64,000 nucleotides of DNA, taken from Paludibacter sp. GTDB lineage: Bacteria > Bacteroidota > Bacteroidia > Bacteroidales > Paludibacteraceae. Made by a program: the position numbers and the translations under genes. Positions 1-64,000 of this stretch are shown here, piece by piece. Under the pieces are notes generated by a model. That model did not search any database. It was not told the DNA's origin and saw only the letters and a list, made by a program, of their open reading frames with translations. The DNA lies in assembly GCA_019163375.1 (NCBI GenBank), contig JAFLKK010000007.1:531813-595812 (forward strand), in the 5' to 3' direction. The first letter of the stretch is position 1. Each line of letters opens with the position of its first letter.

Positions 1-52
1 GTCAGTTAGTAAAGTTGCGTTAAAATTAAAACGAGAAACTATATAAGTTTGA

Positions 53-1594
53 TTAGTCTGTTTTAAATTTTTTAAACGGTACTCTCCATTTCAATTGTTT
101 ATCGCCAAACAGTGCATTCGATTCATTAGGACCCCAGGTATTACATTCGTAGAAATACAATGGAATTTTAGGATTTGTTTTCCAGGCCTGAAGTATCGGA
201 TCAACAAATTTCCAACTTGCCTTCACAGCATCCGCACGTGCATAAAGGGTCGAATCTCCTATCATACAATCCAATAGTAATCGTTCATAAGCTTCCGAAA
301 TTTTATTTTCCGCCAAATCGGAATAATGAAAAGCCATGTTTACGTTTTGCACTTTGTAACCTGCACCGGGTATTTTCATGCCAAAATCCACCGCCACACC
401 GGCATCGGGATGAATGCGAAGAATAATCATATTGGTCGATTGCGCCACGCAACGCTGTTTGAACAACTGATGTGGAGCCGGTTTAAGGTGTATAATCACC
501 TCGGTAACACGTTCCGGAAGTTGCTTTCCGGTACGGATATAGAACGGCACATCGCCCCAACGCCAGTTATCCACGAAAAGCTTCATAGCTACAAAGGTTT
601 CGGTCTTTGAGTTGGACACCACATTCGTTTCTTGTCGATACCCTTTCTGCAATTCGCCATCCACGTCAGTGGCAATATATTGCCCACGAACAACATAGTC
701 TTGAATTTCAGATGTTTTTATTGGTCGCAAAGCTTGTAACACTTTTACCGTTTCATTTCGGATAGATTCCGAGTCAAAAATAGAAGGTGGCTCCATGGCT
801 ATTACCGCGAGTACCTGCATCAAGTGGTTCTGAATCATATCGCGCATGGCACCCGAAGTATCGTAATATCCGCCGCGACTGCCTACCCCAATTTTTTCGG
901 CCGCAGTAATTTCTATTCTATCCACATATTTGCGATTCCAGATGGGTTCGAAAAAACCATTCGAAAAACGGGTAACCATAATATTCTGAACCGTTTCTTT
1001 TCCCAGATAATGGTCGATACGGTAAATCTGATCTTCATTGAAACCGCTCCGCAGTTTTTTGTCTAAATCAATAGCCGTATCATAACTGTAACCGAAAGGT
1101 TTTTCAACAATTATTCGTTTCCAACCATCATCTTCGGTATTCAAACCATATTTTACTAAATGAGCAGCCACCACTTCGTACAAAAATGGAGGTATGGAGA
1201 AATAATAAATAATATTCTTAGGGATATTCAACCTTGCCGAGAGCGTATCGATATATTCTTTCAACTCCCCAAAATCTTCCTCGGTTTGGTTATGTACTTT
1301 TTTGTAATATAATCGTTGAAGAAACAACTCTAATTTTTCCGGAAAAGCAGTTACATCTCCTTTGGCAAACTTAAGTAACGCTTCTTTCACCTCAACTCTA
1401 TTTGACTCTTCATCCTTTTCCTGACTACCTGCACCTATAAGTATAAAATTATCCGGCAATAGATCATCGAGGTACAATTGAAAAATTGCGGGCAGTAACT
1501 TACGTTTCGACAAATCGCCATTAGATCCGAAAATAACCAATATTTGGTTTTCAATAGTATTTTTCTTCGGCGCTTTCTTTGTTATTTCTTCCAT
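53..1594 (-). CDS. zwf: Glucose-6-phosphate 1-dehydrogenase
   Basis: Cytoplasmic NADP-dependent oxidation of glucose 6-phosphate to 6-phosphogluconolactone, the entry step of the oxidative pentose phosphate pathway. The dinucleotide-binding loop IFGSNGDLSKRKLLPA lies near the N-terminus, with Asn where the family usually has Ala/Thr. RIDHYLGKE is the family signature containing the substrate-binding and catalytic His/Lys, and EKPFG is also present. About 513 residues is close to the usual length. A longer open frame begins 14 codons upstream, but I place the start at the ATG at 1594 (MEEITKK), because the extension is not protein-like and homologues begin shortly before the Rossmann strand. 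The next gene, corA, ends 92 bp upstream on the same strand; no functional link is evident. The first 52 bases after the stop hold nothing recognisable. Confidence 0.96.
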   Translation of the reverse strand: MEEITKKAPKKNTIENQILVIFGSNGDLSKRKLLPAIFQLYLDDLLPDNFILIGAGSQEKDEESNRVEVKEALLKFAKGDVTAFPEKLELFLQRLYYKKVHNQTEEDFGELKEYIDTLSARLNIPKNIIYYFSIPPFLYEVVAAHLVKYGLNTEDDGWKRIIVEKPFGYSYDTAIDLDKKLRSGFNEDQIYRIDHYLGKETVQNIMVTRFSNGFFEPIWNRKYVDRIEITAAEKIGVGSRGGYYDTSGAMRDMIQNHLMQVLAVIAMEPPSIFDSESIRNETVKVLQALRPIKTSEIQDYVVRGQYIATDVDGELQKGYRQETNVVSNSKTETFVAMKLFVDNWRWGDVPFYIRTGKQLPERVTEVIIHLKPAPHQLFKQRCVAQSTNMIILRIHPDAGVAVDFGMKIPGAGYKVQNVNMAFHYSDLAENKISEAYERLLLDCMIGDSTLYARADAVKASWKFVDPILQAWKTNPKIPLYFYECNTWGPNESNALFGDKQLKWRVPFKKFKTD

Positions 1595-1686
1595 TTGTGT
1601 GTGTTTGTTGAACTCTAGACTTGATAAACAAATCAACCTTAAAATCGTTCAATTATCGGACTAGAAAAAGGGATACCAATTGTTAT

Positions 1687-2751
1687 TTACAACCATTTCT
1701 TCCGCCTGAAATACCAGAGCATAAAGAATGTGGTGATAATCATTCCTCCCCACATCATAAAATAGCCATTTGGCCAATGCAATTCGGGCAAATTATCAAA
1801 ATTGGTTCCATACACCCCCACAATAAAAGTAAGGGGAATGAATATAACCGAAAAAACGGTAAGTACCCGCATTATTTCGTTCAACCTGGTACTCATTGTT
1901 GAATGATAAATATTTAGTTGATCGTATAAAATTTCACGGTAACTATCCGAAAGTTCGTTGGCCTCGTTGATATTATCCTGCAATTCTTTAAAATGAATGC
2001 GGTTATCATCATGAATAAACTCCGATTCCATTTTTGCCAAATTAAGAATCATCTCTTTAGCAGGTTTAATGTGCTTTCGCAAAAAATTCAATTCTCGTTT
2101 GAAAGAATTGATGTCATCCAACAATTCTTTTTTAGGATTATTGCTGATATCTTCCTCCAATGCCTCTATCTTATCGCCCAACTGCCCGATTACATAAATA
2201 TAATTGTCGACAACCACATCCAGTAATGCAAAAGCCAGATAATCCGACCCCGCAGTGCGGATCTTATTCTTATGCTTCCTAATCCGTTCGCGTATCGGGT
2301 CAAACATGTGCACGGATAGCTCCTGAAAAGAAATCAGCGTATTCTCTGTAATGATCAAACTCAAATTTTCGACGCTTAGCGTATCATTTTTATCATTGTA
2401 TTGCAATAACTTTATGGTGCAGAAAAGTCCGTTTTCGAACTCCTGCACTTTCGGGCGCAGCGATGGATTCATTACATCCGACAGAATATTATCGTCAATT
2501 GCAAATACCTGAGCCAGTTCCTCCATGGTCTCAACATTGTCTAATCCGTAAATATTGAGCCAACTTAGCGTTTTCGAGTTTTTTAAACTCACCAATCCCT
2601 CTTTCGTCTTCACCTCCAACTCGCGCACCGACTCCAGATCGAAATCCATGGCTTGCAGCAAAATCTTATCCGTTTTCTTTTGACCACGAAAAACCAATGC
2701 GTAGGGCGACAACCCGATGTGTTCTTTCTTCTTTTTGGTAAATCTTGACAT
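1687..2751 (-). CDS. corA: CorA-family divalent cation transporter
   Basis: Inner-membrane Mg2+/Co2+ channel of the CorA family, normally a pentamer with a large cytoplasmic N-terminal funnel and two C-terminal membrane helices. About 354 residues is a normal length. The long helical region (QLGDKIEALEEDI through SDSYREILYDQLNIYHSTMSTRL) and the two C-terminal hydrophobic segments (VLTVFSVIFIPLTFIVGVYG and FMMWGGMIITTFFMLWYF) with a basic tail (RRKKWL) are clear. The signature after TM1 is YGTNF rather than canonical YGMNF, so the GMN selectivity motif is GTN. I place the start at the ATG at 2751 (MSRFTKKKKEH) instead of the ATG 11 codons upstream, because the upstream residues are atypical for the family. 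Identity is firm; the ion preference is not. Confidence 0.93.
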   Translation of the reverse strand: MSRFTKKKKEHIGLSPYALVFRGQKKTDKILLQAMDFDLESVRELEVKTKEGLVSLKNSKTLSWLNIYGLDNVETMEELAQVFAIDDNILSDVMNPSLRPKVQEFENGLFCTIKLLQYNDKNDTLSVENLSLIITENTLISFQELSVHMFDPIRERIRKHKNKIRTAGSDYLAFALLDVVVDNYIYVIGQLGDKIEALEEDISNNPKKELLDDINSFKRELNFLRKHIKPAKEMILNLAKMESEFIHDDNRIHFKELQDNINEANELSDSYREILYDQLNIYHSTMSTRLNEIMRVLTVFSVIFIPLTFIVGVYGTNFDNLPELHWPNGYFMMWGGMIITTFFMLWYFRRKKWL

Positions 2752-3039
2752 GCTAAAGCGTATTTGTGAACTATGTAAAAGCAAAGATAGATATTTTTTG
2801 ATGGTTTGCCCGATTTTTCATTCTTAAAACGGCGAATGAAGTGTAAAAAAGTGTTACGGAATGCGTAAAAATGTGATGCTAAACCACGGAAAATCAGTTG
2901 TATTTAACTAACCGTCCATTAGACACATACAAAATAAGTGAAAATGACACTTCAAATGCTTTTGAAAATATAAAATTGGGCAACCAATCCTAAAAGTATG
3001 TTATAAAACATACTTTTGAAGCATTTTCAATGAAAATTG

Positions 3040-3071
3040 TTTGGATGGTTATCAGAAACCCCGTATCTTTG
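3040..3071 (+). promoter_or_regulatory. Bacteroidota-type promoter of small RNA
   Basis: TTTG at 3040-3043 and TATCTTTG at 3064-3071 are separated by 20 bp, matching the primary sigma (ABfr) consensus of TTTG and TAnnTTTG. The predicted transcription start is near 3078. No coding start follows closely, so it most likely drives the structured RNA. Confidence 0.75.
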
Positions 3072-3077
3072 CATCGT

Positions 3078-3290
3078 GATTTTTTCATAGTATTAGATTT
3101 AAGGTTAACAAAAAGATTGGTAGATTACCGTGAGGTAAAGCTACCTTTCGTCTTTTATAGAGGTAAGCAAACCATTTGCCGACTTCCTCTCAAAAAAAAC
3201 CTCCGATAATAACATAAAGCTTACTACAAGAGGCTTCACATAAATGAATCCCCGGGAACTGGAATTAAAACAGCTCTCCGGGGATTTTTT
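3078..3290 (+). ncRNA. Candidate structured small RNA (~213 nt)
   Basis: The predicted transcript runs from the -7 box at 3071 to a terminator ending at 3290. It can form a branched hairpin in which GGTAG (3119-3123) pairs with CTACC (3141-3145) around an inner ACC/GGT stem with a GTGA loop (3127-3136). A second stem joins AGAGG (3159-3163) and CCTCT (3186-3190), and a third joins CCTC (3200-3203) and GAGG (3230-3233). Then comes the terminator. No convincing ORF starts inside it. Size, isolated promoter and dense pairing would suit 6S RNA or another housekeeping sRNA of Bacteroidales, but I cannot assign a family. It does not carry the tmRNA, SRP or RNase P motifs I looked for. A long leader of the downstream kinase is unlikely because of the terminator. 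Confidence 0.6.
3247..3290 (+). terminator. Intrinsic terminator of small RNA
   Basis: AATCCCCGG at 3247-3255 pairs with CCGGGGATT at 3278-3286. The stem is extended by CTG/CAG around an A-rich loop and ends in TTTTTT on the plus strand. A strong GC stem. Confidence 0.85.
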
Positions 3291-3498
3291 GTGCCCCAAA
3301 AGAATCAAATAAATCAAAGATGTATTTGAAAATAAGTACTTCCTATCAAGCAAATATAAAATGAATGCGTATATTTGTAACCGCTACTATATAAAAATCC
3401 GCTCTCCCTTCGGCTCGTTTTGTTCGAATATATTTAGTTCTGGGCAAACAAATACAGAAAAAGACCAACGAAGCTTACACTGAAAAATAAATTTAAGC

Positions 3499-5178
3499 AT
3501 GAAAACTATGAAATCCAATTTATTCCATAATTTCAAATTCGAATTTAGAATTACGCTTAATTATTTGATTTTTGGTTTCCTGTGGATTCTGTTTTCAGAC
3601 AAACTACTTGACTTACTCGAAACGGACGATAGTCTATTAACCAAATTTCAGACATATAAAGGAGCTTTCTTCATTCTCGTTACTTCCGTATTCTTGTATC
3701 TACTTGTCAAAAGACATATGCAAAAGTTGAGATTTGCTGAGTCTAAACTTATTGAAAGCGAGTCCCACTACAAAGCACTGTTCAATAACAATCATTCGGT
3801 AATTCTGCTTATAAATCCCGAAAACGGCCGAATTGAAGATGCAAATCCGGCTGCCTGCGAGTACTACGGGTGGTCGCAGGCCACGTTTTGCAGCAAAAAC
3901 CTATACGATTTCAATGTCGTCAGCGAAGAAAAGATAAATGGCCGGTTGCAGGCAGTAAAAGCAAAAACGCTGAATTCTTTTGTTGGTCAACATCGACTGG
4001 CCAATGGCGAAATACGGGATGTGGAAGTATTCTCGAACCCCATACTTATCGGGGATAAAGCCATGATTTATTCAAGCATTCATGACATCACCGAACAACG
4101 AAATGCTGAGGCCGAACTTCGCAAACTTTCCAAAGCGGTGGAGCAAAGTCCGGTTGCAATTTGTATTACCAATCCGGATGGAATCATTGAATACGTCAAT
4201 CCAAAGGTTACCCAACTGACCGGGTTTTCGGCAGAAGAACTGATACACGAAAACACTCGGATATTCGGTTCAGACGAAAAGCCGCAACAGGAAGATGCTG
4301 AACTCTGGAAAACTATAAAATCTGGAAAGATCTGGAGCGGCGAGTTTCACAACAAGAAAAAAAACGGTGAACTTTATTGGGAATCAGCCACTATCTCTCC
4401 TATCCTCAATACGGAGGGAGAAATAACACATTTTCTATCAATAAAGGAAGATATAACCGACCGAAAACGAGCCGAGATTGCATTGAATAAATCGGAGGAA
4501 CTATTGCGAAAGTTTGCGTCGCACCTTCAAAACGTGCGTGAAGAAGAAAAAGTAGCACTGGCCCGCGAAATTCACGATGACCTTGGACAAACCCTGGTCG
4601 CACTTAAAATTGAGATGGGGTTACTTAAGAATAAAATTGTAAACCATGACAGCTCAAATGATTCGAAAAGTATGTCGGGAGAATTTGAGACCATAGCAAA
4701 CCTGATAGACAGAACCATTAAAACTGCCCGCCGAATTATGAGTGGATTGCGCCCCGACCTGCTCGAAATGAATGGTTTTGCCGGTGCTACAACAGCTTAT
4801 CTTCGTGAATTTGAGGAAAGGTATCAAATAAAGTGTGAATTTACCCCTGAGAATTCAACCATCGAGATGAATTCACAACAGTCTCTTGCATTTTTCAGAA
4901 TTCTTCAGGAGTCACTCAGCAATATAGCCAAACATTCCAAAGCTACTTTAGTCAAAATTGATTTTAGAAAAGAATCTAATAAGCTCGTTTTAGAAATTAT
5001 TGACAACGGGATAGGGTTTGACAAGAATAACAGCGGCAGACAAGACTCATACGGAATGATAGGAATGAAAGAAAGGGTCGTATTATTGGATGGTAAATTG
5101 AACATTGTAAGTGAAATTGGCAAGGGAGCATCTGTCCGGGTTGAAATACCGTGGAATCTTGAACAAACAAAGTCCTAA
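3499..5178 (+). CDS. PAS-domain sensor histidine kinase (HisKA_3/NarL type)
   Basis: Membrane sensor kinase of 559 residues. Two N-terminal membrane helices (about 18-36 and 52-71) enclose a very short external loop, so sensing is probably cytoplasmic. Two PAS domains follow (about 83-200 and 206-330), the second ending in the PAC motif ITHFLSIKEDITDRKRAE. The dimerisation/phosphoacceptor domain is HisKA_3 (REIHDDLGQTL, His about 359). The C-terminal HATPase has an N box (ESLSNIAKH), a G1 box (DNGIGFD) and a G2 box (YGMIGMKER). Kinases of this class normally phosphorylate NarL/LuxR-type response regulators, and none is adjacent, so it is an orphan here. The regulator at 6648 is of the NtrC class, a poor match. 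An in-frame ATG three codons downstream is an alternative start. Signal unknown. Confidence 0.92.
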   Translation: MKTMKSNLFHNFKFEFRITLNYLIFGFLWILFSDKLLDLLETDDSLLTKFQTYKGAFFILVTSVFLYLLVKRHMQKLRFAESKLIESESHYKALFNNNHSVILLINPENGRIEDANPAACEYYGWSQATFCSKNLYDFNVVSEEKINGRLQAVKAKTLNSFVGQHRLANGEIRDVEVFSNPILIGDKAMIYSSIHDITEQRNAEAELRKLSKAVEQSPVAICITNPDGIIEYVNPKVTQLTGFSAEELIHENTRIFGSDEKPQQEDAELWKTIKSGKIWSGEFHNKKKNGELYWESATISPILNTEGEITHFLSIKEDITDRKRAEIALNKSEELLRKFASHLQNVREEEKVALAREIHDDLGQTLVALKIEMGLLKNKIVNHDSSNDSKSMSGEFETIANLIDRTIKTARRIMSGLRPDLLEMNGFAGATTAYLREFEERYQIKCEFTPENSTIEMNSQQSLAFFRILQESLSNIAKHSKATLVKIDFRKESNKLVLEIIDNGIGFDKNNSGRQDSYGMIGMKERVVLLDGKLNIVSEIGKGASVRVEIPWNLEQTKS

Positions 5179-5241
5179 ATCCCTGAAATTTATCCGGCTA
5201 ACACATTCACATCGCCAAATCCACCAGCACATATTCCCCAT

Positions 5242-5272
5242 TTTGCAAAACGCTCAAATTTCCTTACTTTTG
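5242..5272 (+). promoter_or_regulatory. Promoter of purD
   Basis: TTTG at 5242-5245 and TACTTTTG at 5265-5272 with a 19-bp spacer. The predicted start near 5279 gives a leader of about 20 nt before the purD ATG, too short for a riboswitch. Confidence 0.75.
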
Positions 5273-5298
5273 CAACTCAAATCCATTCAATCAGTATC

Positions 5299-6567
5299 AT
5301 GAATATTCTTCTCCTCGGTTCGGGCGGTCGCGAACACGCCATGGCTTGGAAAATAGCTCAAAGTCCCAAACTTTCTACTCTTTATGTAGCTCCCGGCAAT
5401 CCCGGAACAGCTTCTGTTGCAACTAATTTACCCATTGCTGCCGATGATTTTCAACAAATCAAAAAAGTAGTTATCGAAAAAAATATCGAAATCGTAGTTG
5501 TTGGACCTGAAGATCCATTGGTAAAAGGAGTAGTCAACTTTTTTGCCGACGATGAAGAATTAAAACATATCCCTGTGGTTGGACCCGATAAAGTGGGTGC
5601 TCAACTTGAAGGAAGTAAAGATTTCTCGAAACAATTTATGTTCCGCCACAATATCCCTACAGCCGGATACCTAAGCGTTACAGCCGAAAATATAACCGAA
5701 GGTATCGAATTCCTGAAAAGTCTGGAAGCACCTTACGTTCTGAAAGCCGATGGTTTGGCTGCCGGAAAAGGTGTTTTGATTCTAAACGATTTGGACGAAA
5801 CCATTACCGAACTAAAAGCAATGCTTGATGGAAAATTTGGTGCTGCCAGCAAAACGGTGGTTATCGAAGAATTTCTTGATGGTATTGAATGTTCTGTGTT
5901 CATAATTACCGACGGAAAAAACTATAAAATTCTGCCCGAAGCAAAAGACTACAAACGCATTGGCGAAGGTGATAAAGGACTGAATACCGGTGGTATGGGT
6001 GCTGTTTCGCCTGTTCCGTTTGCCGATGCCGACTTTATGCGCAAAGTGGAAGAACGCATTATCAAACCTACAGTGGATGGATTGGATAGCGAAGGCATTG
6101 TTTATAAAGGCTTCATTTTCTTTGGCTTGATAAAAGTAAAAGGCGAACCTGTAACCATTGAATACAATGCCCGCATGGGAGATCCGGAAACGGAAGTGGT
6201 TATGCTGCGTATTAAAAGTGATTTCGTTGAACTGCTCGAAGGTGTGGCCAATGGTAATCTGAACGAAAAGACCATTGAATTTGACGAACGCTCAGCTGTA
6301 ACAGTTATGTTGGTGGCCGGCGGATATCCCGAAGAATATGCTAAAGGCGACGAAATAAGCGGACTTGAGAGCGTAGAAAACAGCATTGTTTTCCATGCAG
6401 GAACTGCGACTAAAGACGGCAAGATAGTAACCAATGGCGGTCGCGTAATGGCTATTAGTTCTTACGGTGCCAACAAAGCAGAAGCACTGGCAGTATCATT
6501 TGCAAACGCACAAAAAATTCAATACAAAGGAAAGTATTTCAGAACCGATATCGGGTTTGATTTGTAG
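5299..6567 (+). CDS. purD: Phosphoribosylamine-glycine ligase (GARS)
   Basis: Cytoplasmic ATP-grasp ligase joining phosphoribosylamine and glycine, the second step of de novo purine synthesis. The 422 residues are the normal single-domain length. The N-terminal [15 protein letters not shown] and APGNPGTA motifs, the ATP-grasp core ([31 protein letters not shown]) and the metal-binding [12 protein letters not shown] are all intact. The start is the only ATG placing GSGGREHA at the expected N-terminal position, and the promoter lies immediately upstream. It stands alone, not fused to PurM or PurN and not in a pur operon. The following regulator gene is 80 bp downstream and could be co-transcribed. 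Confidence 0.97.
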
Positions 6568-6605
6568 GCCCCATATTAAATTCTGGTTACATCATTCATC
6601 TATTT

Positions 6606-6637
6606 GTGTACTTGTTTACTTGTCCACTCGTTTACTA
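6606..6637 (+). repeat. Four-unit 8-bp tandem repeat
   Basis: Four contiguous degenerate octamers (consensus GTTTACTT) end ten bases before the ATG of the response-regulator gene. They occupy the ribosome-loading region. The same period of 8 recurs at 39510-39565 with a different sequence. Confidence 0.5.
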
Positions 6638-6647
6638 ACTGAATTCC

Positions 6648-7799
6648 ATGGCAAAAATATTAATCATAGACGACGAACGCAGCATCCGCAATACGCTGAA
6701 GGAGATTCTGGAATTTGAAAAACATCAGATCACCCTGGCCGAAAACGGAAAACAAGGATTAGAAGCGGCTCAGAATGCTGTTTTTGATCTAATTTTTTCG
6801 GACATAAAAATGCCCGAGATGGATGGTATTGAGTTGCTTGGCCATTTGATAGAAAAAGAAATTGAAGCACCTATTGTGATGATTTCCGGTCATGGAAATA
6901 TTGAAACGGCAGTAGAATGCATCAAAAAAGGAGCTTTCGATTTTATCGTTAAGCCTATCGATTTGAATCGTTTACTGATTACTGTCCGCAATGCGTTAGA
7001 TAGAAATAACCTGGTAACAGAGACCAAAACGCTGAAAAAGAAAATTGCCAAACGACACCAGATGATTGGCAATTCGCCGGCTATCGAAAAAGTGCGCATG
7101 ATGATTGAACGCGTAGCACCAACCGATGCACGTGTTCTTATCACCGGCGAAAACGGAACCGGAAAAGAAGTGGTTGCCCGTTTACTTTTCGAGCAAAGCA
7201 ACCGTACCGATGCCCCGTTTGTGGAGGTAAACTGTGCAGCAATTCCATCTGAATTGATTGAGAGTGAGCTATTCGGTCACGAAAAAGGCGCTTTTACTTC
7301 GGCCATAAAACAACGTATCGGAAAATTTGAACAAGCCGACGGCGGAACAATCTTCCTAGACGAAATTGGCGATATGAGTCTTTCGGCACAAACAAAAGTA
7401 CTCCGCGTACTGCAAGAAAACGAACTCACCCGCGTGGGTAGCGACAAGAGCATAAAAGTAAACGTGCGCGTACTGGCTGCTACCAACAAAAACCTGAAAA
7501 AAGAGATCGAAGCCGGAAATTTCCGCGAAGACTTATTCCATCGTCTCAACGTCATTCCTATTCACGTCCCTAGTCTGGACGACAGAAAAGAGGATATTCC
7601 TTTACTTGTAACGCATTTTTGTGAACTGATTTGTACAGAGCAGGGCATACAGCCGAAAAGCTTTGATCAAATAGCTATAGAATCGCTACAAGCACGTTCC
7701 TGGACAGGAAATATACGCGAATTGCGCAACGTAGTGGAACGCCTCATTATTCTAGGCGGTACCAGCATCACAAAAGAAGAAATAGAACAATTTGCATAA
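6648..7799 (+). CDS. NtrC-family sigma54-interacting response regulator lacking a DNA-binding domain
   Basis: Receiver domain (residues 1-120) with acidic pocket IIDDE, phosphoacceptor Asp52 (FSDIKMPEMDG) and the C-terminal FDFIVKP. An AAA+ sigma54-activation domain follows (about 140-380) with Walker A GENGTGKE, loop 1 GAFTSA (canonical GAFTGA), Walker B GGTIFLDEIGD and sensor RVLAATN. The protein ends at residue 383 just after the lid (NVVERLIILGG), so the usual Fis-type helix-turn-helix is absent. The terminator sits directly after the stop codon, leaving no room for a frameshifted HTH. It could activate sigma54 from solution without an enhancer site, as some HTH-less family members do. 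I recall similar-length Bacteroidota homologues but cannot check. No cognate kinase is adjacent. Confidence 0.9.
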   Translation: MAKILIIDDERSIRNTLKEILEFEKHQITLAENGKQGLEAAQNAVFDLIFSDIKMPEMDGIELLGHLIEKEIEAPIVMISGHGNIETAVECIKKGAFDFIVKPIDLNRLLITVRNALDRNNLVTETKTLKKKIAKRHQMIGNSPAIEKVRMMIERVAPTDARVLITGENGTGKEVVARLLFEQSNRTDAPFVEVNCAAIPSELIESELFGHEKGAFTSAIKQRIGKFEQADGGTIFLDEIGDMSLSAQTKVLRVLQENELTRVGSDKSIKVNVRVLAATNKNLKKEIEAGNFREDLFHRLNVIPIHVPSLDDRKEDIPLLVTHFCELICTEQGIQPKSFDQIAIESLQARSWTGNIRELRNVVERLIILGGTSITKEEIEQFA

Positions 7800-7801
7800 A
7801 C

Positions 7802-7838
7802 AAAAACAGCTTGCCGATATCGGTAAGCTGTTTTTGTA
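7802..7838 (+). terminator. Intrinsic terminator after the response regulator
   Basis: AAAAACAGCTT and AAGCTGTTTTT flank the palindrome CCGATATCGG, with a T tract on the plus strand. The arms are A/T-rich at the base, so it could also stop transcription arriving from the minus strand. Confidence 0.85.
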
Positions 7839-8089
7839 ATATCGTTACGGCATAGTGCGATATAGATGCTGCATGATGCGATATAGGTTCTGCTTGGTGT
7901 GATATCGTTACTGCATGGTGAGATATGTGTTCGGCTTGATGAGATATCGTTACTGCATGATGAGATATCATTGCTGCATGATGCGATATAGGTTCGGCTT
8001 GGTGTGATATCGTTACTGCATGGTGAGATATGGGTTCGGCTTGATGCGATATCGTTACTGCATGATGAGATATCATTGCTGCATGGTGA
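7838..8089. repeat. Tandem array of twelve 21-bp units (array 1)
   Basis: Twelve contiguous units of exactly 21 bp with no spacers. Units begin GATAT(C/A/G) and end in a TGCATGRTGA-like block, and most carry GATATC or GATATA at the unit boundary. The first unit (7838-7858) is degenerate. Units 3-7 (7880-7984) and 8-12 (7985-8089) form a 105-bp higher-order duplication differing at about five positions. Because the period is a multiple of three, frames stay open; the minus strand reads as a heptapeptide repeat (ISHHAVT/ISHQAEP). The array lies between two converging genes, directly past the end of PUL1. Function unknown. Confidence 0.9.
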
Positions 8090-8106
8090 TTTGTACGTTC
8101 AGAAGA

Positions 8107-8919
8107 TTAGTGGGTTCTTTGAGCAATCCATTTTAGCAATAAAGGAAATGCCGGTTCGGTCATATTATGACCATAACCATCCAATTCATAGAGTGTCGTT
8201 TCTTTGTGTCCCACTACTTTCATCATGCGCATCAAATAAGCGTTTTCTTCGTACCTTCCCAGCATTTCCATCTCCCTGTCGCCGGTAATCAAGAGCATTG
8301 GCGATGCATCATTCCGAACATGAAACAGCGGAGCATACGCATCAACAACCGGTTGGGTATCGGCAATACCACGTTCTTTCCGAATGGTAAAATGCGTGAT
8401 GGTTTGAGCACTGAAGGGTATTAAACCTGCAATGCGGTTTGCATCGATACGATAGGCATTCAACCACTTTTTATCAAGACCAATCATACAGGTCAGGTAG
8501 CCCCCGGCCGAGTGACCCGACACAAAAATACGACTGGGATCACCATTGTACTTTTTGATGTTGTTGAACACCCAGGCAACTGCTGCTGCCGCATCTTCGA
8601 TGTAAGCCGGACAAACTACCTGCGGACTCAGGCGATAGCTTACTCCCACCACACAAAGGCCTTTTTTCTTCAAAGCTTCCGGAATTTCCTTAGTGCCACC
8701 GGTAAGTCCGCCACCGTGAAACCACACCACCGTTGTGAAGTTCTGTACATTGCGCGGATAATAAATATCCAGAACACAGTCTTTGCTCAACGATGCTTTA
8801 GAACGACCAACAGAATCGGTATAATAAGGAATATTTTGCAACGTGATATATTCATCTTTTTGTGCAAAGACAGTATGCCACATCATAAATAAGAGGCTTA
8901 TCAGTAGAAGCTTTTTCAT
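8107..8919 (-). CDS. Secreted alpha/beta-hydrolase esterase (lipase/carboxylesterase type)
   Basis: A 270-residue exported esterase with a signal peptide of about 19 residues ending VFA-QKD. The oxyanion-hole motif VWFHGGGL, nucleophile elbow GHSAGG (Ser about 136) and C-terminal catalytic His (GYGHNMTEP) are intact, as in the BD-FAE/hormone-sensitive-lipase-like esterases that remove acetyl or feruloyl groups from polysaccharides. It is the last gene of PUL1, 7 bp downstream of the GH5 gene, so co-transcription is likely and the substrate is probably an ester decoration of the PUL1 glycan. The reading frame continues in frame beyond the TAA into the 21-bp array, for about 110 codons. Confidence 0.88.
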   Translation of the reverse strand: MKKLLLISLLFMMWHTVFAQKDEYITLQNIPYYTDSVGRSKASLSKDCVLDIYYPRNVQNFTTVVWFHGGGLTGGTKEIPEALKKKGLCVVGVSYRLSPQVVCPAYIEDAAAAVAWVFNNIKKYNGDPSRIFVSGHSAGGYLTCMIGLDKKWLNAYRIDANRIAGLIPFSAQTITHFTIRKERGIADTQPVVDAYAPLFHVRNDASPMLLITGDREMEMLGRYEENAYLMRMMKVVGHKETTLYELDGYGHNMTEPAFPLLLKWIAQRTH

Positions 8920-8926
8920 TGAAATA

Positions 8927-10678
8927 TTATTTTATAGTTGAAAAACTCAGAGCGTTTATTTTCATACCCCCTTTGTCAATCATCAATTTGAAAGTATGTT
9001 TCCCTTTATCCAAAATGACCTTGCCAACAGAAACTGATTTCCATTGAGGCGCATTTTCTGCGGGGATAGAGATCGTGTTCGCTGCTATCTTATTGTCGAA
9101 AACAAGATGCAGACCTGAGGCCTGAGTTGACGGCAAGATACGCAATTGAATAGCATAATTGCTTTTTTTCTTCACATCCAACGTAAATTTCATCCATTCA
9201 CCATCTTCAGTCGACGAAACACTGTATTTGCAGGCACGATCGGTCGAATCGGTATTCATTTCAATGTCAACACCATCGTTACGATAGACACCACTTTTGT
9301 TACCTCCCGAAAGACCGGCCTTTCCATCAACCCGTTCGCTTTCCTTGTCGTAATACGCCTGACCCGATGCGCCCAAATCGAAATGAACAGCAAAGATACG
9401 TCCAGGAACCAAATTAGCGCCATACGCTTTGGTAGTACTGTCGTTTATTTGACGGAACATCGCATCAATCACTTCTTTGCGATAAACACAGTTTTGAGCT
9501 TTCAGGTTCTCTGTCAACTGCGATAGTACCTTGATAGAAAATTCTTTGGTTGGTTTTTCACCACCATTCCCCCAATAATTCAAGAGAGCTTCGTAGCCTT
9601 GGGGAGCTTGTACAGTTAGCGGATTGTTGATGCCCGTTATTTTCTTTAACGGCCACCACGACCATCCAATGCCATTGCTCTCAACCAGTGCTATACAATC
9701 GCGAAACCATTTATTGGAGTTCTCGCCACTCTCGCCCAACCAAAGCGGCATATTGAATTTATCGCGCAGTTTCAAAATTCCATCGAGACTCCCCTTTTCG
9801 TTCGAGTTCCAGTACTTATGAAAACTCAACACCATATTATTGTCGGACGGTCCTTCAAAACCATTGTAATTATTGCCCCAACCATTTCCTTCGATGATAA
9901 CGATGTGTTTGCTATCCACCTCGCGAATCGCCTTCGTGATGTCCACGTATAATTTCCACAAGTCTTTATTTTGTTGATCTTCAACACCATTTTTATGCTT
10001 TCCTTCAAATGTCCAGTTAGGCTCGTTCAATACATCATAAGCCCCGATAAACGGTTCATTGGCATAATGTTCGGCTATTTTACGCCAAAAAGCAATGATC
10101 TTTTGTTTGTTTTGCTCGCTTTCCCAAAGCGATGGTTTAGTGTCATCCCTATCCGAGATATTCGTGTCATTCCCTTGTCCGCCGGGTGCAGCATGCAAAT
10201 CAAGTATCAGGTACATATTGTTGGCTTTGCACCAACTCAATAAACTATCGGTCATAGCAAACCCTTTTTGCAACCAGGTATTGGTAGCCGGATTGGGTTC
10301 TTTTTCACTGGGTAACGTGTAGAGGTTGTAATGCATCGGCAACCGAATGCTGTTGAATCCCCATTTAGCCATTGAATCAACATCGGCTTTAGTCATTTGA
10401 TTTTTCAACCATTGATCATAGAAATGCTCACATTCTTCGTCGCCAATTAAATCGGCGATACGTGCTTTTATGGAGTGTTGCGTTCCAGTGCCGGGCATAC
10501 GTAGCATATATCCTTCCTGTAGCATCCAACCACCCAGTCCCATACCGCGAAGTATGATTTCCTTTCCTTTTGAATCTACAATTTTAGAACCGTCAGTCTT
10601 TAGATAACCCTCGGCAGATAGCGTTCCTTTGCCAAGTACAATGAGGCAAATAAGCAATAGCAACTGTTTTGTTTTCAT
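8927..10678 (-). CDS. GH5 family glycoside hydrolase with C-terminal carbohydrate-binding-like domain
   Basis: Secreted 583-residue enzyme with a signal peptide ending GTLSA. The GH5 (beta/alpha)8 barrel spans about 25-385, with the acid/base Glu in DVLNEPNW (about 219), the nucleophile Glu in LGESGEN (about 315), and the N-terminal RGMGLGGWM and FNSIRLPMHY motifs typical of endo-beta-glucanase/exo-glucosidase subfamilies. A roughly 150-residue beta-sandwich follows (about 430-583; VHFDLGASGQAYYD through DKGKHTFKLMID), resembling CBM6/CBM35-like modules. Likely a beta-glucan- or beta-mannan-type endohydrolase acting on the PUL1 backbone; the exact linkage cannot be read from sequence. It lies between the DUF2264 gene and the terminal esterase, in the same operon. 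Confidence 0.9.
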   Translation of the reverse strand: MKTKQLLLLICLIVLGKGTLSAEGYLKTDGSKIVDSKGKEIILRGMGLGGWMLQEGYMLRMPGTGTQHSIKARIADLIGDEECEHFYDQWLKNQMTKADVDSMAKWGFNSIRLPMHYNLYTLPSEKEPNPATNTWLQKGFAMTDSLLSWCKANNMYLILDLHAAPGGQGNDTNISDRDDTKPSLWESEQNKQKIIAFWRKIAEHYANEPFIGAYDVLNEPNWTFEGKHKNGVEDQQNKDLWKLYVDITKAIREVDSKHIVIIEGNGWGNNYNGFEGPSDNNMVLSFHKYWNSNEKGSLDGILKLRDKFNMPLWLGESGENSNKWFRDCIALVESNGIGWSWWPLKKITGINNPLTVQAPQGYEALLNYWGNGGEKPTKEFSIKVLSQLTENLKAQNCVYRKEVIDAMFRQINDSTTKAYGANLVPGRIFAVHFDLGASGQAYYDKESERVDGKAGLSGGNKSGVYRNDGVDIEMNTDSTDRACKYSVSSTEDGEWMKFTLDVKKKSNYAIQLRILPSTQASGLHLVFDNKIAANTISIPAENAPQWKSVSVGKVILDKGKHTFKLMIDKGGMKINALSFSTIK

Positions 10679-10735
10679 GTGTTTAGTGTGATTTTATATA
10701 CTTAATTCGGGTAAATATTATTTCAATACTTCAAC

Positions 10736-12784
10736 TTAATGATAGTCAATAATCTTTGTTGTATTATCGGTAAATGTAATTGTCAGTTTATCTGCCCTTG
10801 AAGAATCCAGCTTTTTCACCGGCATTAATTCTGTGGCAGTCCATTTCTCTCCGGATTTTTTCCAAAGCATGAGCGTGATGTACAGATTATCTTTTTTTGA
10901 ATCGGTAACAAACTGATCGATAACATTGATGACAGTGCTCTCGTCGGCAGCTGGATGTGAACCCCGCGAATGTACAAATTGCATTCCGTCCCAACCCTTC
11001 ATGTTCACCATAGCCAACTGGTAGACACCGTTATCTATGATTTTTACGTCGTATCCATTCACCTTACGAGTTTCTTCTTTGACTGGAGTTTGAAGTTTTG
11101 GCAAGGCATAATGCCCTAACCGAAGTTCAACCCTATCCGTACTGAGATTTTTATCCACTCTCATAATACCATTGGGAAGAGGAATATCAGCTAATTTGAG
11201 CCTGACTTGTTGGTTCGTTTCAAACACGGCATCGCGATAGTACACCCCATTTTCGAACTTGCGGAACGTAAACATTCGCAGTGGTTCCCATTGGTTTGTA
11301 TTGTTTTTCATCACATAGTTCATGGCCACATCTCCTTCTTTTCCATCCGTTTGCCACGGAAAAGCACTGTTGTAGGACAAGCGGTTATAGTTTTCGTTCC
11401 CACGATAGTTCTCGGTAGCAGTACCCTGCGGTGAATTGCACCAGGCCCTGATTTCAGCAGCTCCAATGTTGGGGTAATCAGTAATTAGAATATTTGACCC
11501 TTTCAGGTATTTATTGTTAACCGTGTTTTTCTTCAATTCCGTATTCCAGGCACCTTCATTCTCTGTTGCCTGCCAAAATGGATTATCCTCCGGAACCAAC
11601 AAGCCGAGAAAGGCCTTACCACACCAGAAAACACTACCACGGCAACTATAAGCCTGAACTGCTGTTTCGAACGGTCCGTAAAAACCCAATGTGGGTACAT
11701 TATCTTTCAAAAGTGATGGATTCTGGAGAAACTGTAACAGTCCTCCGGAAGCAATCCGGCGCATCCAACCATAATTCGTTTCGGGAGCACGCTCCAAACC
11801 CATTAGCGGAAAAGGTACCACCGCACCAAAACGGTACGAAATACTGCGTCCCCACATAATAAGTTCCCCCTTGCGGCTAAACATATACGGATAGCTATCT
11901 TTCACTGCTTTAAAATTATCGGCCAGTTGTTTAGCAATTTCCGGATAATTCTTTTTACCGTAGAAGTCCGACCACAACATGCCATACATCTGAAATGCCC
12001 ACATGCTGTAATAATCGTAAGACGGATTATCGTTGTACCATCCTTCGCCCCGATAATGCTGAAGTGTTTTTTGCAAATAGTCTGTCAGCAATGCATCATT
12101 TATAGTGTATCCACAGTTTTTGAAATAACTGAGGATAAAGATATTGAAAAACTTCCAGTTATTGGGATGAGTAGGACCATCTCCATAACTAAGCATGGTG
12201 ACTGCTAATGCATCTTTTTGAACTTGCGAAAGCGGTTTCCACAATAAATCGGGGATAATAAACATCGAAATAGAAAGTGCACCAAACTCTACCAAATTCT
12301 GGTGAGGTCCGGTATTCTTATCACGTAGTTTTATAAAACTTTCGCTCTGCGGGTCGACCAAGAGACTAATTTGATGACGATAATAATCGGCTACTTTTAT
12401 GCCGTTGATGGTCAGATTCGGATCTTCTTTCAGCAGCGGTGCAGCAATGAACAGTGTACGACAAAGTCCTTCCAGTTTCTCAGTTGGAACCTGTTCCGGA
12501 GTGCGAGGATAGCTTTTACCCTCCTGCTTCGGAAACTTCATCGGATCATCAAGGGTATGAATATAACTGAAAGCTCCTTTCAGCAGATACAACGCTGCAT
12601 CTTTCCAATGTTGGCGGGTCATTCCCGTATATGGACTTAGTATATAATCAGGTTTCTCAACCTGAAAGATGTTTTGAGATGTTTGTAATTCTGTCAAATT
12701 ATCCTTCCCGGTGACCGCCGCGAGAAGCGGTTGTAATACGAAGGATAAAAAACAGACGAAAAGAAAAGTTATTTTTCTTATCAT
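10736..12784 (-). CDS. DUF2264 protein (GH154-type putative beta-glucuronidase), copy 1
   Basis: Exported 682-residue protein with signal peptide (LQPLLAA). The whole length matches the DUF2264 family: MTRQHWKDAALYLLKGAF, the EKLEGLCRTLFIAAPLL block, PHQNLVEFGALSISM, and YDYYSMWAFQMYG form an alpha/alpha-toroid-like N-terminal half, followed by a beta-rich C-terminus. To my recollection, this family includes CAZy GH154, which contains a beta-glucuronidase from a Bacteroides arabinogalactan locus. That would fit the neighbouring GH88 and lyase genes, all acting on glucuronic acid. A close paralogue lies at 52642-54684 in PUL2. It sits 58 bp from the GH5 gene and 70 bp from the GH88 gene. Confidence 0.87.
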   Translation of the reverse strand: MIRKITFLFVCFLSFVLQPLLAAVTGKDNLTELQTSQNIFQVEKPDYILSPYTGMTRQHWKDAALYLLKGAFSYIHTLDDPMKFPKQEGKSYPRTPEQVPTEKLEGLCRTLFIAAPLLKEDPNLTINGIKVADYYRHQISLLVDPQSESFIKLRDKNTGPHQNLVEFGALSISMFIIPDLLWKPLSQVQKDALAVTMLSYGDGPTHPNNWKFFNIFILSYFKNCGYTINDALLTDYLQKTLQHYRGEGWYNDNPSYDYYSMWAFQMYGMLWSDFYGKKNYPEIAKQLADNFKAVKDSYPYMFSRKGELIMWGRSISYRFGAVVPFPLMGLERAPETNYGWMRRIASGGLLQFLQNPSLLKDNVPTLGFYGPFETAVQAYSCRGSVFWCGKAFLGLLVPEDNPFWQATENEGAWNTELKKNTVNNKYLKGSNILITDYPNIGAAEIRAWCNSPQGTATENYRGNENYNRLSYNSAFPWQTDGKEGDVAMNYVMKNNTNQWEPLRMFTFRKFENGVYYRDAVFETNQQVRLKLADIPLPNGIMRVDKNLSTDRVELRLGHYALPKLQTPVKEETRKVNGYDVKIIDNGVYQLAMVNMKGWDGMQFVHSRGSHPAADESTVINVIDQFVTDSKKDNLYITLMLWKKSGEKWTATELMPVKKLDSSRADKLTITFTDNTTKIIDYH

Positions 12785-12853
12785 GGTATTAGAATTTTAA
12801 TTCCACCAAGTTGTGGAATAATGGTTATTTTCAAGGTTGAAAAAAACGGAAAA

Positions 12854-14035
12854 TTATTTTTGAGTAAAGAAACGATTGTACCGCAACAAAGCCTCCAGGT
12901 AATAATAATCGGCATATACCAGCGGTGTGTTTATCTCCGATTTAGCCGGCTTATGCCCCACCGAATGTTTGAGAATAAAATAATTATTCTTGCCCAACTG
13001 TGCTTTATATTCGGGCGACGAAAGACTCTTCAGAATTTGCTCGGCAAAGGAAAAATACTTTTTCTTGTTTTCCGGACTATAATTACACAACTCCAAAAGT
13101 GCAGATGCATAAATTGCTCCGGCTGATGCATCCCGCTCTTCATTCGGAATATTGGGCGCATTAAAATCCCAATAAGGGATTTTGTCTTTTGGCAAATTAG
13201 GGTGATTCATTATAAAACCGGCGATACCCTCAGCTTGTCTCAGGTATTTCGGATCTTTGGTCTCGCGATACATCATGGTGTAACCATACAATGCCCAACC
13301 CTGTCCTCTGGCCCAGGCCGAACTATCATTAGCTCCCTGAACTGTACGCTTACTGTACACTTTCTCTCCTTCTTCGTAACCAACCAAATGATAGCTGCTA
13401 AAGTCAGGCCGAAAATGATTTTTCAACGTATTGTCGGCATGCTTTATGGCAATGTTATATAAGCTAGTATCATTCGAGTTTTTTGCCGCCCAAAGAAGAA
13501 ATTCCAGGTTCATCATGTTATCAATAATTACTGGGTATTTACAATCCTGAAATTGATTCCACGATTTTATAACACCATAAGCAGGATTAAAACGCGTAGC
13601 CAGTGATTTTGCACCGGTAAGCATAGGTTCAATATATTCCTTATTTTTGGTTAGTCGATAACCATTTCCAAAAGTGCAATACAGGATAAAGCCCAAATCG
13701 TGCGTTCCTTTGTTGTATTTCTCTTTTTCTACTGCCTTTGTCCAGATGTTTGCTGCATTTTTCCATTTATTATCGCCGGTAAATTCATAAATATACCACA
13801 ACGAACCTCCGAAAAAACCACTACACCACCAACCGGAGACGCGGTTATCGGGCGACCCATCGGGCTTGGTCGACTGCGGAAACTTAGTAACGTCAGGGTG
13901 CGACAATAACATGCCTTCGTACTGTTTAGCAGCAAAAGCAAATTCCTTTTTTACATCAACAACCGGCTTCTTTTGCGAAAATCCAACTTTGAACACCAGT
14001 AACAAACAAAATACGAGAATGAATTTCAATTTCAT
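12854..14035 (-). CDS. GH88 unsaturated glucuronyl hydrolase
   Basis: Exported 393-residue enzyme (signal peptide ending VGFSQ). The GH88 (alpha/alpha)6 barrel has the two conserved catalytic Asp residues in THDLGF (about 112) and IDNMMNLE (about 171), plus DSSAWARGQGWALYGYT, a family hallmark. GH88 enzymes hydrate the 4,5-unsaturated uronic acid left at the non-reducing end by polysaccharide lyases. That matches the lyase gene immediately upstream (34 bp away) and suggests the pair works in series in the periplasm. The neighbouring GH105 enzyme class is less likely because of the THDLGF and QGWALYG signatures. Confidence 0.92.
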   Translation of the reverse strand: MKLKFILVFCLLLVFKVGFSQKKPVVDVKKEFAFAAKQYEGMLLSHPDVTKFPQSTKPDGSPDNRVSGWWCSGFFGGSLWYIYEFTGDNKWKNAANIWTKAVEKEKYNKGTHDLGFILYCTFGNGYRLTKNKEYIEPMLTGAKSLATRFNPAYGVIKSWNQFQDCKYPVIIDNMMNLEFLLWAAKNSNDTSLYNIAIKHADNTLKNHFRPDFSSYHLVGYEEGEKVYSKRTVQGANDSSAWARGQGWALYGYTMMYRETKDPKYLRQAEGIAGFIMNHPNLPKDKIPYWDFNAPNIPNEERDASAGAIYASALLELCNYSPENKKKYFSFAEQILKSLSSPEYKAQLGKNNYFILKHSVGHKPAKSEINTPLVYADYYYLEALLRYNRFFTQK

Positions 14036-14068
14036 AGAGAGTTATTTTATGATTAAAAATACAATTTA

Positions 14069-15262
14069 TCAGAGGCTATACAACAACCAACAAATATCAT
14101 CCGGACTATTTTTATCCAATTTCACCCGCAGGGCTTCGTATTGCGGATTTCCACTGATAGATGAGAGTTTGCGAAGCTCTTCGCCAATCTGCACTTCCAC
14201 TACATCCCAATCGTGTATTTGTTGCCATTTCCACTCTGACTTTTTTCCAACATAGTTCGTCAGAAAATTAAGTCCGTTTACAATGCTCCGTCCATCGGAG
14301 GAAACCTCCTTCAATAAGTCAACGCCCTGATGTTTGGCAATAGCTGCCATATCTATCATGTGAGTAATATTGTACCACGAATAATGAAACGCAAGCGTGC
14401 GGGTTAATTCCTCAGGTTGCGAACCATCTGGCGTAATTTGAACAAAGATACGTTGTTGCGCGAAATTATGTATCTTTTCGAGTGCAATTTCTGGTCGACC
14501 TGAAAACAGTGCGCAAGCTGACAGTTGAACTTCATAAGCTGTGCCGTGATTATTTTTTGCCACAGCTTCATCTCTTCCGTTTTTACTTTCGAGCAGCCAG
14601 GTGGTAAAATCCGAAAACCATTTTTTCAAGCCTGCATATTGCGTTTTCGACAGCTCGCCCGAAGCATTTAATACGGTAATGGCATCCGTCAACGACACAA
14701 AATTATAAGTATCAATAATTCCATATCCACGACCGGTACTTCTGCCAGGAACGTGCTGTGCAAAATCCAGATTTGGATTCATGCGCGTAGCCGGATTCAG
14801 AAACCAGGTATCCAAAAGCTCCGCAGCACGGCGACTGTACTTTTTATCTCCCGAAAAATAGCCGGCCAGCGTCATGCTAACCACGCCATCAATCATAGCC
14901 GTTTTGGGCTCTGCATCGTATTGTTTTAGTTCCGGATTACGTTGACCATCCTTGTTGATGTACGGTAACCCATCTTTGCTATCCGGATTTGGCCAAAAAT
15001 AAATAGCCAGACTCATATAATCGTGCTTATTTCCACTGGCCGGAGCCTTTACTTTATCCATCACCGTGGCATAATGAGCCACAAGAGCTGATTCTGCCTT
15101 TTTAATCAGCGCATCATAAGCCGGTTGATATTGAGGTAAATGAATAGATTTCTTTACTTTACCGAGCTTTTGGCTATCCCATAAATTTGTAGCAAGAGGG
15201 AGTGATACTGCTTGTAGTACTGAGACAAAAAGCAACAAAAAAAGGACATGTATTTTTTTCAT
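14069..15262 (-). CDS. Alginate-lyase-fold polysaccharide lyase (PL38-like, uronate/glucuronan lyase)
   Basis: Exported 397-residue protein with an N-terminal signal peptide. The DYMSLAIYFWPNPDSKDG, DGQRNPE and KNNHGTAYEVQ motifs, plus FHYSWYN, identify the alginate_lyase (PF05426) alpha/alpha-toroid family. The layout agrees best with PL38, whose characterised members cleave glucuronan or mannuronan. The Asn-His of NNHG and the Tyr of HYSWYN are the probable neutraliser and catalytic base/acid. It would generate unsaturated uronates for the downstream GH88. This gene is the strongest clue that the PUL1 substrate has a beta-linked uronic acid backbone or long uronate side chains. The family assignment is firm; the exact substrate is inferred. 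Confidence 0.88.
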   Translation of the reverse strand: MKKIHVLFLLLFVSVLQAVSLPLATNLWDSQKLGKVKKSIHLPQYQPAYDALIKKAESALVAHYATVMDKVKAPASGNKHDYMSLAIYFWPNPDSKDGLPYINKDGQRNPELKQYDAEPKTAMIDGVVSMTLAGYFSGDKKYSRRAAELLDTWFLNPATRMNPNLDFAQHVPGRSTGRGYGIIDTYNFVSLTDAITVLNASGELSKTQYAGLKKWFSDFTTWLLESKNGRDEAVAKNNHGTAYEVQLSACALFSGRPEIALEKIHNFAQQRIFVQITPDGSQPEELTRTLAFHYSWYNITHMIDMAAIAKHQGVDLLKEVSSDGRSIVNGLNFLTNYVGKKSEWKWQQIHDWDVVEVQIGEELRKLSSISGNPQYEALRVKLDKNSPDDICWLLYSL

Positions 15263-15291
15263 TTTATATTATTACAAACAAGTTAAGAGAA

Positions 15292-16197
15292 CTATCTCAT
15301 TTTATTCAATCTAAGCCATTTTATTACCATTGGCAACCAATAATCATTCTCCATTTTATTGTGCAGCGCAAAAGCATGACCTCCCTTTTGATAAATAAGC
15401 ATTTTGGAAGCTATCTTAAAGTGGGTAAGTGCATCATAATAAGCAATACTATTACCAACCAAAGCTATACTATCGTCAGAAGCATGAATAATATAAGCAG
15501 GTGGTGTGGTAGCTAATATATTTTTCTCTGCCGAGAACCAAAGCTTCTGTTTATCAGAAGGATGATTGCCCAAAAGATTTAAGCGCGTTTTGGAGCTTTT
15601 TGAAGTCAGCGTATCGGTAAAGCTGATAACCGAATAAGCCAGTATCGTAAAGTCGGGTCGTAAGCTTATGCCCTTTGCATCAATCAGTGGCGACGCAAAA
15701 TGAGTAGCTGCCATTGCTGCCAAATGACCACCAGCCGAGAAGCCCATCAAGCCTGTTTTTGACCTGTCGATGTTCCACTCACGGGCATGAAGCCGTGTTT
15801 GGTAAATGGCTTGCTGCACATCCTGCAACGGAATATTGGAGAAATCGGCTATGCAATTGTTGCCGGCTGTTCTGTATTTGAGTACTATACCCACAATGCC
15901 GTTCTTTGCCAGTTCTTTTGCTGCCCCAATACCACCATCACCAATTGACAGATGCGAATAACCGCCGCCCGGACAGACAATCACTGCCGCCTGATCAGGT
16001 ACCGGATTATTGGGGAAAAATAAAGTGAGCGTGGGATGCGTTACATTTCTGACATCCGATTTGTTCTCAGACCAGACTTCCATATCGGTTTTACAATCAG
16101 AACCCGGAATGCTGTCGGGGTATAAAGATATAACTTGCTGTGCTTTTACGAACAGCAAGTTTACTATCAGCAAACAAGAAAAAGCAATTATTCTCAT
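15292..16197 (-). CDS. Acetyl-xylan-esterase-like alpha/beta hydrolase
   Basis: Exported 301-residue esterase (signal peptide ending LFVKA-QQ). The oxyanion motif is CPGGGYSHLS, the nucleophile elbow GFSAGGHLA (Ser about 153), Asp lies in HASDDSIAL, and His in KGGHAFAL, a complete catalytic triad. Closest in layout to the AXE1/BD-FAE-like esterases common in xylan and pectin PULs. It would strip O-acetyl groups so that the lyase and GH enzymes can act. The gaps of 29 bp to the lyase gene and 12 bp to the SGNH gene indicate one operon. Confidence 0.9.
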   Translation of the reverse strand: MRIIAFSCLLIVNLLFVKAQQVISLYPDSIPGSDCKTDMEVWSENKSDVRNVTHPTLTLFFPNNPVPDQAAVIVCPGGGYSHLSIGDGGIGAAKELAKNGIVGIVLKYRTAGNNCIADFSNIPLQDVQQAIYQTRLHAREWNIDRSKTGLMGFSAGGHLAAMAATHFASPLIDAKGISLRPDFTILAYSVISFTDTLTSKSSKTRLNLLGNHPSDKQKLWFSAEKNILATTPPAYIIHASDDSIALVGNSIAYYDALTHFKIASKMLIYQKGGHAFALHNKMENDYWLPMVIKWLRLNKMR

Positions 16198-16209
16198 TGA
16201 TTAAAATTA

Positions 16210-16866
16210 TTACTTGATTAAATAAGGCTGAATAGCTTTGGTCCATATTTTATACCCTTTCGGGTTCATGTGCAGCATGTCCGACAAGAATAATTCCGGT
16301 CGCGATTTTTTATCGGCACTGAGCATTAAGCTAAATACATCCACATACTGAATATTTTTCTGATGAAGCAGATAAGTCCGAATCAGCTTATTGGCCTCAA
16401 TGGCTTTGTCCATCACTTTGTCTCGCACCGGACTTGGTTTGATTGAAACGTAGACGATAGGCACCACGGGCATTTGCGCACGAATGGCAGTGATGAGGCG
16501 TTGGGTGCGATTGCAAATTGAATCGGCCGTAGAAGCTTTATCTCCCAGATCATTTTCACCAGCATAAATTACTATTTGGCGAGGGTGATATTGAAACACA
16601 AGTTCATTTAGAGAATACGTTATTTCATTAATCACAGCACCACCAATGCCTCGGTTGATAGCTCTATAACTTGCAAAGGTTCTTTCTACATCATCCCAAC
16701 GGCGAATGGATGAACTCCCCACAAAGATAATCGGATTGGTGGCCGGAGCATAAATTTTCTCATATTTCTTTATGATTTGTATATCTTCCCAATACTTTCC
16801 TTTATCCTGTGCAGGAATCAGTTGATAAAAACATGCAATAAACAGTACAACTATAATTTTTTTCAT
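16210..16866 (-). CDS. SGNH/GDSL-family hydrolase (putative carbohydrate esterase)
   Basis: Exported protein of about 218 residues. SGNH block I is FVGSSSIRRW (Ser about 50), block II Gly is in NRGIGGAV, block III is YAGENDL, and block V is the LHMNPKGY Asp-x-x-His region. GDSL hydrolases of this size in PULs are generally deacetylases. I start at the ATG at 16866 (MKKIIVV), three codons inside the longer frame, which gives a canonical signal peptide (CFYQLIPAQ). It heads the block of esterase, lyase and GH88 genes that follows a terminator-like hairpin, so its transcription depends on read-through or an undetected promoter. Confidence 0.87.
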   Translation of the reverse strand: MKKIIVVLFIACFYQLIPAQDKGKYWEDIQIIKKYEKIYAPATNPIIFVGSSSIRRWDDVERTFASYRAINRGIGGAVINEITYSLNELVFQYHPRQIVIYAGENDLGDKASTADSICNRTQRLITAIRAQMPVVPIVYVSIKPSPVRDKVMDKAIEANKLIRTYLLHQKNIQYVDVFSLMLSADKKSRPELFLSDMLHMNPKGYKIWTKAIQPYLIK

Positions 16867-16904
16867 ATTATTCATTTTTAAATATTTATTCGTAATCTAA
16901 CTAA

Positions 16905-16964
16905 AAAATATTGCGCTGATGTAAAAAGGAAATAAAACTTCCTAACTTCTACATCAGCAGCAAT
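16905..16964 (-). terminator. Terminator-like hairpin inside PUL1 (between GH30 and SGNH genes)
   Basis: On the minus strand a stem pairs ATTGC-GCTGATGTA with its complement, with an inner GGAA/TTCC, and is followed by a T-rich run (ATTTTTTAG). It lies in the 226-bp gap after the GH30 stop. No clear Bacteroidota promoter was found between it and the next gene, so partial read-through is expected. Confidence 0.6.
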
Positions 16965-17092
16965 ACCAACCATCTTAATTAAAAACAACAACATTCTTTT
17001 TTAAACCTAAACTATCCCAACCAAAATCAACTTAAATAAATCATGTGATAAATTCTGTAATCCGGTTACTTGTGAAACGAATCATCTTTTAT

Positions 17093-18553
17093 TTAATCTT
17101 CTACCACTAAGGTAGAAATAGAGTGTGGTAAACTGTTTACCGACACGGCCTTATTTCCAATAGAAAGATTGTATTTTGTTTCTTCTGCTCCAGTGTTCAT
17201 TACAATCACAGCAATTTTGCCATCTACATTTTCGAAAGCAGTGGTGAGTAATCTATCCCTGTTTGAACAACAGCTTATGCGCTTGGCACCCGGACGAACA
17301 TATTTTGAAAACTGACCCAGATAGTAATAGATATTGGTATAAATCAATTTACCAGTTCTAGTATCGGCATGAATAGGAGCAAAACAAAAATTCCCAACAT
17401 GATTAGGCCCGCCGGTCTCATCTAACAGAATATTCCAATCGGTCCAACCCACAGCACCATTATTAAAATCGTTTATGAGTGAAGTACCGTATTTTTCACC
17501 CATTGCCCAGTCATTCACCTTATCCAGTTTGAATGATTCAATACATCCCTCGGTAAACATCAGGTTCGTCTGCGGATAGGATTCGTGAACGCGTTTGATA
17601 TTTTCGAATAACATAGTGCCACCTGTCCATGTTTCGTACCAGTGAAAACCAACACCCCAAATGTATCTCGCGGCTTCGGGATCACTCAGGAGCACCGATG
17701 CACGTTGGTAAATCAAATCGCGGTTATGGTCCCAGGCAATAAGTTTTTTATCTGCCATCCCACTCTTATGAAGTGTAGGTCCCAGGTAATTTTTTACAAA
17801 GTCACGCTCTTCGTCGGCAGTAAATATACACGACTCCCAGCGTTGTTTGGCCATCGGTTCATTCTGAACTGAAAGCCCCCAAACAGGAATGCCTTGTGCT
17901 TCGTAGGCGCGAATAAATTTCACATAATAATTGGCCCAACTTTGATTGTAACGACTCAATAATTTACCACCACCCAACATGTTATTGTTATCTTTCATCC
18001 ATGCCGGTGGACTCCAGGGACTCACAAAAAGAGTCAACTTACCACCCGCAGCCGCAACAGCCTGTTTGATAAAAGGAATGCGGTATTTCTCATCGTGCGC
18101 AACATTGAAAGTACGGAGAGCCGAATCGCCATCAGCAACATAAGTGTATGTATCACTGGAGAAATCGCAGCTGTTGATATTTGTACGTGCCAATGTGTAG
18201 CCAATACCCTGTTGAGGATTGTAATATGCGCTGAGGAATTCCTTTTGAGTTTCTTTGGATAATTTGGCAAATGTTTCGGCAGAAGCATCTGTGAGTGCAC
18301 CTCCAATACCTAAAACCGTCTGATAGGTTTTAGACGGATCAAGAAAAACACACGCCTCTTTCTCCAATGGTTGATTTACTTCCTGAAAGTGCAAAGAAGA
18401 TCCTTTAGCAAGTCTCAGAGATGTATTTTGAGCAGTTGTATAGACATTAACCTGTTTTCTGCTAACATCGGATGTCGAATTATTTAGGGCTACAGCCTGC
18501 ATGCAGCAAGAGGCCATAACCAAATGTGTAAGTACGATAGAAAAATGTTTCAT
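17093..18553 (-). CDS. GH30 family glycoside hydrolase
   Basis: Secreted 486-residue enzyme. The GH30 fold, a (beta/alpha)8 barrel plus beta-domain, is shown by GIGGALTDASAETFAKL, the SPWSPPAWMK loop, the acid/base Glu in VQNEPM (about 230) and the nucleophile Glu in FTEGCIE (about 334). The C-terminal beta-sandwich ends near SISTLVVED. GH30 includes glucosylceramidases, beta-1,6-glucanases, xylanases and beta-glucuronidases, and the sequence does not separate them for me. I start at the ATG at 18553 (MKHFSIVL), because it begins a signal peptide; a 56-codon upstream extension overlaps the SusD end and looks non-coding. First enzyme gene after the SusC/D block. Confidence 0.9.
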   Translation of the reverse strand: MKHFSIVLTHLVMASCCMQAVALNNSTSDVSRKQVNVYTTAQNTSLRLAKGSSLHFQEVNQPLEKEACVFLDPSKTYQTVLGIGGALTDASAETFAKLSKETQKEFLSAYYNPQQGIGYTLARTNINSCDFSSDTYTYVADGDSALRTFNVAHDEKYRIPFIKQAVAAAGGKLTLFVSPWSPPAWMKDNNNMLGGGKLLSRYNQSWANYYVKFIRAYEAQGIPVWGLSVQNEPMAKQRWESCIFTADEERDFVKNYLGPTLHKSGMADKKLIAWDHNRDLIYQRASVLLSDPEAARYIWGVGFHWYETWTGGTMLFENIKRVHESYPQTNLMFTEGCIESFKLDKVNDWAMGEKYGTSLINDFNNGAVGWTDWNILLDETGGPNHVGNFCFAPIHADTRTGKLIYTNIYYYLGQFSKYVRPGAKRISCCSNRDRLLTTAFENVDGKIAVIVMNTGAEETKYNLSIGNKAVSVNSLPHSISTLVVED

Positions 18554-18640
18554 ATTTAATATATTACCTTGATAACTAACACTATGATAAAAATATAATA
18601 TCTCTTGAATTTTATACATTGATAAATAAGCTCCCTTACC

Positions 18641-18685
18641 GGAACCGGATATTGATTCATCGCTCAGATTCAATACTCCGGTTCC
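18641..18685 (-). other. Hairpin at the SusD-GH30 junction
   Basis: GGAACCGG at 18641-18648 pairs with CCGGTTCC near 18678-18685, extended by TATTGA/TCAATA. The hairpin lies 30 bp beyond the SusD stop in the operon direction, without a strong T tract. It probably limits read-through or protects the 3' end of the SusC/D message. A comparable hairpin follows SusD in PUL2 (46878-46908). Confidence 0.6.
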
Positions 18686-18714
18686 ATTGGGGGTTACTAA
18701 CTTATTTTTATCAA

Positions 18715-20409
18715 TTACCAACCGGTATTTTGCGTCCAGTCAGTTTTGGAGATTTCACTTTGCGGAATCGGATACCAATTCATCTTTGGTAAAAACGTAC
18801 GTGTTTCGAGCGTTTTTACGGAGTAAGTATACACCGGTGCAGCTCCTGTTCCGGTATTGGTAATAATTATCTTTTTCAATGGAGCCGCAAGGTAAGTTTC
18901 AGCTTTTTTCCAACGACGTAAATCCCAGAAACGTTGATCTTCGAAGCAGAACTCCACACGACGCTCGTTTTCAATTTTTGCCTGCGTCAGGTTTCCGGCA
19001 GTAACAACACTTATACCGGCTCTGGTTCTTACCTTATTAAATGCAACAAGAGCAGTCATTCCATAGCCCTTTGGATCAGCATTTTCGCCATAGGCATTGT
19101 ACATTGCTTCAGCGTAGTTCAACAAGATCTCGGCATATCTGAAATAACCCCAGGCATGAATTGACTTTGTACCGGTCACAAGGTTAATGGTCGAATTCTG
19201 CCATTTCTTGAGGTAATAACCTGTTTTTGTTGCATTGGTATTTGGAAGTCCGCAGTTACCACCGGTATAGGTCTGAATAGTTTGACCCGAGAACGAGACA
19301 CCATTGTTGATAATAGAGTTCGTGAAACGCAAATCTCTGTTGGCATAAGGCGCATTTGCATGAGTAGAATTATTCCAATCGAAAGGAACACTCACACCTG
19401 CATTCACCACTTCGAAAGCATCCACCAGATTTTGACTTGGTGTAATACTATTACCGGTACTCTTATCAAAGACGATAGGAAAATTGGCAAACTCCACCGA
19501 GTTTATCGACCCGTAATTACGCATGAAAATGTATTCGGTCTGCGTAGTATTGCTCGAACCAAAAAGGGTTCCATAATTTGCTCCGGTTACCAAGGTGTAT
19601 TTATTCATGGCAATCAGGTCGCGAGCCGCTTTGGCAGCATCTTCCCAGGTTGTAGTTGAACCCTGATCTTTGAAAAGCGGGCTGGCACCGTAAAGAAGTG
19701 CACGCGATTTCAAGGCCAGAATAGCACCATACGTTACTCGACCCTTATCATACCAGGTATATTTTGTATCAATATCCACAGGAATAATTTTGGCTGCCGA
19801 ATCGCACAACAGGCTGATATGTTTTACACATTCGTCAACCGAGTTACGGGGAATATTCTTCCAGCTACTCGCGTCAGCATACTCCATTGGTTTGTTGATA
19901 ATCGGCACACCGCCATATCTTTTTACCAACTCTAAATAAAAGAAAGCTTTCAAAAAGAGCACTTCCCCTTTCATGAACTTCACATTGTCGCGGGCATTCC
20001 AATAAGCTGTTGAGTCAGTTACGGTTCCGTACTTCAAATAGTCAATGTCGATTTTGCTGTGATTTTGCAGGAACAAATTGGCTTGTCTGATACCGGCGTA
20101 ATTTGACGACCACACATTATCAGGATTAGTAAACTGATTCCAGGTTCCGTTATTGAACATCTGAATAGCGGAACTCTCGTTTGTAAATTCAGCATTATCG
20201 GTAGCACCTTCCATCCCAAAGGTGGCAAAACCGTCGGGCAAATAACTGTAGGTATTCCATAGTACACCCTGCACGTAGGTATAGGTGGAGTACAGTTTTT
20301 CGATGGAAACATTCGCATTGTCGCTTCTCAGATCCAGGTAGTCTTTCTGACAAGATACCAGCGAGAAAGCGAGTAAAGTAAGTGATAAAATATAATATTT
20401 AATTTTCAT
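18715..20409 (-). CDS. SusD/RagB-like glycan-binding lipoprotein (pair 2)
   Basis: Outer-membrane surface lipoprotein of 564 residues that caps the SusC barrel and captures oligosaccharide. The SPII lipobox is LVSC (about residues 17-20), followed by QKDYLDL. The SusD helical (TPR) scaffold and the C-terminal RRVEFCFEDQRFWDLRRW and GWYPIPQSEI-type motifs (here NWYPIPQSEI) are typical of RagB/SusD. It sits 30 bp downstream of its SusC partner and closes the four-gene SusC/D block. It differs clearly from the other SusD in this locus, so the two pairs probably take different parts of the glycan. Confidence 0.94.
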   Translation of the reverse strand: MKIKYYILSLTLLAFSLVSCQKDYLDLRSDNANVSIEKLYSTYTYVQGVLWNTYSYLPDGFATFGMEGATDNAEFTNESSAIQMFNNGTWNQFTNPDNVWSSNYAGIRQANLFLQNHSKIDIDYLKYGTVTDSTAYWNARDNVKFMKGEVLFLKAFFYLELVKRYGGVPIINKPMEYADASSWKNIPRNSVDECVKHISLLCDSAAKIIPVDIDTKYTWYDKGRVTYGAILALKSRALLYGASPLFKDQGSTTTWEDAAKAARDLIAMNKYTLVTGANYGTLFGSSNTTQTEYIFMRNYGSINSVEFANFPIVFDKSTGNSITPSQNLVDAFEVVNAGVSVPFDWNNSTHANAPYANRDLRFTNSIINNGVSFSGQTIQTYTGGNCGLPNTNATKTGYYLKKWQNSTINLVTGTKSIHAWGYFRYAEILLNYAEAMYNAYGENADPKGYGMTALVAFNKVRTRAGISVVTAGNLTQAKIENERRVEFCFEDQRFWDLRRWKKAETYLAAPLKKIIITNTGTGAAPVYTYSVKTLETRTFLPKMNWYPIPQSEISKTDWTQNTGW

Positions 20410-20438
20410 ACTATCTTCGATTTATTATTGATATTTGA

Positions 20439-23291
20439 TTAAAACACAATGCTTAAGCCAACACTAACAGATTTCATTAAAGGATAACCCATCGAAAGGT
20501 TTTCGGCTTCCAATGCAGTGATTTTATCCCAAACGAATAGGTTTGTTCCATTTGCAAATGCTCTGATAGAATTGAAATGTTTGAAAATTCCAACCTTCGG
20601 TACTGTGTAACCCAGTTCAAGGCTACGCAATTTGATGAAACTTCCGTCTCTCATCCAGAAATCGGAACTTTGTGTGTTGTTCAAATTGGTTTGAGTAGTA
20701 AGTCTTGGCGAATCAGCCGTAAAAGCCGTTTCGGGAGTCCAGGCATTGAGTGCAAACTGAGTAATATTATTTCCGCCGGCAAAAGGTTGCGTATAGTCCG
20801 AAGGCATCGTTACCGTTCTATTGGTTACTCCTTCGAAAAATGCATCCACATCAAAACCTTTGAATTTGAATCCAACATTCACGCCCATAGTCCACTCCGG
20901 TATTCTTGAGAATTTCATTGGAGTTTTATCATAGTCATTAATGATATTGTCGCTGTTTTGATCTTTGTATTTTAAATCACCCGGTTTTACATTGGCGTAC
21001 GATGATTTTACCACACCGGCATTTAAGTTACCCAAAGCATCAAAATCCGCTACCTGATAAAAACCGTTACTAACCAATCCGCGTGACTGATCAATTCTAT
21101 ATCCGGTGCTGTACAGGTAAGAATAAGGCTGTGCCACCTCCGACATATAATCAATTTTGTTACGGGCAAATGATGCATTTACACCCACATAATATTCGAA
21201 ATCACTCACTTTTCCATCAAATCTAAAGGTAGCTTCAAATCCTTTATTGGTCACCTCTCCTGTATTCAGGTAGGGAAGATTGAACCCGGCATACATTGGA
21301 ATCTCTGCACTCGGACGCTGAATGATACCAGTTCTTTTTTCGCGAAACAGATCGAAAGTTGCAGTTACATTGTTTAAAATTGTAGCCTCGAAACCAAGAT
21401 CGAAAGTAGCTTTGCTCTCCCACGAAAAATCAGGGTTACCAATTGAACCTTCGCCACGTCCACCTTTGTTGGTAACAGATGTGGTACCAACATTCCAACC
21501 TGCCGAACCGCTTACCGCCCATTGTCTGTCTTTGAAACGGTAATCCTGATCCAGACTACCTGATGAGCTGAATGATCCACGAACTTTGAAATAATTCAGC
21601 ACTGCATTATCTTTCAGAAATTCTTCATTGGAAACAATCCAACCGGCACCTATTGCTGGAAATAATCCATAGTGATCGGCATCGCCCAAATTGGCTGTTC
21701 CCATATATCCCAACGATGCGTTTAATACATATTTTTTTGCATAATCGTACGATACTGCCGAAGATATGCCTTGTGTGCGGTATTCATACACCAAACCGTT
21801 GTAACTGTAGTTTTGTCTTTTTGCCAACACCATAGCCGAAATGGTATGCAAGCCAAAACTACGGTTGTAATCCAGTCCCAACTGATACGTAGAACGGTTC
21901 CAGTGACTCACTTCACCATCAGAGATAGAAGAAGCTACAGCCCCGTGCTTTTTATATACATATTTTCCCGAAGCGTCCAAAATAGGATTATCGTTAGCAT
22001 CCTTGGTCAGTTCATAGGTAGGTACAGTGAACGATTTCAAGTAATTGCCCATGTATTGGTTGCTAAACGAAACACCTCCCGTCAACGCCAGACCACTGGT
22101 AATCATATCCAGTTTTTCTACAAATGAGAAGTTGGCCTGCATGTTACGGGTATGTCCGTTGTACACACCACCTTGTTTCAACAGTTCCACCGGATTGAAA
22201 TCGTGCTCGGAATTGGTCGCCCATGATCCATCTGGATTTTTGATAGGAAACGATGAAGCCGGTGTACTTAGCAGATTATTGAACATATTCGTTGCTGTAA
22301 ACCCGGCAGGAGTATCACGGTCTTCCACCTTGCCCGACAATTCGCTTTTTACCGTCAGATTTCTACTTAACTCAACAGAAATATTAGCTCTCAAATTGTA
22401 TTTCTTGTAGATAGCATTTGTTCCGAAGTCTTTGTCTAATTCACTTGCGTTTTTGTACAAGCCTTCGCTGCGTGCATGATCAAGAATTAAGAAATACTTC
22501 GCTTTGTCGCTACCGCCCCGAAAGGAGATATTGTAATTTTGCGTTGGAGCCGAGGATTTCAATACTTCGTTGTACCAATCTACATTTGGGTGAATAGGGT
22601 CACCGGCTACATTGTACAAATCGGGGTTAGCATATTTGATGGGTAAACCATCGTTCTGACGGGCCTGATTGTACAAGCGGGTATAATCGTATGCATTCAA
22701 TACCGTTGGCAGTTGCACGGCACTTTGCATACCGTAACGCGAATGGAATGAAATAACCGGTTTACCGCTACTCTTTCCTTTCTTAGTAAGAATAGAAATC
22801 ATTCCATCTCCACTAAAACCGTATTTAGCCAGGTCGGTAGGGTCGGTGATGACCGATACCGATTCTACTTCGTAGGCCGACAAAGAAGCAATAGCTCCCA
22901 TATCCACCTCAAAGCCGTCGAGGTAAATCAACATATTGTTGGTCTTTGTATTCCACGATGATTGTCCGCGGATAGCAAACGAAGGGTTGTCGTAACCCGT
23001 TTCGCCGGATCCTGCAATAACAGTTAATCCGGGGATTCTGCCGTTAAGTGCATTTAGCAGGTTGGTGGTAGCCATCCGTTGCAGCTCAGTACCCGAAATG
23101 GTATATGCCGCGCCGGTTTTCTTCCAGTTGGTCGCCACTTCCTTACCGGCAGCAGTAGCCTTCACTTCCGTAGGGTTAGCAGGCAGTTTTGCCTCCTTCG
23201 ATAATTTATTATTTTGAGCCTGAGTGCTAAAAGCGCACAGGTTGCAAAACAACAAAAGCAAAATAGATACGTTTATATGATTTTTTTTCAT
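20439..23291 (-). CDS. SusC-like TonB-dependent transporter lacking the N-terminal domain (pair 2)
   Basis: Outer-membrane barrel of about 950 residues with a signal peptide (LCAFSTQAQ). The plug is present (NALNGRIPGLTVIAG, FAIRGQSSWN, GDGMISILTKKG), as is the C-terminal barrel ending SVGLSIVF. The usual carboxypeptidase-regulatory-like N-terminal domain is missing, and no EVVVVGYG-type TonB box appears between the signal peptide and the plug. Instead there is a charged stretch (EVKATAAGKEVATNWKK). I start at the ATG at 23291 (MKKNHINVS), because the 21 codons upstream overlap the previous gene's end and the signal peptide begins here. It may depend on the first SusC or use a divergent TonB contact. 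Confidence 0.92.
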   Translation of the reverse strand: MKKNHINVSILLLLFCNLCAFSTQAQNNKLSKEAKLPANPTEVKATAAGKEVATNWKKTGAAYTISGTELQRMATTNLLNALNGRIPGLTVIAGSGETGYDNPSFAIRGQSSWNTKTNNMLIYLDGFEVDMGAIASLSAYEVESVSVITDPTDLAKYGFSGDGMISILTKKGKSSGKPVISFHSRYGMQSAVQLPTVLNAYDYTRLYNQARQNDGLPIKYANPDLYNVAGDPIHPNVDWYNEVLKSSAPTQNYNISFRGGSDKAKYFLILDHARSEGLYKNASELDKDFGTNAIYKKYNLRANISVELSRNLTVKSELSGKVEDRDTPAGFTATNMFNNLLSTPASSFPIKNPDGSWATNSEHDFNPVELLKQGGVYNGHTRNMQANFSFVEKLDMITSGLALTGGVSFSNQYMGNYLKSFTVPTYELTKDANDNPILDASGKYVYKKHGAVASSISDGEVSHWNRSTYQLGLDYNRSFGLHTISAMVLAKRQNYSYNGLVYEYRTQGISSAVSYDYAKKYVLNASLGYMGTANLGDADHYGLFPAIGAGWIVSNEEFLKDNAVLNYFKVRGSFSSSGSLDQDYRFKDRQWAVSGSAGWNVGTTSVTNKGGRGEGSIGNPDFSWESKATFDLGFEATILNNVTATFDLFREKRTGIIQRPSAEIPMYAGFNLPYLNTGEVTNKGFEATFRFDGKVSDFEYYVGVNASFARNKIDYMSEVAQPYSYLYSTGYRIDQSRGLVSNGFYQVADFDALGNLNAGVVKSSYANVKPGDLKYKDQNSDNIINDYDKTPMKFSRIPEWTMGVNVGFKFKGFDVDAFFEGVTNRTVTMPSDYTQPFAGGNNITQFALNAWTPETAFTADSPRLTTQTNLNNTQSSDFWMRDGSFIKLRSLELGYTVPKVGIFKHFNSIRAFANGTNLFVWDKITALEAENLSMGYPLMKSVSVGLSIVF

Positions 23292-23326
23292 TTTTTTCGA
23301 TATTAATTGAATAGAAACACCTATGA

Positions 23327-25159
23327 TTACCAACCCGGATTTTGACCGTTCCAATCTTTATTTCCAAGATATTTTTTGCTGATTTCAGCATTGGAGAATG
23401 GCAAATAATAATACCTCTGCGGAAAGATCCGGTTTATAAATAATCCGGTTACCCATGGACGAGTCAATGCACCACTTACCTTTTTGGCAGTGGTTACAAT
23501 ACCATGCAGCTGTTGGTTCAGCACTTTAGGGGCTGTCAACCAGCGAAGCAAATCGTTGTATCTATTATTTTCGTAGGCTAGTTCAATGGTTCGTTCGTTT
23601 TGAATGGCAGCACGGAAACCAACCTGATCCAGACCGGCTTTGTTGGGCATGCCCGCTCTGCTGCGAATGATATTCATCGCGTCGTAAGCTGCCTGCGAAG
23701 GACCACTGTATTCATTCATTGCTTCCGAATAGCTCAGGTAGAATTCGGCCAACCGGAATACCGGCCAGGTAAAATGTTTTGTATTCATTGCATCTACACG
23801 TGGTGTAAATTTGAATACTTCCACTGCAAAACCATTGGGTGTTCCATCAGTACCGCACAATTTACCTTCGGGGTAACCATCACCTGCTTTGTAATAATCC
23901 AGGTAGCCTTTTTTGGCACAATAAAACATGCCGTCGTAAGCTATTGTCTGATAAAAACGGGGATCAAGATTTAATGCCATGATATCTGTCGGCAGATTGG
24001 TTCCGCTAGCCGGAAGTGTCCATTTTGTGCCATCTTTCTTTTCGTACAATTGCAGGAACTCATTCGGCACGTTGTTTTTTATACCCCAACTCGAATAGAA
24101 AATCTTTGAAGACATATACAACGACCATGAATCGGCACCCCAAGCGCTTGGAGATTCTATACTTTTGGTGTTGGCAAGAATGATTTCGGAGTTTCCATAT
24201 ACATTCCATACCGACTCATAATCACCCAGCGTTGCATAAGTTTCGCCGGTTGTAAGCGGTTTTCCGGTATTAAATAAACTGATCCCGGCAGTAGCTGCAT
24301 TATCGAGAACGGCTTTCGAAGCATCAGCTGCCAGTTTCCAACGTTCGATATCGTAGGTTGGGTAACAAAGCACAGAGTCTCTGGCATCACCAAAGCGGGC
24401 ACCGGTAAGTTCAGCTTTCAAATTCTCGGGCGTATTGTACTGCGGACTGGCAGCGAATAACAGCACGCGGGCTTTCAATGCCAATGCAGCAAGTTTGGTT
24501 GCTTTTCCAAAATCAACCGTTGTACGTGTTTCCGGCAAAAGAGCAGCTGCGTCGTCGCACCATTTTACGATGGTTTCTACAACAGCTTTTATCGAACGTC
24601 TCGGGTAGTTGATATCATCTCCTTGCAAGGAGTGATCGACCAAAGGAATTCCACCATAGTATCTGAACAATTCATAATGTTGCAATGCTCTGCAGAAAAT
24701 AGCCTGTCCCTTTACATCATTCTTCCATTCATCGGTTGCATCAGCTACTTTGTCGATATTTTCCAATACAAGATTTGCATGACGGATACCATTGTAGTGC
24801 GAACTATAGCCGCCGTAATCGCAGTTGGTTTCGGTGCTCATGTTTCCGGTTACATAATACTGTGTATTAATCACCTGACCGGCCCATGTGTCATTCGAAC
24901 CGTGAAGTAGGTATAACTCGTCGGTAATTGACTCCGGTCTTGATCCCGGAGAGTCGTAGGGGAAATAGCCTTTCACACAAGTATTGTACATCTGTGCCAC
25001 AGCCAGTCGGGCCTGGTTCTGCGTATGAAAAATGGTATCTGTAGTTACAGCTCCACCTTTTGGTTTTTCTAGAAAATCGTCACTACAACCGGTGGTGCTT
25101 AAACACAGCAGTGTAACTATAGCCACGGTGGAAATGATCGTTGTTAGTATTTTATTCAT
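23327..25159 (-). CDS. SusD/RagB-like glycan-binding lipoprotein (pair 1)
   Basis: Outer-membrane lipoprotein of 610 residues with lipobox STTGC (Cys about 25) followed by SDDFLEKPKGG, a typical start for SusD proteins. The helical repeats, the IQNERTIELAYENNRYNDLLRW motif region near the C-terminus and the closing YYLPFSNAEISKKYLGNKD match RagB/SusD. It is 27 bp downstream of its SusC and 35 bp upstream of the second SusC start, an uninterrupted operon. Surface glycan capture; substrate shared with the PUL1 enzymes. Confidence 0.94.
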   Translation of the reverse strand: MNKILTTIISTVAIVTLLCLSTTGCSDDFLEKPKGGAVTTDTIFHTQNQARLAVAQMYNTCVKGYFPYDSPGSRPESITDELYLLHGSNDTWAGQVINTQYYVTGNMSTETNCDYGGYSSHYNGIRHANLVLENIDKVADATDEWKNDVKGQAIFCRALQHYELFRYYGGIPLVDHSLQGDDINYPRRSIKAVVETIVKWCDDAAALLPETRTTVDFGKATKLAALALKARVLLFAASPQYNTPENLKAELTGARFGDARDSVLCYPTYDIERWKLAADASKAVLDNAATAGISLFNTGKPLTTGETYATLGDYESVWNVYGNSEIILANTKSIESPSAWGADSWSLYMSSKIFYSSWGIKNNVPNEFLQLYEKKDGTKWTLPASGTNLPTDIMALNLDPRFYQTIAYDGMFYCAKKGYLDYYKAGDGYPEGKLCGTDGTPNGFAVEVFKFTPRVDAMNTKHFTWPVFRLAEFYLSYSEAMNEYSGPSQAAYDAMNIIRSRAGMPNKAGLDQVGFRAAIQNERTIELAYENNRYNDLLRWLTAPKVLNQQLHGIVTTAKKVSGALTRPWVTGLFINRIFPQRYYYLPFSNAEISKKYLGNKDWNGQNPGW

Positions 25160-25186
25160 ATCTGGTATTTTTTTTTAAGTGTAGTA

Positions 25187-28100
25187 TTAAAAGTTAACAT
25201 TAAGACCTAAGTTATACGTTCTGATAAGTGGATAGCCGTTATTCCCTAAGTTTTCGGGATCTCCCCAGATTTTATTACCTGAGAAAGTGAGTAGGTTCGA
25301 TCCATTCAAATAGATACGGGTAGAACTGATTCCCAGTTTTTTCATAAACGAAGGCTGAACTGTGTATCCCACTTCCATGTTTTTCAGACGAACATACGAA
25401 GCATCTTTCAGAAAGTAGGTGTTGTAACCGGCAGAACTATTATAAGCAGCAATAGGGAATTGAATATCTTCTCCATTAGCACTTCTTTCTAATGTAAAAC
25501 GGCTTAGTCCTACTTCGGTGATGGCTTCCAGGTTGTTGAACGGGCGGGTAGCTATGTAGCGATTCACACCAGAAATACCTTGAAGTAAAGCAGAGAAATC
25601 GAAGCCTTTATAGCCAAATCCAAACGAAAGCCCAAAAGTAAATTCAGGGATATTGGTTTTACCGATACGGATATTATCTTTCTTGTCAATCACACCATCC
25701 TGGTTGATATCTTCGAAACCAATTTCCCCCGGCTGCAATACAGCACCATTGTATCCTAAATCTTTTTCGTATACCGGGTTGCCTGCAGTATTTTTATACG
25801 GTTGTCCGGTTTTATCCAAAGCCAGTACGGGGCTCGACAATACCGGATTTCCGGTTGCATCTACCTGATATAAATCAGCCCATGAGTTGTACAGCCCTTT
25901 ATCTTTAAGCATCAACAGTTGATTGATAGGTCGGCCGGTAGCCGATTGATATTCCAGTCCATCAGCAATGGCCTCGTCCATAAACACAATTTTATTTTTG
26001 TTGTGCGACAGATTTCCTTTTATCCAATAATTAAACTTGCCAAAATTGCTTCTCCAATTCATTTCTAACTCCCAACCCCAGTTTTTTACGCTACCCAAAT
26101 TGTAAGGAGGCAAAGTGGCTTGTACTATATTAGGAATCGTTTGTTTGTTGGAAAGGATGTCCACACGACTTTCGCTGAAATAATCGAAGGTGGCCGACAG
26201 TTTGCTGTGAAACAATTTTGTTTCGAAACCGAAATTACTTTTTGTAGCTGTTTCCCAGGTTACATTCGGATTACCGACTGTTCCTTCTTCGGCACCACCT
26301 ACCCAGTTGCGGTCTGCCAGTGTTCCAAAGTTATATCCTCCTGTATAGTTCCATGTGTTTGGTAAATACAGATAGCGTTTCGAAACACCATTCACAATCA
26401 CATTATCATTACCCACTTTACCTACCGAACCGCGGAATTTCAAATACGTAACAATATCGCTTTTTGGGAAAAATGCTTCGTTTGAAGCCACCCAACCGAG
26501 TGAATACGCCGGTAAGAATCCGTAACGCAATCCTTTAGGGAAGTTTTCGGAACCATTGTATCCCATATTAAATTCGGCAAGGTACCGGCCATCATATCCA
26601 TAAGTTGCACGTCCCACCATACCCAGGTAAGCATGAGGGAGATCAGGAGTTAATGAGGGATCGTATTTTTTTTCGATATTGTAAAGTACCAATCCGCCTA
26701 CATCATGTTTTCCAAACGAATGGTTGTAGTTCAACGAACCCTCGCCATACACTTTTCTCCATTTGGTTACATACCAGCTGGCCCAACGTTCCGGTGGAAT
26801 CTCTTCGCTCATCTGCGAAAAAACAGGATCCATCACATTTCCATTGGGGTTAGGAGATATTTTATACCACAGAGGAGTACTATCGCCACCATCGCGTGTG
26901 CGGAAATAGCTATCGTAGGCCACTCGTGCATTAATCGACAATCCGTCTAAAAGTCTGTCCAGTTTGTATCTCAGTTTCAACGACGATGTCATGGTACTTT
27001 TAATGGTATTGTTATAACCCATACCGGCAATTTCTTCCAGTGGATTTTCACCAATCTTAGTATTGGTATACGGCATCACAAATTTACCGTTCACTATACC
27101 CGGCGTAGTAATGGGGTTACTCCACATGATACGCTTTTCCCACATCCAACCTTCGTTGTCCAGGTTCAATCCTCCCTGCACTTCGTGCTGATAGCCCAGG
27201 TCTACCGACACACGAAAGTCTTTATTGATATCGAAGTCAAAGTTTCCACGAATATTGTATCGTTTGTTGGAATATTCCATGTCATCCGGAAATTCCATAT
27301 AGTCGGTTTTAAACATACCGTTTTGATCCAGATACCCCAGCGAAACAAAGTACTTCATGCTCTCGGTACCACCGTTGATGTTTAAGTTTACCTGACTTTG
27401 GTAGGATTGTTTTTTGAAGATACGACTTTGCCAGTCGGTATCGGGGTGAAAGTAAGGATCGTAGTTCGGATTTGTTTGTCCGTTAGCCAAAAGAGGGGTA
27501 CGGGCATTTTTATATTTCAACAAATCATCATCCGAGTAATAGTGAGCTGCTTCTTTTGTCCAGTTCGCTTCTCTTTTGGTTACAAAATCGGCCCAGGTAG
27601 CAATATCGGCATCTTTTGCGTGATTGATCCAATAGGTTTCGAAACTCTTTTCGTTTTGCAATGAGGCATATTCGAAAGAGTTTACAAAGTTGGGCAATCC
27701 GGTAAATTCATTTACAGCTGTTTGTGCCGACAAACTGATTTTAGGAGCACCTGCTTTACCACGTTTGGTAGTGATTAAAACCACACCATTCGCACCACGT
27801 ACACCGAATACGGCTGTAGCCGATGCATCTTTCAGAATACTGATGGTTTCAATTTCGTTCGGGTCGATATTATTGTAACTATCGCGTGCCACACCGTCCA
27901 CCATTACAAGCGGACTTACTGAACTAGAATAGGTTCCCACACCGCGAATGTACAGATCAGAAGCATCAGCCCCCGGTTTTCCCGAGTTTTGTACGGTGAT
28001 AAGACCGGATAATCGTCCGGCTAATGAGTTACTGATATTCGCCGTTGGCGATTGTACCAGCTCTTTGGCGGCAACAGTAGAGATAGCAGCCGTAACCGAC

Positions 28101-28444
28101 TCTTTTTTCTGACTACCATAACCCACTACCACTACTTCGTTCAGACCTGTCGACGTTTCTTGCATTACAATTCGCAATGAAAGTTGATCGCCAATGACTT
28201 TTTCAACTTTGTCGTACCCAAGATAACTGAATACAAGGGTCTTTTGAGCCGGGTTAGCCAGATTCTTAACGACAAATTTGCCATTAATATCCGTTGAACA
28301 ACCCAACGATGTGCCCTTAACTAAGACGGTTACTCCCGGCAATGGTAAAGCCTTTGAATCAACTACCACTCCGGAAATGTTCTGAGCCATTACTTTGCCT
28401 ATAGCAAACATAACAATCAAAACAATAATCACTCGTTTCTTCAT
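25187..28444 (-). CDS. SusC-like TonB-dependent outer-membrane transporter (pair 1)
   Basis: 1085 residues, full length. Signal peptide (IGKVMA-QN), carboxypeptidase-regulatory-like domain (ISGVVVDSKALPLPGVTVLV, about 22-95), TonB box region EVVVVGYGSQKK (about 105), plug (NSLAGRLSGLI, DLYIRGVGTYS, GVRGANGVVLITTKRG), then a 22-strand barrel ending YNLGLNVNF. It imports oligosaccharides across the outer membrane with the following SusD. First gene of PUL1, transcribed away from the sensor-regulator gene 455 bp away. The canonical N-terminal features contrast with the second SusC of the same operon. Confidence 0.95.
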   Translation of the reverse strand: MKKRVIIVLIVMFAIGKVMAQNISGVVVDSKALPLPGVTVLVKGTSLGCSTDINGKFVVKNLANPAQKTLVFSYLGYDKVEKVIGDQLSLRIVMQETSTGLNEVVVVGYGSQKKESVTAAISTVAAKELVQSPTANISNSLAGRLSGLITVQNSGKPGADASDLYIRGVGTYSSSVSPLVMVDGVARDSYNNIDPNEIETISILKDASATAVFGVRGANGVVLITTKRGKAGAPKISLSAQTAVNEFTGLPNFVNSFEYASLQNEKSFETYWINHAKDADIATWADFVTKREANWTKEAAHYYSDDDLLKYKNARTPLLANGQTNPNYDPYFHPDTDWQSRIFKKQSYQSQVNLNINGGTESMKYFVSLGYLDQNGMFKTDYMEFPDDMEYSNKRYNIRGNFDFDINKDFRVSVDLGYQHEVQGGLNLDNEGWMWEKRIMWSNPITTPGIVNGKFVMPYTNTKIGENPLEEIAGMGYNNTIKSTMTSSLKLRYKLDRLLDGLSINARVAYDSYFRTRDGGDSTPLWYKISPNPNGNVMDPVFSQMSEEIPPERWASWYVTKWRKVYGEGSLNYNHSFGKHDVGGLVLYNIEKKYDPSLTPDLPHAYLGMVGRATYGYDGRYLAEFNMGYNGSENFPKGLRYGFLPAYSLGWVASNEAFFPKSDIVTYLKFRGSVGKVGNDNVIVNGVSKRYLYLPNTWNYTGGYNFGTLADRNWVGGAEEGTVGNPNVTWETATKSNFGFETKLFHSKLSATFDYFSESRVDILSNKQTIPNIVQATLPPYNLGSVKNWGWELEMNWRSNFGKFNYWIKGNLSHNKNKIVFMDEAIADGLEYQSATGRPINQLLMLKDKGLYNSWADLYQVDATGNPVLSSPVLALDKTGQPYKNTAGNPVYEKDLGYNGAVLQPGEIGFEDINQDGVIDKKDNIRIGKTNIPEFTFGLSFGFGYKGFDFSALLQGISGVNRYIATRPFNNLEAITEVGLSRFTLERSANGEDIQFPIAAYNSSAGYNTYFLKDASYVRLKNMEVGYTVQPSFMKKLGISSTRIYLNGSNLLTFSGNKIWGDPENLGNNGYPLIRTYNLGLNVNF

Positions 28445-28666
28445 TGTATACTATTTATGTCTTCCCTTTTTTTGTGTTTTTGATGATATGGGTTGACTGG
28501 TTAATAAAAAAATAATAATTGGTTAATCTATTTGCGTGTTTTTGAATTGCCTTTTTTGTGTAATAAGTAGTGCGGATATATTTCATTATCTCTTCATACC
28601 CCCCATATTCAAATAAATATTAATAAATGTATTAAATACACTTGGTGTCGTTTAAACAATTTGACG

Positions 28667-28674
28667 CAAATATA
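28667..28674 (-). promoter_or_regulatory. Candidate -7 box of PUL1 SusC promoter
   Basis: TATATTTG on the minus strand matches TAnnTTTG. No TTTG lies 19-21 bp upstream, so the promoter probably needs an activator, plausibly the divergent regulator. Confidence 0.45.
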
Positions 28675-28836
28675 TTTCGATTCATCCTATATCCTTTCAT
28701 TTCCTACCTCTACAAAAACTATATGATGAAGATACAGCACCTATATTACAGCTCTACATCGCTTTACTTATTTAGCTTAAAAACAGACAGATGAAAATAT
28801 ATTTTCCCTTTTATTTATTCTTTGTACTAAAAAACA

Positions 28837-28844
28837 TATCTTTG
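28837..28844 (+). promoter_or_regulatory. Candidate -7 box of the regulator gene
   Basis: TATCTTTG matches TAnnTTTG, with a predicted start near 28851 and a leader of about 50 nt. A TTTG at 28821-28824 is too close to act as the standard -33 element. Confidence 0.45.
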
Positions 28845-28899
28845 TACACACTACATCGCACCAGAAAGTCACAAACGAATCTTAATACCAAAGAGCAAT

Positions 28900-31758
28900 A
28901 TGGCACGCCGCACAATGCTTAGCATAATTAGCATGTTTTTACAATTGAGCATCTGTATTTTTGCAGGTGTGGAGAAAATTGAGAACATATGCATCCCTAA
29001 AATCACTAATTTTGATAAGGGCACCTACAATGCCGGTAGCAAAATATGGTACGTAGCTCAAAATAAAAAGGGATACCTTTACTTTGCAAATGCTTCCGGA
29101 TTGCTGGAGTATGATGGTAGTCAGTGGACCAATAACTCGCTACCCCAACGCTGGTCTATGATTCGCTGCATTGCCATTGCCGATGATCAGAAAATCTATA
29201 CAGGTTCTCAAAACGAATTTGGATATTGGCTGGAGCATCCCATCACGGGCAAGTTGCAATACTTCTCCCTTTCCGACCGGTTCAGGCTGAAGCTGAAAGA
29301 AGAAGCAGTCTGGAAAATCATTATGCTGGGCGATGAGGTCTTTTTCCGCACCTACAAGAATATCTACAGATACAATACAAAGGCCAATACAATATCCATT
29401 ATTGTGGCTCCCCACCGCTTCCAGTTTATCTTTGAAGCCAATAAACGGGTATTTGTGCAGGAAAAAGAAATAGGGCTGATGGAGTTAAAGGATAATAAAC
29501 TGGTGGCTCTTGCCGGTGGAGATGTTTTGCACGGCGACTGCGTGTATGGAATGATACCCTTATCGCCCACATCCATCCTCATAGCCACTATCGACAAAGG
29601 ATTGTATCGTATTGACAATAATATAGTCACCAAATGTACCTTTCCCTGCGATGCTTTCCTTACAAAAAATCAGGTTTTTAGCCTTTGTTTATTGCCCAAC
29701 GGACGCATTGCTTTTGGCACTATCCTCAATGGTTTGCTTATTACCGACCACAATGGCAACATACTCTCCAATATCAACAAGCAAAAAGGACTGGCAAACA
29801 ATACGGTACTTAGCATTTTCTGCGATAAAAACGAGAACCTGTGGCTTGGACTCGACATGGGAATAAGCCATATACAGATAAACAGCCCCATCCGTAACTT
29901 CCCCGACCCGAATGGTTTGCTGGGCTCGGTGTACGACGTGAAGGAATACAATGGACGCCTTTATTTTGCCACCAATCAGGGACTCTATTATAGCTCTACC
30001 GCCGACCTGGCCTACCCCGACCGCGAACAGCGCTTTACCCTGTTGCCCAACACTCAGGGACAGGCATGGGAACTGCAAAGAGTTGGCAATCTGCTGTTTT
30101 GCTGCCACAACAAAGGTATATTTCTGATAAACGGAACGCAGGTGACCCATGTGTACAAAGGAAGCGGTGCCAATCATATGGTGGAGATAAATGATAAAAC
30201 GGCGGCATTCTCTACCTACGAGGGATTGTGCATACTAAAAATACAAGGTGCTGCTTTTTCGGTGAAGAAATATCCCGAATATCCCTATTATGCCAATTAC
30301 CTGGCAAAGGATAAAAACAACCGTGTATATATCGGCAATAATAATCCAGTAGGTATTTTCCGGTTCAGCTTTGATCCCGACTTTGACAAGATAGTGTCTA
30401 CCCAAAATAAAATAGGAACCGTAAACCTCAATAATACCAACCTTAAGGGTATCTACTCCGATCGCAACAACTTGTACCTGTTGGAAAAATCGGGCATTCT
30501 TAAATACAATGCTACAGCGGATCGTTTTGTGCCCGACGCAACTTTAAACCGCCTGATTCCCAAAGACAGCAGTATCAACCGCCTCCAGTTTACCAACCAC
30601 GATATGTGGTGTTATACCGCCGACCGCTTCTTCTGTATTCGCAACTACGACCAGCCATCGGCCTATCTGCTCACCCGCAACATGGAGTCATTGTACAATC
30701 AGGTGGTGAATACCAACGAGAATATTCTGAACATTGCACCCAATAAGTACCTGGTGTGTACCTCCAATAGTTTCTCGGTGCTCAACACCACCGATTTCGG
30801 AAAGAAAACAAGAAAGTTGCAGGTCTATATCCGCGACATTGGTACTTTTACCAACAAGATGCACTCGCTGGAGCTTAAAAACCCAATGGCGTACTATGCC
30901 AAACACACTATCGAATTTCCGAACAATCATTCCACCATTTTCATTCGGTTCACCCTGCCCTATTACGAAAATGCCGAAAAAATACGGTATAGCTATCGCA
31001 TAAAGGGAAGTTTCGACAATTTCTCCATCCCCTCGCAAAGCAGCATGATTACCTTTCCACATCTGCCTTCGGGGAATTATGTTTTTCAGGTAAAAGCCAC
31101 TATCGATGGTACCAACGAAGTATATTATTCGCAGGACTTGCTGATTCGCATCCTCCCACCCTGGTACCTGGGTTGGATGGGCTATGTATTGCTATTTTTA
31201 CTGCTCTGCGGTGCGGCTTATCTGCTCAACATGTACCTCAAAACCAGGCTGCAACGGCAAAAAAGCCGTATTGCCAACGAATACGAGAAGGAAATGGCAA
31301 AAATGGAGAACAACATATTGCAGGAACAAGTACGCCTACAAAACGAAGAGTTGTTGCGAATAACAAAGACCATGTTGCGCAAAAACAAACTGATGAACAA
31401 ACTGGATACCGAGATTCTGAAGATGTCGGAAAATAAATCCATCCCTGCCATCAACCTGCGCGGACTAAAAGCCATAGTGGAGATCAATAAAAATCCCGAA
31501 GAAGAATGGAAAATCTTCGAGATGAGTTTCAACAATACCTACAATAATTACCTGGTGAACCTCAGTAACCGTTTCCCCAGCCTGACCACTTCCGACCTCA
31601 AGCTGGCGGCGTATATTCGCATGAATATCTCTTCCAAAGAAATTGCCTCGCTGCTCAATATCTCCCTCAAAAGTATAGAGATGGCTCGCTACCGGCTTCG
31701 CAAAAAACTGGAGATAGAACACGAACAAAACCTGACGGCTTTTTTAATGAGTATTTAA
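28900..31758 (+). CDS. Transmembrane sensor-regulator: beta-propeller / Y_Y_Y / LuxR-type HTH
   Basis: 952-residue membrane-spanning regulator. A signal peptide or anchor (MLSIISMFLQLSICIFAG) is followed by a periplasmic sensor of Reg_prop-like beta-propeller repeats (about 40-640) and a Y_Y_Y domain (about 690-750; IRYSYRIKGSFDNFS). One membrane helix follows (about 758-778), then a long cytoplasmic coiled coil (about 785-850) and a C-terminal LuxR/GerE-type HTH (about 895-950; SSKEIASLLNISLKSIEMARYRL). Unlike hybrid two-component systems it has no kinase or receiver domain, so signal transfer must be direct, probably through coiled-coil dimer rearrangement. It is divergent from the PUL1 SusC and is the obvious candidate activator of that operon, with an oligosaccharide of the target glycan as ligand. 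Confidence 0.92.
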   Translation: MARRTMLSIISMFLQLSICIFAGVEKIENICIPKITNFDKGTYNAGSKIWYVAQNKKGYLYFANASGLLEYDGSQWTNNSLPQRWSMIRCIAIADDQKIYTGSQNEFGYWLEHPITGKLQYFSLSDRFRLKLKEEAVWKIIMLGDEVFFRTYKNIYRYNTKANTISIIVAPHRFQFIFEANKRVFVQEKEIGLMELKDNKLVALAGGDVLHGDCVYGMIPLSPTSILIATIDKGLYRIDNNIVTKCTFPCDAFLTKNQVFSLCLLPNGRIAFGTILNGLLITDHNGNILSNINKQKGLANNTVLSIFCDKNENLWLGLDMGISHIQINSPIRNFPDPNGLLGSVYDVKEYNGRLYFATNQGLYYSSTADLAYPDREQRFTLLPNTQGQAWELQRVGNLLFCCHNKGIFLINGTQVTHVYKGSGANHMVEINDKTAAFSTYEGLCILKIQGAAFSVKKYPEYPYYANYLAKDKNNRVYIGNNNPVGIFRFSFDPDFDKIVSTQNKIGTVNLNNTNLKGIYSDRNNLYLLEKSGILKYNATADRFVPDATLNRLIPKDSSINRLQFTNHDMWCYTADRFFCIRNYDQPSAYLLTRNMESLYNQVVNTNENILNIAPNKYLVCTSNSFSVLNTTDFGKKTRKLQVYIRDIGTFTNKMHSLELKNPMAYYAKHTIEFPNNHSTIFIRFTLPYYENAEKIRYSYRIKGSFDNFSIPSQSSMITFPHLPSGNYVFQVKATIDGTNEVYYSQDLLIRILPPWYLGWMGYVLLFLLLCGAAYLLNMYLKTRLQRQKSRIANEYEKEMAKMENNILQEQVRLQNEELLRITKTMLRKNKLMNKLDTEILKMSENKSIPAINLRGLKAIVEINKNPEEEWKIFEMSFNNTYNNYLVNLSNRFPSLTTSDLKLAAYIRMNISSKEIASLLNISLKSIEMARYRLRKKLEIEHEQNLTAFLMSI

Positions 31759-31863
31759 AGAAGGGGGAGTTTTGCCAAAGGCTATTGTTATTCATTTACA
31801 GCACTTTACAAAAACAACGTTCCACAAAATCTTCCGGACAGATGACCTTGGAGTTATAACAAA

Positions 31864-32115
31864 GGACTTTGTAGTTTCTTCAAAGCACATTTCTATTTCT
31901 TCGAGGTACATTTTTATTCCTACAATGTACTTTTCTATTCCTATAATGTACATTTCTATTTCTATAAAGTACATTTCTATTTCTATAAAGTACATTTCTA
32001 TTTCTATAAAGTACATTTCTATTTCTTCAAGGTACATTTCTATTCCTATAAAGTACATTTCTATTTCTTCAAGGTACCTTGTAGTTTCTCCAAGGTCCTT
32101 TGTTGTCATAAAAAA
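31864..32115. repeat. Tandem array of twelve 21-bp units (array 2)
   Basis: Eleven recognisable 21-bp units plus a degenerate twelfth, contiguous. The core unit is GTACATTTCTATTTCTATAA plus one A; three identical copies stand at 31948-32010. Boundaries carry the palindrome GTAC. The outer units (31864-31884 and 32074-32094) share a different inner sequence, TTGTAGTTTCT, so the array has similar edges around a homogenised centre. The period leaves frames open on both strands: the plus strand reads ISISIKY, the minus strand YFIEIEM. It begins 105 bp after the regulator stop. Same period and same extent as array 1, but a different sequence. Confidence 0.9.
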
Positions 32116-32369
32116 GTGATCTATTGTTCTATTTATACGACTCAACGGACTATCCTTGCACCTCGTTATTATACGCAACCAAGCTATCCAAACTCCGAAC
32201 TACAACGACATATCATTGAATCCCTTTTATCCTTTAGTACTATACACTATCCAATCCACAAAACGGAGCAATACAGCTTCGTACCTATACGTTATAGTGC
32301 AATAACCATCAAGCCTTTCGCCCGAATCAGGCAGTAGACAACTATTTTAAAAATTAATCAAATGATACG

Positions 32370-32400
32370 TTGTTAATACGAGAAAATGTTTTTACCTTTG
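32370..32400 (+). promoter_or_regulatory. Promoter of small secreted protein gene
   Basis: TTG at 32370-32372 and TACCTTTG at 32393-32400 with a 20-bp spacer. The predicted start near 32407 lies 26 bases before the ATG. Confidence 0.6.
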
Positions 32401-32432
32401 GAGCTGATTTTAATTAAAAATAAAGATAAATC

Positions 32433-32933
32433 ATGAAAAAGCTATTCGGTATTTTAATGTTCTCTATTTTGACGTTCAACTTAGTTGCTCAAGAATTTGA
32501 AGTTCCCCAAGATTGTATTCTTTCCAAAGAAGAAGACTATGCAAAATATGAGGGTGAGGTTTTAAAGGGAATAGATTGGCTGTTAAAAACACCAATAAGC
32601 TCTCAACCCGAAAAACGTAGAGAAATAAATAGATTTGTGATGACATGGCTTACCGGAAGTCCAACTGTAACTGTGAATATAAAAGCGGAGATTGTAAATT
32701 TCATGAACCCTAATCCCGATTTGTTAATGGTTTTCATGTGCGGATGGACAAAATATTCAATTGAAACCAAGGACAATAACAACACAGCTATGGGAAATCA
32801 AAAAGGAATAGAAGCTGTAATCGAATTCTATACTAAGAATAAAGAATATTTGAAAAAAGACAATAATGTTGAAGAGTATATCAAATTGAAAGAAAACGGG
32901 AAACTAGAAGAGTATATTTCAAAGAATGCCTAA
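32433..32933 (+). CDS. Small exported protein of unknown function
   Basis: 166 residues with a clear signal peptide (MKKLFGILMFSILTFNLVAQ, cleavage before EF). The mature part is acidic and mostly helical, with no Cys pair motif and no enzyme signature I recognise. WLLKTPISSQPEKRREINRF and the later FMCGWTKYSIE are its most distinctive parts, and it ends in a Lys/Glu-rich helix. It has its own promoter and starts a run of five small plus-strand genes that look unrelated to the PULs. Coding is supported by the promoter, signal peptide and codon use. I cannot assign a function. Confidence 0.8.
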   Translation: MKKLFGILMFSILTFNLVAQEFEVPQDCILSKEEDYAKYEGEVLKGIDWLLKTPISSQPEKRREINRFVMTWLTGSPTVTVNIKAEIVNFMNPNPDLLMVFMCGWTKYSIETKDNNNTAMGNQKGIEAVIEFYTKNKEYLKKDNNVEEYIKLKENGKLEEYISKNA

Positions 32934-33238
32934 AAAACTAAATAGAATAACTAGCCTATTATAGTTTTGACCTAAGGCGTATTCCGGCAGGTTTTGCTGC
33001 TACATTGACCTGATGGATAATTATCTGAATCAGAATCCTTCGGTGGACGGACAAGTTTCATTGAATAAAAAGAATGCACAGAATAAGAGTTGGAATGGAT
33101 ATTATAGCTATATCTTCATTCTGATAATTTTAAAATTTTATCAATTCTCACTCAGACAAAAGTACGGTAGTAAATCTGCCATAAACAAGCATAAGTAAAT
33201 ATAAGTCAGCTATTAGGCGTAATCTAAAATAAATAAAT
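32934..33238. other. Intergenic, no supported gene
   Basis: 305 bp. A 61-codon open frame (33013-33198) has no start context, no recognisable sequence and low-complexity composition, so I do not call it. No terminator hairpin is obvious. Confidence 0.5.
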
Positions 33239-33661
33239 ATGGATCACTTTCAGGACAACGAAACAACTACGCAAAAGATTTACAAAGAAAAAGCAATTTG
33301 GGTTGGAACATTTCTGGGAGGACCTTTAGTTGCCGGTTATCTTATTTCAGAAAACTTTAAGGTATTCGATCAGCAAGAAAAAGCAAGAAAAGCCTGGATC
33401 TACTCAATAATTGTCACTGCAATTGTATTTGGAGGTGTTTTTTTGATTCATGATAATGTCAAAGTACCAAATCAAATCATCCCTCTGATTTATACCTTAA
33501 TTGCTTATCAATTCGTTCAGATTTATCAGAAAGCAAAAATCATGACACATATTAATGCCGGCGGACAGGTATATAGTTGGTGGAGAACAATTGGTGTTGC
33601 ACTGATTGGACTACTAATTACTGTCATTATCGTTTTTAGTATTGCTATGTTAGTACTCTAA
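33239..33661 (+). CDS. Small multi-pass membrane protein, unknown
   Basis: 140 residues with about four hydrophobic segments: AIWVGTFLGGPLVAGYLI (about 20-40), WIYSIIVTAIVFGGVFLI (about 58-76), IIPLIYTLIAYQFVQIY (about 83-102) and a C-terminal VALIGLLITVIIVFSIAMLV. The hydrophilic N-terminus and the FDQQEKARKAW loop are likely cytoplasmic. The pattern resembles small Bacteroidota membrane proteins with a GGPLVAGYL motif, but I know no function for them. It stands alone, with gaps of 305 bp before and 243 bp after it. Confidence 0.75.
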   Translation: MDHFQDNETTTQKIYKEKAIWVGTFLGGPLVAGYLISENFKVFDQQEKARKAWIYSIIVTAIVFGGVFLIHDNVKVPNQIIPLIYTLIAYQFVQIYQKAKIMTHINAGGQVYSWWRTIGVALIGLLITVIIVFSIAMLVL

Positions 33662-33904
33662 TGACGAGAACAGCGGCTCTGAATTTTGATACATCCTATT
33701 ATGTGATATAACCGAGATTCAGATAAAAGTACGATAGCATAATCTTTTGCCCTCGCGAATATATAAGCACTACTTGCTTGCACAAGAGGGCAGATTTGTT
33801 GTTGGGAACCATTCTAACAGATATATACAAAGGGACAGAGTTTGGAGGTAAAAACAAAGCCTCACTATTTATAACCCAAATAAAAAAAATAAATGAACTA
33901 AAGT

Positions 33905-34183
33905 ATGAAAACAGTAATTAAAATCTTCTTGTTGATGGTCACCATGCTGGGTGGCTACTCTTGTTCAGTGGTACACATCCCACTGGCATCTACTAAAGCT
34001 TTGAATAACAAAACTTACACAGTAGAGTACTTGTTTGAGCACGATGGCTGTAAGGTTTACCGCTTTGAAGATAACGGTAATTATGTATATTATACCAACT
34101 GCAAAGGTGATGTTACCAGTATAAAAAATGACTCCACTCAGGTACGTGTGATGAATCAGGTACGTGAGACGAATGTGAAATAA
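33905..34183 (+). CDS. Small lipoprotein (DUF4884-like)
   Basis: 92 residues. The signal peptide ends in the lipobox GYSC (Cys about 20), followed by SVVHIPLAS, so it is lipid-anchored. The mature part, with YLFEHDGCKVYRFEDNG and VYYTNCKGDV, holds two conserved Cys that could pair. It resembles the DUF4884 lipoproteins of Bacteroides from memory; the role is unknown. The 243-bp gap upstream contains GCCCTC...GAGGGC, a weak hairpin near 33750-33795. Confidence 0.75.
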   Translation: MKTVIKIFLLMVTMLGGYSCSVVHIPLASTKALNNKTYTVEYLFEHDGCKVYRFEDNGNYVYYTNCKGDVTSIKNDSTQVRVMNQVRETNVK

Positions 34184-34240
34184 ACAGAAGAAAGGATGTT
34201 ATAGGAAAACAATGTAAATTGCAGCGAAAATTGAATCTAT

Positions 34241-34729
34241 ATGACAGACTTGAAAATACGACGTATCAAAGCATCAGAAATTAAATTTCTGGAAGATATG
34301 CTTTATGAAGCAATTTATATACCCGAAGGAGAATCCCGTTTACCGAGATCAATAATAAAAGATCCTTCTTTAGCAAAGTATATTGAAAATTGGGGAAAAA
34401 ACAATTCGGACATAGCACTTGTTGCAGAAACTAACGAGAAATTAATAGGGGCGATTTGGGTAAGACAGTTTTCGGAAACTAATAAAGGTTATGGTTATAT
34501 CGACGAAACAATTCCTGAAATGGGTATGGCTATTTACAGCGAATACAGAAACAAAGGCATTGGTAAAAGATTTATTAGAGAAATGAAACTTACGCTTCAG
34601 GAAAATGATTTTAAGGCTGTTTCATTGAGCGTAGACAAAGCAAATTATGCCTTTAAGTTTTACAAAAGAGAAGGATTTGAAACAATTTCGGAAACTGAAA
34701 CTTCAGCGACAATGATAAAATACATATAA
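34241..34729 (+). CDS. GNAT-family N-acetyltransferase
   Basis: 162-residue cytoplasmic acetyltransferase. The GNAT core is visible: beta4 (YGYIDETIPEMGMAIYSEYR), the acetyl-CoA pyrophosphate loop in the form R-N-K-G-I-G-K-R (canonical Q/RxxGxG/A), and the C-terminal NYAFKFYKREGFETI motif, where Tyr is the usual general acid. The acceptor substrate is not predictable. Flanked by unrelated small genes, 57 bp after the lipoprotein gene; independent expression or a short operon are both possible. Confidence 0.88.
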   Translation: MTDLKIRRIKASEIKFLEDMLYEAIYIPEGESRLPRSIIKDPSLAKYIENWGKNNSDIALVAETNEKLIGAIWVRQFSETNKGYGYIDETIPEMGMAIYSEYRNKGIGKRFIREMKLTLQENDFKAVSLSVDKANYAFKFYKREGFETISETETSATMIKYI

Positions 34730-34835
34730 GAAAATGGCACATACACAACGAAAACTATTTGACATTCCGAATGGTATCCCATATTTCGATTGTGCTACTG
34801 CATAACAAGAATTAAGAAAATCATAAAATACATAC

Positions 34836-35423
34836 ATGACAAAAATTGAAGAATACAAAAAGGAATTGCTGACATTAGACCTAATGAAGGCAAATTTATA
34901 TGCGATATTTACGATTATTCCGGTATTGATCCTATATGGAGTGCCCTTTATTCTATTGTGGCGCCATACATTTAGTAAAATGGAATTGAAGAACTTTATA
35001 GATAGCTATAATTTAGGCATCTGGGGCAACATGAGTTTCATCCTGCTAGTAATCACTATCGGCATAATTACTCACGAATTAATTCACGGAATCACTTGGG
35101 CCATGTTTACCAAAAATGGTTTTAAATCAATAAAAGTCGGAGTACTATGGAAGATGCTTACACCCTATTGTCATTGCAGTGAACCATTAAAAGTTAAACA
35201 TTATATTGCAGGTGGTATTATGCCTGCAATTATTCTGGGACTCTTCCCTTTTGTTTACTCCTTATTCACCGGAAATGTCCTTTGGCTATTCTTTAGCATT
35301 TTCTTTACAATGTCTGCAGTTGGCGATTTGATGATAGTGAATTTAGTTAGAAAAGAAGATATGAATAACTTTGTGCTGGATCATCCATCAGAAGTGGGTT
35401 GCTATGTGTTCAAAAAAGAATGA
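34836..35423 (+). CDS. Membrane-embedded putative zinc metalloprotease (DUF3267-like)
   Basis: 195 residues with four to five membrane segments. The zinc-binding signature HELIHG (His80-Glu81 to His84) sits within a hydrophobic stretch (ITIGIITHELIHGITWAMF), as in intramembrane zincins of the DUF3267 type. Further membrane helices follow (about 125-145 and 148-172), and an Asp in GDLMIVNL could be the third metal ligand. Members are proposed membrane proteases with unknown targets. It lies 106 bp after the GNAT gene and is followed by 240 bp without a recognised gene. Confidence 0.82.
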   Translation: MTKIEEYKKELLTLDLMKANLYAIFTIIPVLILYGVPFILLWRHTFSKMELKNFIDSYNLGIWGNMSFILLVITIGIITHELIHGITWAMFTKNGFKSIKVGVLWKMLTPYCHCSEPLKVKHYIAGGIMPAIILGLFPFVYSLFTGNVLWLFFSIFFTMSAVGDLMIVNLVRKEDMNNFVLDHPSEVGCYVFKKE

Positions 35424-35635
35424 AAAGGAAGTTCTCATACTCGTGTAATTCACCCGAATAGTTGCTGAAATAATTGCTCTTCATCAGATGTTGTTGCCCG
35501 GGAGAACAGATTCCCAAATCCGGTTAAACTCCGTCAGCTGCATGCTCCAAACACATTGCAACGTGCTTTGTTACGTTCGCATAAATAATAGCATGGCAGC
35601 CTCAAATAAGAAATTTTCCTAACCTAAAAACCAGA

Positions 35636-35668
35636 TTGACATAATTTGTCATAATTTTATTATATTTG
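35636..35668 (+). promoter_or_regulatory. Promoter of the Cys-rich PAS kinase
   Basis: TTG at 35636-35638 and TATATTTG at 35661-35668 (22-bp spacer). The predicted transcription start near 35675 nearly coincides with the ATG at 35678, implying a leaderless or very short-leader mRNA, unless the ATG at 35714 is used. Confidence 0.55.
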
Positions 35669-35677
35669 TTCGTTGTA

Positions 35678-36829
35678 ATGAATGCAGAAAGCACTAACAC
35701 TATACAGCGTATGGATACAAAATTTGCCTCCCCAACCAGAAGCTCACAATATACGCTTCAACAAAATCATTTAAATCTGAATAAGATTACTTACCTGAAC
35801 GATGTTTTTTGTTCACTCTCTTATATATTTTGCATCCTTGATCAAAACAGGCAGATTGTATTTTCGAATGACATTCTACTGAAAAAACTAGGTATCGAAT
35901 CTGCTCATCAGGTATTAGGCAAGCGTTTCGGCGAAGCGATAAACTGCCGCTATTCATCTGTTGAGGAGGCTGGCTGTGGAACTTCGGAACATTGTCGCTA
36001 TTGCGGAGCAACAAATACAATACTGAAAAGCCAGGAAACAGGGCGTAAAGTTACCGGAGAATGCAGGATACGGGTTATGCTCAATGGTATCGAAAGCTTT
36101 CTTGATGTAGAAGCTACCGCCACACCGTTTGTTCATGATTCTGTTAACTTCACCATATTTTCGATTATCGATATTTCGGAGCGTAAACGAAAAGCCATCA
36201 TTGAAAAAATATTTTATCATGATGTGATGAATGTGGCCGGAGGACTACGTGGATTTTTTGATATATTCAACTTGTTGGATGAAGAAGACCGAAAGAAATA
36301 TATTCAAATGGGTGCCTCGCTGAGTCAACAAATTATCGAAGAAATAAGTGCGCAACGACAACTTACTCAAGCTGAAAATCGCGAACTCGAGATTCACTAT
36401 CGGCACATAGAAAGTCTTACTTTTATACAACAGATAGCTGACGACTTACAATTTCTGGATGTAGCGAAAGGAAAAAATATTGTTGTAGACAAGGATTCGC
36501 TTAATGTAAGCTTCGAGAGTGATCCGGTGCTTTTACGTCGCGTATTGAATTATATGGTAAAAAATGCACTCGAAGCAAGCACCGAAGGCCAAATTGTAAC
36601 GCTGGCAGTAAAGAAATCAGATCACAAATTGAAATTTACTGTTCATAACCCAAAGTTTATTTCACGCGATATTGAAATGCAGGTATTTATGCGCACTTTC
36701 TCTACCAAAGGACCTCAACGTGGTTTGGGAACCTACAGTATGAAGATTTTAGGGGAGCAATCCCTTGGCGGAACTGTCGACTTTACAACTTCCGAAGCCG
36801 AAGGGACGACCTTTTATATTATTCTGTAA
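35678..36829 (+). CDS. Soluble PAS sensor histidine kinase with cysteine-rich metal-binding motif
   Basis: 383-residue cytoplasmic kinase without membrane helices. The PAS domain (about 40-175) contains C-x9-C-x5-C-x2-C (NC...GCGTSEHCRYCG, about residues 90-109), which suggests a bound metal or iron-sulfur cluster sensing redox or oxygen. The phosphoacceptor region is FYHDVMNVAGGL (His about 181). The HATPase has the N box NYMVKNALEA, but the G1 box is replaced by VHNPKFI; F box FMRTFSTKG and G2 box RGLGTYSMK are intact. No response regulator is adjacent. I prefer the ATG at 35678; the frame also opens with a TTG four codons earlier, inside the -7 box, and an ATG at 35714. A terminator follows. 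Confidence 0.87.
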   Translation: MNAESTNTIQRMDTKFASPTRSSQYTLQQNHLNLNKITYLNDVFCSLSYIFCILDQNRQIVFSNDILLKKLGIESAHQVLGKRFGEAINCRYSSVEEAGCGTSEHCRYCGATNTILKSQETGRKVTGECRIRVMLNGIESFLDVEATATPFVHDSVNFTIFSIIDISERKRKAIIEKIFYHDVMNVAGGLRGFFDIFNLLDEEDRKKYIQMGASLSQQIIEEISAQRQLTQAENRELEIHYRHIESLTFIQQIADDLQFLDVAKGKNIVVDKDSLNVSFESDPVLLRRVLNYMVKNALEASTEGQIVTLAVKKSDHKLKFTVHNPKFISRDIEMQVFMRTFSTKGPQRGLGTYSMKILGEQSLGGTVDFTTSEAEGTTFYIIL

Positions 36830-36882
36830 AAGCCACCGGTTCGAAAAAGAACAGAACGCAAAACTTGTACGTACACTGACGG

Positions 36883-36935
36883 ATTACGCAAGTACCGCAA
36901 ATTTTATCTGCGTGCACTTGCGTAATTTGTTTTTG
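36883..36935 (+). terminator. Intrinsic terminator after the PAS kinase
   Basis: ATTACGCAAGT pairs with ACTTGCGTAAT, plus an inner CGCA/TGCG, followed by TTTGTTTTT. It sits between convergent genes and prevents run-through into the S41 peptidase gene. Confidence 0.85.
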
Positions 36936-36962
36936 GTTGATAAATGTGGTAGCCCGAATTTT

Positions 36963-38426
36963 TTATTTCAAATGTTTCCGAAAATCAATCATGCCCTTGA
37001 ACCTCCTATCGATCGTGGAAACAGGGGTTACATTTACCGATTTCACCCTCGAAGGAGCTGATGCCTTAAATGCACCTGTAGAAATACGTTGGATAGCCTG
37101 TGCAAGGCATAAATCATTCACATTGCCCCAAGCCAGATTATACGAATCGTATGCTTTCACTCCGGGATATTTAGCTGTTCCGGGAATCATTCCGGCATAA
37201 TATCCTCCTTCGTTATTGGCATTTACCGTTTCGAACGAAACTGCGTAAAGATCATATCCTTCTTTGGTAGTTGTTTGTTTTTCGGTGTAGCCTATCGGCG
37301 TAGACCAGAAACCACAAGGTTTGCCATAAGTATCCTGACCTATTATAAATAAATTACCGGGATAATATGGTCGTAAATTATTTATTAGCAGCTCTGACGC
37401 CGAAGCAGTGCTACCGCTAACAATAAAGTACAGTTGCGTAGGTTCAAAGGTATTAGTTTTTGTAAAATTGGTAATGAGGTTTTCTTTCTGAGTGAAATAA
37501 TATTGTGTCAATGCCTTATTCATTTTGTAGGTATACATTGCTTTTCCATTTGCCGATACCGGAGCCAACATACTACTTAGCTTCTCGCAGGTTTCAACAG
37601 ACCCACCGCCATTATAGCGAAGATCCACAATTAAATGCTGCACCCCTCCGGCTTGAAATTTATCAATAGTATTTGTAAGCTCTGTTTGCGAACTTGCACC
37701 CAAAAACTGATTAAAAACCATATATCCTACTTTTTTTGTACCAACAGTATATACGCTATCGCATAGCACACTATTGATAGAGTAAGAACCTACGCTAAGC
37801 GAAGTGGAGAGCGTCGTTCCAGCAGGTCTTTTAAATCCAAAAGCAGCCGTGGCGGAGTTGAAAAGAGCATTCACCAAATTGGTGTAACCTGCTGAAGTAG
37901 CAACCAGATACCCCTGACTGTCAACCTCGGGATGCACTGCGGTACTGCCATTGATACTAACAATTTCGTACGACCGTGCCACACCCGCCACTCCCGCCGG
38001 AGAGTTTTTGTAAACATAAGTTACAAAAAACGATACTTGTTGCAATGAATTATATCCGGCCGTTACCATAAAACCATAATCGCCACTGGCTGTACCCTGC
38101 GTTATTTCACCACTTAAATTGCCTATTTTATCCAAAAAGCTGTAGTGATCAATAGGCTGTCCAGTCTCGGAATTTATCTTTAAACCCGAAAGATACTCGA
38201 GTCCCTTCTCGGCCGTACTGTACTTTGTAGCATCAAGTGTGGCAGGCAGAGCCTCATCCCACAAATAAATAGCTTGCATAGCAGAAAATACCTCCGAGGT
38301 CCATTTCTGCTCTTGAGTTAAATCAGGTATTACTTCTTCATTATCCTTCTTACAGGAATAAAACACAAATAAGAAAAGGAAGGAAAACAATATCCCTGGT
38401 CTGAATTTAGATAGTTTGCTTTGCAT
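36963..38426 (-). CDS. S41-family peptidase lipoprotein (C-terminal-processing-protease type)
   Basis: 487-residue lipoprotein (lipobox VFYSC, then KKDNEE). An N-terminal helical domain (WTSEVFSAMQAIYLWDE) and a PDZ-like region (YVYKNSPAGVAGVARSYEIVSINGSTAV) precede the S41 catalytic domain, with VDLRYNGGGSVETCEKL, the nucleophile Ser in SGSTASASEL (about 340) and the general-base Lys in DTYGKPCG. The Ser-Lys dyad is intact, so it is probably active in the periplasm or on the cell surface. Such Bacteroidota lipoproteins are usually annotated as carboxyl-terminal proteases with unknown substrates. No operon partner is obvious; the next minus-strand gene upstream ends 66 bp before its start. 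Confidence 0.9.
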   Translation of the reverse strand: MQSKLSKFRPGILFSFLFLFVFYSCKKDNEEVIPDLTQEQKWTSEVFSAMQAIYLWDEALPATLDATKYSTAEKGLEYLSGLKINSETGQPIDHYSFLDKIGNLSGEITQGTASGDYGFMVTAGYNSLQQVSFFVTYVYKNSPAGVAGVARSYEIVSINGSTAVHPEVDSQGYLVATSAGYTNLVNALFNSATAAFGFKRPAGTTLSTSLSVGSYSINSVLCDSVYTVGTKKVGYMVFNQFLGASSQTELTNTIDKFQAGGVQHLIVDLRYNGGGSVETCEKLSSMLAPVSANGKAMYTYKMNKALTQYYFTQKENLITNFTKTNTFEPTQLYFIVSGSTASASELLINNLRPYYPGNLFIIGQDTYGKPCGFWSTPIGYTEKQTTTKEGYDLYAVSFETVNANNEGGYYAGMIPGTAKYPGVKAYDSYNLAWGNVNDLCLAQAIQRISTGAFKASAPSRVKSVNVTPVSTIDRRFKGMIDFRKHLK

Positions 38427-38492
38427 AGTTATACGAATGTAGTTATAAGAATGTATTCTCAGTTAAATATCAATAACAAGAACGCATACTGC

Positions 38493-39521
38493 TTATTGAT
38501 ATTGAATATAAATGGGCTGTGGTTTCAGTTTTAATAAGTCGGACGGTGTCATCAAAGTATGAGGAGCCTTTTTCAGATCATTTTTATAGAACAATTTAAA
38601 TCCTGTAAACTGAACCGGTTCTTTGTAAATATATAGTTTATAGGTACTTCTTTTAAGAATAGGTTCACCCCAGCCGTCCATATTTATTACTATTTGTACC
38701 TCGGGATGCAACTTGATATTTTTATGATTTCGAAGCATACCTTGTGTAAAGCGGTGTACGATAAGGATTTTAGGAGGCAGGTTATTATCCTTTACCAGTT
38801 TTGCAAGATAGTCGGAGCAATAATTTACATCTGCAGCATCCATCGTTCCAATTCTCTTTCCGGGGTTACTTCCGTCCTTCATCGAAAACTCAGGATCGAT
38901 GCCCAAATGTACCTGAGGCATTTTCAGGTATTTTTCAAGAGTCGGAACTTCTTGTTGCAAGGTACTTTTAGCAATTTGTATATCAAGAAAAACAATGGCT
39001 TTTCCCATTTTGGCAATAGCTAAAGCAGAGTCGATCTGATGGGAGGGCATACGTGTGCGGAATTTCCCATCCTTACCCGCAGTACCTGCAGCAACTATGG
39101 CAATATAATGAATAGCCGGTTGCACCGGAGTGGCAGAGTCGGCTTTTTCCCATGCTTTTACTTCGGCATTTAGCTTTTTCCATACTTCCTTTGGCGGATA
39201 TTCACCCAAAACGCCCATTCGTTTCGAATAGAGATTGCCATAATAAGCTACAATACGTTTAAATGGCAAAATAGCGCCGTCTAAAGGATACGATCGAAGA
39301 TGGTTAGGCCATAGTCCTGTTGTATCGCCGTTAGCAAGAGCTTTAAGCTTCTGTTGATAGGCGAGGGTATCAATCGGTACTATTTTCTCGTCCTCCACAA
39401 TGGCTTTTTCTCCGGGCTTTATCGTCTTGCCCGATTCTGTTTTAGGACCGCAACTGCTGAATAGGAATAAAATGGTTAGTGCTAAAATCGATAGTCGATA
39501 AGGTGTGGATAGTTGGTTCAT
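38493..39521 (-). CDS. Putative glycoside-hydrolase-like lipoprotein, unknown
   Basis: 342-residue lipoprotein (lipobox LFSSC followed by GPKTESGK). The mature part looks like a (beta/alpha) barrel: FKRIVAYYGNLYSKRMGVLG, IHYIAIVAAG, KAIVFLDIQIAKST, VHLGIDPEFSMKDG, ILIVHRFTQGML, and QIVINMDGWGEP follow the strand pattern of distant TIM-barrel glycosidases. I cannot name a CAZy family, and the catalytic acids are uncertain (the D and E of GIDPEF are candidates). The frame also offers an ATG at 39545, but the ATG at 39521 gives the better signal peptide. Both start codons lie in an 8-bp tandem repeat, which makes the start region prone to slippage. Confidence 0.75.
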   Translation of the reverse strand: MNQLSTPYRLSILALTILFLFSSCGPKTESGKTIKPGEKAIVEDEKIVPIDTLAYQQKLKALANGDTTGLWPNHLRSYPLDGAILPFKRIVAYYGNLYSKRMGVLGEYPPKEVWKKLNAEVKAWEKADSATPVQPAIHYIAIVAAGTAGKDGKFRTRMPSHQIDSALAIAKMGKAIVFLDIQIAKSTLQQEVPTLEKYLKMPQVHLGIDPEFSMKDGSNPGKRIGTMDAADVNYCSDYLAKLVKDNNLPPKILIVHRFTQGMLRNHKNIKLHPEVQIVINMDGWGEPILKRSTYKLYIYKEPVQFTGFKLFYKNDLKKAPHTLMTPSDLLKLKPQPIYIQYQ

Positions 39522-39565
39522 TGGTTGATTAGTTAATTGGTTCATTGGTTAATTGGTTGATTGGT
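39510..39565. repeat. 8-bp tandem repeat across a start codon
   Basis: Seven degenerate octamers (consensus ATTGGTTN on the plus strand) span the two possible start codons of the lipoprotein gene; in that gene's direction they read AACCAATN. Slippage by one unit would change frame or leader length. Confidence 0.7.
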
Positions 39566-39629
39566 GTAAGGGTGTAAAGGGCTAATGGTTAAAGTGTTCA
39601 TTGGTTAGTCTCTGTTCTTTACCTTTACC

Positions 39630-39664
39630 TTTGTCTTTTGTCTTTTGTCTTTTGTCTTTTGTCT
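39630..39664. repeat. Five perfect 7-bp tandem repeats
   Basis: Five consecutive TTTGTCT units lie just past the deacetylase stop and about 110 bp before the lipoprotein gene start. Perfect short repeats of this kind mutate by slippage. Here they could vary promoter spacing rather than a coding frame. Confidence 0.8.
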
Positions 39665-39667
39665 CTC

Positions 39668-40501
39668 TCACTTCCCCGTAAAGCTCCGGCGCATTGATTT
39701 AAGCAATCCCTGTGGGGTACATTCCGGTATTATGATTCGGCGTACTGATTGTAAAGGTTGAATAGAATCACGTTTTGTGGCAAGCGAGAACGCTATTTTG
39801 AAGTATTTACTTAACTCTACAGCTCCTTTGTGATCATATACGCCATTGGGGTAAGCCCAGTACTCAACCGGTTTACCTACAATTCCTTCTAACTTTTTCT
39901 TGGGCTCAACAACCTGTTTTTGCCAATCGGTTGCTTCTTTGTATTTAGTTACCATAGTATGATCCCAACTGTGCAAGCCTATAGTATGTCCGGCTTTTGC
40001 CAACTCGGCAATCTGGTCTTTGGTCATATAATTCTTTTTATTGTAGGTGATGGTCATGATAAAGAATGCCCCTCTGAACCCGTACTTTTCCAATACAGGA
40101 GCAGCAATGGTACGGTGCTCCACCCTCGAATCGTCGAAGGTAACCACAAATGGATTTTCGGGTAAACTTCTATTATATACCAAATAGTCGTACAATTGTG
40201 CAGGTGAAACAGAGTGATAACCACTATCGGCCAACACTTTCATATGGCCTGAAAAAGTGGCCGGACTTACTGTATAATCGCCTTTATCACCATCCGAGAT
40301 ACGATGATAGCAAAGAACAGGAACTTGTTGTTTTGCGAAAATTTGGGCAGCAGTGTTAGCTGTCTGTGTTATAGCAGTATCCTTTTGTTCAACAGAATTA
40401 GCTGCATCGCCGGGGTTACCATTCTTTCTATTCGTCTGATTACAACTACTAACCAGTACTCCCAGGAAAAAGATACAGATAAGGATAAATTTTTTACTCA
40501 T
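39668..40501 (-). CDS. NodB-type polysaccharide deacetylase lipoprotein
   Basis: 277 residues. The lipobox VSSC (Cys about 20) is followed by NQTNRKNGNPG, so it is an anchored periplasmic or surface enzyme. The NodB domain is complete: motif 1 VTFDDSR (catalytic base Asp and metal Asp), motif 2 HSWDH (two metal His), motif 3 region YWAYPNGVYD, and the closing helices. The family removes N- or O-acetyl groups from polysaccharides, commonly GlcNAc polymers, peptidoglycan or xylan. The linker after the lipid anchor (about 25-60) is Ala/Thr-rich. A promoter sits upstream at 40604-40637. Confidence 0.9.
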   Translation of the reverse strand: MSKKFILICIFFLGVLVSSCNQTNRKNGNPGDAANSVEQKDTAITQTANTAAQIFAKQQVPVLCYHRISDGDKGDYTVSPATFSGHMKVLADSGYHSVSPAQLYDYLVYNRSLPENPFVVTFDDSRVEHRTIAAPVLEKYGFRGAFFIMTITYNKKNYMTKDQIAELAKAGHTIGLHSWDHTMVTKYKEATDWQKQVVEPKKKLEGIVGKPVEYWAYPNGVYDHKGAVELSKYFKIAFSLATKRDSIQPLQSVRRIIIPECTPQGLLKSMRRSFTGK

Positions 40502-40603
40502 ACTATTTATTATTTAGGAAAGATGAAAGTATAAACCTAACGATAGATCTTTGAATCTATTTTGTATATTCATTTATTTAAGCATTCGCGAACTTAGCAT
40601 CCA

Positions 40604-40637
40604 CAAATGTATATATTTTTTAGATTTAAATTGCAAA
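40604..40637 (-). promoter_or_regulatory. Promoter of the deacetylase gene
   Basis: On the minus strand TTTG (40637-40634) and TACATTTG (40611-40604) are separated by 22 bp; predicted start near 40597, giving a leader of about 95 nt. Confidence 0.6.
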
Positions 40638-40702
40638 TAATGACTATATTATTTGCATAAATTTAATGCATAAAAACCATATATAGTTGATCCTGCCTGC
40701 GA

Positions 40703-40738
40703 CAAAAAAAAAGCTTGCCAAACGAATGACAAGCTTTT
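40703..40738 (-). terminator. Intrinsic terminator after the nuclease gene
   Basis: AAAAGCTTG pairs with CAAGCTTTT around a GTTTGG-type loop and is followed by a run of eight or more T on the minus strand. It ends the S1/P1 nuclease transcript. Confidence 0.85.
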
Positions 40739-40751
40739 AATAAGCGAAGTA

Positions 40752-41528
40752 CTATTTATAAATGGCGTTTAGCACATTTGCCAACTGAATTCCGGCACGA
40801 TAGAGCATTTCATCAATCTTTGGATTGAAATAATAGCTGTAGTGATAGTTGCTGGTATCGGAAGCATCGTAGCCGTAAATAAGATTACGTACGGCATAAC
40901 TAGCCTCTATCGACTGCAAAAGTGAACACTTCTGTATTTCTGCTTTTTGGGGTTCAAATTTATCCTGCAAATACACACTAAACTCTGTATACGACATTTG
41001 ATGATTCTCAATTAAATAACTATCCCACAAAGAGTGTAGATTGATGGTTTTCCCAAACCACTTAGTAACCACTTTATTACCACCCAAATCGTCAAGGCGA
41101 CCCAAATGCATCGGTTGATGCAAATCGCCTATAAAGTGAATAAGAAATTTCAACGCTTCCACATCGTTTCTATCTTTTTTCAAACGAGTAGTAAGCGTAT
41201 CGATAGCATAAAACAAATGATCACCCTCTGACTTTGGATGTTCCAACAGTTGCTTTAGCTCTTCTGAACTCATGCTATCGCGTAAATTTTGGTAGTGCCA
41301 TTGGTAGCTGTAAGCATAGCTTTTATCACTTTTAATTTCATCCGGCCATGTAGCTGCATAAATAAGTCCGTGTTTGCCAAGTATTTTATCCAATTGAGTT
41401 AGTGCTTTTTTAGAGAGATTCTGATAAGCTATATCCGCTACAATTCTGTGACCAACGGCATCGTAGGCCGAGAGTGATAAAGATACTGCAAGGAAAATAA
41501 TTGCGAGAAATAATTTATTGATATTCAT
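40752..41528 (-). CDS. S1/P1-family nuclease
   Basis: 258-residue exported zinc nuclease with a signal peptide ending SLSA. The mature N-terminus begins YDAVGHRIVA, where the family usually starts with Trp (WGxxGH), because the N-terminal amino group binds a zinc ion. The other zinc ligands are visible: Asp in TWPDEIK, His in YQWHYQN, and the HFIGDLHQPMH cluster with Asp in GDLHQP. S1/P1 nucleases degrade single-stranded DNA and RNA and release 5' nucleotides, in Bacteroidota probably for phosphate or nucleoside scavenging. The Tyr start is plausible, because the backbone and not the side chain coordinates zinc. No operon partner. Confidence 0.92.
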   Translation of the reverse strand: MNINKLFLAIIFLAVSLSLSAYDAVGHRIVADIAYQNLSKKALTQLDKILGKHGLIYAATWPDEIKSDKSYAYSYQWHYQNLRDSMSSEELKQLLEHPKSEGDHLFYAIDTLTTRLKKDRNDVEALKFLIHFIGDLHQPMHLGRLDDLGGNKVVTKWFGKTINLHSLWDSYLIENHQMSYTEFSVYLQDKFEPQKAEIQKCSLLQSIEASYAVRNLIYGYDASDTSNYHYSYYFNPKIDEMLYRAGIQLANVLNAIYK

Positions 41529-41595
41529 TTTTTTACTGTTTTATTTGCTTAGAAGATAATTATCATTTAGCTATTTTTAATAACCAATTATGATA

Positions 41596-41603
41596 CAAAG
41601 ATA
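41596..41603 (-). promoter_or_regulatory. Candidate -7 box of the nuclease gene
   Basis: TATCTTTG on the minus strand matches TAnnTTTG; about 68 bp before the start codon. No clear -33 box. Confidence 0.4.
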
Positions 41604-41752
41604 GAATATTTATTCAAAATTAGAATCATAAAGAGCTGCATAATACTCTTTGGGCTCAGAATTATTCATAAATACTTGCTCACAATAAATCTTTACTCTA
41701 AATTTGCCAAATCACTTACCAACCATCTAATTTACAAACTAAAATATAAGTT

Positions 41753-42604
41753 ATGAAAAAGAAAAACCTCTTTACAACACTATTTATTGTCGGTGCACTC
41801 TTGCTCTCTTTCTCGTCGTGCAAAGATGATGAAAATGTAACCGCCAGTGCGGCTTCCTTAACCGCAACAGCAGGTGACGAGGCGCAGGCTTCAACCATCA
41901 ACGATCAGATATTAAGTGAAGTGGATACCTACGTTAGCGCAAATGCACAATTGGTAAAACCAATGTTTACAGGTGCAGTAACAAGTGTTCCACTGATTAC
42001 AATTGAAAATACCGGAACTACAGCCACCAGCATATTGAAAAAAATTACTATCGACTTTGGCACAACCGGATTTACAGGGAGACATGGTAATACACTAAAA
42101 GGAAAAATAATTGTAAATCTAGATCTGAGACTTCTTAGTCTCGGCGTTGGGAGTTCCAGAACAATAACGTACGATAATTTTACAATCAACAATATCAGTG
42201 TAACGGGAACTAATAAAATTATTTTCGGAGGCTGGACAACTGATAAACATCCGTTTTGGAGTATTACCGGCGAAAATGTAATTACGTTGGCGGATGGCAA
42301 AACGATTACATGGAAAGCGGAACGCAGACTTGAATTTACTTCAGCATTAACAACATTCTGGGGCGAGGGCTATATTCTTACCGGTTCGGCAAGTGGAATA
42401 AATGCCGAAGGTAAAGCCTATTCTATCACAATTAATGCCGGCAATCCTTTAATTGGCAGCACCTTGTATCCTTACGTTACGAAAGGAAGCGTATCGGTAA
42501 CTATTGGTCAAAGCACAGGTGTAATTGATTATGGTGATGGTACACAAGACAACAAAGCTACATTGACTTACAGCGGTGTAACATACGATTTTACTATCAG
42601 ATAA
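41753..42604 (+). CDS. Lipoprotein of unknown function, beta-rich
   Basis: 283 residues. The lipobox FSSC (about 24) is followed by KDDENVTAS, then an Ala/Thr-rich linker (about 30-50). The mature part is rich in beta strands with Thr/Gly content (ITIENTGTTATSIL, GKIIVNLDLRLLSLGVG, TYDNFTINNISVTGTNK, FWSITGENVITLADG, WKAERRLEFTSAL). I recognise no catalytic motif. It looks like a family of Bacteroidota surface lipoproteins with a beta-sandwich fold. It is convergent with the GH2 gene and shares a bidirectional terminator with it. Coding is clear; the function is unknown. Confidence 0.85.
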   Translation: MKKKNLFTTLFIVGALLLSFSSCKDDENVTASAASLTATAGDEAQASTINDQILSEVDTYVSANAQLVKPMFTGAVTSVPLITIENTGTTATSILKKITIDFGTTGFTGRHGNTLKGKIIVNLDLRLLSLGVGSSRTITYDNFTINNISVTGTNKIIFGGWTTDKHPFWSITGENVITLADGKTITWKAERRLEFTSALTTFWGEGYILTGSASGINAEGKAYSITINAGNPLIGSTLYPYVTKGSVSVTIGQSTGVIDYGDGTQDNKATLTYSGVTYDFTIR

Positions 42605-42624
42605 TTCAATTTCGTTTATATAAA

Positions 42625-42660
42625 AATGGCCGTAAAGCGATTGCTTTGCGGCCATTCTTT
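42625..42660. terminator. Bidirectional terminator
   Basis: AATGGCCG and CGGCCATT flank AAAGC/GCTTT with a GATT loop. T-rich on both sides, so it serves the lipoprotein gene and the convergent GH2 gene. Confidence 0.85.
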
Positions 42661-42679
42661 TTACATGTAGCTATGCGAA

Positions 42680-45817
<3,138 letters not shown>

Positions 45818-45835
45818 TTATAGACTTTTAAATTA

Positions 45836-46813
45836 CTATTTCATCTTTCCTGTTTTGACATTTATAGAAATAGTATCCCTCCAACTCAAGGTCATAGTGC
45901 TGTCATTTTCAAAAGCCAAAGGTAAGAAAATATAGCCGGATTTAAAATATTGTTTTCCATCCCAGCGGTCACCAACATAAAGATAACTAGTTGTTTTGTT
46001 ACCAACCAGTGGCAGAATAAAAGTAGATTGTGAATCGAAAGTGGTTGAGTTAGCAATATTTTTTAATTCCGACCATGGCCCTGAGATTGATTCCGAAAAT
46101 GCATACATTGCCTGATTCGGAGCCCAACCGGTACAACCCGAAGTCATCAGGAAGTAGTATTTACCGCGCTTGACCAATGCAGGTGCTTCGCGATGCCCTC
46201 CGGGCCAAAGCGTTGCTATCTGCGTCTTAACATCAGTATAATCGTCGGTGAGTTTGTACAGCATCATATCATAATTTTCGCGTGCCGATGAGAAAAAATA
46301 GGCACTTCCATCATCATCCTTATAAAGCGTACAATCGCGCGACATGTTCCCAAACGGACGAAAGCTTTTGACGAATGTAAATGGTTTCTCGATATCGCCC
46401 GACGTAGCTATTGCAGCGCGAGCATAGCTGTAATCACGCCCATACTCGTAGTGCATCCACATTACAAATTGCTTTGTCTTGGAGTTATAAATCACCTTTG
46501 GACGTTCTATGTTAGCACTATCAAGTTCCGGGTGCGATTGGCGGGTCAGTAAATCTCCTCTAAACTCCCAATTCATCAAATCCTTCGACCGGTAGCATGA
46601 CACAAAAACGCCTTGTTTCCGATTTTCGCCTATCCAATAGTAGTAATTACCCACTTTTAAAAATCCGCCACCATGAGCATTGATAACTTTGCCTTCATTG
46701 TCGGTAAATGAGGAGCCATTGATGAGGGCTGTTTTGGCTTGAGCTTCAACAGACATATATCCAAGAGCAAAGAAACAGAATATAAGACAAATGTATTTCA
46801 TCATAAAAGTCAT
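45836..46813 (-). CDS. GH43-family glycosidase (exo-galactanase subfamily type)
   Basis: Secreted 325-residue, five-bladed beta-propeller enzyme. NAHGGGFLKVGNYYYWIGENR at the first blade, IERPKVIYN, MSRDCTLYKDDDGSAYFF and the acid Glu in HREAPALVKRG match the GH43 subfamilies (24/34-like) that act on beta-galactan, where the classical first-blade Asp is replaced by His/Gly-rich sequence. With GH2, GH16 and GH35 enzymes nearby, an exo-beta-1,3-galactanase or related galactan activity is the best guess. The start is uncertain: ATGs at 46813, 46804 and 46801 are all usable; the signal peptide ends VEAQA. Confidence 0.88.
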   Translation of the reverse strand: MTFMMKYICLIFCFFALGYMSVEAQAKTALINGSSFTDNEGKVINAHGGGFLKVGNYYYWIGENRKQGVFVSCYRSKDLMNWEFRGDLLTRQSHPELDSANIERPKVIYNSKTKQFVMWMHYEYGRDYSYARAAIATSGDIEKPFTFVKSFRPFGNMSRDCTLYKDDDGSAYFFSSARENYDMMLYKLTDDYTDVKTQIATLWPGGHREAPALVKRGKYYFLMTSGCTGWAPNQAMYAFSESISGPWSELKNIANSTTFDSQSTFILPLVGNKTTSYLYVGDRWDGKQYFKSGYIFLPLAFENDSTMTLSWRDTISINVKTGKMK

Positions 46814-46877
46814 ATTTAAAGGGTATTTATTAAAATTATTTATACGGTTACGCTTCTGTTTTTACTCAATCAAATGA

Positions 46878-46908
46878 GAAAGGAATGCTCAAAATGAGCA
46901 TTCCTTTC
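46878..46908 (-). other. Perfect hairpin between SusD and GH43 in PUL2
   Basis: A 14-bp perfect inverted repeat (GAAAGGAATGCTCA and complement) with an AAA loop. It lies in the 129-bp gap after SusD, without a T tract. It probably attenuates read-through or stabilises the SusC/D 3' end. Confidence 0.65.
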
Positions 46909-46942
46909 AGGAATAAACAACAACACTTAATCCTTTTTCAAA

Positions 46943-48982
46943 TTAAAAACCTATCGCACCTTTGCCTGCTTCAGTAGGCCAACCCGGATTTTGGTAAATA
47001 GTAGATGTAGAAATCGTTTTCCCATCAGTAGCAGTTATCAAGAAATGCTGAACTGCAATTGGTTCCAGATAATGAGCATTACAGAATTTTAGCCCATTAT
47101 AAAAATTATTATTACTTTGAACAACCTGATATGGACGCATGTATAAACTCAATGATTGAGAAGAAACAGTGTTTTTCTTTTCATCAGTTTGGTCGGAAAC
47201 TAATTTACCTGCAGCAAAATCAGCTTTCATTGGACCCCATACCTTACATCCTTCAATTTGAAAACCATTAAGTTGATCCATTGCTCTCCAACGAAGCAGA
47301 TCATTATAACGGAAGCCTTCACCAATAAATTCACTTCTACGTTCGCGACGGATATTGTAAAGCGTTGCATCTACAAGTTGCCCTTTCGAATAAGCACCCC
47401 AGTCCACTAATCCTTCTTTACTCATATCAGTAGCAGCTATCGTTTTTGTATAATCAGGATCGACTCCTGCACGCGTACGTAATTTCTTCCAATAGCCATC
47501 TGCTTTAGCATCAATTGTACCTGTTTTCAAATAAGATGCTTCAATGTAATTAAGATACGCTTCTGCCGCTCTGAAAACGATAAATGCAGTAACATCTTTT
47601 CCTAATAGTTGCATATTATAATCCAATGCATAACCTTTACCCAAGATATAACCTGTAGAAGTAGAGTACTTGCCGTCTGAACTGTAAATCACCGGAGCTG
47701 TTTCAAATTTCTCTGGCGTGGTAATGTTCATAAAGGCTTTGATTTCCTGAGGAGCTTTCATAAATAATCTCCATCTTCCATCTCGGTTGACCTTAGTGTC
47801 TTGAATATAATTATCTCCGGCATATCCACTTGCAGGTGCATAAATTGGAAGGCCATTAGCCATTAGAAAATTATCGGCATACTGACGAGTATACCCTTTT
47901 CCTCCACCCCAGTAAGCATAGTGATTGTATGAATGTGTCTGGTAAGTAATATCATAAGCACGGTACATTAACACTTCAGAATAACTATTAGGATTAGTTG
48001 TAGCAAACATATCGTAATATTGATTTACAGCCTGAGTTGAAGCCGTGCGGATTACTCCGTTATTCGGAACCAAATCTACAGCATCAGCCACTAACGCCGA
48101 AGCACTTATTGCCTGATCTAAGAAATAGTTAATCTCATTTTCGGCACTCCCTGCTGGAAACTGATAATTTTTGTTGTAGTCCATTGCAGCTCCAGGCCAG
48201 CCTGTTCCATTAGGGACGTTAGCAGTACCTGCATGATATTTTTCCCAGCTTGCTTCAAACAAAGCTACGCGAGATTTCACCAACAAAGCAGCTTTCTTTG
48301 TCAAACGCACTTTTCCTCCCGGAGGTGCATCATTCATATAAAGAATAGCACTATCTAAGTCTGCTAAAATAAACCGGGCTACTTCGTTACGTGGACTACG
48401 TTTAGAGGCTTCGGCCAATATCGTCTGATTATCAGGAAGAACTTCTTTGATAATCGGGAAATCTCCATATTTGCGCAATCTATAGAAATAATCCATTGCA
48501 CGTAAGAAGTAACCTTCACCAATATAATGCTTAATATTTGTTGAATTTCCTGTAACTCCACCCGCTTTAAAACGTGGTACGACAGTATTAAGATAGAAAT
48601 TCATCGCATATATATTCTTGAAGTTCCAGTCGCCACCCGTAGCACCTACCGTCCATAAACCCGGTACAAAACGATTGTTTGAGCCTCTGGTAGTTGCATT
48701 ATCAGTCGCGATGTCATCATAATAAAGAGACTCACCGCCTGAATTGGAACCATCGGGTCCATCAAAACTGCGAAGAAGTATCGTATTTTTGTTACTATTA
48801 CTATAAGAATAATAATTAACAGTATATGCAGCCAAATGAGACTCATCTGTCAGGTATTTTTCCGGCGAAACAGCTGATTGTGGAGCAATTTCAAGTGCAT
48901 CATTACACCCGCTCACTAAAACTAAAAAAGAAATAGCTGTCAAAATTTCTTTTCCTACCGTTTTTATATTGAAAGTTTTCAT
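46943..48982 (-). CDS. SusD/RagB-like glycan-binding lipoprotein (PUL2)
   Basis: Surface lipoprotein of 679 residues, long for SusD. The lipobox VSGC (about 25) is followed by NDALEIAPQSAVSPEKYLTD. YLNYIEASYLKTG, IRRERRSEFIGEGFRYNDLLRW and the C-terminal YLEPIAVQHFLI are RagB/SusD hallmarks. It starts at the ATG at 48982 (MKTFNIK); a frame extension of three codons begins with TTG. It pairs with the SusC gene 11 bp upstream. Its neighbours suggest galactan or arabinogalactan capture. Confidence 0.93.
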   Translation of the reverse strand: MKTFNIKTVGKEILTAISFLVLVSGCNDALEIAPQSAVSPEKYLTDESHLAAYTVNYYSYSNSNKNTILLRSFDGPDGSNSGGESLYYDDIATDNATTRGSNNRFVPGLWTVGATGGDWNFKNIYAMNFYLNTVVPRFKAGGVTGNSTNIKHYIGEGYFLRAMDYFYRLRKYGDFPIIKEVLPDNQTILAEASKRSPRNEVARFILADLDSAILYMNDAPPGGKVRLTKKAALLVKSRVALFEASWEKYHAGTANVPNGTGWPGAAMDYNKNYQFPAGSAENEINYFLDQAISASALVADAVDLVPNNGVIRTASTQAVNQYYDMFATTNPNSYSEVLMYRAYDITYQTHSYNHYAYWGGGKGYTRQYADNFLMANGLPIYAPASGYAGDNYIQDTKVNRDGRWRLFMKAPQEIKAFMNITTPEKFETAPVIYSSDGKYSTSTGYILGKGYALDYNMQLLGKDVTAFIVFRAAEAYLNYIEASYLKTGTIDAKADGYWKKLRTRAGVDPDYTKTIAATDMSKEGLVDWGAYSKGQLVDATLYNIRRERRSEFIGEGFRYNDLLRWRAMDQLNGFQIEGCKVWGPMKADFAAGKLVSDQTDEKKNTVSSQSLSLYMRPYQVVQSNNNFYNGLKFCNAHYLEPIAVQHFLITATDGKTISTSTIYQNPGWPTEAGKGAIGF

Positions 48983-48993
48983 ATGTATCAATT

Positions 48994-51900
48994 TTAAAAG
49001 TTAACATTCAAACCACAGGCATATGTGCGAGATAGAGGATATACTGTTCCTCCTTGAGCACCAATACCGGCCGTTTCTGGATCCATAGTTTTTGACAATT
49101 TTGTAATAGTCAATAAATTTTCACCAGATACAAATATTCTCACGCTTTGTAGTTTGGCTTTTTTCAACCATGACTGACGGAATGTATACCCAAATTGTAA
49201 ATTCTTCAAACGCATGTAAGATGCATCTTGCAAATAACGTGTTTGTGTGGTTTGATTTTTACCGTTGAACAATGGTCGAGGATAATATGAATCTAAATTT
49301 TGTCCAAGTGCACTGTTTTCATCTGCACGGAAGTAATCCAAATGATCCTTAAAAGCAGTTGACCAGAATTGTCCGCCACCGGTTGCACCCCAAAATACCA
49401 ATCCGGTAGGATAATAGTCCCGTTTCAACACTCCTTGCCAAAACATGGTTACATCAAAACCTTTATATGCAAAATCTAATGTAATACCTGTACGGAAGCG
49501 TGGGGTACTATTACCAATCTTTTTCATATCGCCCATATCACTAATGGTGTTGGCACCGTTGTTTACTTTTCCGTCAGCATTCATGTCCTGAAACATAATA
49601 TCTCCAGCTGCCCAGTTTGATCCCAATGCATTTTGACCTCCATTTGCCAGAGTTGCAAGATGTGCGTTCATTTCGGCATCTGTTTTTGCAATGCCAATGG
49701 TGGTATATCCGTAAATATTATTGATATATTGATCCTCTACATATGTTGAAAGACTACCTGTTGGATTACCATAACGAGTAATTTTAGTTTGCGAATCAGA
49801 GATATTCAATCGTGCACCATATTTGAAATCACCAATATTATCTTTCCAACCTAATTCAAATTCCCAACCAGATGTTTGTAAGTCACAGTTGTTTGTCTTT
49901 GGAACATCAGTTCCCAAAGCAGAAGGCAGTTCAACACCCGGTCCAACCATATCAACAGTGTTACGAACAAAATAATCAAACGAACCTGTAAGTCGATCTT
50001 TCAATGCTCTGATATCTATACCTACGTTAGTCGTTTTTACCTTTTCCCATGTCAATGTTGCCGAAACTAACCCTGGGGCAGTAGCTGTATTTGGTTTTAA
50101 TCCTCCAATTAACCAGCCTCCATTGGCAGTACCCGTACCCATTGTTTGGTAAGTAGGATACCAGCTTTCTGTATTTTGATTCGCAAGTACACCATATGAA
50201 CCCCTTAGTTTAAGAACTGAAATATGATCCTGAAGTCCTCCAAAAAATGCTTCTCTGGCAATGTTCCAACCTAACGAACCCGATGGAGTCCATATCCAAC
50301 GCTTGTCTGCTCTAAAACGAGAACTTCCATCATAACGATTGTTTAGCTCTATTAGATAACGTCCATCGTAATCGTAATTTAATCTTCCGAAAAATCCGGC
50401 CGTAGTCCACTTATCGTAAGTTCCAACCAGTGCTGCCGAAGTAGTATTTGTAGTTAATGACAAAACCGGAAGGTCAAGATTAATCATATCGTTACGCTGA
50501 GCACTTAAATTACGTTGATCAAATTGCTCGGACTGAAAACCTAACAACCCTGTAAATGTATGTTTATTTATTTTTTTGGTATAATTTGTGTATACATTGG
50601 GATTAAGATAAGTAGAACGGTACGCATATTCATAAACAACCTCATTAGCCGGACTGGTTAAAGCTAAATACGTTTGTTGTGGATTATTTGCATAGTGCGA
50701 GAATACCTTTTTCTGATCCCAATGAGTCCAGTTATTGTCGGTTTTTACGTTCAGTTCTGCAATAATATTCCAATCCTTAACCGGAGAAATCGTAACCTTC
50801 GCTTGTTGAGATAGACCATCATTTTGTTCATTTTGACGACCACCATCCTGCATAGTTTGGATATAATTAATATCCGACATATAATATCCGTTTGGGTCTA
50901 CTGTTGGACGAACAGGACGAGCCCGACGCAAAATATGATTATAAAAATCATCGCTCATGTTTGTAGGACGGCCATAATCAGTTCTACCAAATCGGATCGA
51001 ATAATCCAGTTTAACCTTATCGGTTAATTGACTTCCAATCTTAGCAGTAGTTGTGTATCGGTTATATTTTTCGGTTCCATAACGCATAAAACCATCCTGA
51101 GTCATGTAATTTGACGATAAATAATACGTCAACTTATTTGTACCACCACTAAAGCTTATATTGTGTTCTTGTGAAGGTGACCATTCTTTATAGTATTCTT
51201 TTAACCAATCCACATTTGAGTTTGGATAGTCATAGTCCCACTTACCATTTGATGCTTGCAAAACAACATCATTCGCGTTCAATTTTCCATCAAAATAATC
51301 TTTAACGCGCTGTTTGTAGGCATCGGTATATAAATGTGCATTTGATCCATTAAAATTCGCGTCATCAAAATAATTCACAAACTCCCACGAATTTTGCATT
51401 TTTGGCATCATCAACGGAGTATTGAAACGGAAGTTATTGTTATAATTGATTGTCATCCGACCTTCTTTTCCTTTCTTTGTTGTTACAAGTACAACTCCAA
51501 ACGGAGCACGAGACCCATAAATGGAAGAAGCAGCTGCATCTTTCAGCACTGAGATAGATTCAATATCTTGAGGGTTAACAGTATTTATATCCCCCTCCAT
51601 GCCATCAATCAGGATAAGTGGGTCCCCTTTCGAACCCGCACCAATGGTTCCGACTCCACGAACATTTATTGTTTTCTTTGAGTTTAGCTCTCCACCATTA
51701 CCCGAAGTCGTAATATTTAAACCCGGTACTAAACCTTGTAAGGCCTGAACCGCATTAGCAACAGGTCTTGCTTCAAGATCCTTTGCAGTAGCCACCCCCA
51801 CAGATCCTGTAAGGTTTACTTTCTTTTGAACAGCAAAACCAACCACCACAACTTCATCCATATTTACCGAGCTATTCTCAAGCGTAATGGCGAATGAAGT

Positions 51901-52215
51901 CCGGTTTTCTGCTTTTACTTCCAGATTGCTCATTCCTATATACGAAAATACCAATACGCTGGAAGGTGCTATATTCGTTAATGAAAAATTTCCATTAACA
52001 TCAGTAATAGTTCCTAAAGCTGTGCCTTTTACCTTTACGCTCACACCAATCAGACTTTCTCCATTTTTATCTACCACCTTACCAGTTACGGTTCCTTTTA
52101 TTTCTTGCTGTACCGCTTCATTACTCGAGGTACTACTCTTTCCATTGGCCCAAAGTGTTGGCATAGTGCAAACGGATAGAGCCAGAAGACATAAAAACTT
52201 CTTTTTTACGTTCAT
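48994..52215 (-). CDS. SusC-like TonB-dependent transporter (PUL2)
   Basis: 1073 residues, complete. Signal peptide (TLWANG), carboxypeptidase-regulatory-like domain (VTGKVVDKNGESLIGVSVKV, about 45-115), TonB box region DEVVVVGFAVQKKVN, plug (NAVQALQGLVPGLNI, TINVRGVGTIG, IYGSRAPFGVVLVTTKKG), barrel, and C-terminal YACGLNVNF. It imports oligosaccharides with SusD. First gene of the minus-strand PUL2 operon; the DUF2264 gene lies 426 bp upstream on the same strand and has its own terminator, so SusC has an independent promoter. Confidence 0.95.
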   Translation of the reverse strand: MNVKKKFLCLLALSVCTMPTLWANGKSSTSSNEAVQQEIKGTVTGKVVDKNGESLIGVSVKVKGTALGTITDVNGNFSLTNIAPSSVLVFSYIGMSNLEVKAENRTSFAITLENSSVNMDEVVVVGFAVQKKVNLTGSVGVATAKDLEARPVANAVQALQGLVPGLNITTSGNGGELNSKKTINVRGVGTIGAGSKGDPLILIDGMEGDINTVNPQDIESISVLKDAAASSIYGSRAPFGVVLVTTKKGKEGRMTINYNNNFRFNTPLMMPKMQNSWEFVNYFDDANFNGSNAHLYTDAYKQRVKDYFDGKLNANDVVLQASNGKWDYDYPNSNVDWLKEYYKEWSPSQEHNISFSGGTNKLTYYLSSNYMTQDGFMRYGTEKYNRYTTTAKIGSQLTDKVKLDYSIRFGRTDYGRPTNMSDDFYNHILRRARPVRPTVDPNGYYMSDINYIQTMQDGGRQNEQNDGLSQQAKVTISPVKDWNIIAELNVKTDNNWTHWDQKKVFSHYANNPQQTYLALTSPANEVVYEYAYRSTYLNPNVYTNYTKKINKHTFTGLLGFQSEQFDQRNLSAQRNDMINLDLPVLSLTTNTTSAALVGTYDKWTTAGFFGRLNYDYDGRYLIELNNRYDGSSRFRADKRWIWTPSGSLGWNIAREAFFGGLQDHISVLKLRGSYGVLANQNTESWYPTYQTMGTGTANGGWLIGGLKPNTATAPGLVSATLTWEKVKTTNVGIDIRALKDRLTGSFDYFVRNTVDMVGPGVELPSALGTDVPKTNNCDLQTSGWEFELGWKDNIGDFKYGARLNISDSQTKITRYGNPTGSLSTYVEDQYINNIYGYTTIGIAKTDAEMNAHLATLANGGQNALGSNWAAGDIMFQDMNADGKVNNGANTISDMGDMKKIGNSTPRFRTGITLDFAYKGFDVTMFWQGVLKRDYYPTGLVFWGATGGGQFWSTAFKDHLDYFRADENSALGQNLDSYYPRPLFNGKNQTTQTRYLQDASYMRLKNLQFGYTFRQSWLKKAKLQSVRIFVSGENLLTITKLSKTMDPETAGIGAQGGTVYPLSRTYACGLNVNF

Positions 52216-52373
52216 GATTTTTAAAATTTAATTGATATTAGATTACATAAATACAATTTCTTAGATTTGGCTATTAAGCCGAATTGTTCTCCATCTAATG
52301 ATTAATCAGTGCTGTTCTTCATTAAAATTACTTTTTGGTTTTAAAATTATTTTTTTACAGTTATTAACGAGTG

Positions 52374-52381
52374 CAAATATA
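52374..52381 (-). promoter_or_regulatory. Candidate -7 box of PUL2 SusC
   Basis: TATATTTG on the minus strand. The same -7 sequence as the candidate SusC promoter of PUL1. Confidence 0.4.
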
Positions 52382-52565
52382 TCACAACATGATTTCTGAA
52401 AGGGGAACAATTCATTCAAATAGGACTGAAAATTCATTCACTCCTTATTTTCTACTGAAAAACAATAACTTATAACTTATCATAATGAGATGTAGGTGCT
52501 TTAATTACAAAACAAGATGTCAATCTGCATTGCATTTTATATTTCTTTGTGATTTTTATAAACAT

Positions 52566-52604
52566 CAAAAAAGAGGATACTCCAGTTTTTTGGAATATCC
52601 TCTT
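52566..52604 (-). terminator. Intrinsic terminator after DUF2264 copy 2
   Basis: AAGAGGATA pairs with TATCCTCTT, with inner TCC/GGA, followed by six T on the minus strand. Confidence 0.85.
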
Positions 52605-52641
52605 ATTTCGTTTGCGACTAAATAGAACTCTCGGTCAGGAC

Positions 52642-54684
52642 TTAATCGAAGCTTACAACTTTCTTTTCACCATTGCTAAAGTGTATCGTTGCATTATTCT
52701 TAGCAGTATCATACAGTATTTTCTTTACCGGTACTAATTCATCGTTTGTCCATTTCTCTCCGGCTTTTTTCCAAAGCATTAGTGTACTGTAAATTTTCTG
52801 ATTTGTTTTTCCGGCAGAAAACTTATCCGCTACATTGATGACTTCGCTCATCTCACTCTCCGGATGAAATCCTTTTGACGGTACAAATTCCATCGACGTC
52901 CATCCTTCCAGAGAAACCATGGCTAATTGATAAACTCCATTACTAATAATCCGAACCTGATAGCCCTTCACTTTCCGAATCTCTTCTTTTATCTGTCCGT
53001 TTAATTGTGGCAATGAGTAATGACCCAAACGTAAATTTACATCCGAAGGACTTACTAATCGATCTATCCGAAGAATACCGTTGGGAAGAGGAATATCGGC
53101 CAACTTGAATTGAATAGCATTGTTTGTTTCAAGTTCTGCATCTCGATAATAAATACCATTCTCAAACTTTTTGAAGGTATAAAGGCGAAGTGCTTCCCAT
53201 TTGTTATCTTTATTTTTGACAACATAATTCATGGCTACTTCCCCATTTACTCCATCGGCCTGCCAAGGGAATGCACTGTTGTACGATAAGCGGTTGTAAT
53301 TTTCAGTGCTTCGGAATTTCTGCCAGTCGCCCGCCACGGGTGCATGGCACCACGCCCGCACTTCCGATGCACCTATGTTTGAATAATTTGTAATCAGAAT
53401 CTGCGATCCCTTCTCAAACTTATTATACACCTTCCCTTTAGCCAGTTTCGTATCCCAGTCGCCATTATTTTCAATAGCTGTCCAGAAAGGATTTTCGGCC
53501 GGAACCAACAAACCAAGAAAAACCTTTCCACCCCAATACACGCTACCTCTGCAACTATACATCTGCACTGCCGGTTCGAATGGCCCATAAAAACCCAGTG
53601 TAGGAACACCATCTTTCATAAAATCGGGATGTTGAAAAAATTGAAGCAAAGTACCGGAAGCTATGCGTCGCATCCATCCATAGTTTGTCTCCGGGGAGTT
53701 CTCAAATCCCATCAAGGGGAAAGCGGTCACCGATGCATACCGATAGGATATACTTCGTCCCCACATAATCATTTTACCATCACGACTAAAAAGGGATGGA
53801 TAATTGGACTTCAGATCGCTGAAATTGGACATAAACTTTTTGGCTTGTTCGGGATAATATTTATTGCCATAGTATTCAGCCCACAACACGCCGTACATCT
53901 GAAATGCCCACATGCTGTAATAATCAAAAGCGGGACTATCGTTATACCACCCTTCGCCGCGATAGTGGTTAAGCGTTTTATCCAGGTATTCCACCAATAA
54001 TTTCTCGTTTACCGCATAACCCTGACTCTTGAAAAAGCTCAGAACAAAAATATTGAAGAACTTCCAGTTCGAATCTACCGTAGGACCATCGGCATAACTG
54101 AGCATCAGCGCTGCCAAAGAATCTTTTTGTTGTTGTGGAAGTGGTTTCCAGAGTACGTCAGGAATGGCTGTCATCGAAATAGCCATAGCACCAAACTCCA
54201 CCAAATTCTGGTGTGGCCCACCGTTTTTAGCACGATGTTTGATAAAAGATGGACTTGATGGATTAATAAGATTGCACATTTGATGACGATAATAGTCAGC
54301 AACTTTGATATTATTGACAACCAGTTCGGGATTTTCTTTCAGGAGAGGTGCCGCCACGAACAAAGTGCGACTAAGTCCTTCCAGTTTTTCGGTAGGAATC
54401 TGGTCGTCGGTACGCGGATAGCTAATCCCCGGTTGTTTAGGGAATTTCATTGGATCGTCCATCTGATGTATATATCCAAATGCACCCTTCAGCATGTACA
54501 ATGCGGCATCTTTCCAGTGTTGACGCGTCATTCCAGTCTTCGGACTTAATTTGTAATCAGGTTGGTTGATTTCAAAAATCTGACCGGTAGATTTAGTTGA
54601 AGAAGGATTGCTTTGAGCACAAACAGAGATCACGTTTAAAGTAAGCAGGAATGAAAGCAAAGTGAGTTTCGTAGTAAGCTTCAT
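52642..54684 (-). CDS. DUF2264 protein (GH154-type putative beta-glucuronidase), copy 2
   Basis: Exported 680-residue protein (signal peptide ending VCAQS). It aligns over its full length with the PUL1 copy at 10736-12784. Shared blocks include MTRQHWKDAALY, EKLEG.SRTLFVAAPLLKE, PHQNLVEFGA, YDYYSMWAFQMYG, WMRRIASG and RLSYNSAFPWQ. By eye roughly two thirds of positions are identical. In an arabinogalactan-type locus a beta-glucuronidase would remove terminal glucuronic acid. It has a terminator and a separate promoter (54778-54771), so it is a single-gene unit divergent from the GH105 gene. Confidence 0.87.
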   Translation of the reverse strand: MKLTTKLTLLSFLLTLNVISVCAQSNPSSTKSTGQIFEINQPDYKLSPKTGMTRQHWKDAALYMLKGAFGYIHQMDDPMKFPKQPGISYPRTDDQIPTEKLEGLSRTLFVAAPLLKENPELVVNNIKVADYYRHQMCNLINPSSPSFIKHRAKNGGPHQNLVEFGAMAISMTAIPDVLWKPLPQQQKDSLAALMLSYADGPTVDSNWKFFNIFVLSFFKSQGYAVNEKLLVEYLDKTLNHYRGEGWYNDSPAFDYYSMWAFQMYGVLWAEYYGNKYYPEQAKKFMSNFSDLKSNYPSLFSRDGKMIMWGRSISYRYASVTAFPLMGFENSPETNYGWMRRIASGTLLQFFQHPDFMKDGVPTLGFYGPFEPAVQMYSCRGSVYWGGKVFLGLLVPAENPFWTAIENNGDWDTKLAKGKVYNKFEKGSQILITNYSNIGASEVRAWCHAPVAGDWQKFRSTENYNRLSYNSAFPWQADGVNGEVAMNYVVKNKDNKWEALRLYTFKKFENGIYYRDAELETNNAIQFKLADIPLPNGILRIDRLVSPSDVNLRLGHYSLPQLNGQIKEEIRKVKGYQVRIISNGVYQLAMVSLEGWTSMEFVPSKGFHPESEMSEVINVADKFSAGKTNQKIYSTLMLWKKAGEKWTNDELVPVKKILYDTAKNNATIHFSNGEKKVVSFD

Positions 54685-55014
54685 TATTTTTAAAGTTTAA
54701 ATGTTATTGAAAAGCAGGTTCAAAAACGGAGAATAAACGAAACACATAAAAAAGTGCTGAATCTATGCTACAAAAATAGACAATTCGGCGTTTACTTTTA
54801 GTGACAAAAAGGTCAAAAAGGAAGAAAAAACGAACAGTGCGGATTTAATTACAGTAGGCTTATTTATCATGCTTAGCTTCAACTTATCATTATAATCCAC
54901 TTTATTGAACGAATTGTATACTTAAAATTCAAATTAACGAAGTATTTTTGTATGCTGTATTTTAATCATTCGAAATACCGTTGCTAAACATCCATCAACA
55001 TTAAAATTATTTGC
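54685..55014. promoter_or_regulatory. Divergent promoter region of DUF2264 copy 2 and GH105
   Basis: 330 bp. TATTTTTG boxes face both ways: minus strand at 54778-54771 and plus strand at 54943-54950, about 65 bp before the GH105 ATG. -33 spacings are poor, suggesting activator dependence. No other feature seen. Confidence 0.5.
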
Positions 55015-56133
55015 ATGAAACTTTTCACGTTCATCCTAACCCTGACTTTGACTGCCGGTTCTTTGGCAACCGCCCAAAACCGACCTTCTAAATCTGAACT
55101 TATCGGCATAATTGAGAAAACAAACGATTACTGGCAATCCACACATCCAAATCCCGGGAATCCATTTTGGGATAATGCCGCCTACCACACCGGAAATATG
55201 GAAGCCTATTTCGTTACCGGAAATGAGAAATACCGCGCATATTCCGAACAATGGGCTATTCAGAATGAATGGAAAGGTGCAAAGACTGCAGATACATCGA
55301 AATGGAAATACAATTATGGCGAAACGCCTGATCATGTCCTGTTCGGCGATTGGCAGATTTGCTTTCAAACCTATATAGATCTGTATAATCTGGCGCCCGA
55401 CAGTAACAAAATTGCACGTGCCCGTGAGGTGATAGAATACGAAATGAGCACTCCGAACAATGATTACTGGTGGTGGGCCGATGGTTTATATATGGTAATG
55501 CCCGTGATGACTAAGCTATACAAAGTAACCGGCAATGAGTTGTATCTAGACAAATTGAACGAGTATTTTTTATATGCTAAACGAATCATGTACGATCCCA
55601 AAGCAAAACTGTTCTATCGCGATGCTAAATACGTTTATCCAAAACATAAAAGTACGAATGGTAAGAAAGACTTTTGGGCACGTGGCGATGGTTGGGTGTT
55701 TGCCGGACTGGCAAAGGTGCTGAAAGATATGCCCAAAGATTGCAAGTACCGACCTTTGTTCATGAAACATTACCGCGATATGGCCAAAGAAATTATTAAA
55801 TGTCAGCAACCGGAAGGGTATTGGACACGCAGTATGCTGGATCCGCAACATGCACCGGGTCCGGAAACAAGTGGTACAGCCTTTTTTACCTACGGTTTAC
55901 TGTGGGGCATAAACAATGGTTATTTGAAAGAAAAAACATATCTACCTGCAGCTTTAAAAGGTTGGGAATATCTTTCGACGACTGCCTTGCAATCCTCAGG
56001 AAAAATAGGATATGTACAACCCATTGGCGAAAAAGCCATTCCCGGTCAAGTGGTTAATGCCAATTCAACGTCTAATTTTGGTGTTGGAGCTTTTCTATTG
56101 GCAGCATCAGAAATGGTGAGATTTGTAAAGTAA
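55015..56133 (+). CDS. GH105 unsaturated glucuronyl/rhamnogalacturonyl hydrolase
   Basis: Secreted 372-residue enzyme (signal peptide ending LATAQ). The (alpha/alpha)6 toroid has the GH105 motifs NAAYHTGNMEAY, WWWADGLYMVMPV (catalytic Asp in ADGLYM), WARGDGWVFAGLAKVL and GPETSGTAFFTYGLLWG. Members hydrate the unsaturated uronic acid left by lyases on rhamnogalacturonan or arabinogalactan side chains. No lyase is visible in PUL2, so the partner lyase may be encoded elsewhere. The first gene of a plus-strand set with GH16 and GH35; GH16 begins 52 bp downstream. Confidence 0.92.
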   Translation: MKLFTFILTLTLTAGSLATAQNRPSKSELIGIIEKTNDYWQSTHPNPGNPFWDNAAYHTGNMEAYFVTGNEKYRAYSEQWAIQNEWKGAKTADTSKWKYNYGETPDHVLFGDWQICFQTYIDLYNLAPDSNKIARAREVIEYEMSTPNNDYWWWADGLYMVMPVMTKLYKVTGNELYLDKLNEYFLYAKRIMYDPKAKLFYRDAKYVYPKHKSTNGKKDFWARGDGWVFAGLAKVLKDMPKDCKYRPLFMKHYRDMAKEIIKCQQPEGYWTRSMLDPQHAPGPETSGTAFFTYGLLWGINNGYLKEKTYLPAALKGWEYLSTTALQSSGKIGYVQPIGEKAIPGQVVNANSTSNFGVGAFLLAASEMVRFVK

Positions 56134-56185
56134 AAGAGAACAATTGTATTTTTGTTGGTCATTAATAAATCAAAATCACTCCTTT

Positions 56186-57064
56186 ATGAAACTTCTTCCA
56201 ATATTGATTATTTTATTTTCCTCCATTGTTTCGCCCATTGTAGCAAGCACAAATCCCTGTACTCCGGATGCCTCGCAACCGAAGAAAGTAGCAGGTATGA
56301 TACTCGTATTCAGCGAGGAATTTAATTATGAAGGTGCACCAAATCCTGAAATATGGTCTTTCGAGAACGGCTTTCAACGCAACGAGGAACTGCAATGGTA
56401 TCAGAGTAAGAACGCCAACTGTAAAAATGGCTGTTTGGTCATTGAAGGAAAAAAAGAAAACTTTCCAAATCCCAATTATATCCCGGAGAGTAAAAGCTGG
56501 AAAACCAATCGGCAAAATGTAAATTATACTGCTGCCAGTTTGATTAGCATGGATAAAAAATCCTGGTTGTTCGGCCGTTTCGAAGTACGTGCGCGTATCG
56601 ATACAGCCATGGGTGCATGGCCGGCCATTTGGACATTGGGCATAGATAAGGAATGGCCATCGTGCGGCGAGGTAGATATGTTGGAATTTTACCGTCCCGA
56701 TGGTGTACCTTCTATTTTGGCAAATGTAGCTTCGGGCACCAATGTTCGATACAAAGGGAAATGGGATTCAGTCAAAAAAACATTAGCCTCATTGATGGCA
56801 AAAGATAAAAAATGGCCGGAAAAGTTCCATATCTGGCGCATGGACTGGAACAAAGATTCAATCAATTTATACGTAGATGATGAACTACTCAATACTACTT
56901 TATTGAGCGAGACGATAAATGCCGATGGGAGTAATCCTTTCTTGCAACCACACTATCTTCTGCTGAATCTTGCGCTGGGAGCCAATGGTGGTGACCCAAG
57001 CCAAAGCGGTTTCCCAATTACATTCGAAGTGGATTATGTTCGTGTTTATCAAACTAAAAAATAA
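56186..57064 (+). CDS. GH16 family endo-glycosidase
   Basis: Secreted 292-residue enzyme (signal peptide ending PIVAS). The GH16 jelly-roll has the catalytic motif GEVDMLEFY (E-x-D-x-x-E, beta-bulge type; nucleophile and acid/base Glu) near residue 165-173, the preceding GRFEVRARI and WPAIWTLG, and the C-terminal VDYVRVYQ strand. The beta-bulge subgroup includes beta-1,3-glucanases, beta-galactanases and agarases. With galactosidases around it, an endo-beta-1,3-galactanase is a reasonable inference. The start is the ATG at 56186 (MKLLPIL), because the 14 codons before it precede the signal peptide. Confidence 0.88.
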   Translation: MKLLPILIILFSSIVSPIVASTNPCTPDASQPKKVAGMILVFSEEFNYEGAPNPEIWSFENGFQRNEELQWYQSKNANCKNGCLVIEGKKENFPNPNYIPESKSWKTNRQNVNYTAASLISMDKKSWLFGRFEVRARIDTAMGAWPAIWTLGIDKEWPSCGEVDMLEFYRPDGVPSILANVASGTNVRYKGKWDSVKKTLASLMAKDKKWPEKFHIWRMDWNKDSINLYVDDELLNTTLLSETINADGSNPFLQPHYLLLNLALGANGGDPSQSGFPITFEVDYVRVYQTKK

Positions 57065-57113
57065 TAAATCGAATTTATTATTGACATATTACTTAATTTA
57101 TTCCTCTTTATGA

Positions 57114-57217
57114 CCCCCAACCCCCAAATGGGGGCTTAAGAATGCGCTAAAGAAACGATTTGATATAAAAATAAATGTTAGAAACTACGTCTTTAGCCCC
57201 CATTTGGGGGTTGGGGG
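57114..57217. repeat. REP/MITE-like inverted repeat
   Basis: Two perfect 23-bp inverted arms, at 57114-57136 and 57195-57217, flank a 58-bp loop. Each arm has its own internal CCCCCAAATGGGGG-type palindrome. It stands in the gap between the GH16 and GH35 genes and is far more G/C-rich than its surroundings. Probably a dispersed repeat mobilised in trans; it could also act as a transcript-end hairpin. Confidence 0.75.
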
Positions 57218-57302
57218 CGTGCTTAAAACATATCATTAAATAATATTGCCTACTTAATAGCTTATCAACCAACTTAAAAATATCATAACTTACAATACAC
57301 CC

Positions 57303-59663
57303 ATGAAAAAATTACTTCTATTAGCATTCCTCTGTGTGCTTTCGGCCGGAAACGGCATTTTTGCACAAAGCTCAGACCAGACTACTACCGGAACAAATGG
57401 TACCAGCTTCAGTGCCGGTAACAATGAGTTTCTACTGAATGGCAAACCGTACATAATCAGAGCAGGCGAACTGCATTACACCCGTATACCAAAAGCCTAT
57501 TGGGATCATCGGATAAAAATGTGTAAAGCAATGGGTATGAATACCATTTGTATTTATTTATTTTGGAATATACACGAACAAACTCCGGGAGTTTTCGACT
57601 TTAAAGGACAAAATGATGTGGCTGAATTTGTGCGTCTCATCCAAAAAAATGGCATGTACTGTATTCTTCGCCCCGGACCTTATGTTTGTGCCGAATGGGA
57701 TATGGGCGGACTTCCCTGGTGGTTGTTGAAAAAGAAAGACCTGCAGGTTCGACGTCTTACCGACAGCTATTTTATGGAACGAACCAAAAACTATCTGAAC
57801 GAAGCCGGAAAACAATTAGCTCCACTGCAAATCCAAAACGGCGGAAACATCGTGATGGTGCAAGTTGAAAACGAATACGGAACATGGGGAAGCGATGGTA
57901 AATACATGGAAACCATGCGCGATAATATTCGCCAGGCGGGTTTCGACAAAGTACAGTTGCTTCGTTGCGATTGGTCATCAAACTTCTTCCGTTATAAACT
58001 CGATGGTGCGGTAAATGCACTGAATTTTGGCGCCGGTTCTAATATCGACGATCAATTCCGCAAATTCAAAGAAATGAACCCCACTTCGCCTTTGATGTGT
58101 GGCGAATATTGGACCGGTTGGTTCGATCAATGGGGTCGTCCGCACGAAACCCGCGATATAAATAGCTTTATTGGCAGTCTTAAGGACATGATGGATCGCA
58201 AAATTTCATTTAGTCTTTATATGGCACATGGTGGAACAACATTCGGTCAATGGGCAGGTGCCAATGCTCCGGCATATGCACCTACCACTTCGTCGTACGA
58301 TTACAATGCACCCATTGATGAAGCCGGTAACCCAACCGATAAGTTCTACGCCATCCGCGATTTACTGAAAAACTATTTGCAGGAAGGTGAAACATTACCT
58401 GCTATACCTCAAAATCCGGAAGTAACCATTACAGTTCCGACAATTAAGTTTACACAAACTGCGAATGTGTTTGATAATCTTCCCGTTGCCAAACAATCAG
58501 AAAATATTCAGCCCATGGAATTCTTCGATCAAGGCTGGGGGTCTATTATTTACCGCAAACAAATGCAAGCCTGTACTCATAAACAAAAATTGATTATCAA
58601 AGATGTACACGACTGGGCTACCATATTTATCAACGGCAAAGCAATAGGCAAACTGGATCGCCGCCGCGGAGAAAGTACAGTTGAGATACCTGTTTTAAAA
58701 GCAAATGCCCGTTTGGATATTTTGGTAGAAGGAATGGGACGTGTCAATTATGGTGAGGCAATTCTTGATCGCAAAGGGATTACGGACAAAGTACTGCTCT
58801 CCGATGGAAAAACTGAAACTGAACTAAAAAACTGGACCATTTACAATCTACCCGTTGATTACAAATTTCAAACAAAAGCCAGATTCAGCGCTAAACCGGC
58901 AACCGGTCCGGCATGGTACAAAGCTTCTTTCAACCTTGCAAAAACAGGTTACACTTACCTGAATATGAGCTCGTGGGGCAAAGGAATGGTGTGGGTAAAC
59001 GGATATAATTTAGGTCGCTTCTGGAAAATAGGGCCAACACAAACACTTTGCGTGCCGGGTTGCTATTTGAAAAAAGGGCTAAACGAAATCATTGTACTGG
59101 ATATTGATAAACCGACCGTAACAAGTATTACCGGACTAAATCACGCCATTTTGGATGTTATTGGCAAAGATGACAACCAACAACAAAAAGCAGCAAAAAG
59201 TCTAAATTTAAACGGACTGAATGCAGTCGTAACAGGAACATTCCCTGCCGAAAGTGGTTGGAAAACTGTCAACCTGAACGAGATGACTGCAGGGCGCTAT
59301 TTCTGCTTCGAAGCATTGAATGCACAAGATCCAAGCGATAACAGCACATCGGCTGCCGAATTTGAGATTATTGGCGAAGATGGTAAAGCCATTTCATCTA
59401 TCAACTGGAAAGTCGTATTTGTAGATAGCGAAGAAACTGTGAAAGCTGCGAATGGAGCCGACAAATTGTTTGATATTCAGGAGTCCATTATCTGGCAAAC
59501 AAAGATGGGTGATAAAGCAAATCATCCACACCAGGTAGTTATCGACATGGGAAAAGAAATCAATGTAAAAGGCTTTAGAATCCTTCCCCGCACCGACAAA
59601 AGTACCAAAGGAATGGTAAAAGACTACCGATTCTTCCTCGAAAAGAAACCGTTTAAGTTTTAA
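57303..59663 (+). CDS. GH35 beta-galactosidase
   Basis: Secreted 786-residue enzyme (signal peptide ending GIFAQ). The GH35 barrel begins NEFLLNGKPYIIRAGELHY; the acid/base Glu is in QVENEYGTWG (about 190) and the nucleophile Glu in MCGEYWTGW (about 268). The signature LRPGPYVCAEWDMGGLPWW is intact. Beta-sandwich domains follow, and a C-terminal discoidin-like region (about 640-786) may bind sugar. Exo-beta-galactosidase, fitting a galactan-degrading locus. It lies after the inverted repeat, 238 bp from GH16, and ends in a strong terminator. Confidence 0.95.
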   Translation: MKKLLLLAFLCVLSAGNGIFAQSSDQTTTGTNGTSFSAGNNEFLLNGKPYIIRAGELHYTRIPKAYWDHRIKMCKAMGMNTICIYLFWNIHEQTPGVFDFKGQNDVAEFVRLIQKNGMYCILRPGPYVCAEWDMGGLPWWLLKKKDLQVRRLTDSYFMERTKNYLNEAGKQLAPLQIQNGGNIVMVQVENEYGTWGSDGKYMETMRDNIRQAGFDKVQLLRCDWSSNFFRYKLDGAVNALNFGAGSNIDDQFRKFKEMNPTSPLMCGEYWTGWFDQWGRPHETRDINSFIGSLKDMMDRKISFSLYMAHGGTTFGQWAGANAPAYAPTTSSYDYNAPIDEAGNPTDKFYAIRDLLKNYLQEGETLPAIPQNPEVTITVPTIKFTQTANVFDNLPVAKQSENIQPMEFFDQGWGSIIYRKQMQACTHKQKLIIKDVHDWATIFINGKAIGKLDRRRGESTVEIPVLKANARLDILVEGMGRVNYGEAILDRKGITDKVLLSDGKTETELKNWTIYNLPVDYKFQTKARFSAKPATGPAWYKASFNLAKTGYTYLNMSSWGKGMVWVNGYNLGRFWKIGPTQTLCVPGCYLKKGLNEIIVLDIDKPTVTSITGLNHAILDVIGKDDNQQQKAAKSLNLNGLNAVVTGTFPAESGWKTVNLNEMTAGRYFCFEALNAQDPSDNSTSAAEFEIIGEDGKAISSINWKVVFVDSEETVKAANGADKLFDIQESIIWQTKMGDKANHPHQVVIDMGKEINVKGFRILPRTDKSTKGMVKDYRFFLEKKPFKF

Positions 59664-60010
59664 AGGAACTATTTTAGAGCACTTACTGTAGTACGGTTGC
59701 CGTTGTATCAATTCAAGTTATAATTGATACAACGGCAACCGTTTTTATATAAATTCTACCTACATTGCCATCCATATCAATAGCTTTTCCCCTAAATTAA
59801 ATAAAAACTGCATATTTAACTCACCAGGAGTAACGGAATGTGCCAGCTAAATTGTTTATACTATAACGTTGAAAAACACCTTAAATCAAATCACATGAAA
59901 ATCAGGACTACTAATCATCTTGATAACCGTTTCACAGCTGATAGCTTCAAGCAAACCATTCTGAAAATTGAGACAATTTACGGGTTTATTCTTACTAATA
60001 CTTTAAATGT
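59664..60010. other. Intergenic: terminator and ECF sigma upstream region
   Basis: 347 bp. The first 80 bp hold the GH35 terminator. The rest is AT-rich, without a clear TAnnTTTG promoter, consistent with an unusual or autoregulated promoter for the sigma gene. Confidence 0.5.
59693..59746 (+). terminator. Long perfect intrinsic terminator after GH35
   Basis: A 21-bp perfect stem (ACGGTTGCCGTTGTATCAAT and one more base, with complement) encloses an 8-nt loop, followed by TTTTTAT. Unusually long for an intrinsic terminator. Confidence 0.9.
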
Positions 60011-60598
60011 ATGAAAGAAGAAATAAACGACGACCGTGTTTTACTCGAAAAATTAAAAAGTGGAAATATAGCTTGCTTCGAGTTGTTGTACAGCAAATAC
60101 AGCGGTAAATTATATAATTATGTATTGAGCCTGTCAAAAGGCGATTTCTATCTTGCCGAGGAAATCGTTCAGAATGTTTTTGTGAAAATATGGGAAATAC
60201 GCCAACATATTAATACCGAAGGCTCATTCAATTCATTCGTCTACACCGTGGGACGAAATATGTTTCTAAATGTGGTGAAAAGCCGTTTACAGGAGCATCT
60301 CTACCACGACTATGTAGTCGACCACGAAGCCGTACTCGATAATTCGGTTGAAAAAGAAATAGAGTACAAGATGCTCGAAGAGCAAATTAACCGACTCATA
60401 GAACAACTTCCACCTGCACGCCGCAATATTTATGTATTGAGTCGCGTAAAAAACCTCCCCAACAAAGAAATTGCGGCATTGCTCGACATTTCTGAAAACA
60501 CCGTTGAATCGCAACTAAATAAAGCTACACAGTTTATGAGAAAGAATCTTCTCCCCTATTATAGTGTGCTCGTTTTGGGGCTGTTCAAACTCCTATAA
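60011..60598 (+). CDS. ECF-type RNA polymerase sigma factor
   Basis: 195-residue sigma-70 family factor. Region 2 (about 12-80) contains YSKYSGKLYNYVLSL and FYLAEEIVQNVFVKIWE, which bind core and the -10 element. Region 4 (about 120-180) contains LPPARRNIYVLSR and NKEIAALLDISENTVESQL, the DNA-binding helix-turn-helix. It matches the Bacteroidetes-type ECF sigmas that pair with FecR anti-sigma factors. The FecR gene starts 139 bp downstream. Likely activates the SusC operon at the window edge in response to ligand binding at that SusC. Confidence 0.92.
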   Translation: MKEEINDDRVLLEKLKSGNIACFELLYSKYSGKLYNYVLSLSKGDFYLAEEIVQNVFVKIWEIRQHINTEGSFNSFVYTVGRNMFLNVVKSRLQEHLYHDYVVDHEAVLDNSVEKEIEYKMLEEQINRLIEQLPPARRNIYVLSRVKNLPNKEIAALLDISENTVESQLNKATQFMRKNLLPYYSVLVLGLFKLL

Positions 60599-60736
60599 GG
60601 TTAAATAACACAATATTCAAACCCTAGCGTAAAGGATTCCGCAAGCATGATTGTGTAATATATAGGTATAAGAAATTAAAAGATAACATCGACATCGATT
60701 TTCAGGTATAAATTAGTTTTTAAGATAGATTATTAA

Positions 60737-61735
60737 ATGGACAAGAACAAAAACATCCAACTATTGGAACAGTTTTTCAATGGCAGCATTACCAAACAAG
60801 AAGTTAAGCAGTTGCTCAACGAATTGAAGAATGATGAATTCGAAAAAGAATGGATGAAGGATCAGTGGGATCAGGCGCCGGAAATGATGAACAAGGCTGT
60901 ACAAAAGCAAATTATGGCCAATATCAAAGCGGACATAGTGCCAACCCGAACATTCAAAATGAAACAATGGCTAGCTGTGGCAGCTACACTTTTGCTTGTT
61001 CTCACCACTTCACTTTCCGGGTATCTGCTTTACGAAGGGCAAAACAAGAAACTGGCCGGCGATATGACCGTAACAGTAGAAAAAGGACAGAAAGTGGCAC
61101 TTACACTCCCCGATAAAAGTCGTGTGTGGGTAAACTCCGGCTCAACTCTGACCTATGGCAGTCGCTTTAATAAGCACGAACGAATCGTAGAACTCAATGG
61201 CGAAGCCTATTTCGAAGTTGCGAAAAACAAGAAAGCTCCGTTCATTGTCGAGAGTCATGGCTTTTCTGTCGAAGCGCTGGGAACTGCATTTGATGTAAAA
61301 GCATACGCTGATGAGAAGCAAATCTCTACGGTACTAATGGAGGGTAAAGTTGAAGTCGGCGATGCGTTGAACAAGATAAATCTGACCCCAAACCAAAAAG
61401 TAACCTACAACCGTGAAACTAAAAGTATGCACAAAAGCGATGTGGTTGATGGGTTAATTTATGCTGACTGGCGATACAATAAACTTAATTTCAATTCGGA
61501 AACATTTGAAAATATTGCCTCTGTATTGGAACGAAACTACAACGTAAAATTTGTTTTTGAAGCTCAATCTCTAAAGAAGTACCGCTACTCAGGCACAATT
61601 GGCAACACTAGCCTGGAAAGTTTACTGCAAATATTTGCAATGACATCACCAGTTTCTTATCATATGAAAGATTCTGTTATCTATATGAATGAAAATAAGC
61701 GAATGCTGCCATTCTATAAGAAAGTGCTAAAATAA
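60737..61735 (+). CDS. FecR-family anti-sigma factor
   Basis: 332-residue inner-membrane anti-sigma factor. A cytoplasmic N-terminal segment (about 1-75), which holds the sigma, precedes one membrane helix (about 76-97, MKQWLAVAATLLLVLTTSL). The periplasmic FecR domain follows (about 105-205; VWVNSGSTLTYGSRF, EAYFEVAKN, FSVEALGTAFDVKAY), and the C-terminal DUF4974 is at about 245-320 (FNSETFENIASVLERNYNV, SGTIGNTSLESLLQIF), which contacts the STN domain of the outer-membrane transporter. The SusC with an STN domain starts 205 bp downstream, completing the sigma/anti-sigma/transporter relay. Confidence 0.94.
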   Translation: MDKNKNIQLLEQFFNGSITKQEVKQLLNELKNDEFEKEWMKDQWDQAPEMMNKAVQKQIMANIKADIVPTRTFKMKQWLAVAATLLLVLTTSLSGYLLYEGQNKKLAGDMTVTVEKGQKVALTLPDKSRVWVNSGSTLTYGSRFNKHERIVELNGEAYFEVAKNKKAPFIVESHGFSVEALGTAFDVKAYADEKQISTVLMEGKVEVGDALNKINLTPNQKVTYNRETKSMHKSDVVDGLIYADWRYNKLNFNSETFENIASVLERNYNVKFVFEAQSLKKYRYSGTIGNTSLESLLQIFAMTSPVSYHMKDSVIYMNENKRMLPFYKKVLK

Positions 61736-61939
61736 TCAATACATATATCCGAGATTATTCTTGATAAATTCAACAACTCTAAAAAATCTATATATGGGAA
61801 ATACAAGTTAATACATCATCCGTTGCTTAAGAGGAATAAAAAAACATTCCGCATATCACTCTCATTTCTATTTTTTTCGGTGTTTGCAAACTTCTAACGG
61901 ACAAGCAACATCAAGTATATTATTTAATTAATTAATAGT

Positions 61940-64000
61940 ATGAAAATCACACTGAAACACAAAATCAACTTCGCCAAGATCCAGCATCTCCGCTTTATCT
62001 GGATGGCTGTTTTCGCTCTGGGTATAGCCATTGGCACATCTGCTCAGGTAACTGTCAAGGCAAAAAATGTGCCTATCCGACAAATTCTAAAAACAATAGA
62101 AAAGAACACAGAATATAAATTCTTTTACAATGATAACTTTGCTGCTCTTGATAAAGTAGCATCGTTGAATGTCAACAATGTATCGATTGACAATGCTCTA
62201 ACCACGCTATTTACAGAAAGTGGCATCAGTTGGGAAAAAAAAGATAAAACTCAAATAGTACTTGTCCCTGAAAAAACACAGGAAAAACAAATACAATCAG
62301 CTAATGGACAGACTCACAAAATAAGTGGAACTGTTACCGACGAATCCACCGGTGAAACTCTCGTGGGTGTAAGCGTCTTTGTTGAAGGTACAAAAACCGG
62401 AGTCATCACCGATATGAATGGAAAATTCACTATCGATGCACCTGGTTCATCTTCTGCGTTGGTATTTTCCTATATTGGATACATCACCAAAAAAGCAAGT
62501 GTTGGTAAACAAACTACAATCAAAGTAGCTTTAGAACAAGACTCTAAGAAACTTGACGAGGTAGTCGTTGTTGGTTATGGAACACAAAAGAAAGTGAATT
62601 TAAGTGGTGCTGTAGGAAACGTTCGAATGGATGATATGAAGAGCAGACCACTTACAAACGCCAGTTTGGCTCTACAAGGAACTGTTGCCGGTGTATATGC
62701 TTTGCAAAGTTCAGGAAAACCAGGCGATGATAATGCTGTTATTAACATTAGAGGGGTCGGAACGTGGGACAACAGTGGACCGTTAGTCATAATTGATGGA
62801 GTTCCTGGCAATATGTCTGATGTAAATCCAAATGACATTAGCACTGTATCAGTATTAAAAGATGCTGCATCGGCTTCTATTTATGGAAATCGTGCCGCCA
62901 ATGGCGTTATTTTAATCACAACGAACAAAGGCACTGCCGGCAAAATGAAAATCAGCTATAATGGATATTGGGGCGTACAAGAGGCTACCAGATTGCCAAG
63001 TGTTTTAAACTCGGTTGATTATGCCACACTCTATAATGAAGCGGCAATTAATTCAGGTAGAGTTGCGCGATTCACAGATGCTGACATTCAAAAATATGCA
63101 GCTCACAACGATCCTATGTACCCTGACATTGACTATTTTAGAGTGTATTATGGTACAGCCAAAACGCAGAATCACCGCTTAAGTGTAACAGGTGGAAATG
63201 AAAATGTGCAATACGCATTTATGCTTGGACAGTTAGATCAAGACGGTATTTTGGTAGCTACCAATTATAAAAAGACTGATTTTAGATCTAACATTGATGC
63301 CTTCTTTTTAAAAGATAAAAAATTGAGATTCTCAGCTAAAGTAGCTGGTAACCTTGGCGTCAAGGGTGAACCCACAAGCGTCTGGAATGCTACATGGTAC
63401 TCAACACTAGGACCAACTTATCCCCTACAAAATGCAGAAGGAAAGTATATGTCAGTGAATGGAGAATTAAATCCTTACGCTGAAATTATGGCTGGTAGTA
63501 CTACCAAAACTAAACGATATAATTTTAATGGACAGACGGAAATTGAATACAAAATCTTTAAAGATTTAAGTGCGCAAGTCACTTATGGCTACAATGTTGT
63601 GTCATCAAACAAAAACTCTTTTAATGCAAATGTAGTGTTACAAAATAAAGATGGAAGTACAAAAGTTGAACCATCAAGTTTAGATGTTAGTAACGGAACA
63701 GATGTTCAAACGATGTTAACCTCTTTGCTTAAATATAATAAAGTAATTGGTAAACATGATTTCAATTTATTGGCAGGATACTCGGAAGAAGAGTTTACGT
63801 ATGATTGGCAGAGTGGTTATCGCAAAAATTTCGTCAACAATACTCAGCGGGTACTTAGTCTTGGTGATGCTGCTACCCAGAAAAATGATGCAGGAAGCTA
63901 CGACCTAGGGTTACGTTCCTATTTTGGCCGTATAAATTATGTCTTTGACGGAAAATATCTATTTGAAGCTAACATACGTCGTGATGCCTCTTCACGATTT
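61940..64000 (+). CDS. STN-domain SusC-like TonB-dependent transporter, partial (3' end beyond window)
   Basis: Open from the ATG at 61940 to the window edge (687 codons, no stop). Signal peptide ends GTSAQ. Residues about 36-95 form an STN (secretin/TonB N-terminal) domain (VPIRQILKTIEKNTEYKFF), found in transporters that signal to FecR. The carboxypeptidase-regulatory-like domain follows (ISGTVTDESTGETLVGVSVF), then TonB box EVVVVGYGTQKKVNL, the plug (DGVPGNMSDVNPNDISTV) and the first barrel strands. Unlike the other SusC proteins here it has the STN domain, so it can both transport and sense. A SusD partner probably lies just beyond the window. It is truncated only by the window, not broken. 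Confidence 0.93.
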   Translation, partial: MKITLKHKINFAKIQHLRFIWMAVFALGIAIGTSAQVTVKAKNVPIRQILKTIEKNTEYKFFYNDNFAALDKVASLNVNNVSIDNALTTLFTESGISWEKKDKTQIVLVPEKTQEKQIQSANGQTHKISGTVTDESTGETLVGVSVFVEGTKTGVITDMNGKFTIDAPGSSSALVFSYIGYITKKASVGKQTTIKVALEQDSKKLDEVVVVGYGTQKKVNLSGAVGNVRMDDMKSRPLTNASLALQGTVAGVYALQSSGKPGDDNAVINIRGVGTWDNSGPLVIIDGVPGNMSDVNPNDISTVSVLKDAASASIYGNRAANGVILITTNKGTAGKMKISYNGYWGVQEATRLPSVLNSVDYATLYNEAAINSGRVARFTDADIQKYAAHNDPMYPDIDYFRVYYGTAKTQNHRLSVTGGNENVQYAFMLGQLDQDGILVATNYKKTDFRSNIDAFFLKDKKLRFSAKVAGNLGVKGEPTSVWNATWYSTLGPTYPLQNAEGKYMSVNGELNPYAEIMAGSTTKTKRYNFNGQTEIEYKIFKDLSAQVTYGYNVVSSNKNSFNANVVLQNKDGSTKVEPSSLDVSNGTDVQTMLTSLLKYNKVIGKHDFNLLAGYSEEEFTYDWQSGYRKNFVNNTQRVLSLGDAATQKNDAGSYDLGLRSYFGRINYVFDGKYLFEANIRRDASSRF

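Follow-up and report, generated by a model that had tools for sequence, protein, structure and literature searches.

Two 21-bp tandem arrays at the ends of PUL1 in Paludibacter sp. are probable members of a common class of non-coding minisatellites, one of them within a putative MITE-like element

REP/BIME-type sequences are dispersed intergenic repeats, and in integrons the palindromes of attC sites carry the boxes RYYYAAC and GTTRRRY. In Porphyromonas gingivalis, the BrickBuilt MITE is built from 23-nt units of one sequence family (Klein et al. 2015, PMC4596501), with a leader and a tail that drive lacZ in E. coli; PgRS/MITE464 of the same species is described as MITE-like with internal 41-nt tandem repeats (PMC4596501). 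The window analysed here, i.e., a stretch of 64,000 nucleotides, contains two 21-bp arrays (array 1 and array 2), and for the element around array 2 the closest known system, by analogy, appears to be BrickBuilt: both are intergenic, dispersed, found in Bacteroidales, and carry a spacer-less internal minisatellite of variable unit number with leader and tail as well as short terminal inverted repeats (PMC4596501). The array-2 element is unlike BrickBuilt in having 21-bp units and other ends (compared by eye with Table 2 of PMC4596501) and in a candidate promoter-like module common to elements with differing 21-bp arrays. PgRS/MITE464, likened by description, also has internal tandem repeats, and 41-bp arrays occur in this genus too, whereas the arrays of the window have a period of 21 bp. 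REP/BIME repeats are similar in that short units are dispersed between genes, but here the units form long head-to-tail arrays with a fixed 21-bp pitch, and palindromes are not general. Integron attC sites and CALINs (IntegronFinder 2.0) offer a likeness in that, at several array loci, an imperfect palindrome with a GTTAG-type box at its end precedes an accessory gene; they differ in that no integrase scored over the cut-off, the sites are single, and the first box is off consensus.

The features around the two ends of PUL1 are as follows (positions in the window).

6648-7799, plus strand: response regulator of the sigma-54 type, to the left of array 1
7801-7836, no strand: A/T-flanked inverted repeat where the response-regulator gene has its 3' end, identified by inspection of the sequence, putative terminator of the ORF at 6648-7799
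7839-8090, no strand: array 1, exactly twelve 21-bp units (252 bp), ATATCGTTACTGCATGRTGAG-like, from TRF and unit layout
28900-31758, plus strand: PUL1 regulator (Reg_prop, Y_Y_Y, LuxR-type HTH below cut-off), left of array 2
31785-32420, plus strand: whole dispersed element (leader, array 2, tail, promoter-like module), with copies at C12:79k and C1:72.6-73.2k
31852-32114, no strand: array 2, ten or so good units of 21 bp (AAAGTACATTTCTATTTCT..) and degenerate units at the ends, from TRF
31858-31874, plus strand: left arm of the terminal inverted repeat, AACAAAGGACTTTGTAG, with a score of 24 (as high in 0.7% of random intervals)
32088-32104, minus strand: right terminal inverted repeat, minus-strand reading AACAAAGGACCTTGGAG
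32331-32420, plus strand: conserved 90-bp module that recurs in this genome, with the promoter-like pair TTG (32370-32372) and TACCTTTG (32393-32400)
32433-32933, plus strand: 166-aa ORF that follows the module directly, without Pfam match

Both arrays were detected by TRF with period 21, and both are intergenic and lie directly outside 8107-31758 (PUL1 plus regulator), in agreement with the preliminary description. For array 1 the best score was 424 (span 7839-8088/8089; higher-order periods 42, 63, and 105), and for array 2 it was 290 (span 31852-32114; higher-order period 63), the best 21-bp row of the latter covering 31859-32077 with 10.4 units. Twelve units and 252 bp had been claimed for each array, which holds for array 1 (12 x 21) but not for array 2, whose degenerate end units are the terminal inverted repeat; the “identical extent” was stretched. 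Since the array-2 family has two further copies of only 157–178 bp (about 7–8 units), 252 bp is no fixed length. The sequences of the two arrays are indeed unrelated, with best circular unit matches at shuffle level. The palindrome that was said to recur once per 21 bp was not confirmed, as shuffled units are equally good: the best dyad of either consensus unit does not exceed what shuffles give (P 0.94 and 0.79 for the two window arrays), GATATC is found in just 6/12 units of array 1, and GTAC occurs nine times in array 2. Among 23 consensus units, four beat their shuffles at P < 0.05 (combined P 0.004, so some families are palindromic); the window arrays are not among these four, and palindromes or hairpins were rejected as a common principle.

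Comparison of its copies shows array 2 to be the internal array of a dispersed, apparently MITE-like element that is bounded by inverted repeats and carries a candidate promoter-like module. Arrays of the same family are present in the own genome (G000) at C1:72.9k and C12:79.2k; the C12 and C1 element copies are 92% identical over 574 bp, the window element matches either of them at about 75% over about 480 bp, and leader and tail are common to all three copies, with unrelated outer flanks. The ends of the element are AACAAAGGACYTTGKAG, and the arms of the terminal inverted repeat measure 17 bp (P ~0.007; P ~0.001 for the other two copies), with no target-site duplication evident at boundaries judged by eye. 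RNA folding of array 2 is better than that of shuffles (z -5.9), and the inverted-repeat ends pair. The module follows about 220 bp downstream of array 2, and its TTG/TACCTTTG pair is called promoter-like against the Bacteroidetes -33/-7 consensus; elsewhere in the genome the module is found in front of differing genes. Next to the other copies of the array-2 family lie a LuxR gene (C1 copy) and, around the second copy, genes without Pfam match; the LuxR gene has one congener homologue (45% identity), the locus of which holds no array. Spread by phages was rejected for both arrays, neither of which matched a phage, and spread by plasmids for the array-2 element, which matches two plasmid records of Vagococcus over 75 bp (79.5% identity). 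An Rfam scan of the window returned an unrelated sRNA only.

Arrays 1 and 2 are shown by their similarity patterns to represent separate dispersed families, one each, and array 1 is a bare dispersed array unlike the element-borne array 2. The family of array 1 has members at C3:383k and C13:62k and a fragment at C1:567k, and on sequence comparison its flanks were not similar to those of the C3 and C13 members. In array 1, no terminal inverted repeat beyond chance (P ~0.95) and neither promoter-like module nor shared flanks were found, and its RNA folding is worse than that of its own shuffles (z +2.2). The adjacent response regulator is present in 48/48 genus genomes, and the gene upstream of it is syntenic at 22/29 other loci. 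These 29 loci, followed for some 1.5 kb or as far as the contig reaches, contain no 21-bp array of array-1 size and no PUL-side esterase gene; conservation of the array-1 site was rejected on these loci.

For the census, arrays of at least 80 bp and a period of at least 10 were taken from 700 kb of the 4.66 Mb of G000, 400 kb of the 3.69 Mb of G016, and about 350 kb from five other congeners, with plain ORFs as gene calls. Period 21, a multiple thereof, or a 10/21 or 14/21 mix was found in 22/36 genus arrays (13/19 in C1:1-700,000, 5/11 in G016, and 4/6 in the five other congeners) vs 1/26 elsewhere (Fisher 1.7e-6), the latter sample comprising 80 named loci, six genomes of other families, and extra sequence of one of these, and including a named locus (L118) that could be a close relative. 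After removal of three arrays in long ORFs, 19/33 remained in the 21-class (Fisher 7.8e-6). Thus, 21 and its multiples account for most sampled tandem arrays of the genus, though the units are unrelated: across 16 families, best circular matches average 9.97 of 21 positions vs 9.95 in shuffles. Common ancestry of all units was rejected for lack of signal, the exception being array 2, which matches an array in congener G019 at 15 of 21 positions. Array lengths in the census range from the 80-bp threshold up to 461 bp, and ten non-coding loci of the 21-bp class, counting arrays down to 60 bp, lie within the initial 700 kb of contig C1. The expectation is 0.9 arrays per 64 kb, with a Poisson probability of 0.23 for two or more.

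We consider it probable that each of the two arrays belongs independently to a common genus class of non-coding 21-bp minisatellites, and that their position at the ends of PUL1 is coincidental. Units would be gained, lost, and homogenised in place via slippage or unequal recombination, so that the sequence would drift while the 21-bp pitch, i.e., two helical turns of B-DNA, would be kept. The array-2 element would serve as a movable upstream region supplying the adjacent gene with a promoter, its array may present repeated protein contacts on one helix face, and array 1 would be a similar satellite without promoter-like module. Within arrays, the 21-class (30 arrays) shows about 21 indel bases against 639 mismatches, and 12 other genus arrays whose period is no multiple of three show 34 against 230 (P 1e-7), which makes indels about 4.5-fold rarer in the 21-class, although TRF scoring by itself disfavours indels and the contrast is weaker against triplet-period and 41-bp arrays (indel ratios: 21-class 0.033, genus triplet-period 0.053, 41-bp arrays 0.035, outside the genus 0.10–0.16). 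The common period of 21 and the few indels despite many substitutions fit a constraint on spacing rather than sequence, and to this extent the proposed selection on spacing is supported, but the equal lengths on which it had also been based are not. Helical phasing of the arrays is weakly supported: unit lengths of 21/42 bp are multiples of 10.5 bp with few indels, but some arrays have 41 bp and the 10.5-bp sub-rhythm is weak. For conservation, a 10.5-bp rhythm gave P 0.08 and a 7-bp rhythm P 0.045 (ten periods tested), and lag-10 identity gave a Fisher P of 0.03, with 3/16 families below 0.05. As a general rule the 10.5-bp sub-repeat was rejected, as it is clear in two C1 arrays but not in most others.

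A neutral version, in which the pitch is inherited in old families and spread in phase with neither function nor selection on spacing, is a real possibility that we hold to be somewhat short of even. It agrees with the in-place unit turnover that we read from the C2:256k and C1:190k arrays, where the end units are similar and the centre is changed, and with dispersal both with and without flanks, but not with the depletion of indels in 21-class arrays or the recurrent co-location with the promoter-like module. Moreover, since the unit families are unrelated, a neutral pitch must outlast complete sequence replacement.

The co-location of 21-bp arrays with the module speaks for the main reading. 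Sites were counted if they had the module or the linked attC-like palindrome, which yielded 16 (13 in the own genome and 3 in relatives); 9/16 have a 21-bp array ending at most 500 bp upstream, as compared with 0.9% of random C1 positions and 7/264 gene starts. As the similarity searches that gave these sites were seeded with array 2, a second count was made without the array-2 family, in which 6/13 module sites have an upstream array (P 5e-7). Two weaker C1 palindrome hits (457.5k and 496.4k, without arrays) had been excluded, and adding them gives 9/18 and 6/15 (P 1.4e-6); L082 and L214, where a palindrome was reached via the array, are outside the count. Unit sequences differ visibly between module sites. 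Viewed from the arrays, 6/10 C1 loci are without detected module or palindrome, or 7/10 if L214 (flank similarity only) is dropped.

More doubtful is the further reading that such loci are movable promoter platforms, in which an array of 21-bp pitch and freely changing sequence lies 165–495 bp upstream of a conserved promoter and, mostly, of an attC-like palindrome at which accessory genes would be taken up. The selected feature of the array would be only its two-helical-turn pitch, sensed by a protein that reads periodicity or DNA shape and not sequence.

Integron-like remains, with array and promoter as the platform, the palindrome as an attC/attI-like site, and the gene as the cassette, are improbable to us. 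The similarity of copies fades, in our reading, behind the GTTA box, the palindrome folds with 25 pairs of which 4 bear two-sided changes, and the genes behind the sites differ. However, the covariation term is unfavourable (+1.89), the first box is CCTAAAG and not ..AAC, GTTRRRY is present in some sites only, and on C1 the clear sites stand alone, separated by tens of kb, with no cassette row. An integrase above the TIGR02249 cut-off was found in 0/48 genus genomes, and also in 0/14 control genomes, so this search has no positive control. The window copy of the module has no attC-like palindrome.

Coding of heptad repeats (21 bp equal 7 codons, e.g., EIEKYFx from the minus strand of array 2) was rejected and is regarded as very unlikely, chiefly since third codon positions are the least changed (9, 11, and 2 changes at positions 1, 2, and 3 between the C12 and C1 copies). 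The minus strand has an open frame across each of the three array-2 copies, and metagenomes contain six similar predicted proteins, but the ORF of the C1 copy runs antisense into the LuxR gene, and the array-1 ORF starts within the array and has no relative at E <= 1. Several arrays have stops in all six frames, and a 3-bp rhythm test found no rhythm, at low power (1/3 long-ORF control arrays at P < 0.05). The six metagenome ORFs span array-2-like arrays of 6–8 units by our count; hence, the unit number varies.

That the arrays were selected to delimit PUL1 as a border or insulator, as first proposed, is the least credible reading and was rejected by the distance test: each array does lie directly outside an end of 8107-31758, the C3 copy of the array-1 family is 96 bp from a GH30 gene, and the gene on the PUL side of array 1 was not found at the 29 other response-regulator loci, so that PUL and array could have come together, but none of the ten C1 arrays has a SusC-like gene within 12 kb (18% at random), a stretch of 64 kb has at least two arrays with the Poisson probability given above, the other array-2-family copies are beside the LuxR gene or genes without Pfam match, and arrays of differing length occur at many non-PUL sites. 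The bracketing of PUL1 looks like coincidence. Random sites and differing lengths had been named beforehand as the outcome that would speak against a border, and dispersed sites and variable lengths are what was found.

For the annotation of such genomes, 21-bp arrays can yield spurious heptad-repeat “proteins” in databases. A genome in which non-coding arrays of one exact pitch arise repeatedly out of unrelated sequences would offer a clean natural example of selection that acts on the spacing of DNA rather than its sequence, and the link of the arrays to the recurring promoter-like module and to accessory genes would allow a direct test, in which pitch or sequence is changed and promoter output is followed.

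Features of the window discussed below are as follows.

6648-7799: sigma-54-type response regulator gene, its apparent terminator directly preceding array 1
7839-8089, laid out to 8090: array 1, twelve exact 21-bp units
31852-32114: array 2, about ten good units plus degenerate outer units, with the PUL1 regulator on one side and a 166-aa ORF on the other
32331-32420: 90-bp promoter-like module that ends the array-2 element (31785-32420), with TTG-N20-TACCTTTG just before the ORF at 32433

Period 21 was recovered by TRF in both arrays, in addition to higher-order periods. The twelve units and 252 bp ascribed to each array in the preliminary description are exact for array 1 but only loosely apply to array 2 with its degenerate ends, whose family has two further copies, of 157-178 bp. 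A short palindrome in every unit was not borne out, unit palindromes being no better than those of shuffled units (P 0.94 and 0.79). The outer units of array 2 make up an inverted repeat, AACAAAGGACTTTGTAG / AACAAAGGACCTTGGAG; 0.7% of random intervals scored at least as high. Elsewhere in the window, positions 3076-3159 matched the Bacteroidetes FopS family of paralogous sRNAs (Rfam), with a score barely above gathering.

Both arrays had been read as matched borders of PUL1. On contig C1 of the window's own genome (G000), ten non-coding array loci were counted in 700 kb (threshold 60 bp), i.e., 0.91 per 64 kb, at which density two or more per 64 kb have a probability of 0.23. No SusC-like gene occurred within 12 kb of any of the ten (compared with 18% of random positions), which argues against arrays as PUL borders. 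Array neighbours were mixed, including GH30, GH36, GH26 and GH2 enzymes, an M28 peptidase, a zinc dehydrogenase, KAS III, a glycosyltransferase, an OstA-like protein, BrkB, a ClC channel, and a LuxR regulator. The response regulator beside array 1 was present in 48/48 genus genomes. Thirty of its loci, 29 from other genomes, were compared within 1.5 kb or up to the contig end. The gene upstream was kept in place at 22 of these 29, while neither a 21-bp array of array-1 size nor the PUL-side esterase was found at any of them within this reach; a 46-bp 14/21-bp stretch occurred at one alone (L278). Of the 30 loci, the esterase adjoins the regulator in that of the window's genome only, and the regulator's downstream side (7800-8107) is an apparent synteny breakpoint in the genus. 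The bracketing of PUL1 is most likely a coincidence.

The class of 21-bp arrays itself is real. Among tandem arrays with a length of 80 bp or more and a period of 10 or more, 13/19 on C1:1-700,000 had period 21, a multiple, or a 10/21 mix; this class made up 5/11 arrays in 400 kb of the congener G016 and 4/6 in five other congeners (one a 14/21 mix). Among samples from elsewhere it accounted for 1/26, a MAG labelled Prevotellaceae being the source of the lone case (Fisher P 1.7e-6 for genus versus other samples; 7.8e-6 after removal of three arrays inside long ORFs). Best circular matches between 16 unit families averaged 9.97/21, compared to 9.95/21 for shuffles, and the unit sequences are therefore unrelated, with array 2 and an array in genome G019 as the one exception. 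A shared period without shared sequence, as first proposed for the two window arrays, thus holds. Across these families, a 3-bp rhythm of conservation along the unit was absent (P 0.34), one of 10.5 bp was hinted at (P 0.08), and one of 7 bp was nominal (P 0.045 among ten periods). Alternating 11+10 bp sub-repeats, i.e., 10.5 bp per half unit, were seen at L206:10279-10497 and L210:5742-6202.

In TRF alignments, counts of mismatches and indel bases were about 639 and 21 in 30 arrays of the 21-class, versus 230 and 34 in 12 other genus arrays of non-triplet period (P 1e-7). The contrast was smaller against triplet-period genus arrays (indel ratio 0.053 versus 0.033 in the 21-class) and absent against 41-bp arrays (0.035 versus 0.033). 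Indel depletion fits the earlier proposal of selection on spacing rather than sequence, but does not prove it. The 41-bp arrays form a second class in the genus (L090:475-693, L204:4334-4512, L104:3867-3952, L112:4420-4503, L116:6116-6489, L353), those of L090 and L353 lying about 1 kb upstream of attC-like sites.

Each window array belongs to a dispersed family of its own. Arrays resembling array 2, with leader and tail in common, occur at C1:72.9-73.1k and C12:79.2k; these two elements share 92% identity over 574 bp, and the window element about 75% with each over about 480 bp. For array 1, similar arrays are found at C3:383k and C13:62k, both continuing in phase into a different 21-bp type, and a fragment is present at C1:567k; array 1 shares no flank similarity with these copies. 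At E <= 0.001 across 60 genomes, comprising the window's own, 35 congeners, and 24 from other families, array 1 had no match beyond its own genome, and array 2 matched in its own and four others, as a real related array in G019 and as short matches in G016, G001, and G050. The arrays at C2:256k and C1:190k have end units in common while the centre of one is replaced by another 21-bp unit (by eye), suggesting that unit sequence turns over while the pitch is kept.

Six predicted metagenome proteins (P0001-P0006) run through array-2-like arrays as EIExYxx heptads, with 6 to 8 units each of drifted sequence (manual count), and all end in a near-identical stretch that is antisense to a LuxR gene in the C1 copy. 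Changes between the C12 and C1 copies fell at codon positions 1, 2, and 3 in 9, 11, and 2 cases; because third positions changed least, real genes are unlikely, and the proteins look like spurious ORFs reading antisense through array-2-like elements into the LuxR gene.

Module copies were located in G000 in the window and at C1:72.6k, 141.7k, 190.7k, and 754.5k, C2:256.0k, C8:103.8k and 129.3k, and C12:79.5k. Of 13 sites in this genome, nine carry the module, eleven an imperfect palindrome (CCTAAAGTGGAAATATG...GTTA), and seven both; one further site lies in G063 and two in G016. The palindrome, absent from the window copy, mostly sits between module and gene. The genes behind differ; one has a partial Stk2 match and one starts like a TIR-domain protein (read by eye). 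Arrays (TRF score 50, period 21 or 42, at least 60 bp) ended at most 500 bp upstream at 9/16 sites, compared to 0.88% of random C1 positions and 7/264 gene starts preceded by intergenic DNA. Omission of the three array-2-family sites left 6/13 (P 5e-7); inclusion of two weaker C1 palindromes from a profile search (457.5k and 496.4k, neither with an array) gave 9/18, or 6/15 without the array-2 family (P 1.4e-6). Unit sequences differ visibly between sites, not every pair having been compared formally. At the seven remaining sites of the 16, two have 41-bp arrays, four have no array of qualifying size, and in one a 21-bp array lies farther upstream, at about 1 kb. Array loci L082 (G016) and L214 (flanks common with L217) are consistent with the link; both were reached through their arrays and hence stand outside the 16 sites.

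The palindrome resembles an integron attC site. Seven full-length copies aligned over 91 columns, with 25 pairs folded, four showing two-sided changes, and an unfavourable covariation term. It is regarded as attC-like and not classed as attC, because no integron integrase exceeded the TIGR02249 cut-off in 48 genus genomes (nor in 14 control genomes), the clear C1 sites stand singly, and its boxes deviate from consensus. Proteins of 520-608 aa in G032:C1, G015:C430, G070:C5, and other congeners (loci L321-L329) matched the integrase model below cut-off, the match being split in two by a gap.

Nearest in design is BrickBuilt of P. gingivalis, a MITE that contains a 23-nt minisatellite and drives a reporter in E. 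coli from its leader and tail (PMC4596501); the same source mentions 41-nt repeats in that species. Period 23 was also seen in other Bacteroidales samples (L118:2413-2518, L238:8231-8298 and 9647-9736, L251:161-235), and array pitch may be lineage-specific. No prior description of the present class was found in the literature searched, in which few subscription papers were within reach; what seems new is that a single pitch is shared by many arrays unrelated in sequence, and that such arrays are repeatedly paired with one promoter-like module. In the likeliest reading, to which neutral drift is a serious rival, array and module would together act as a movable upstream region, in which the two-turn pitch may line up protein contacts on the same helical face.
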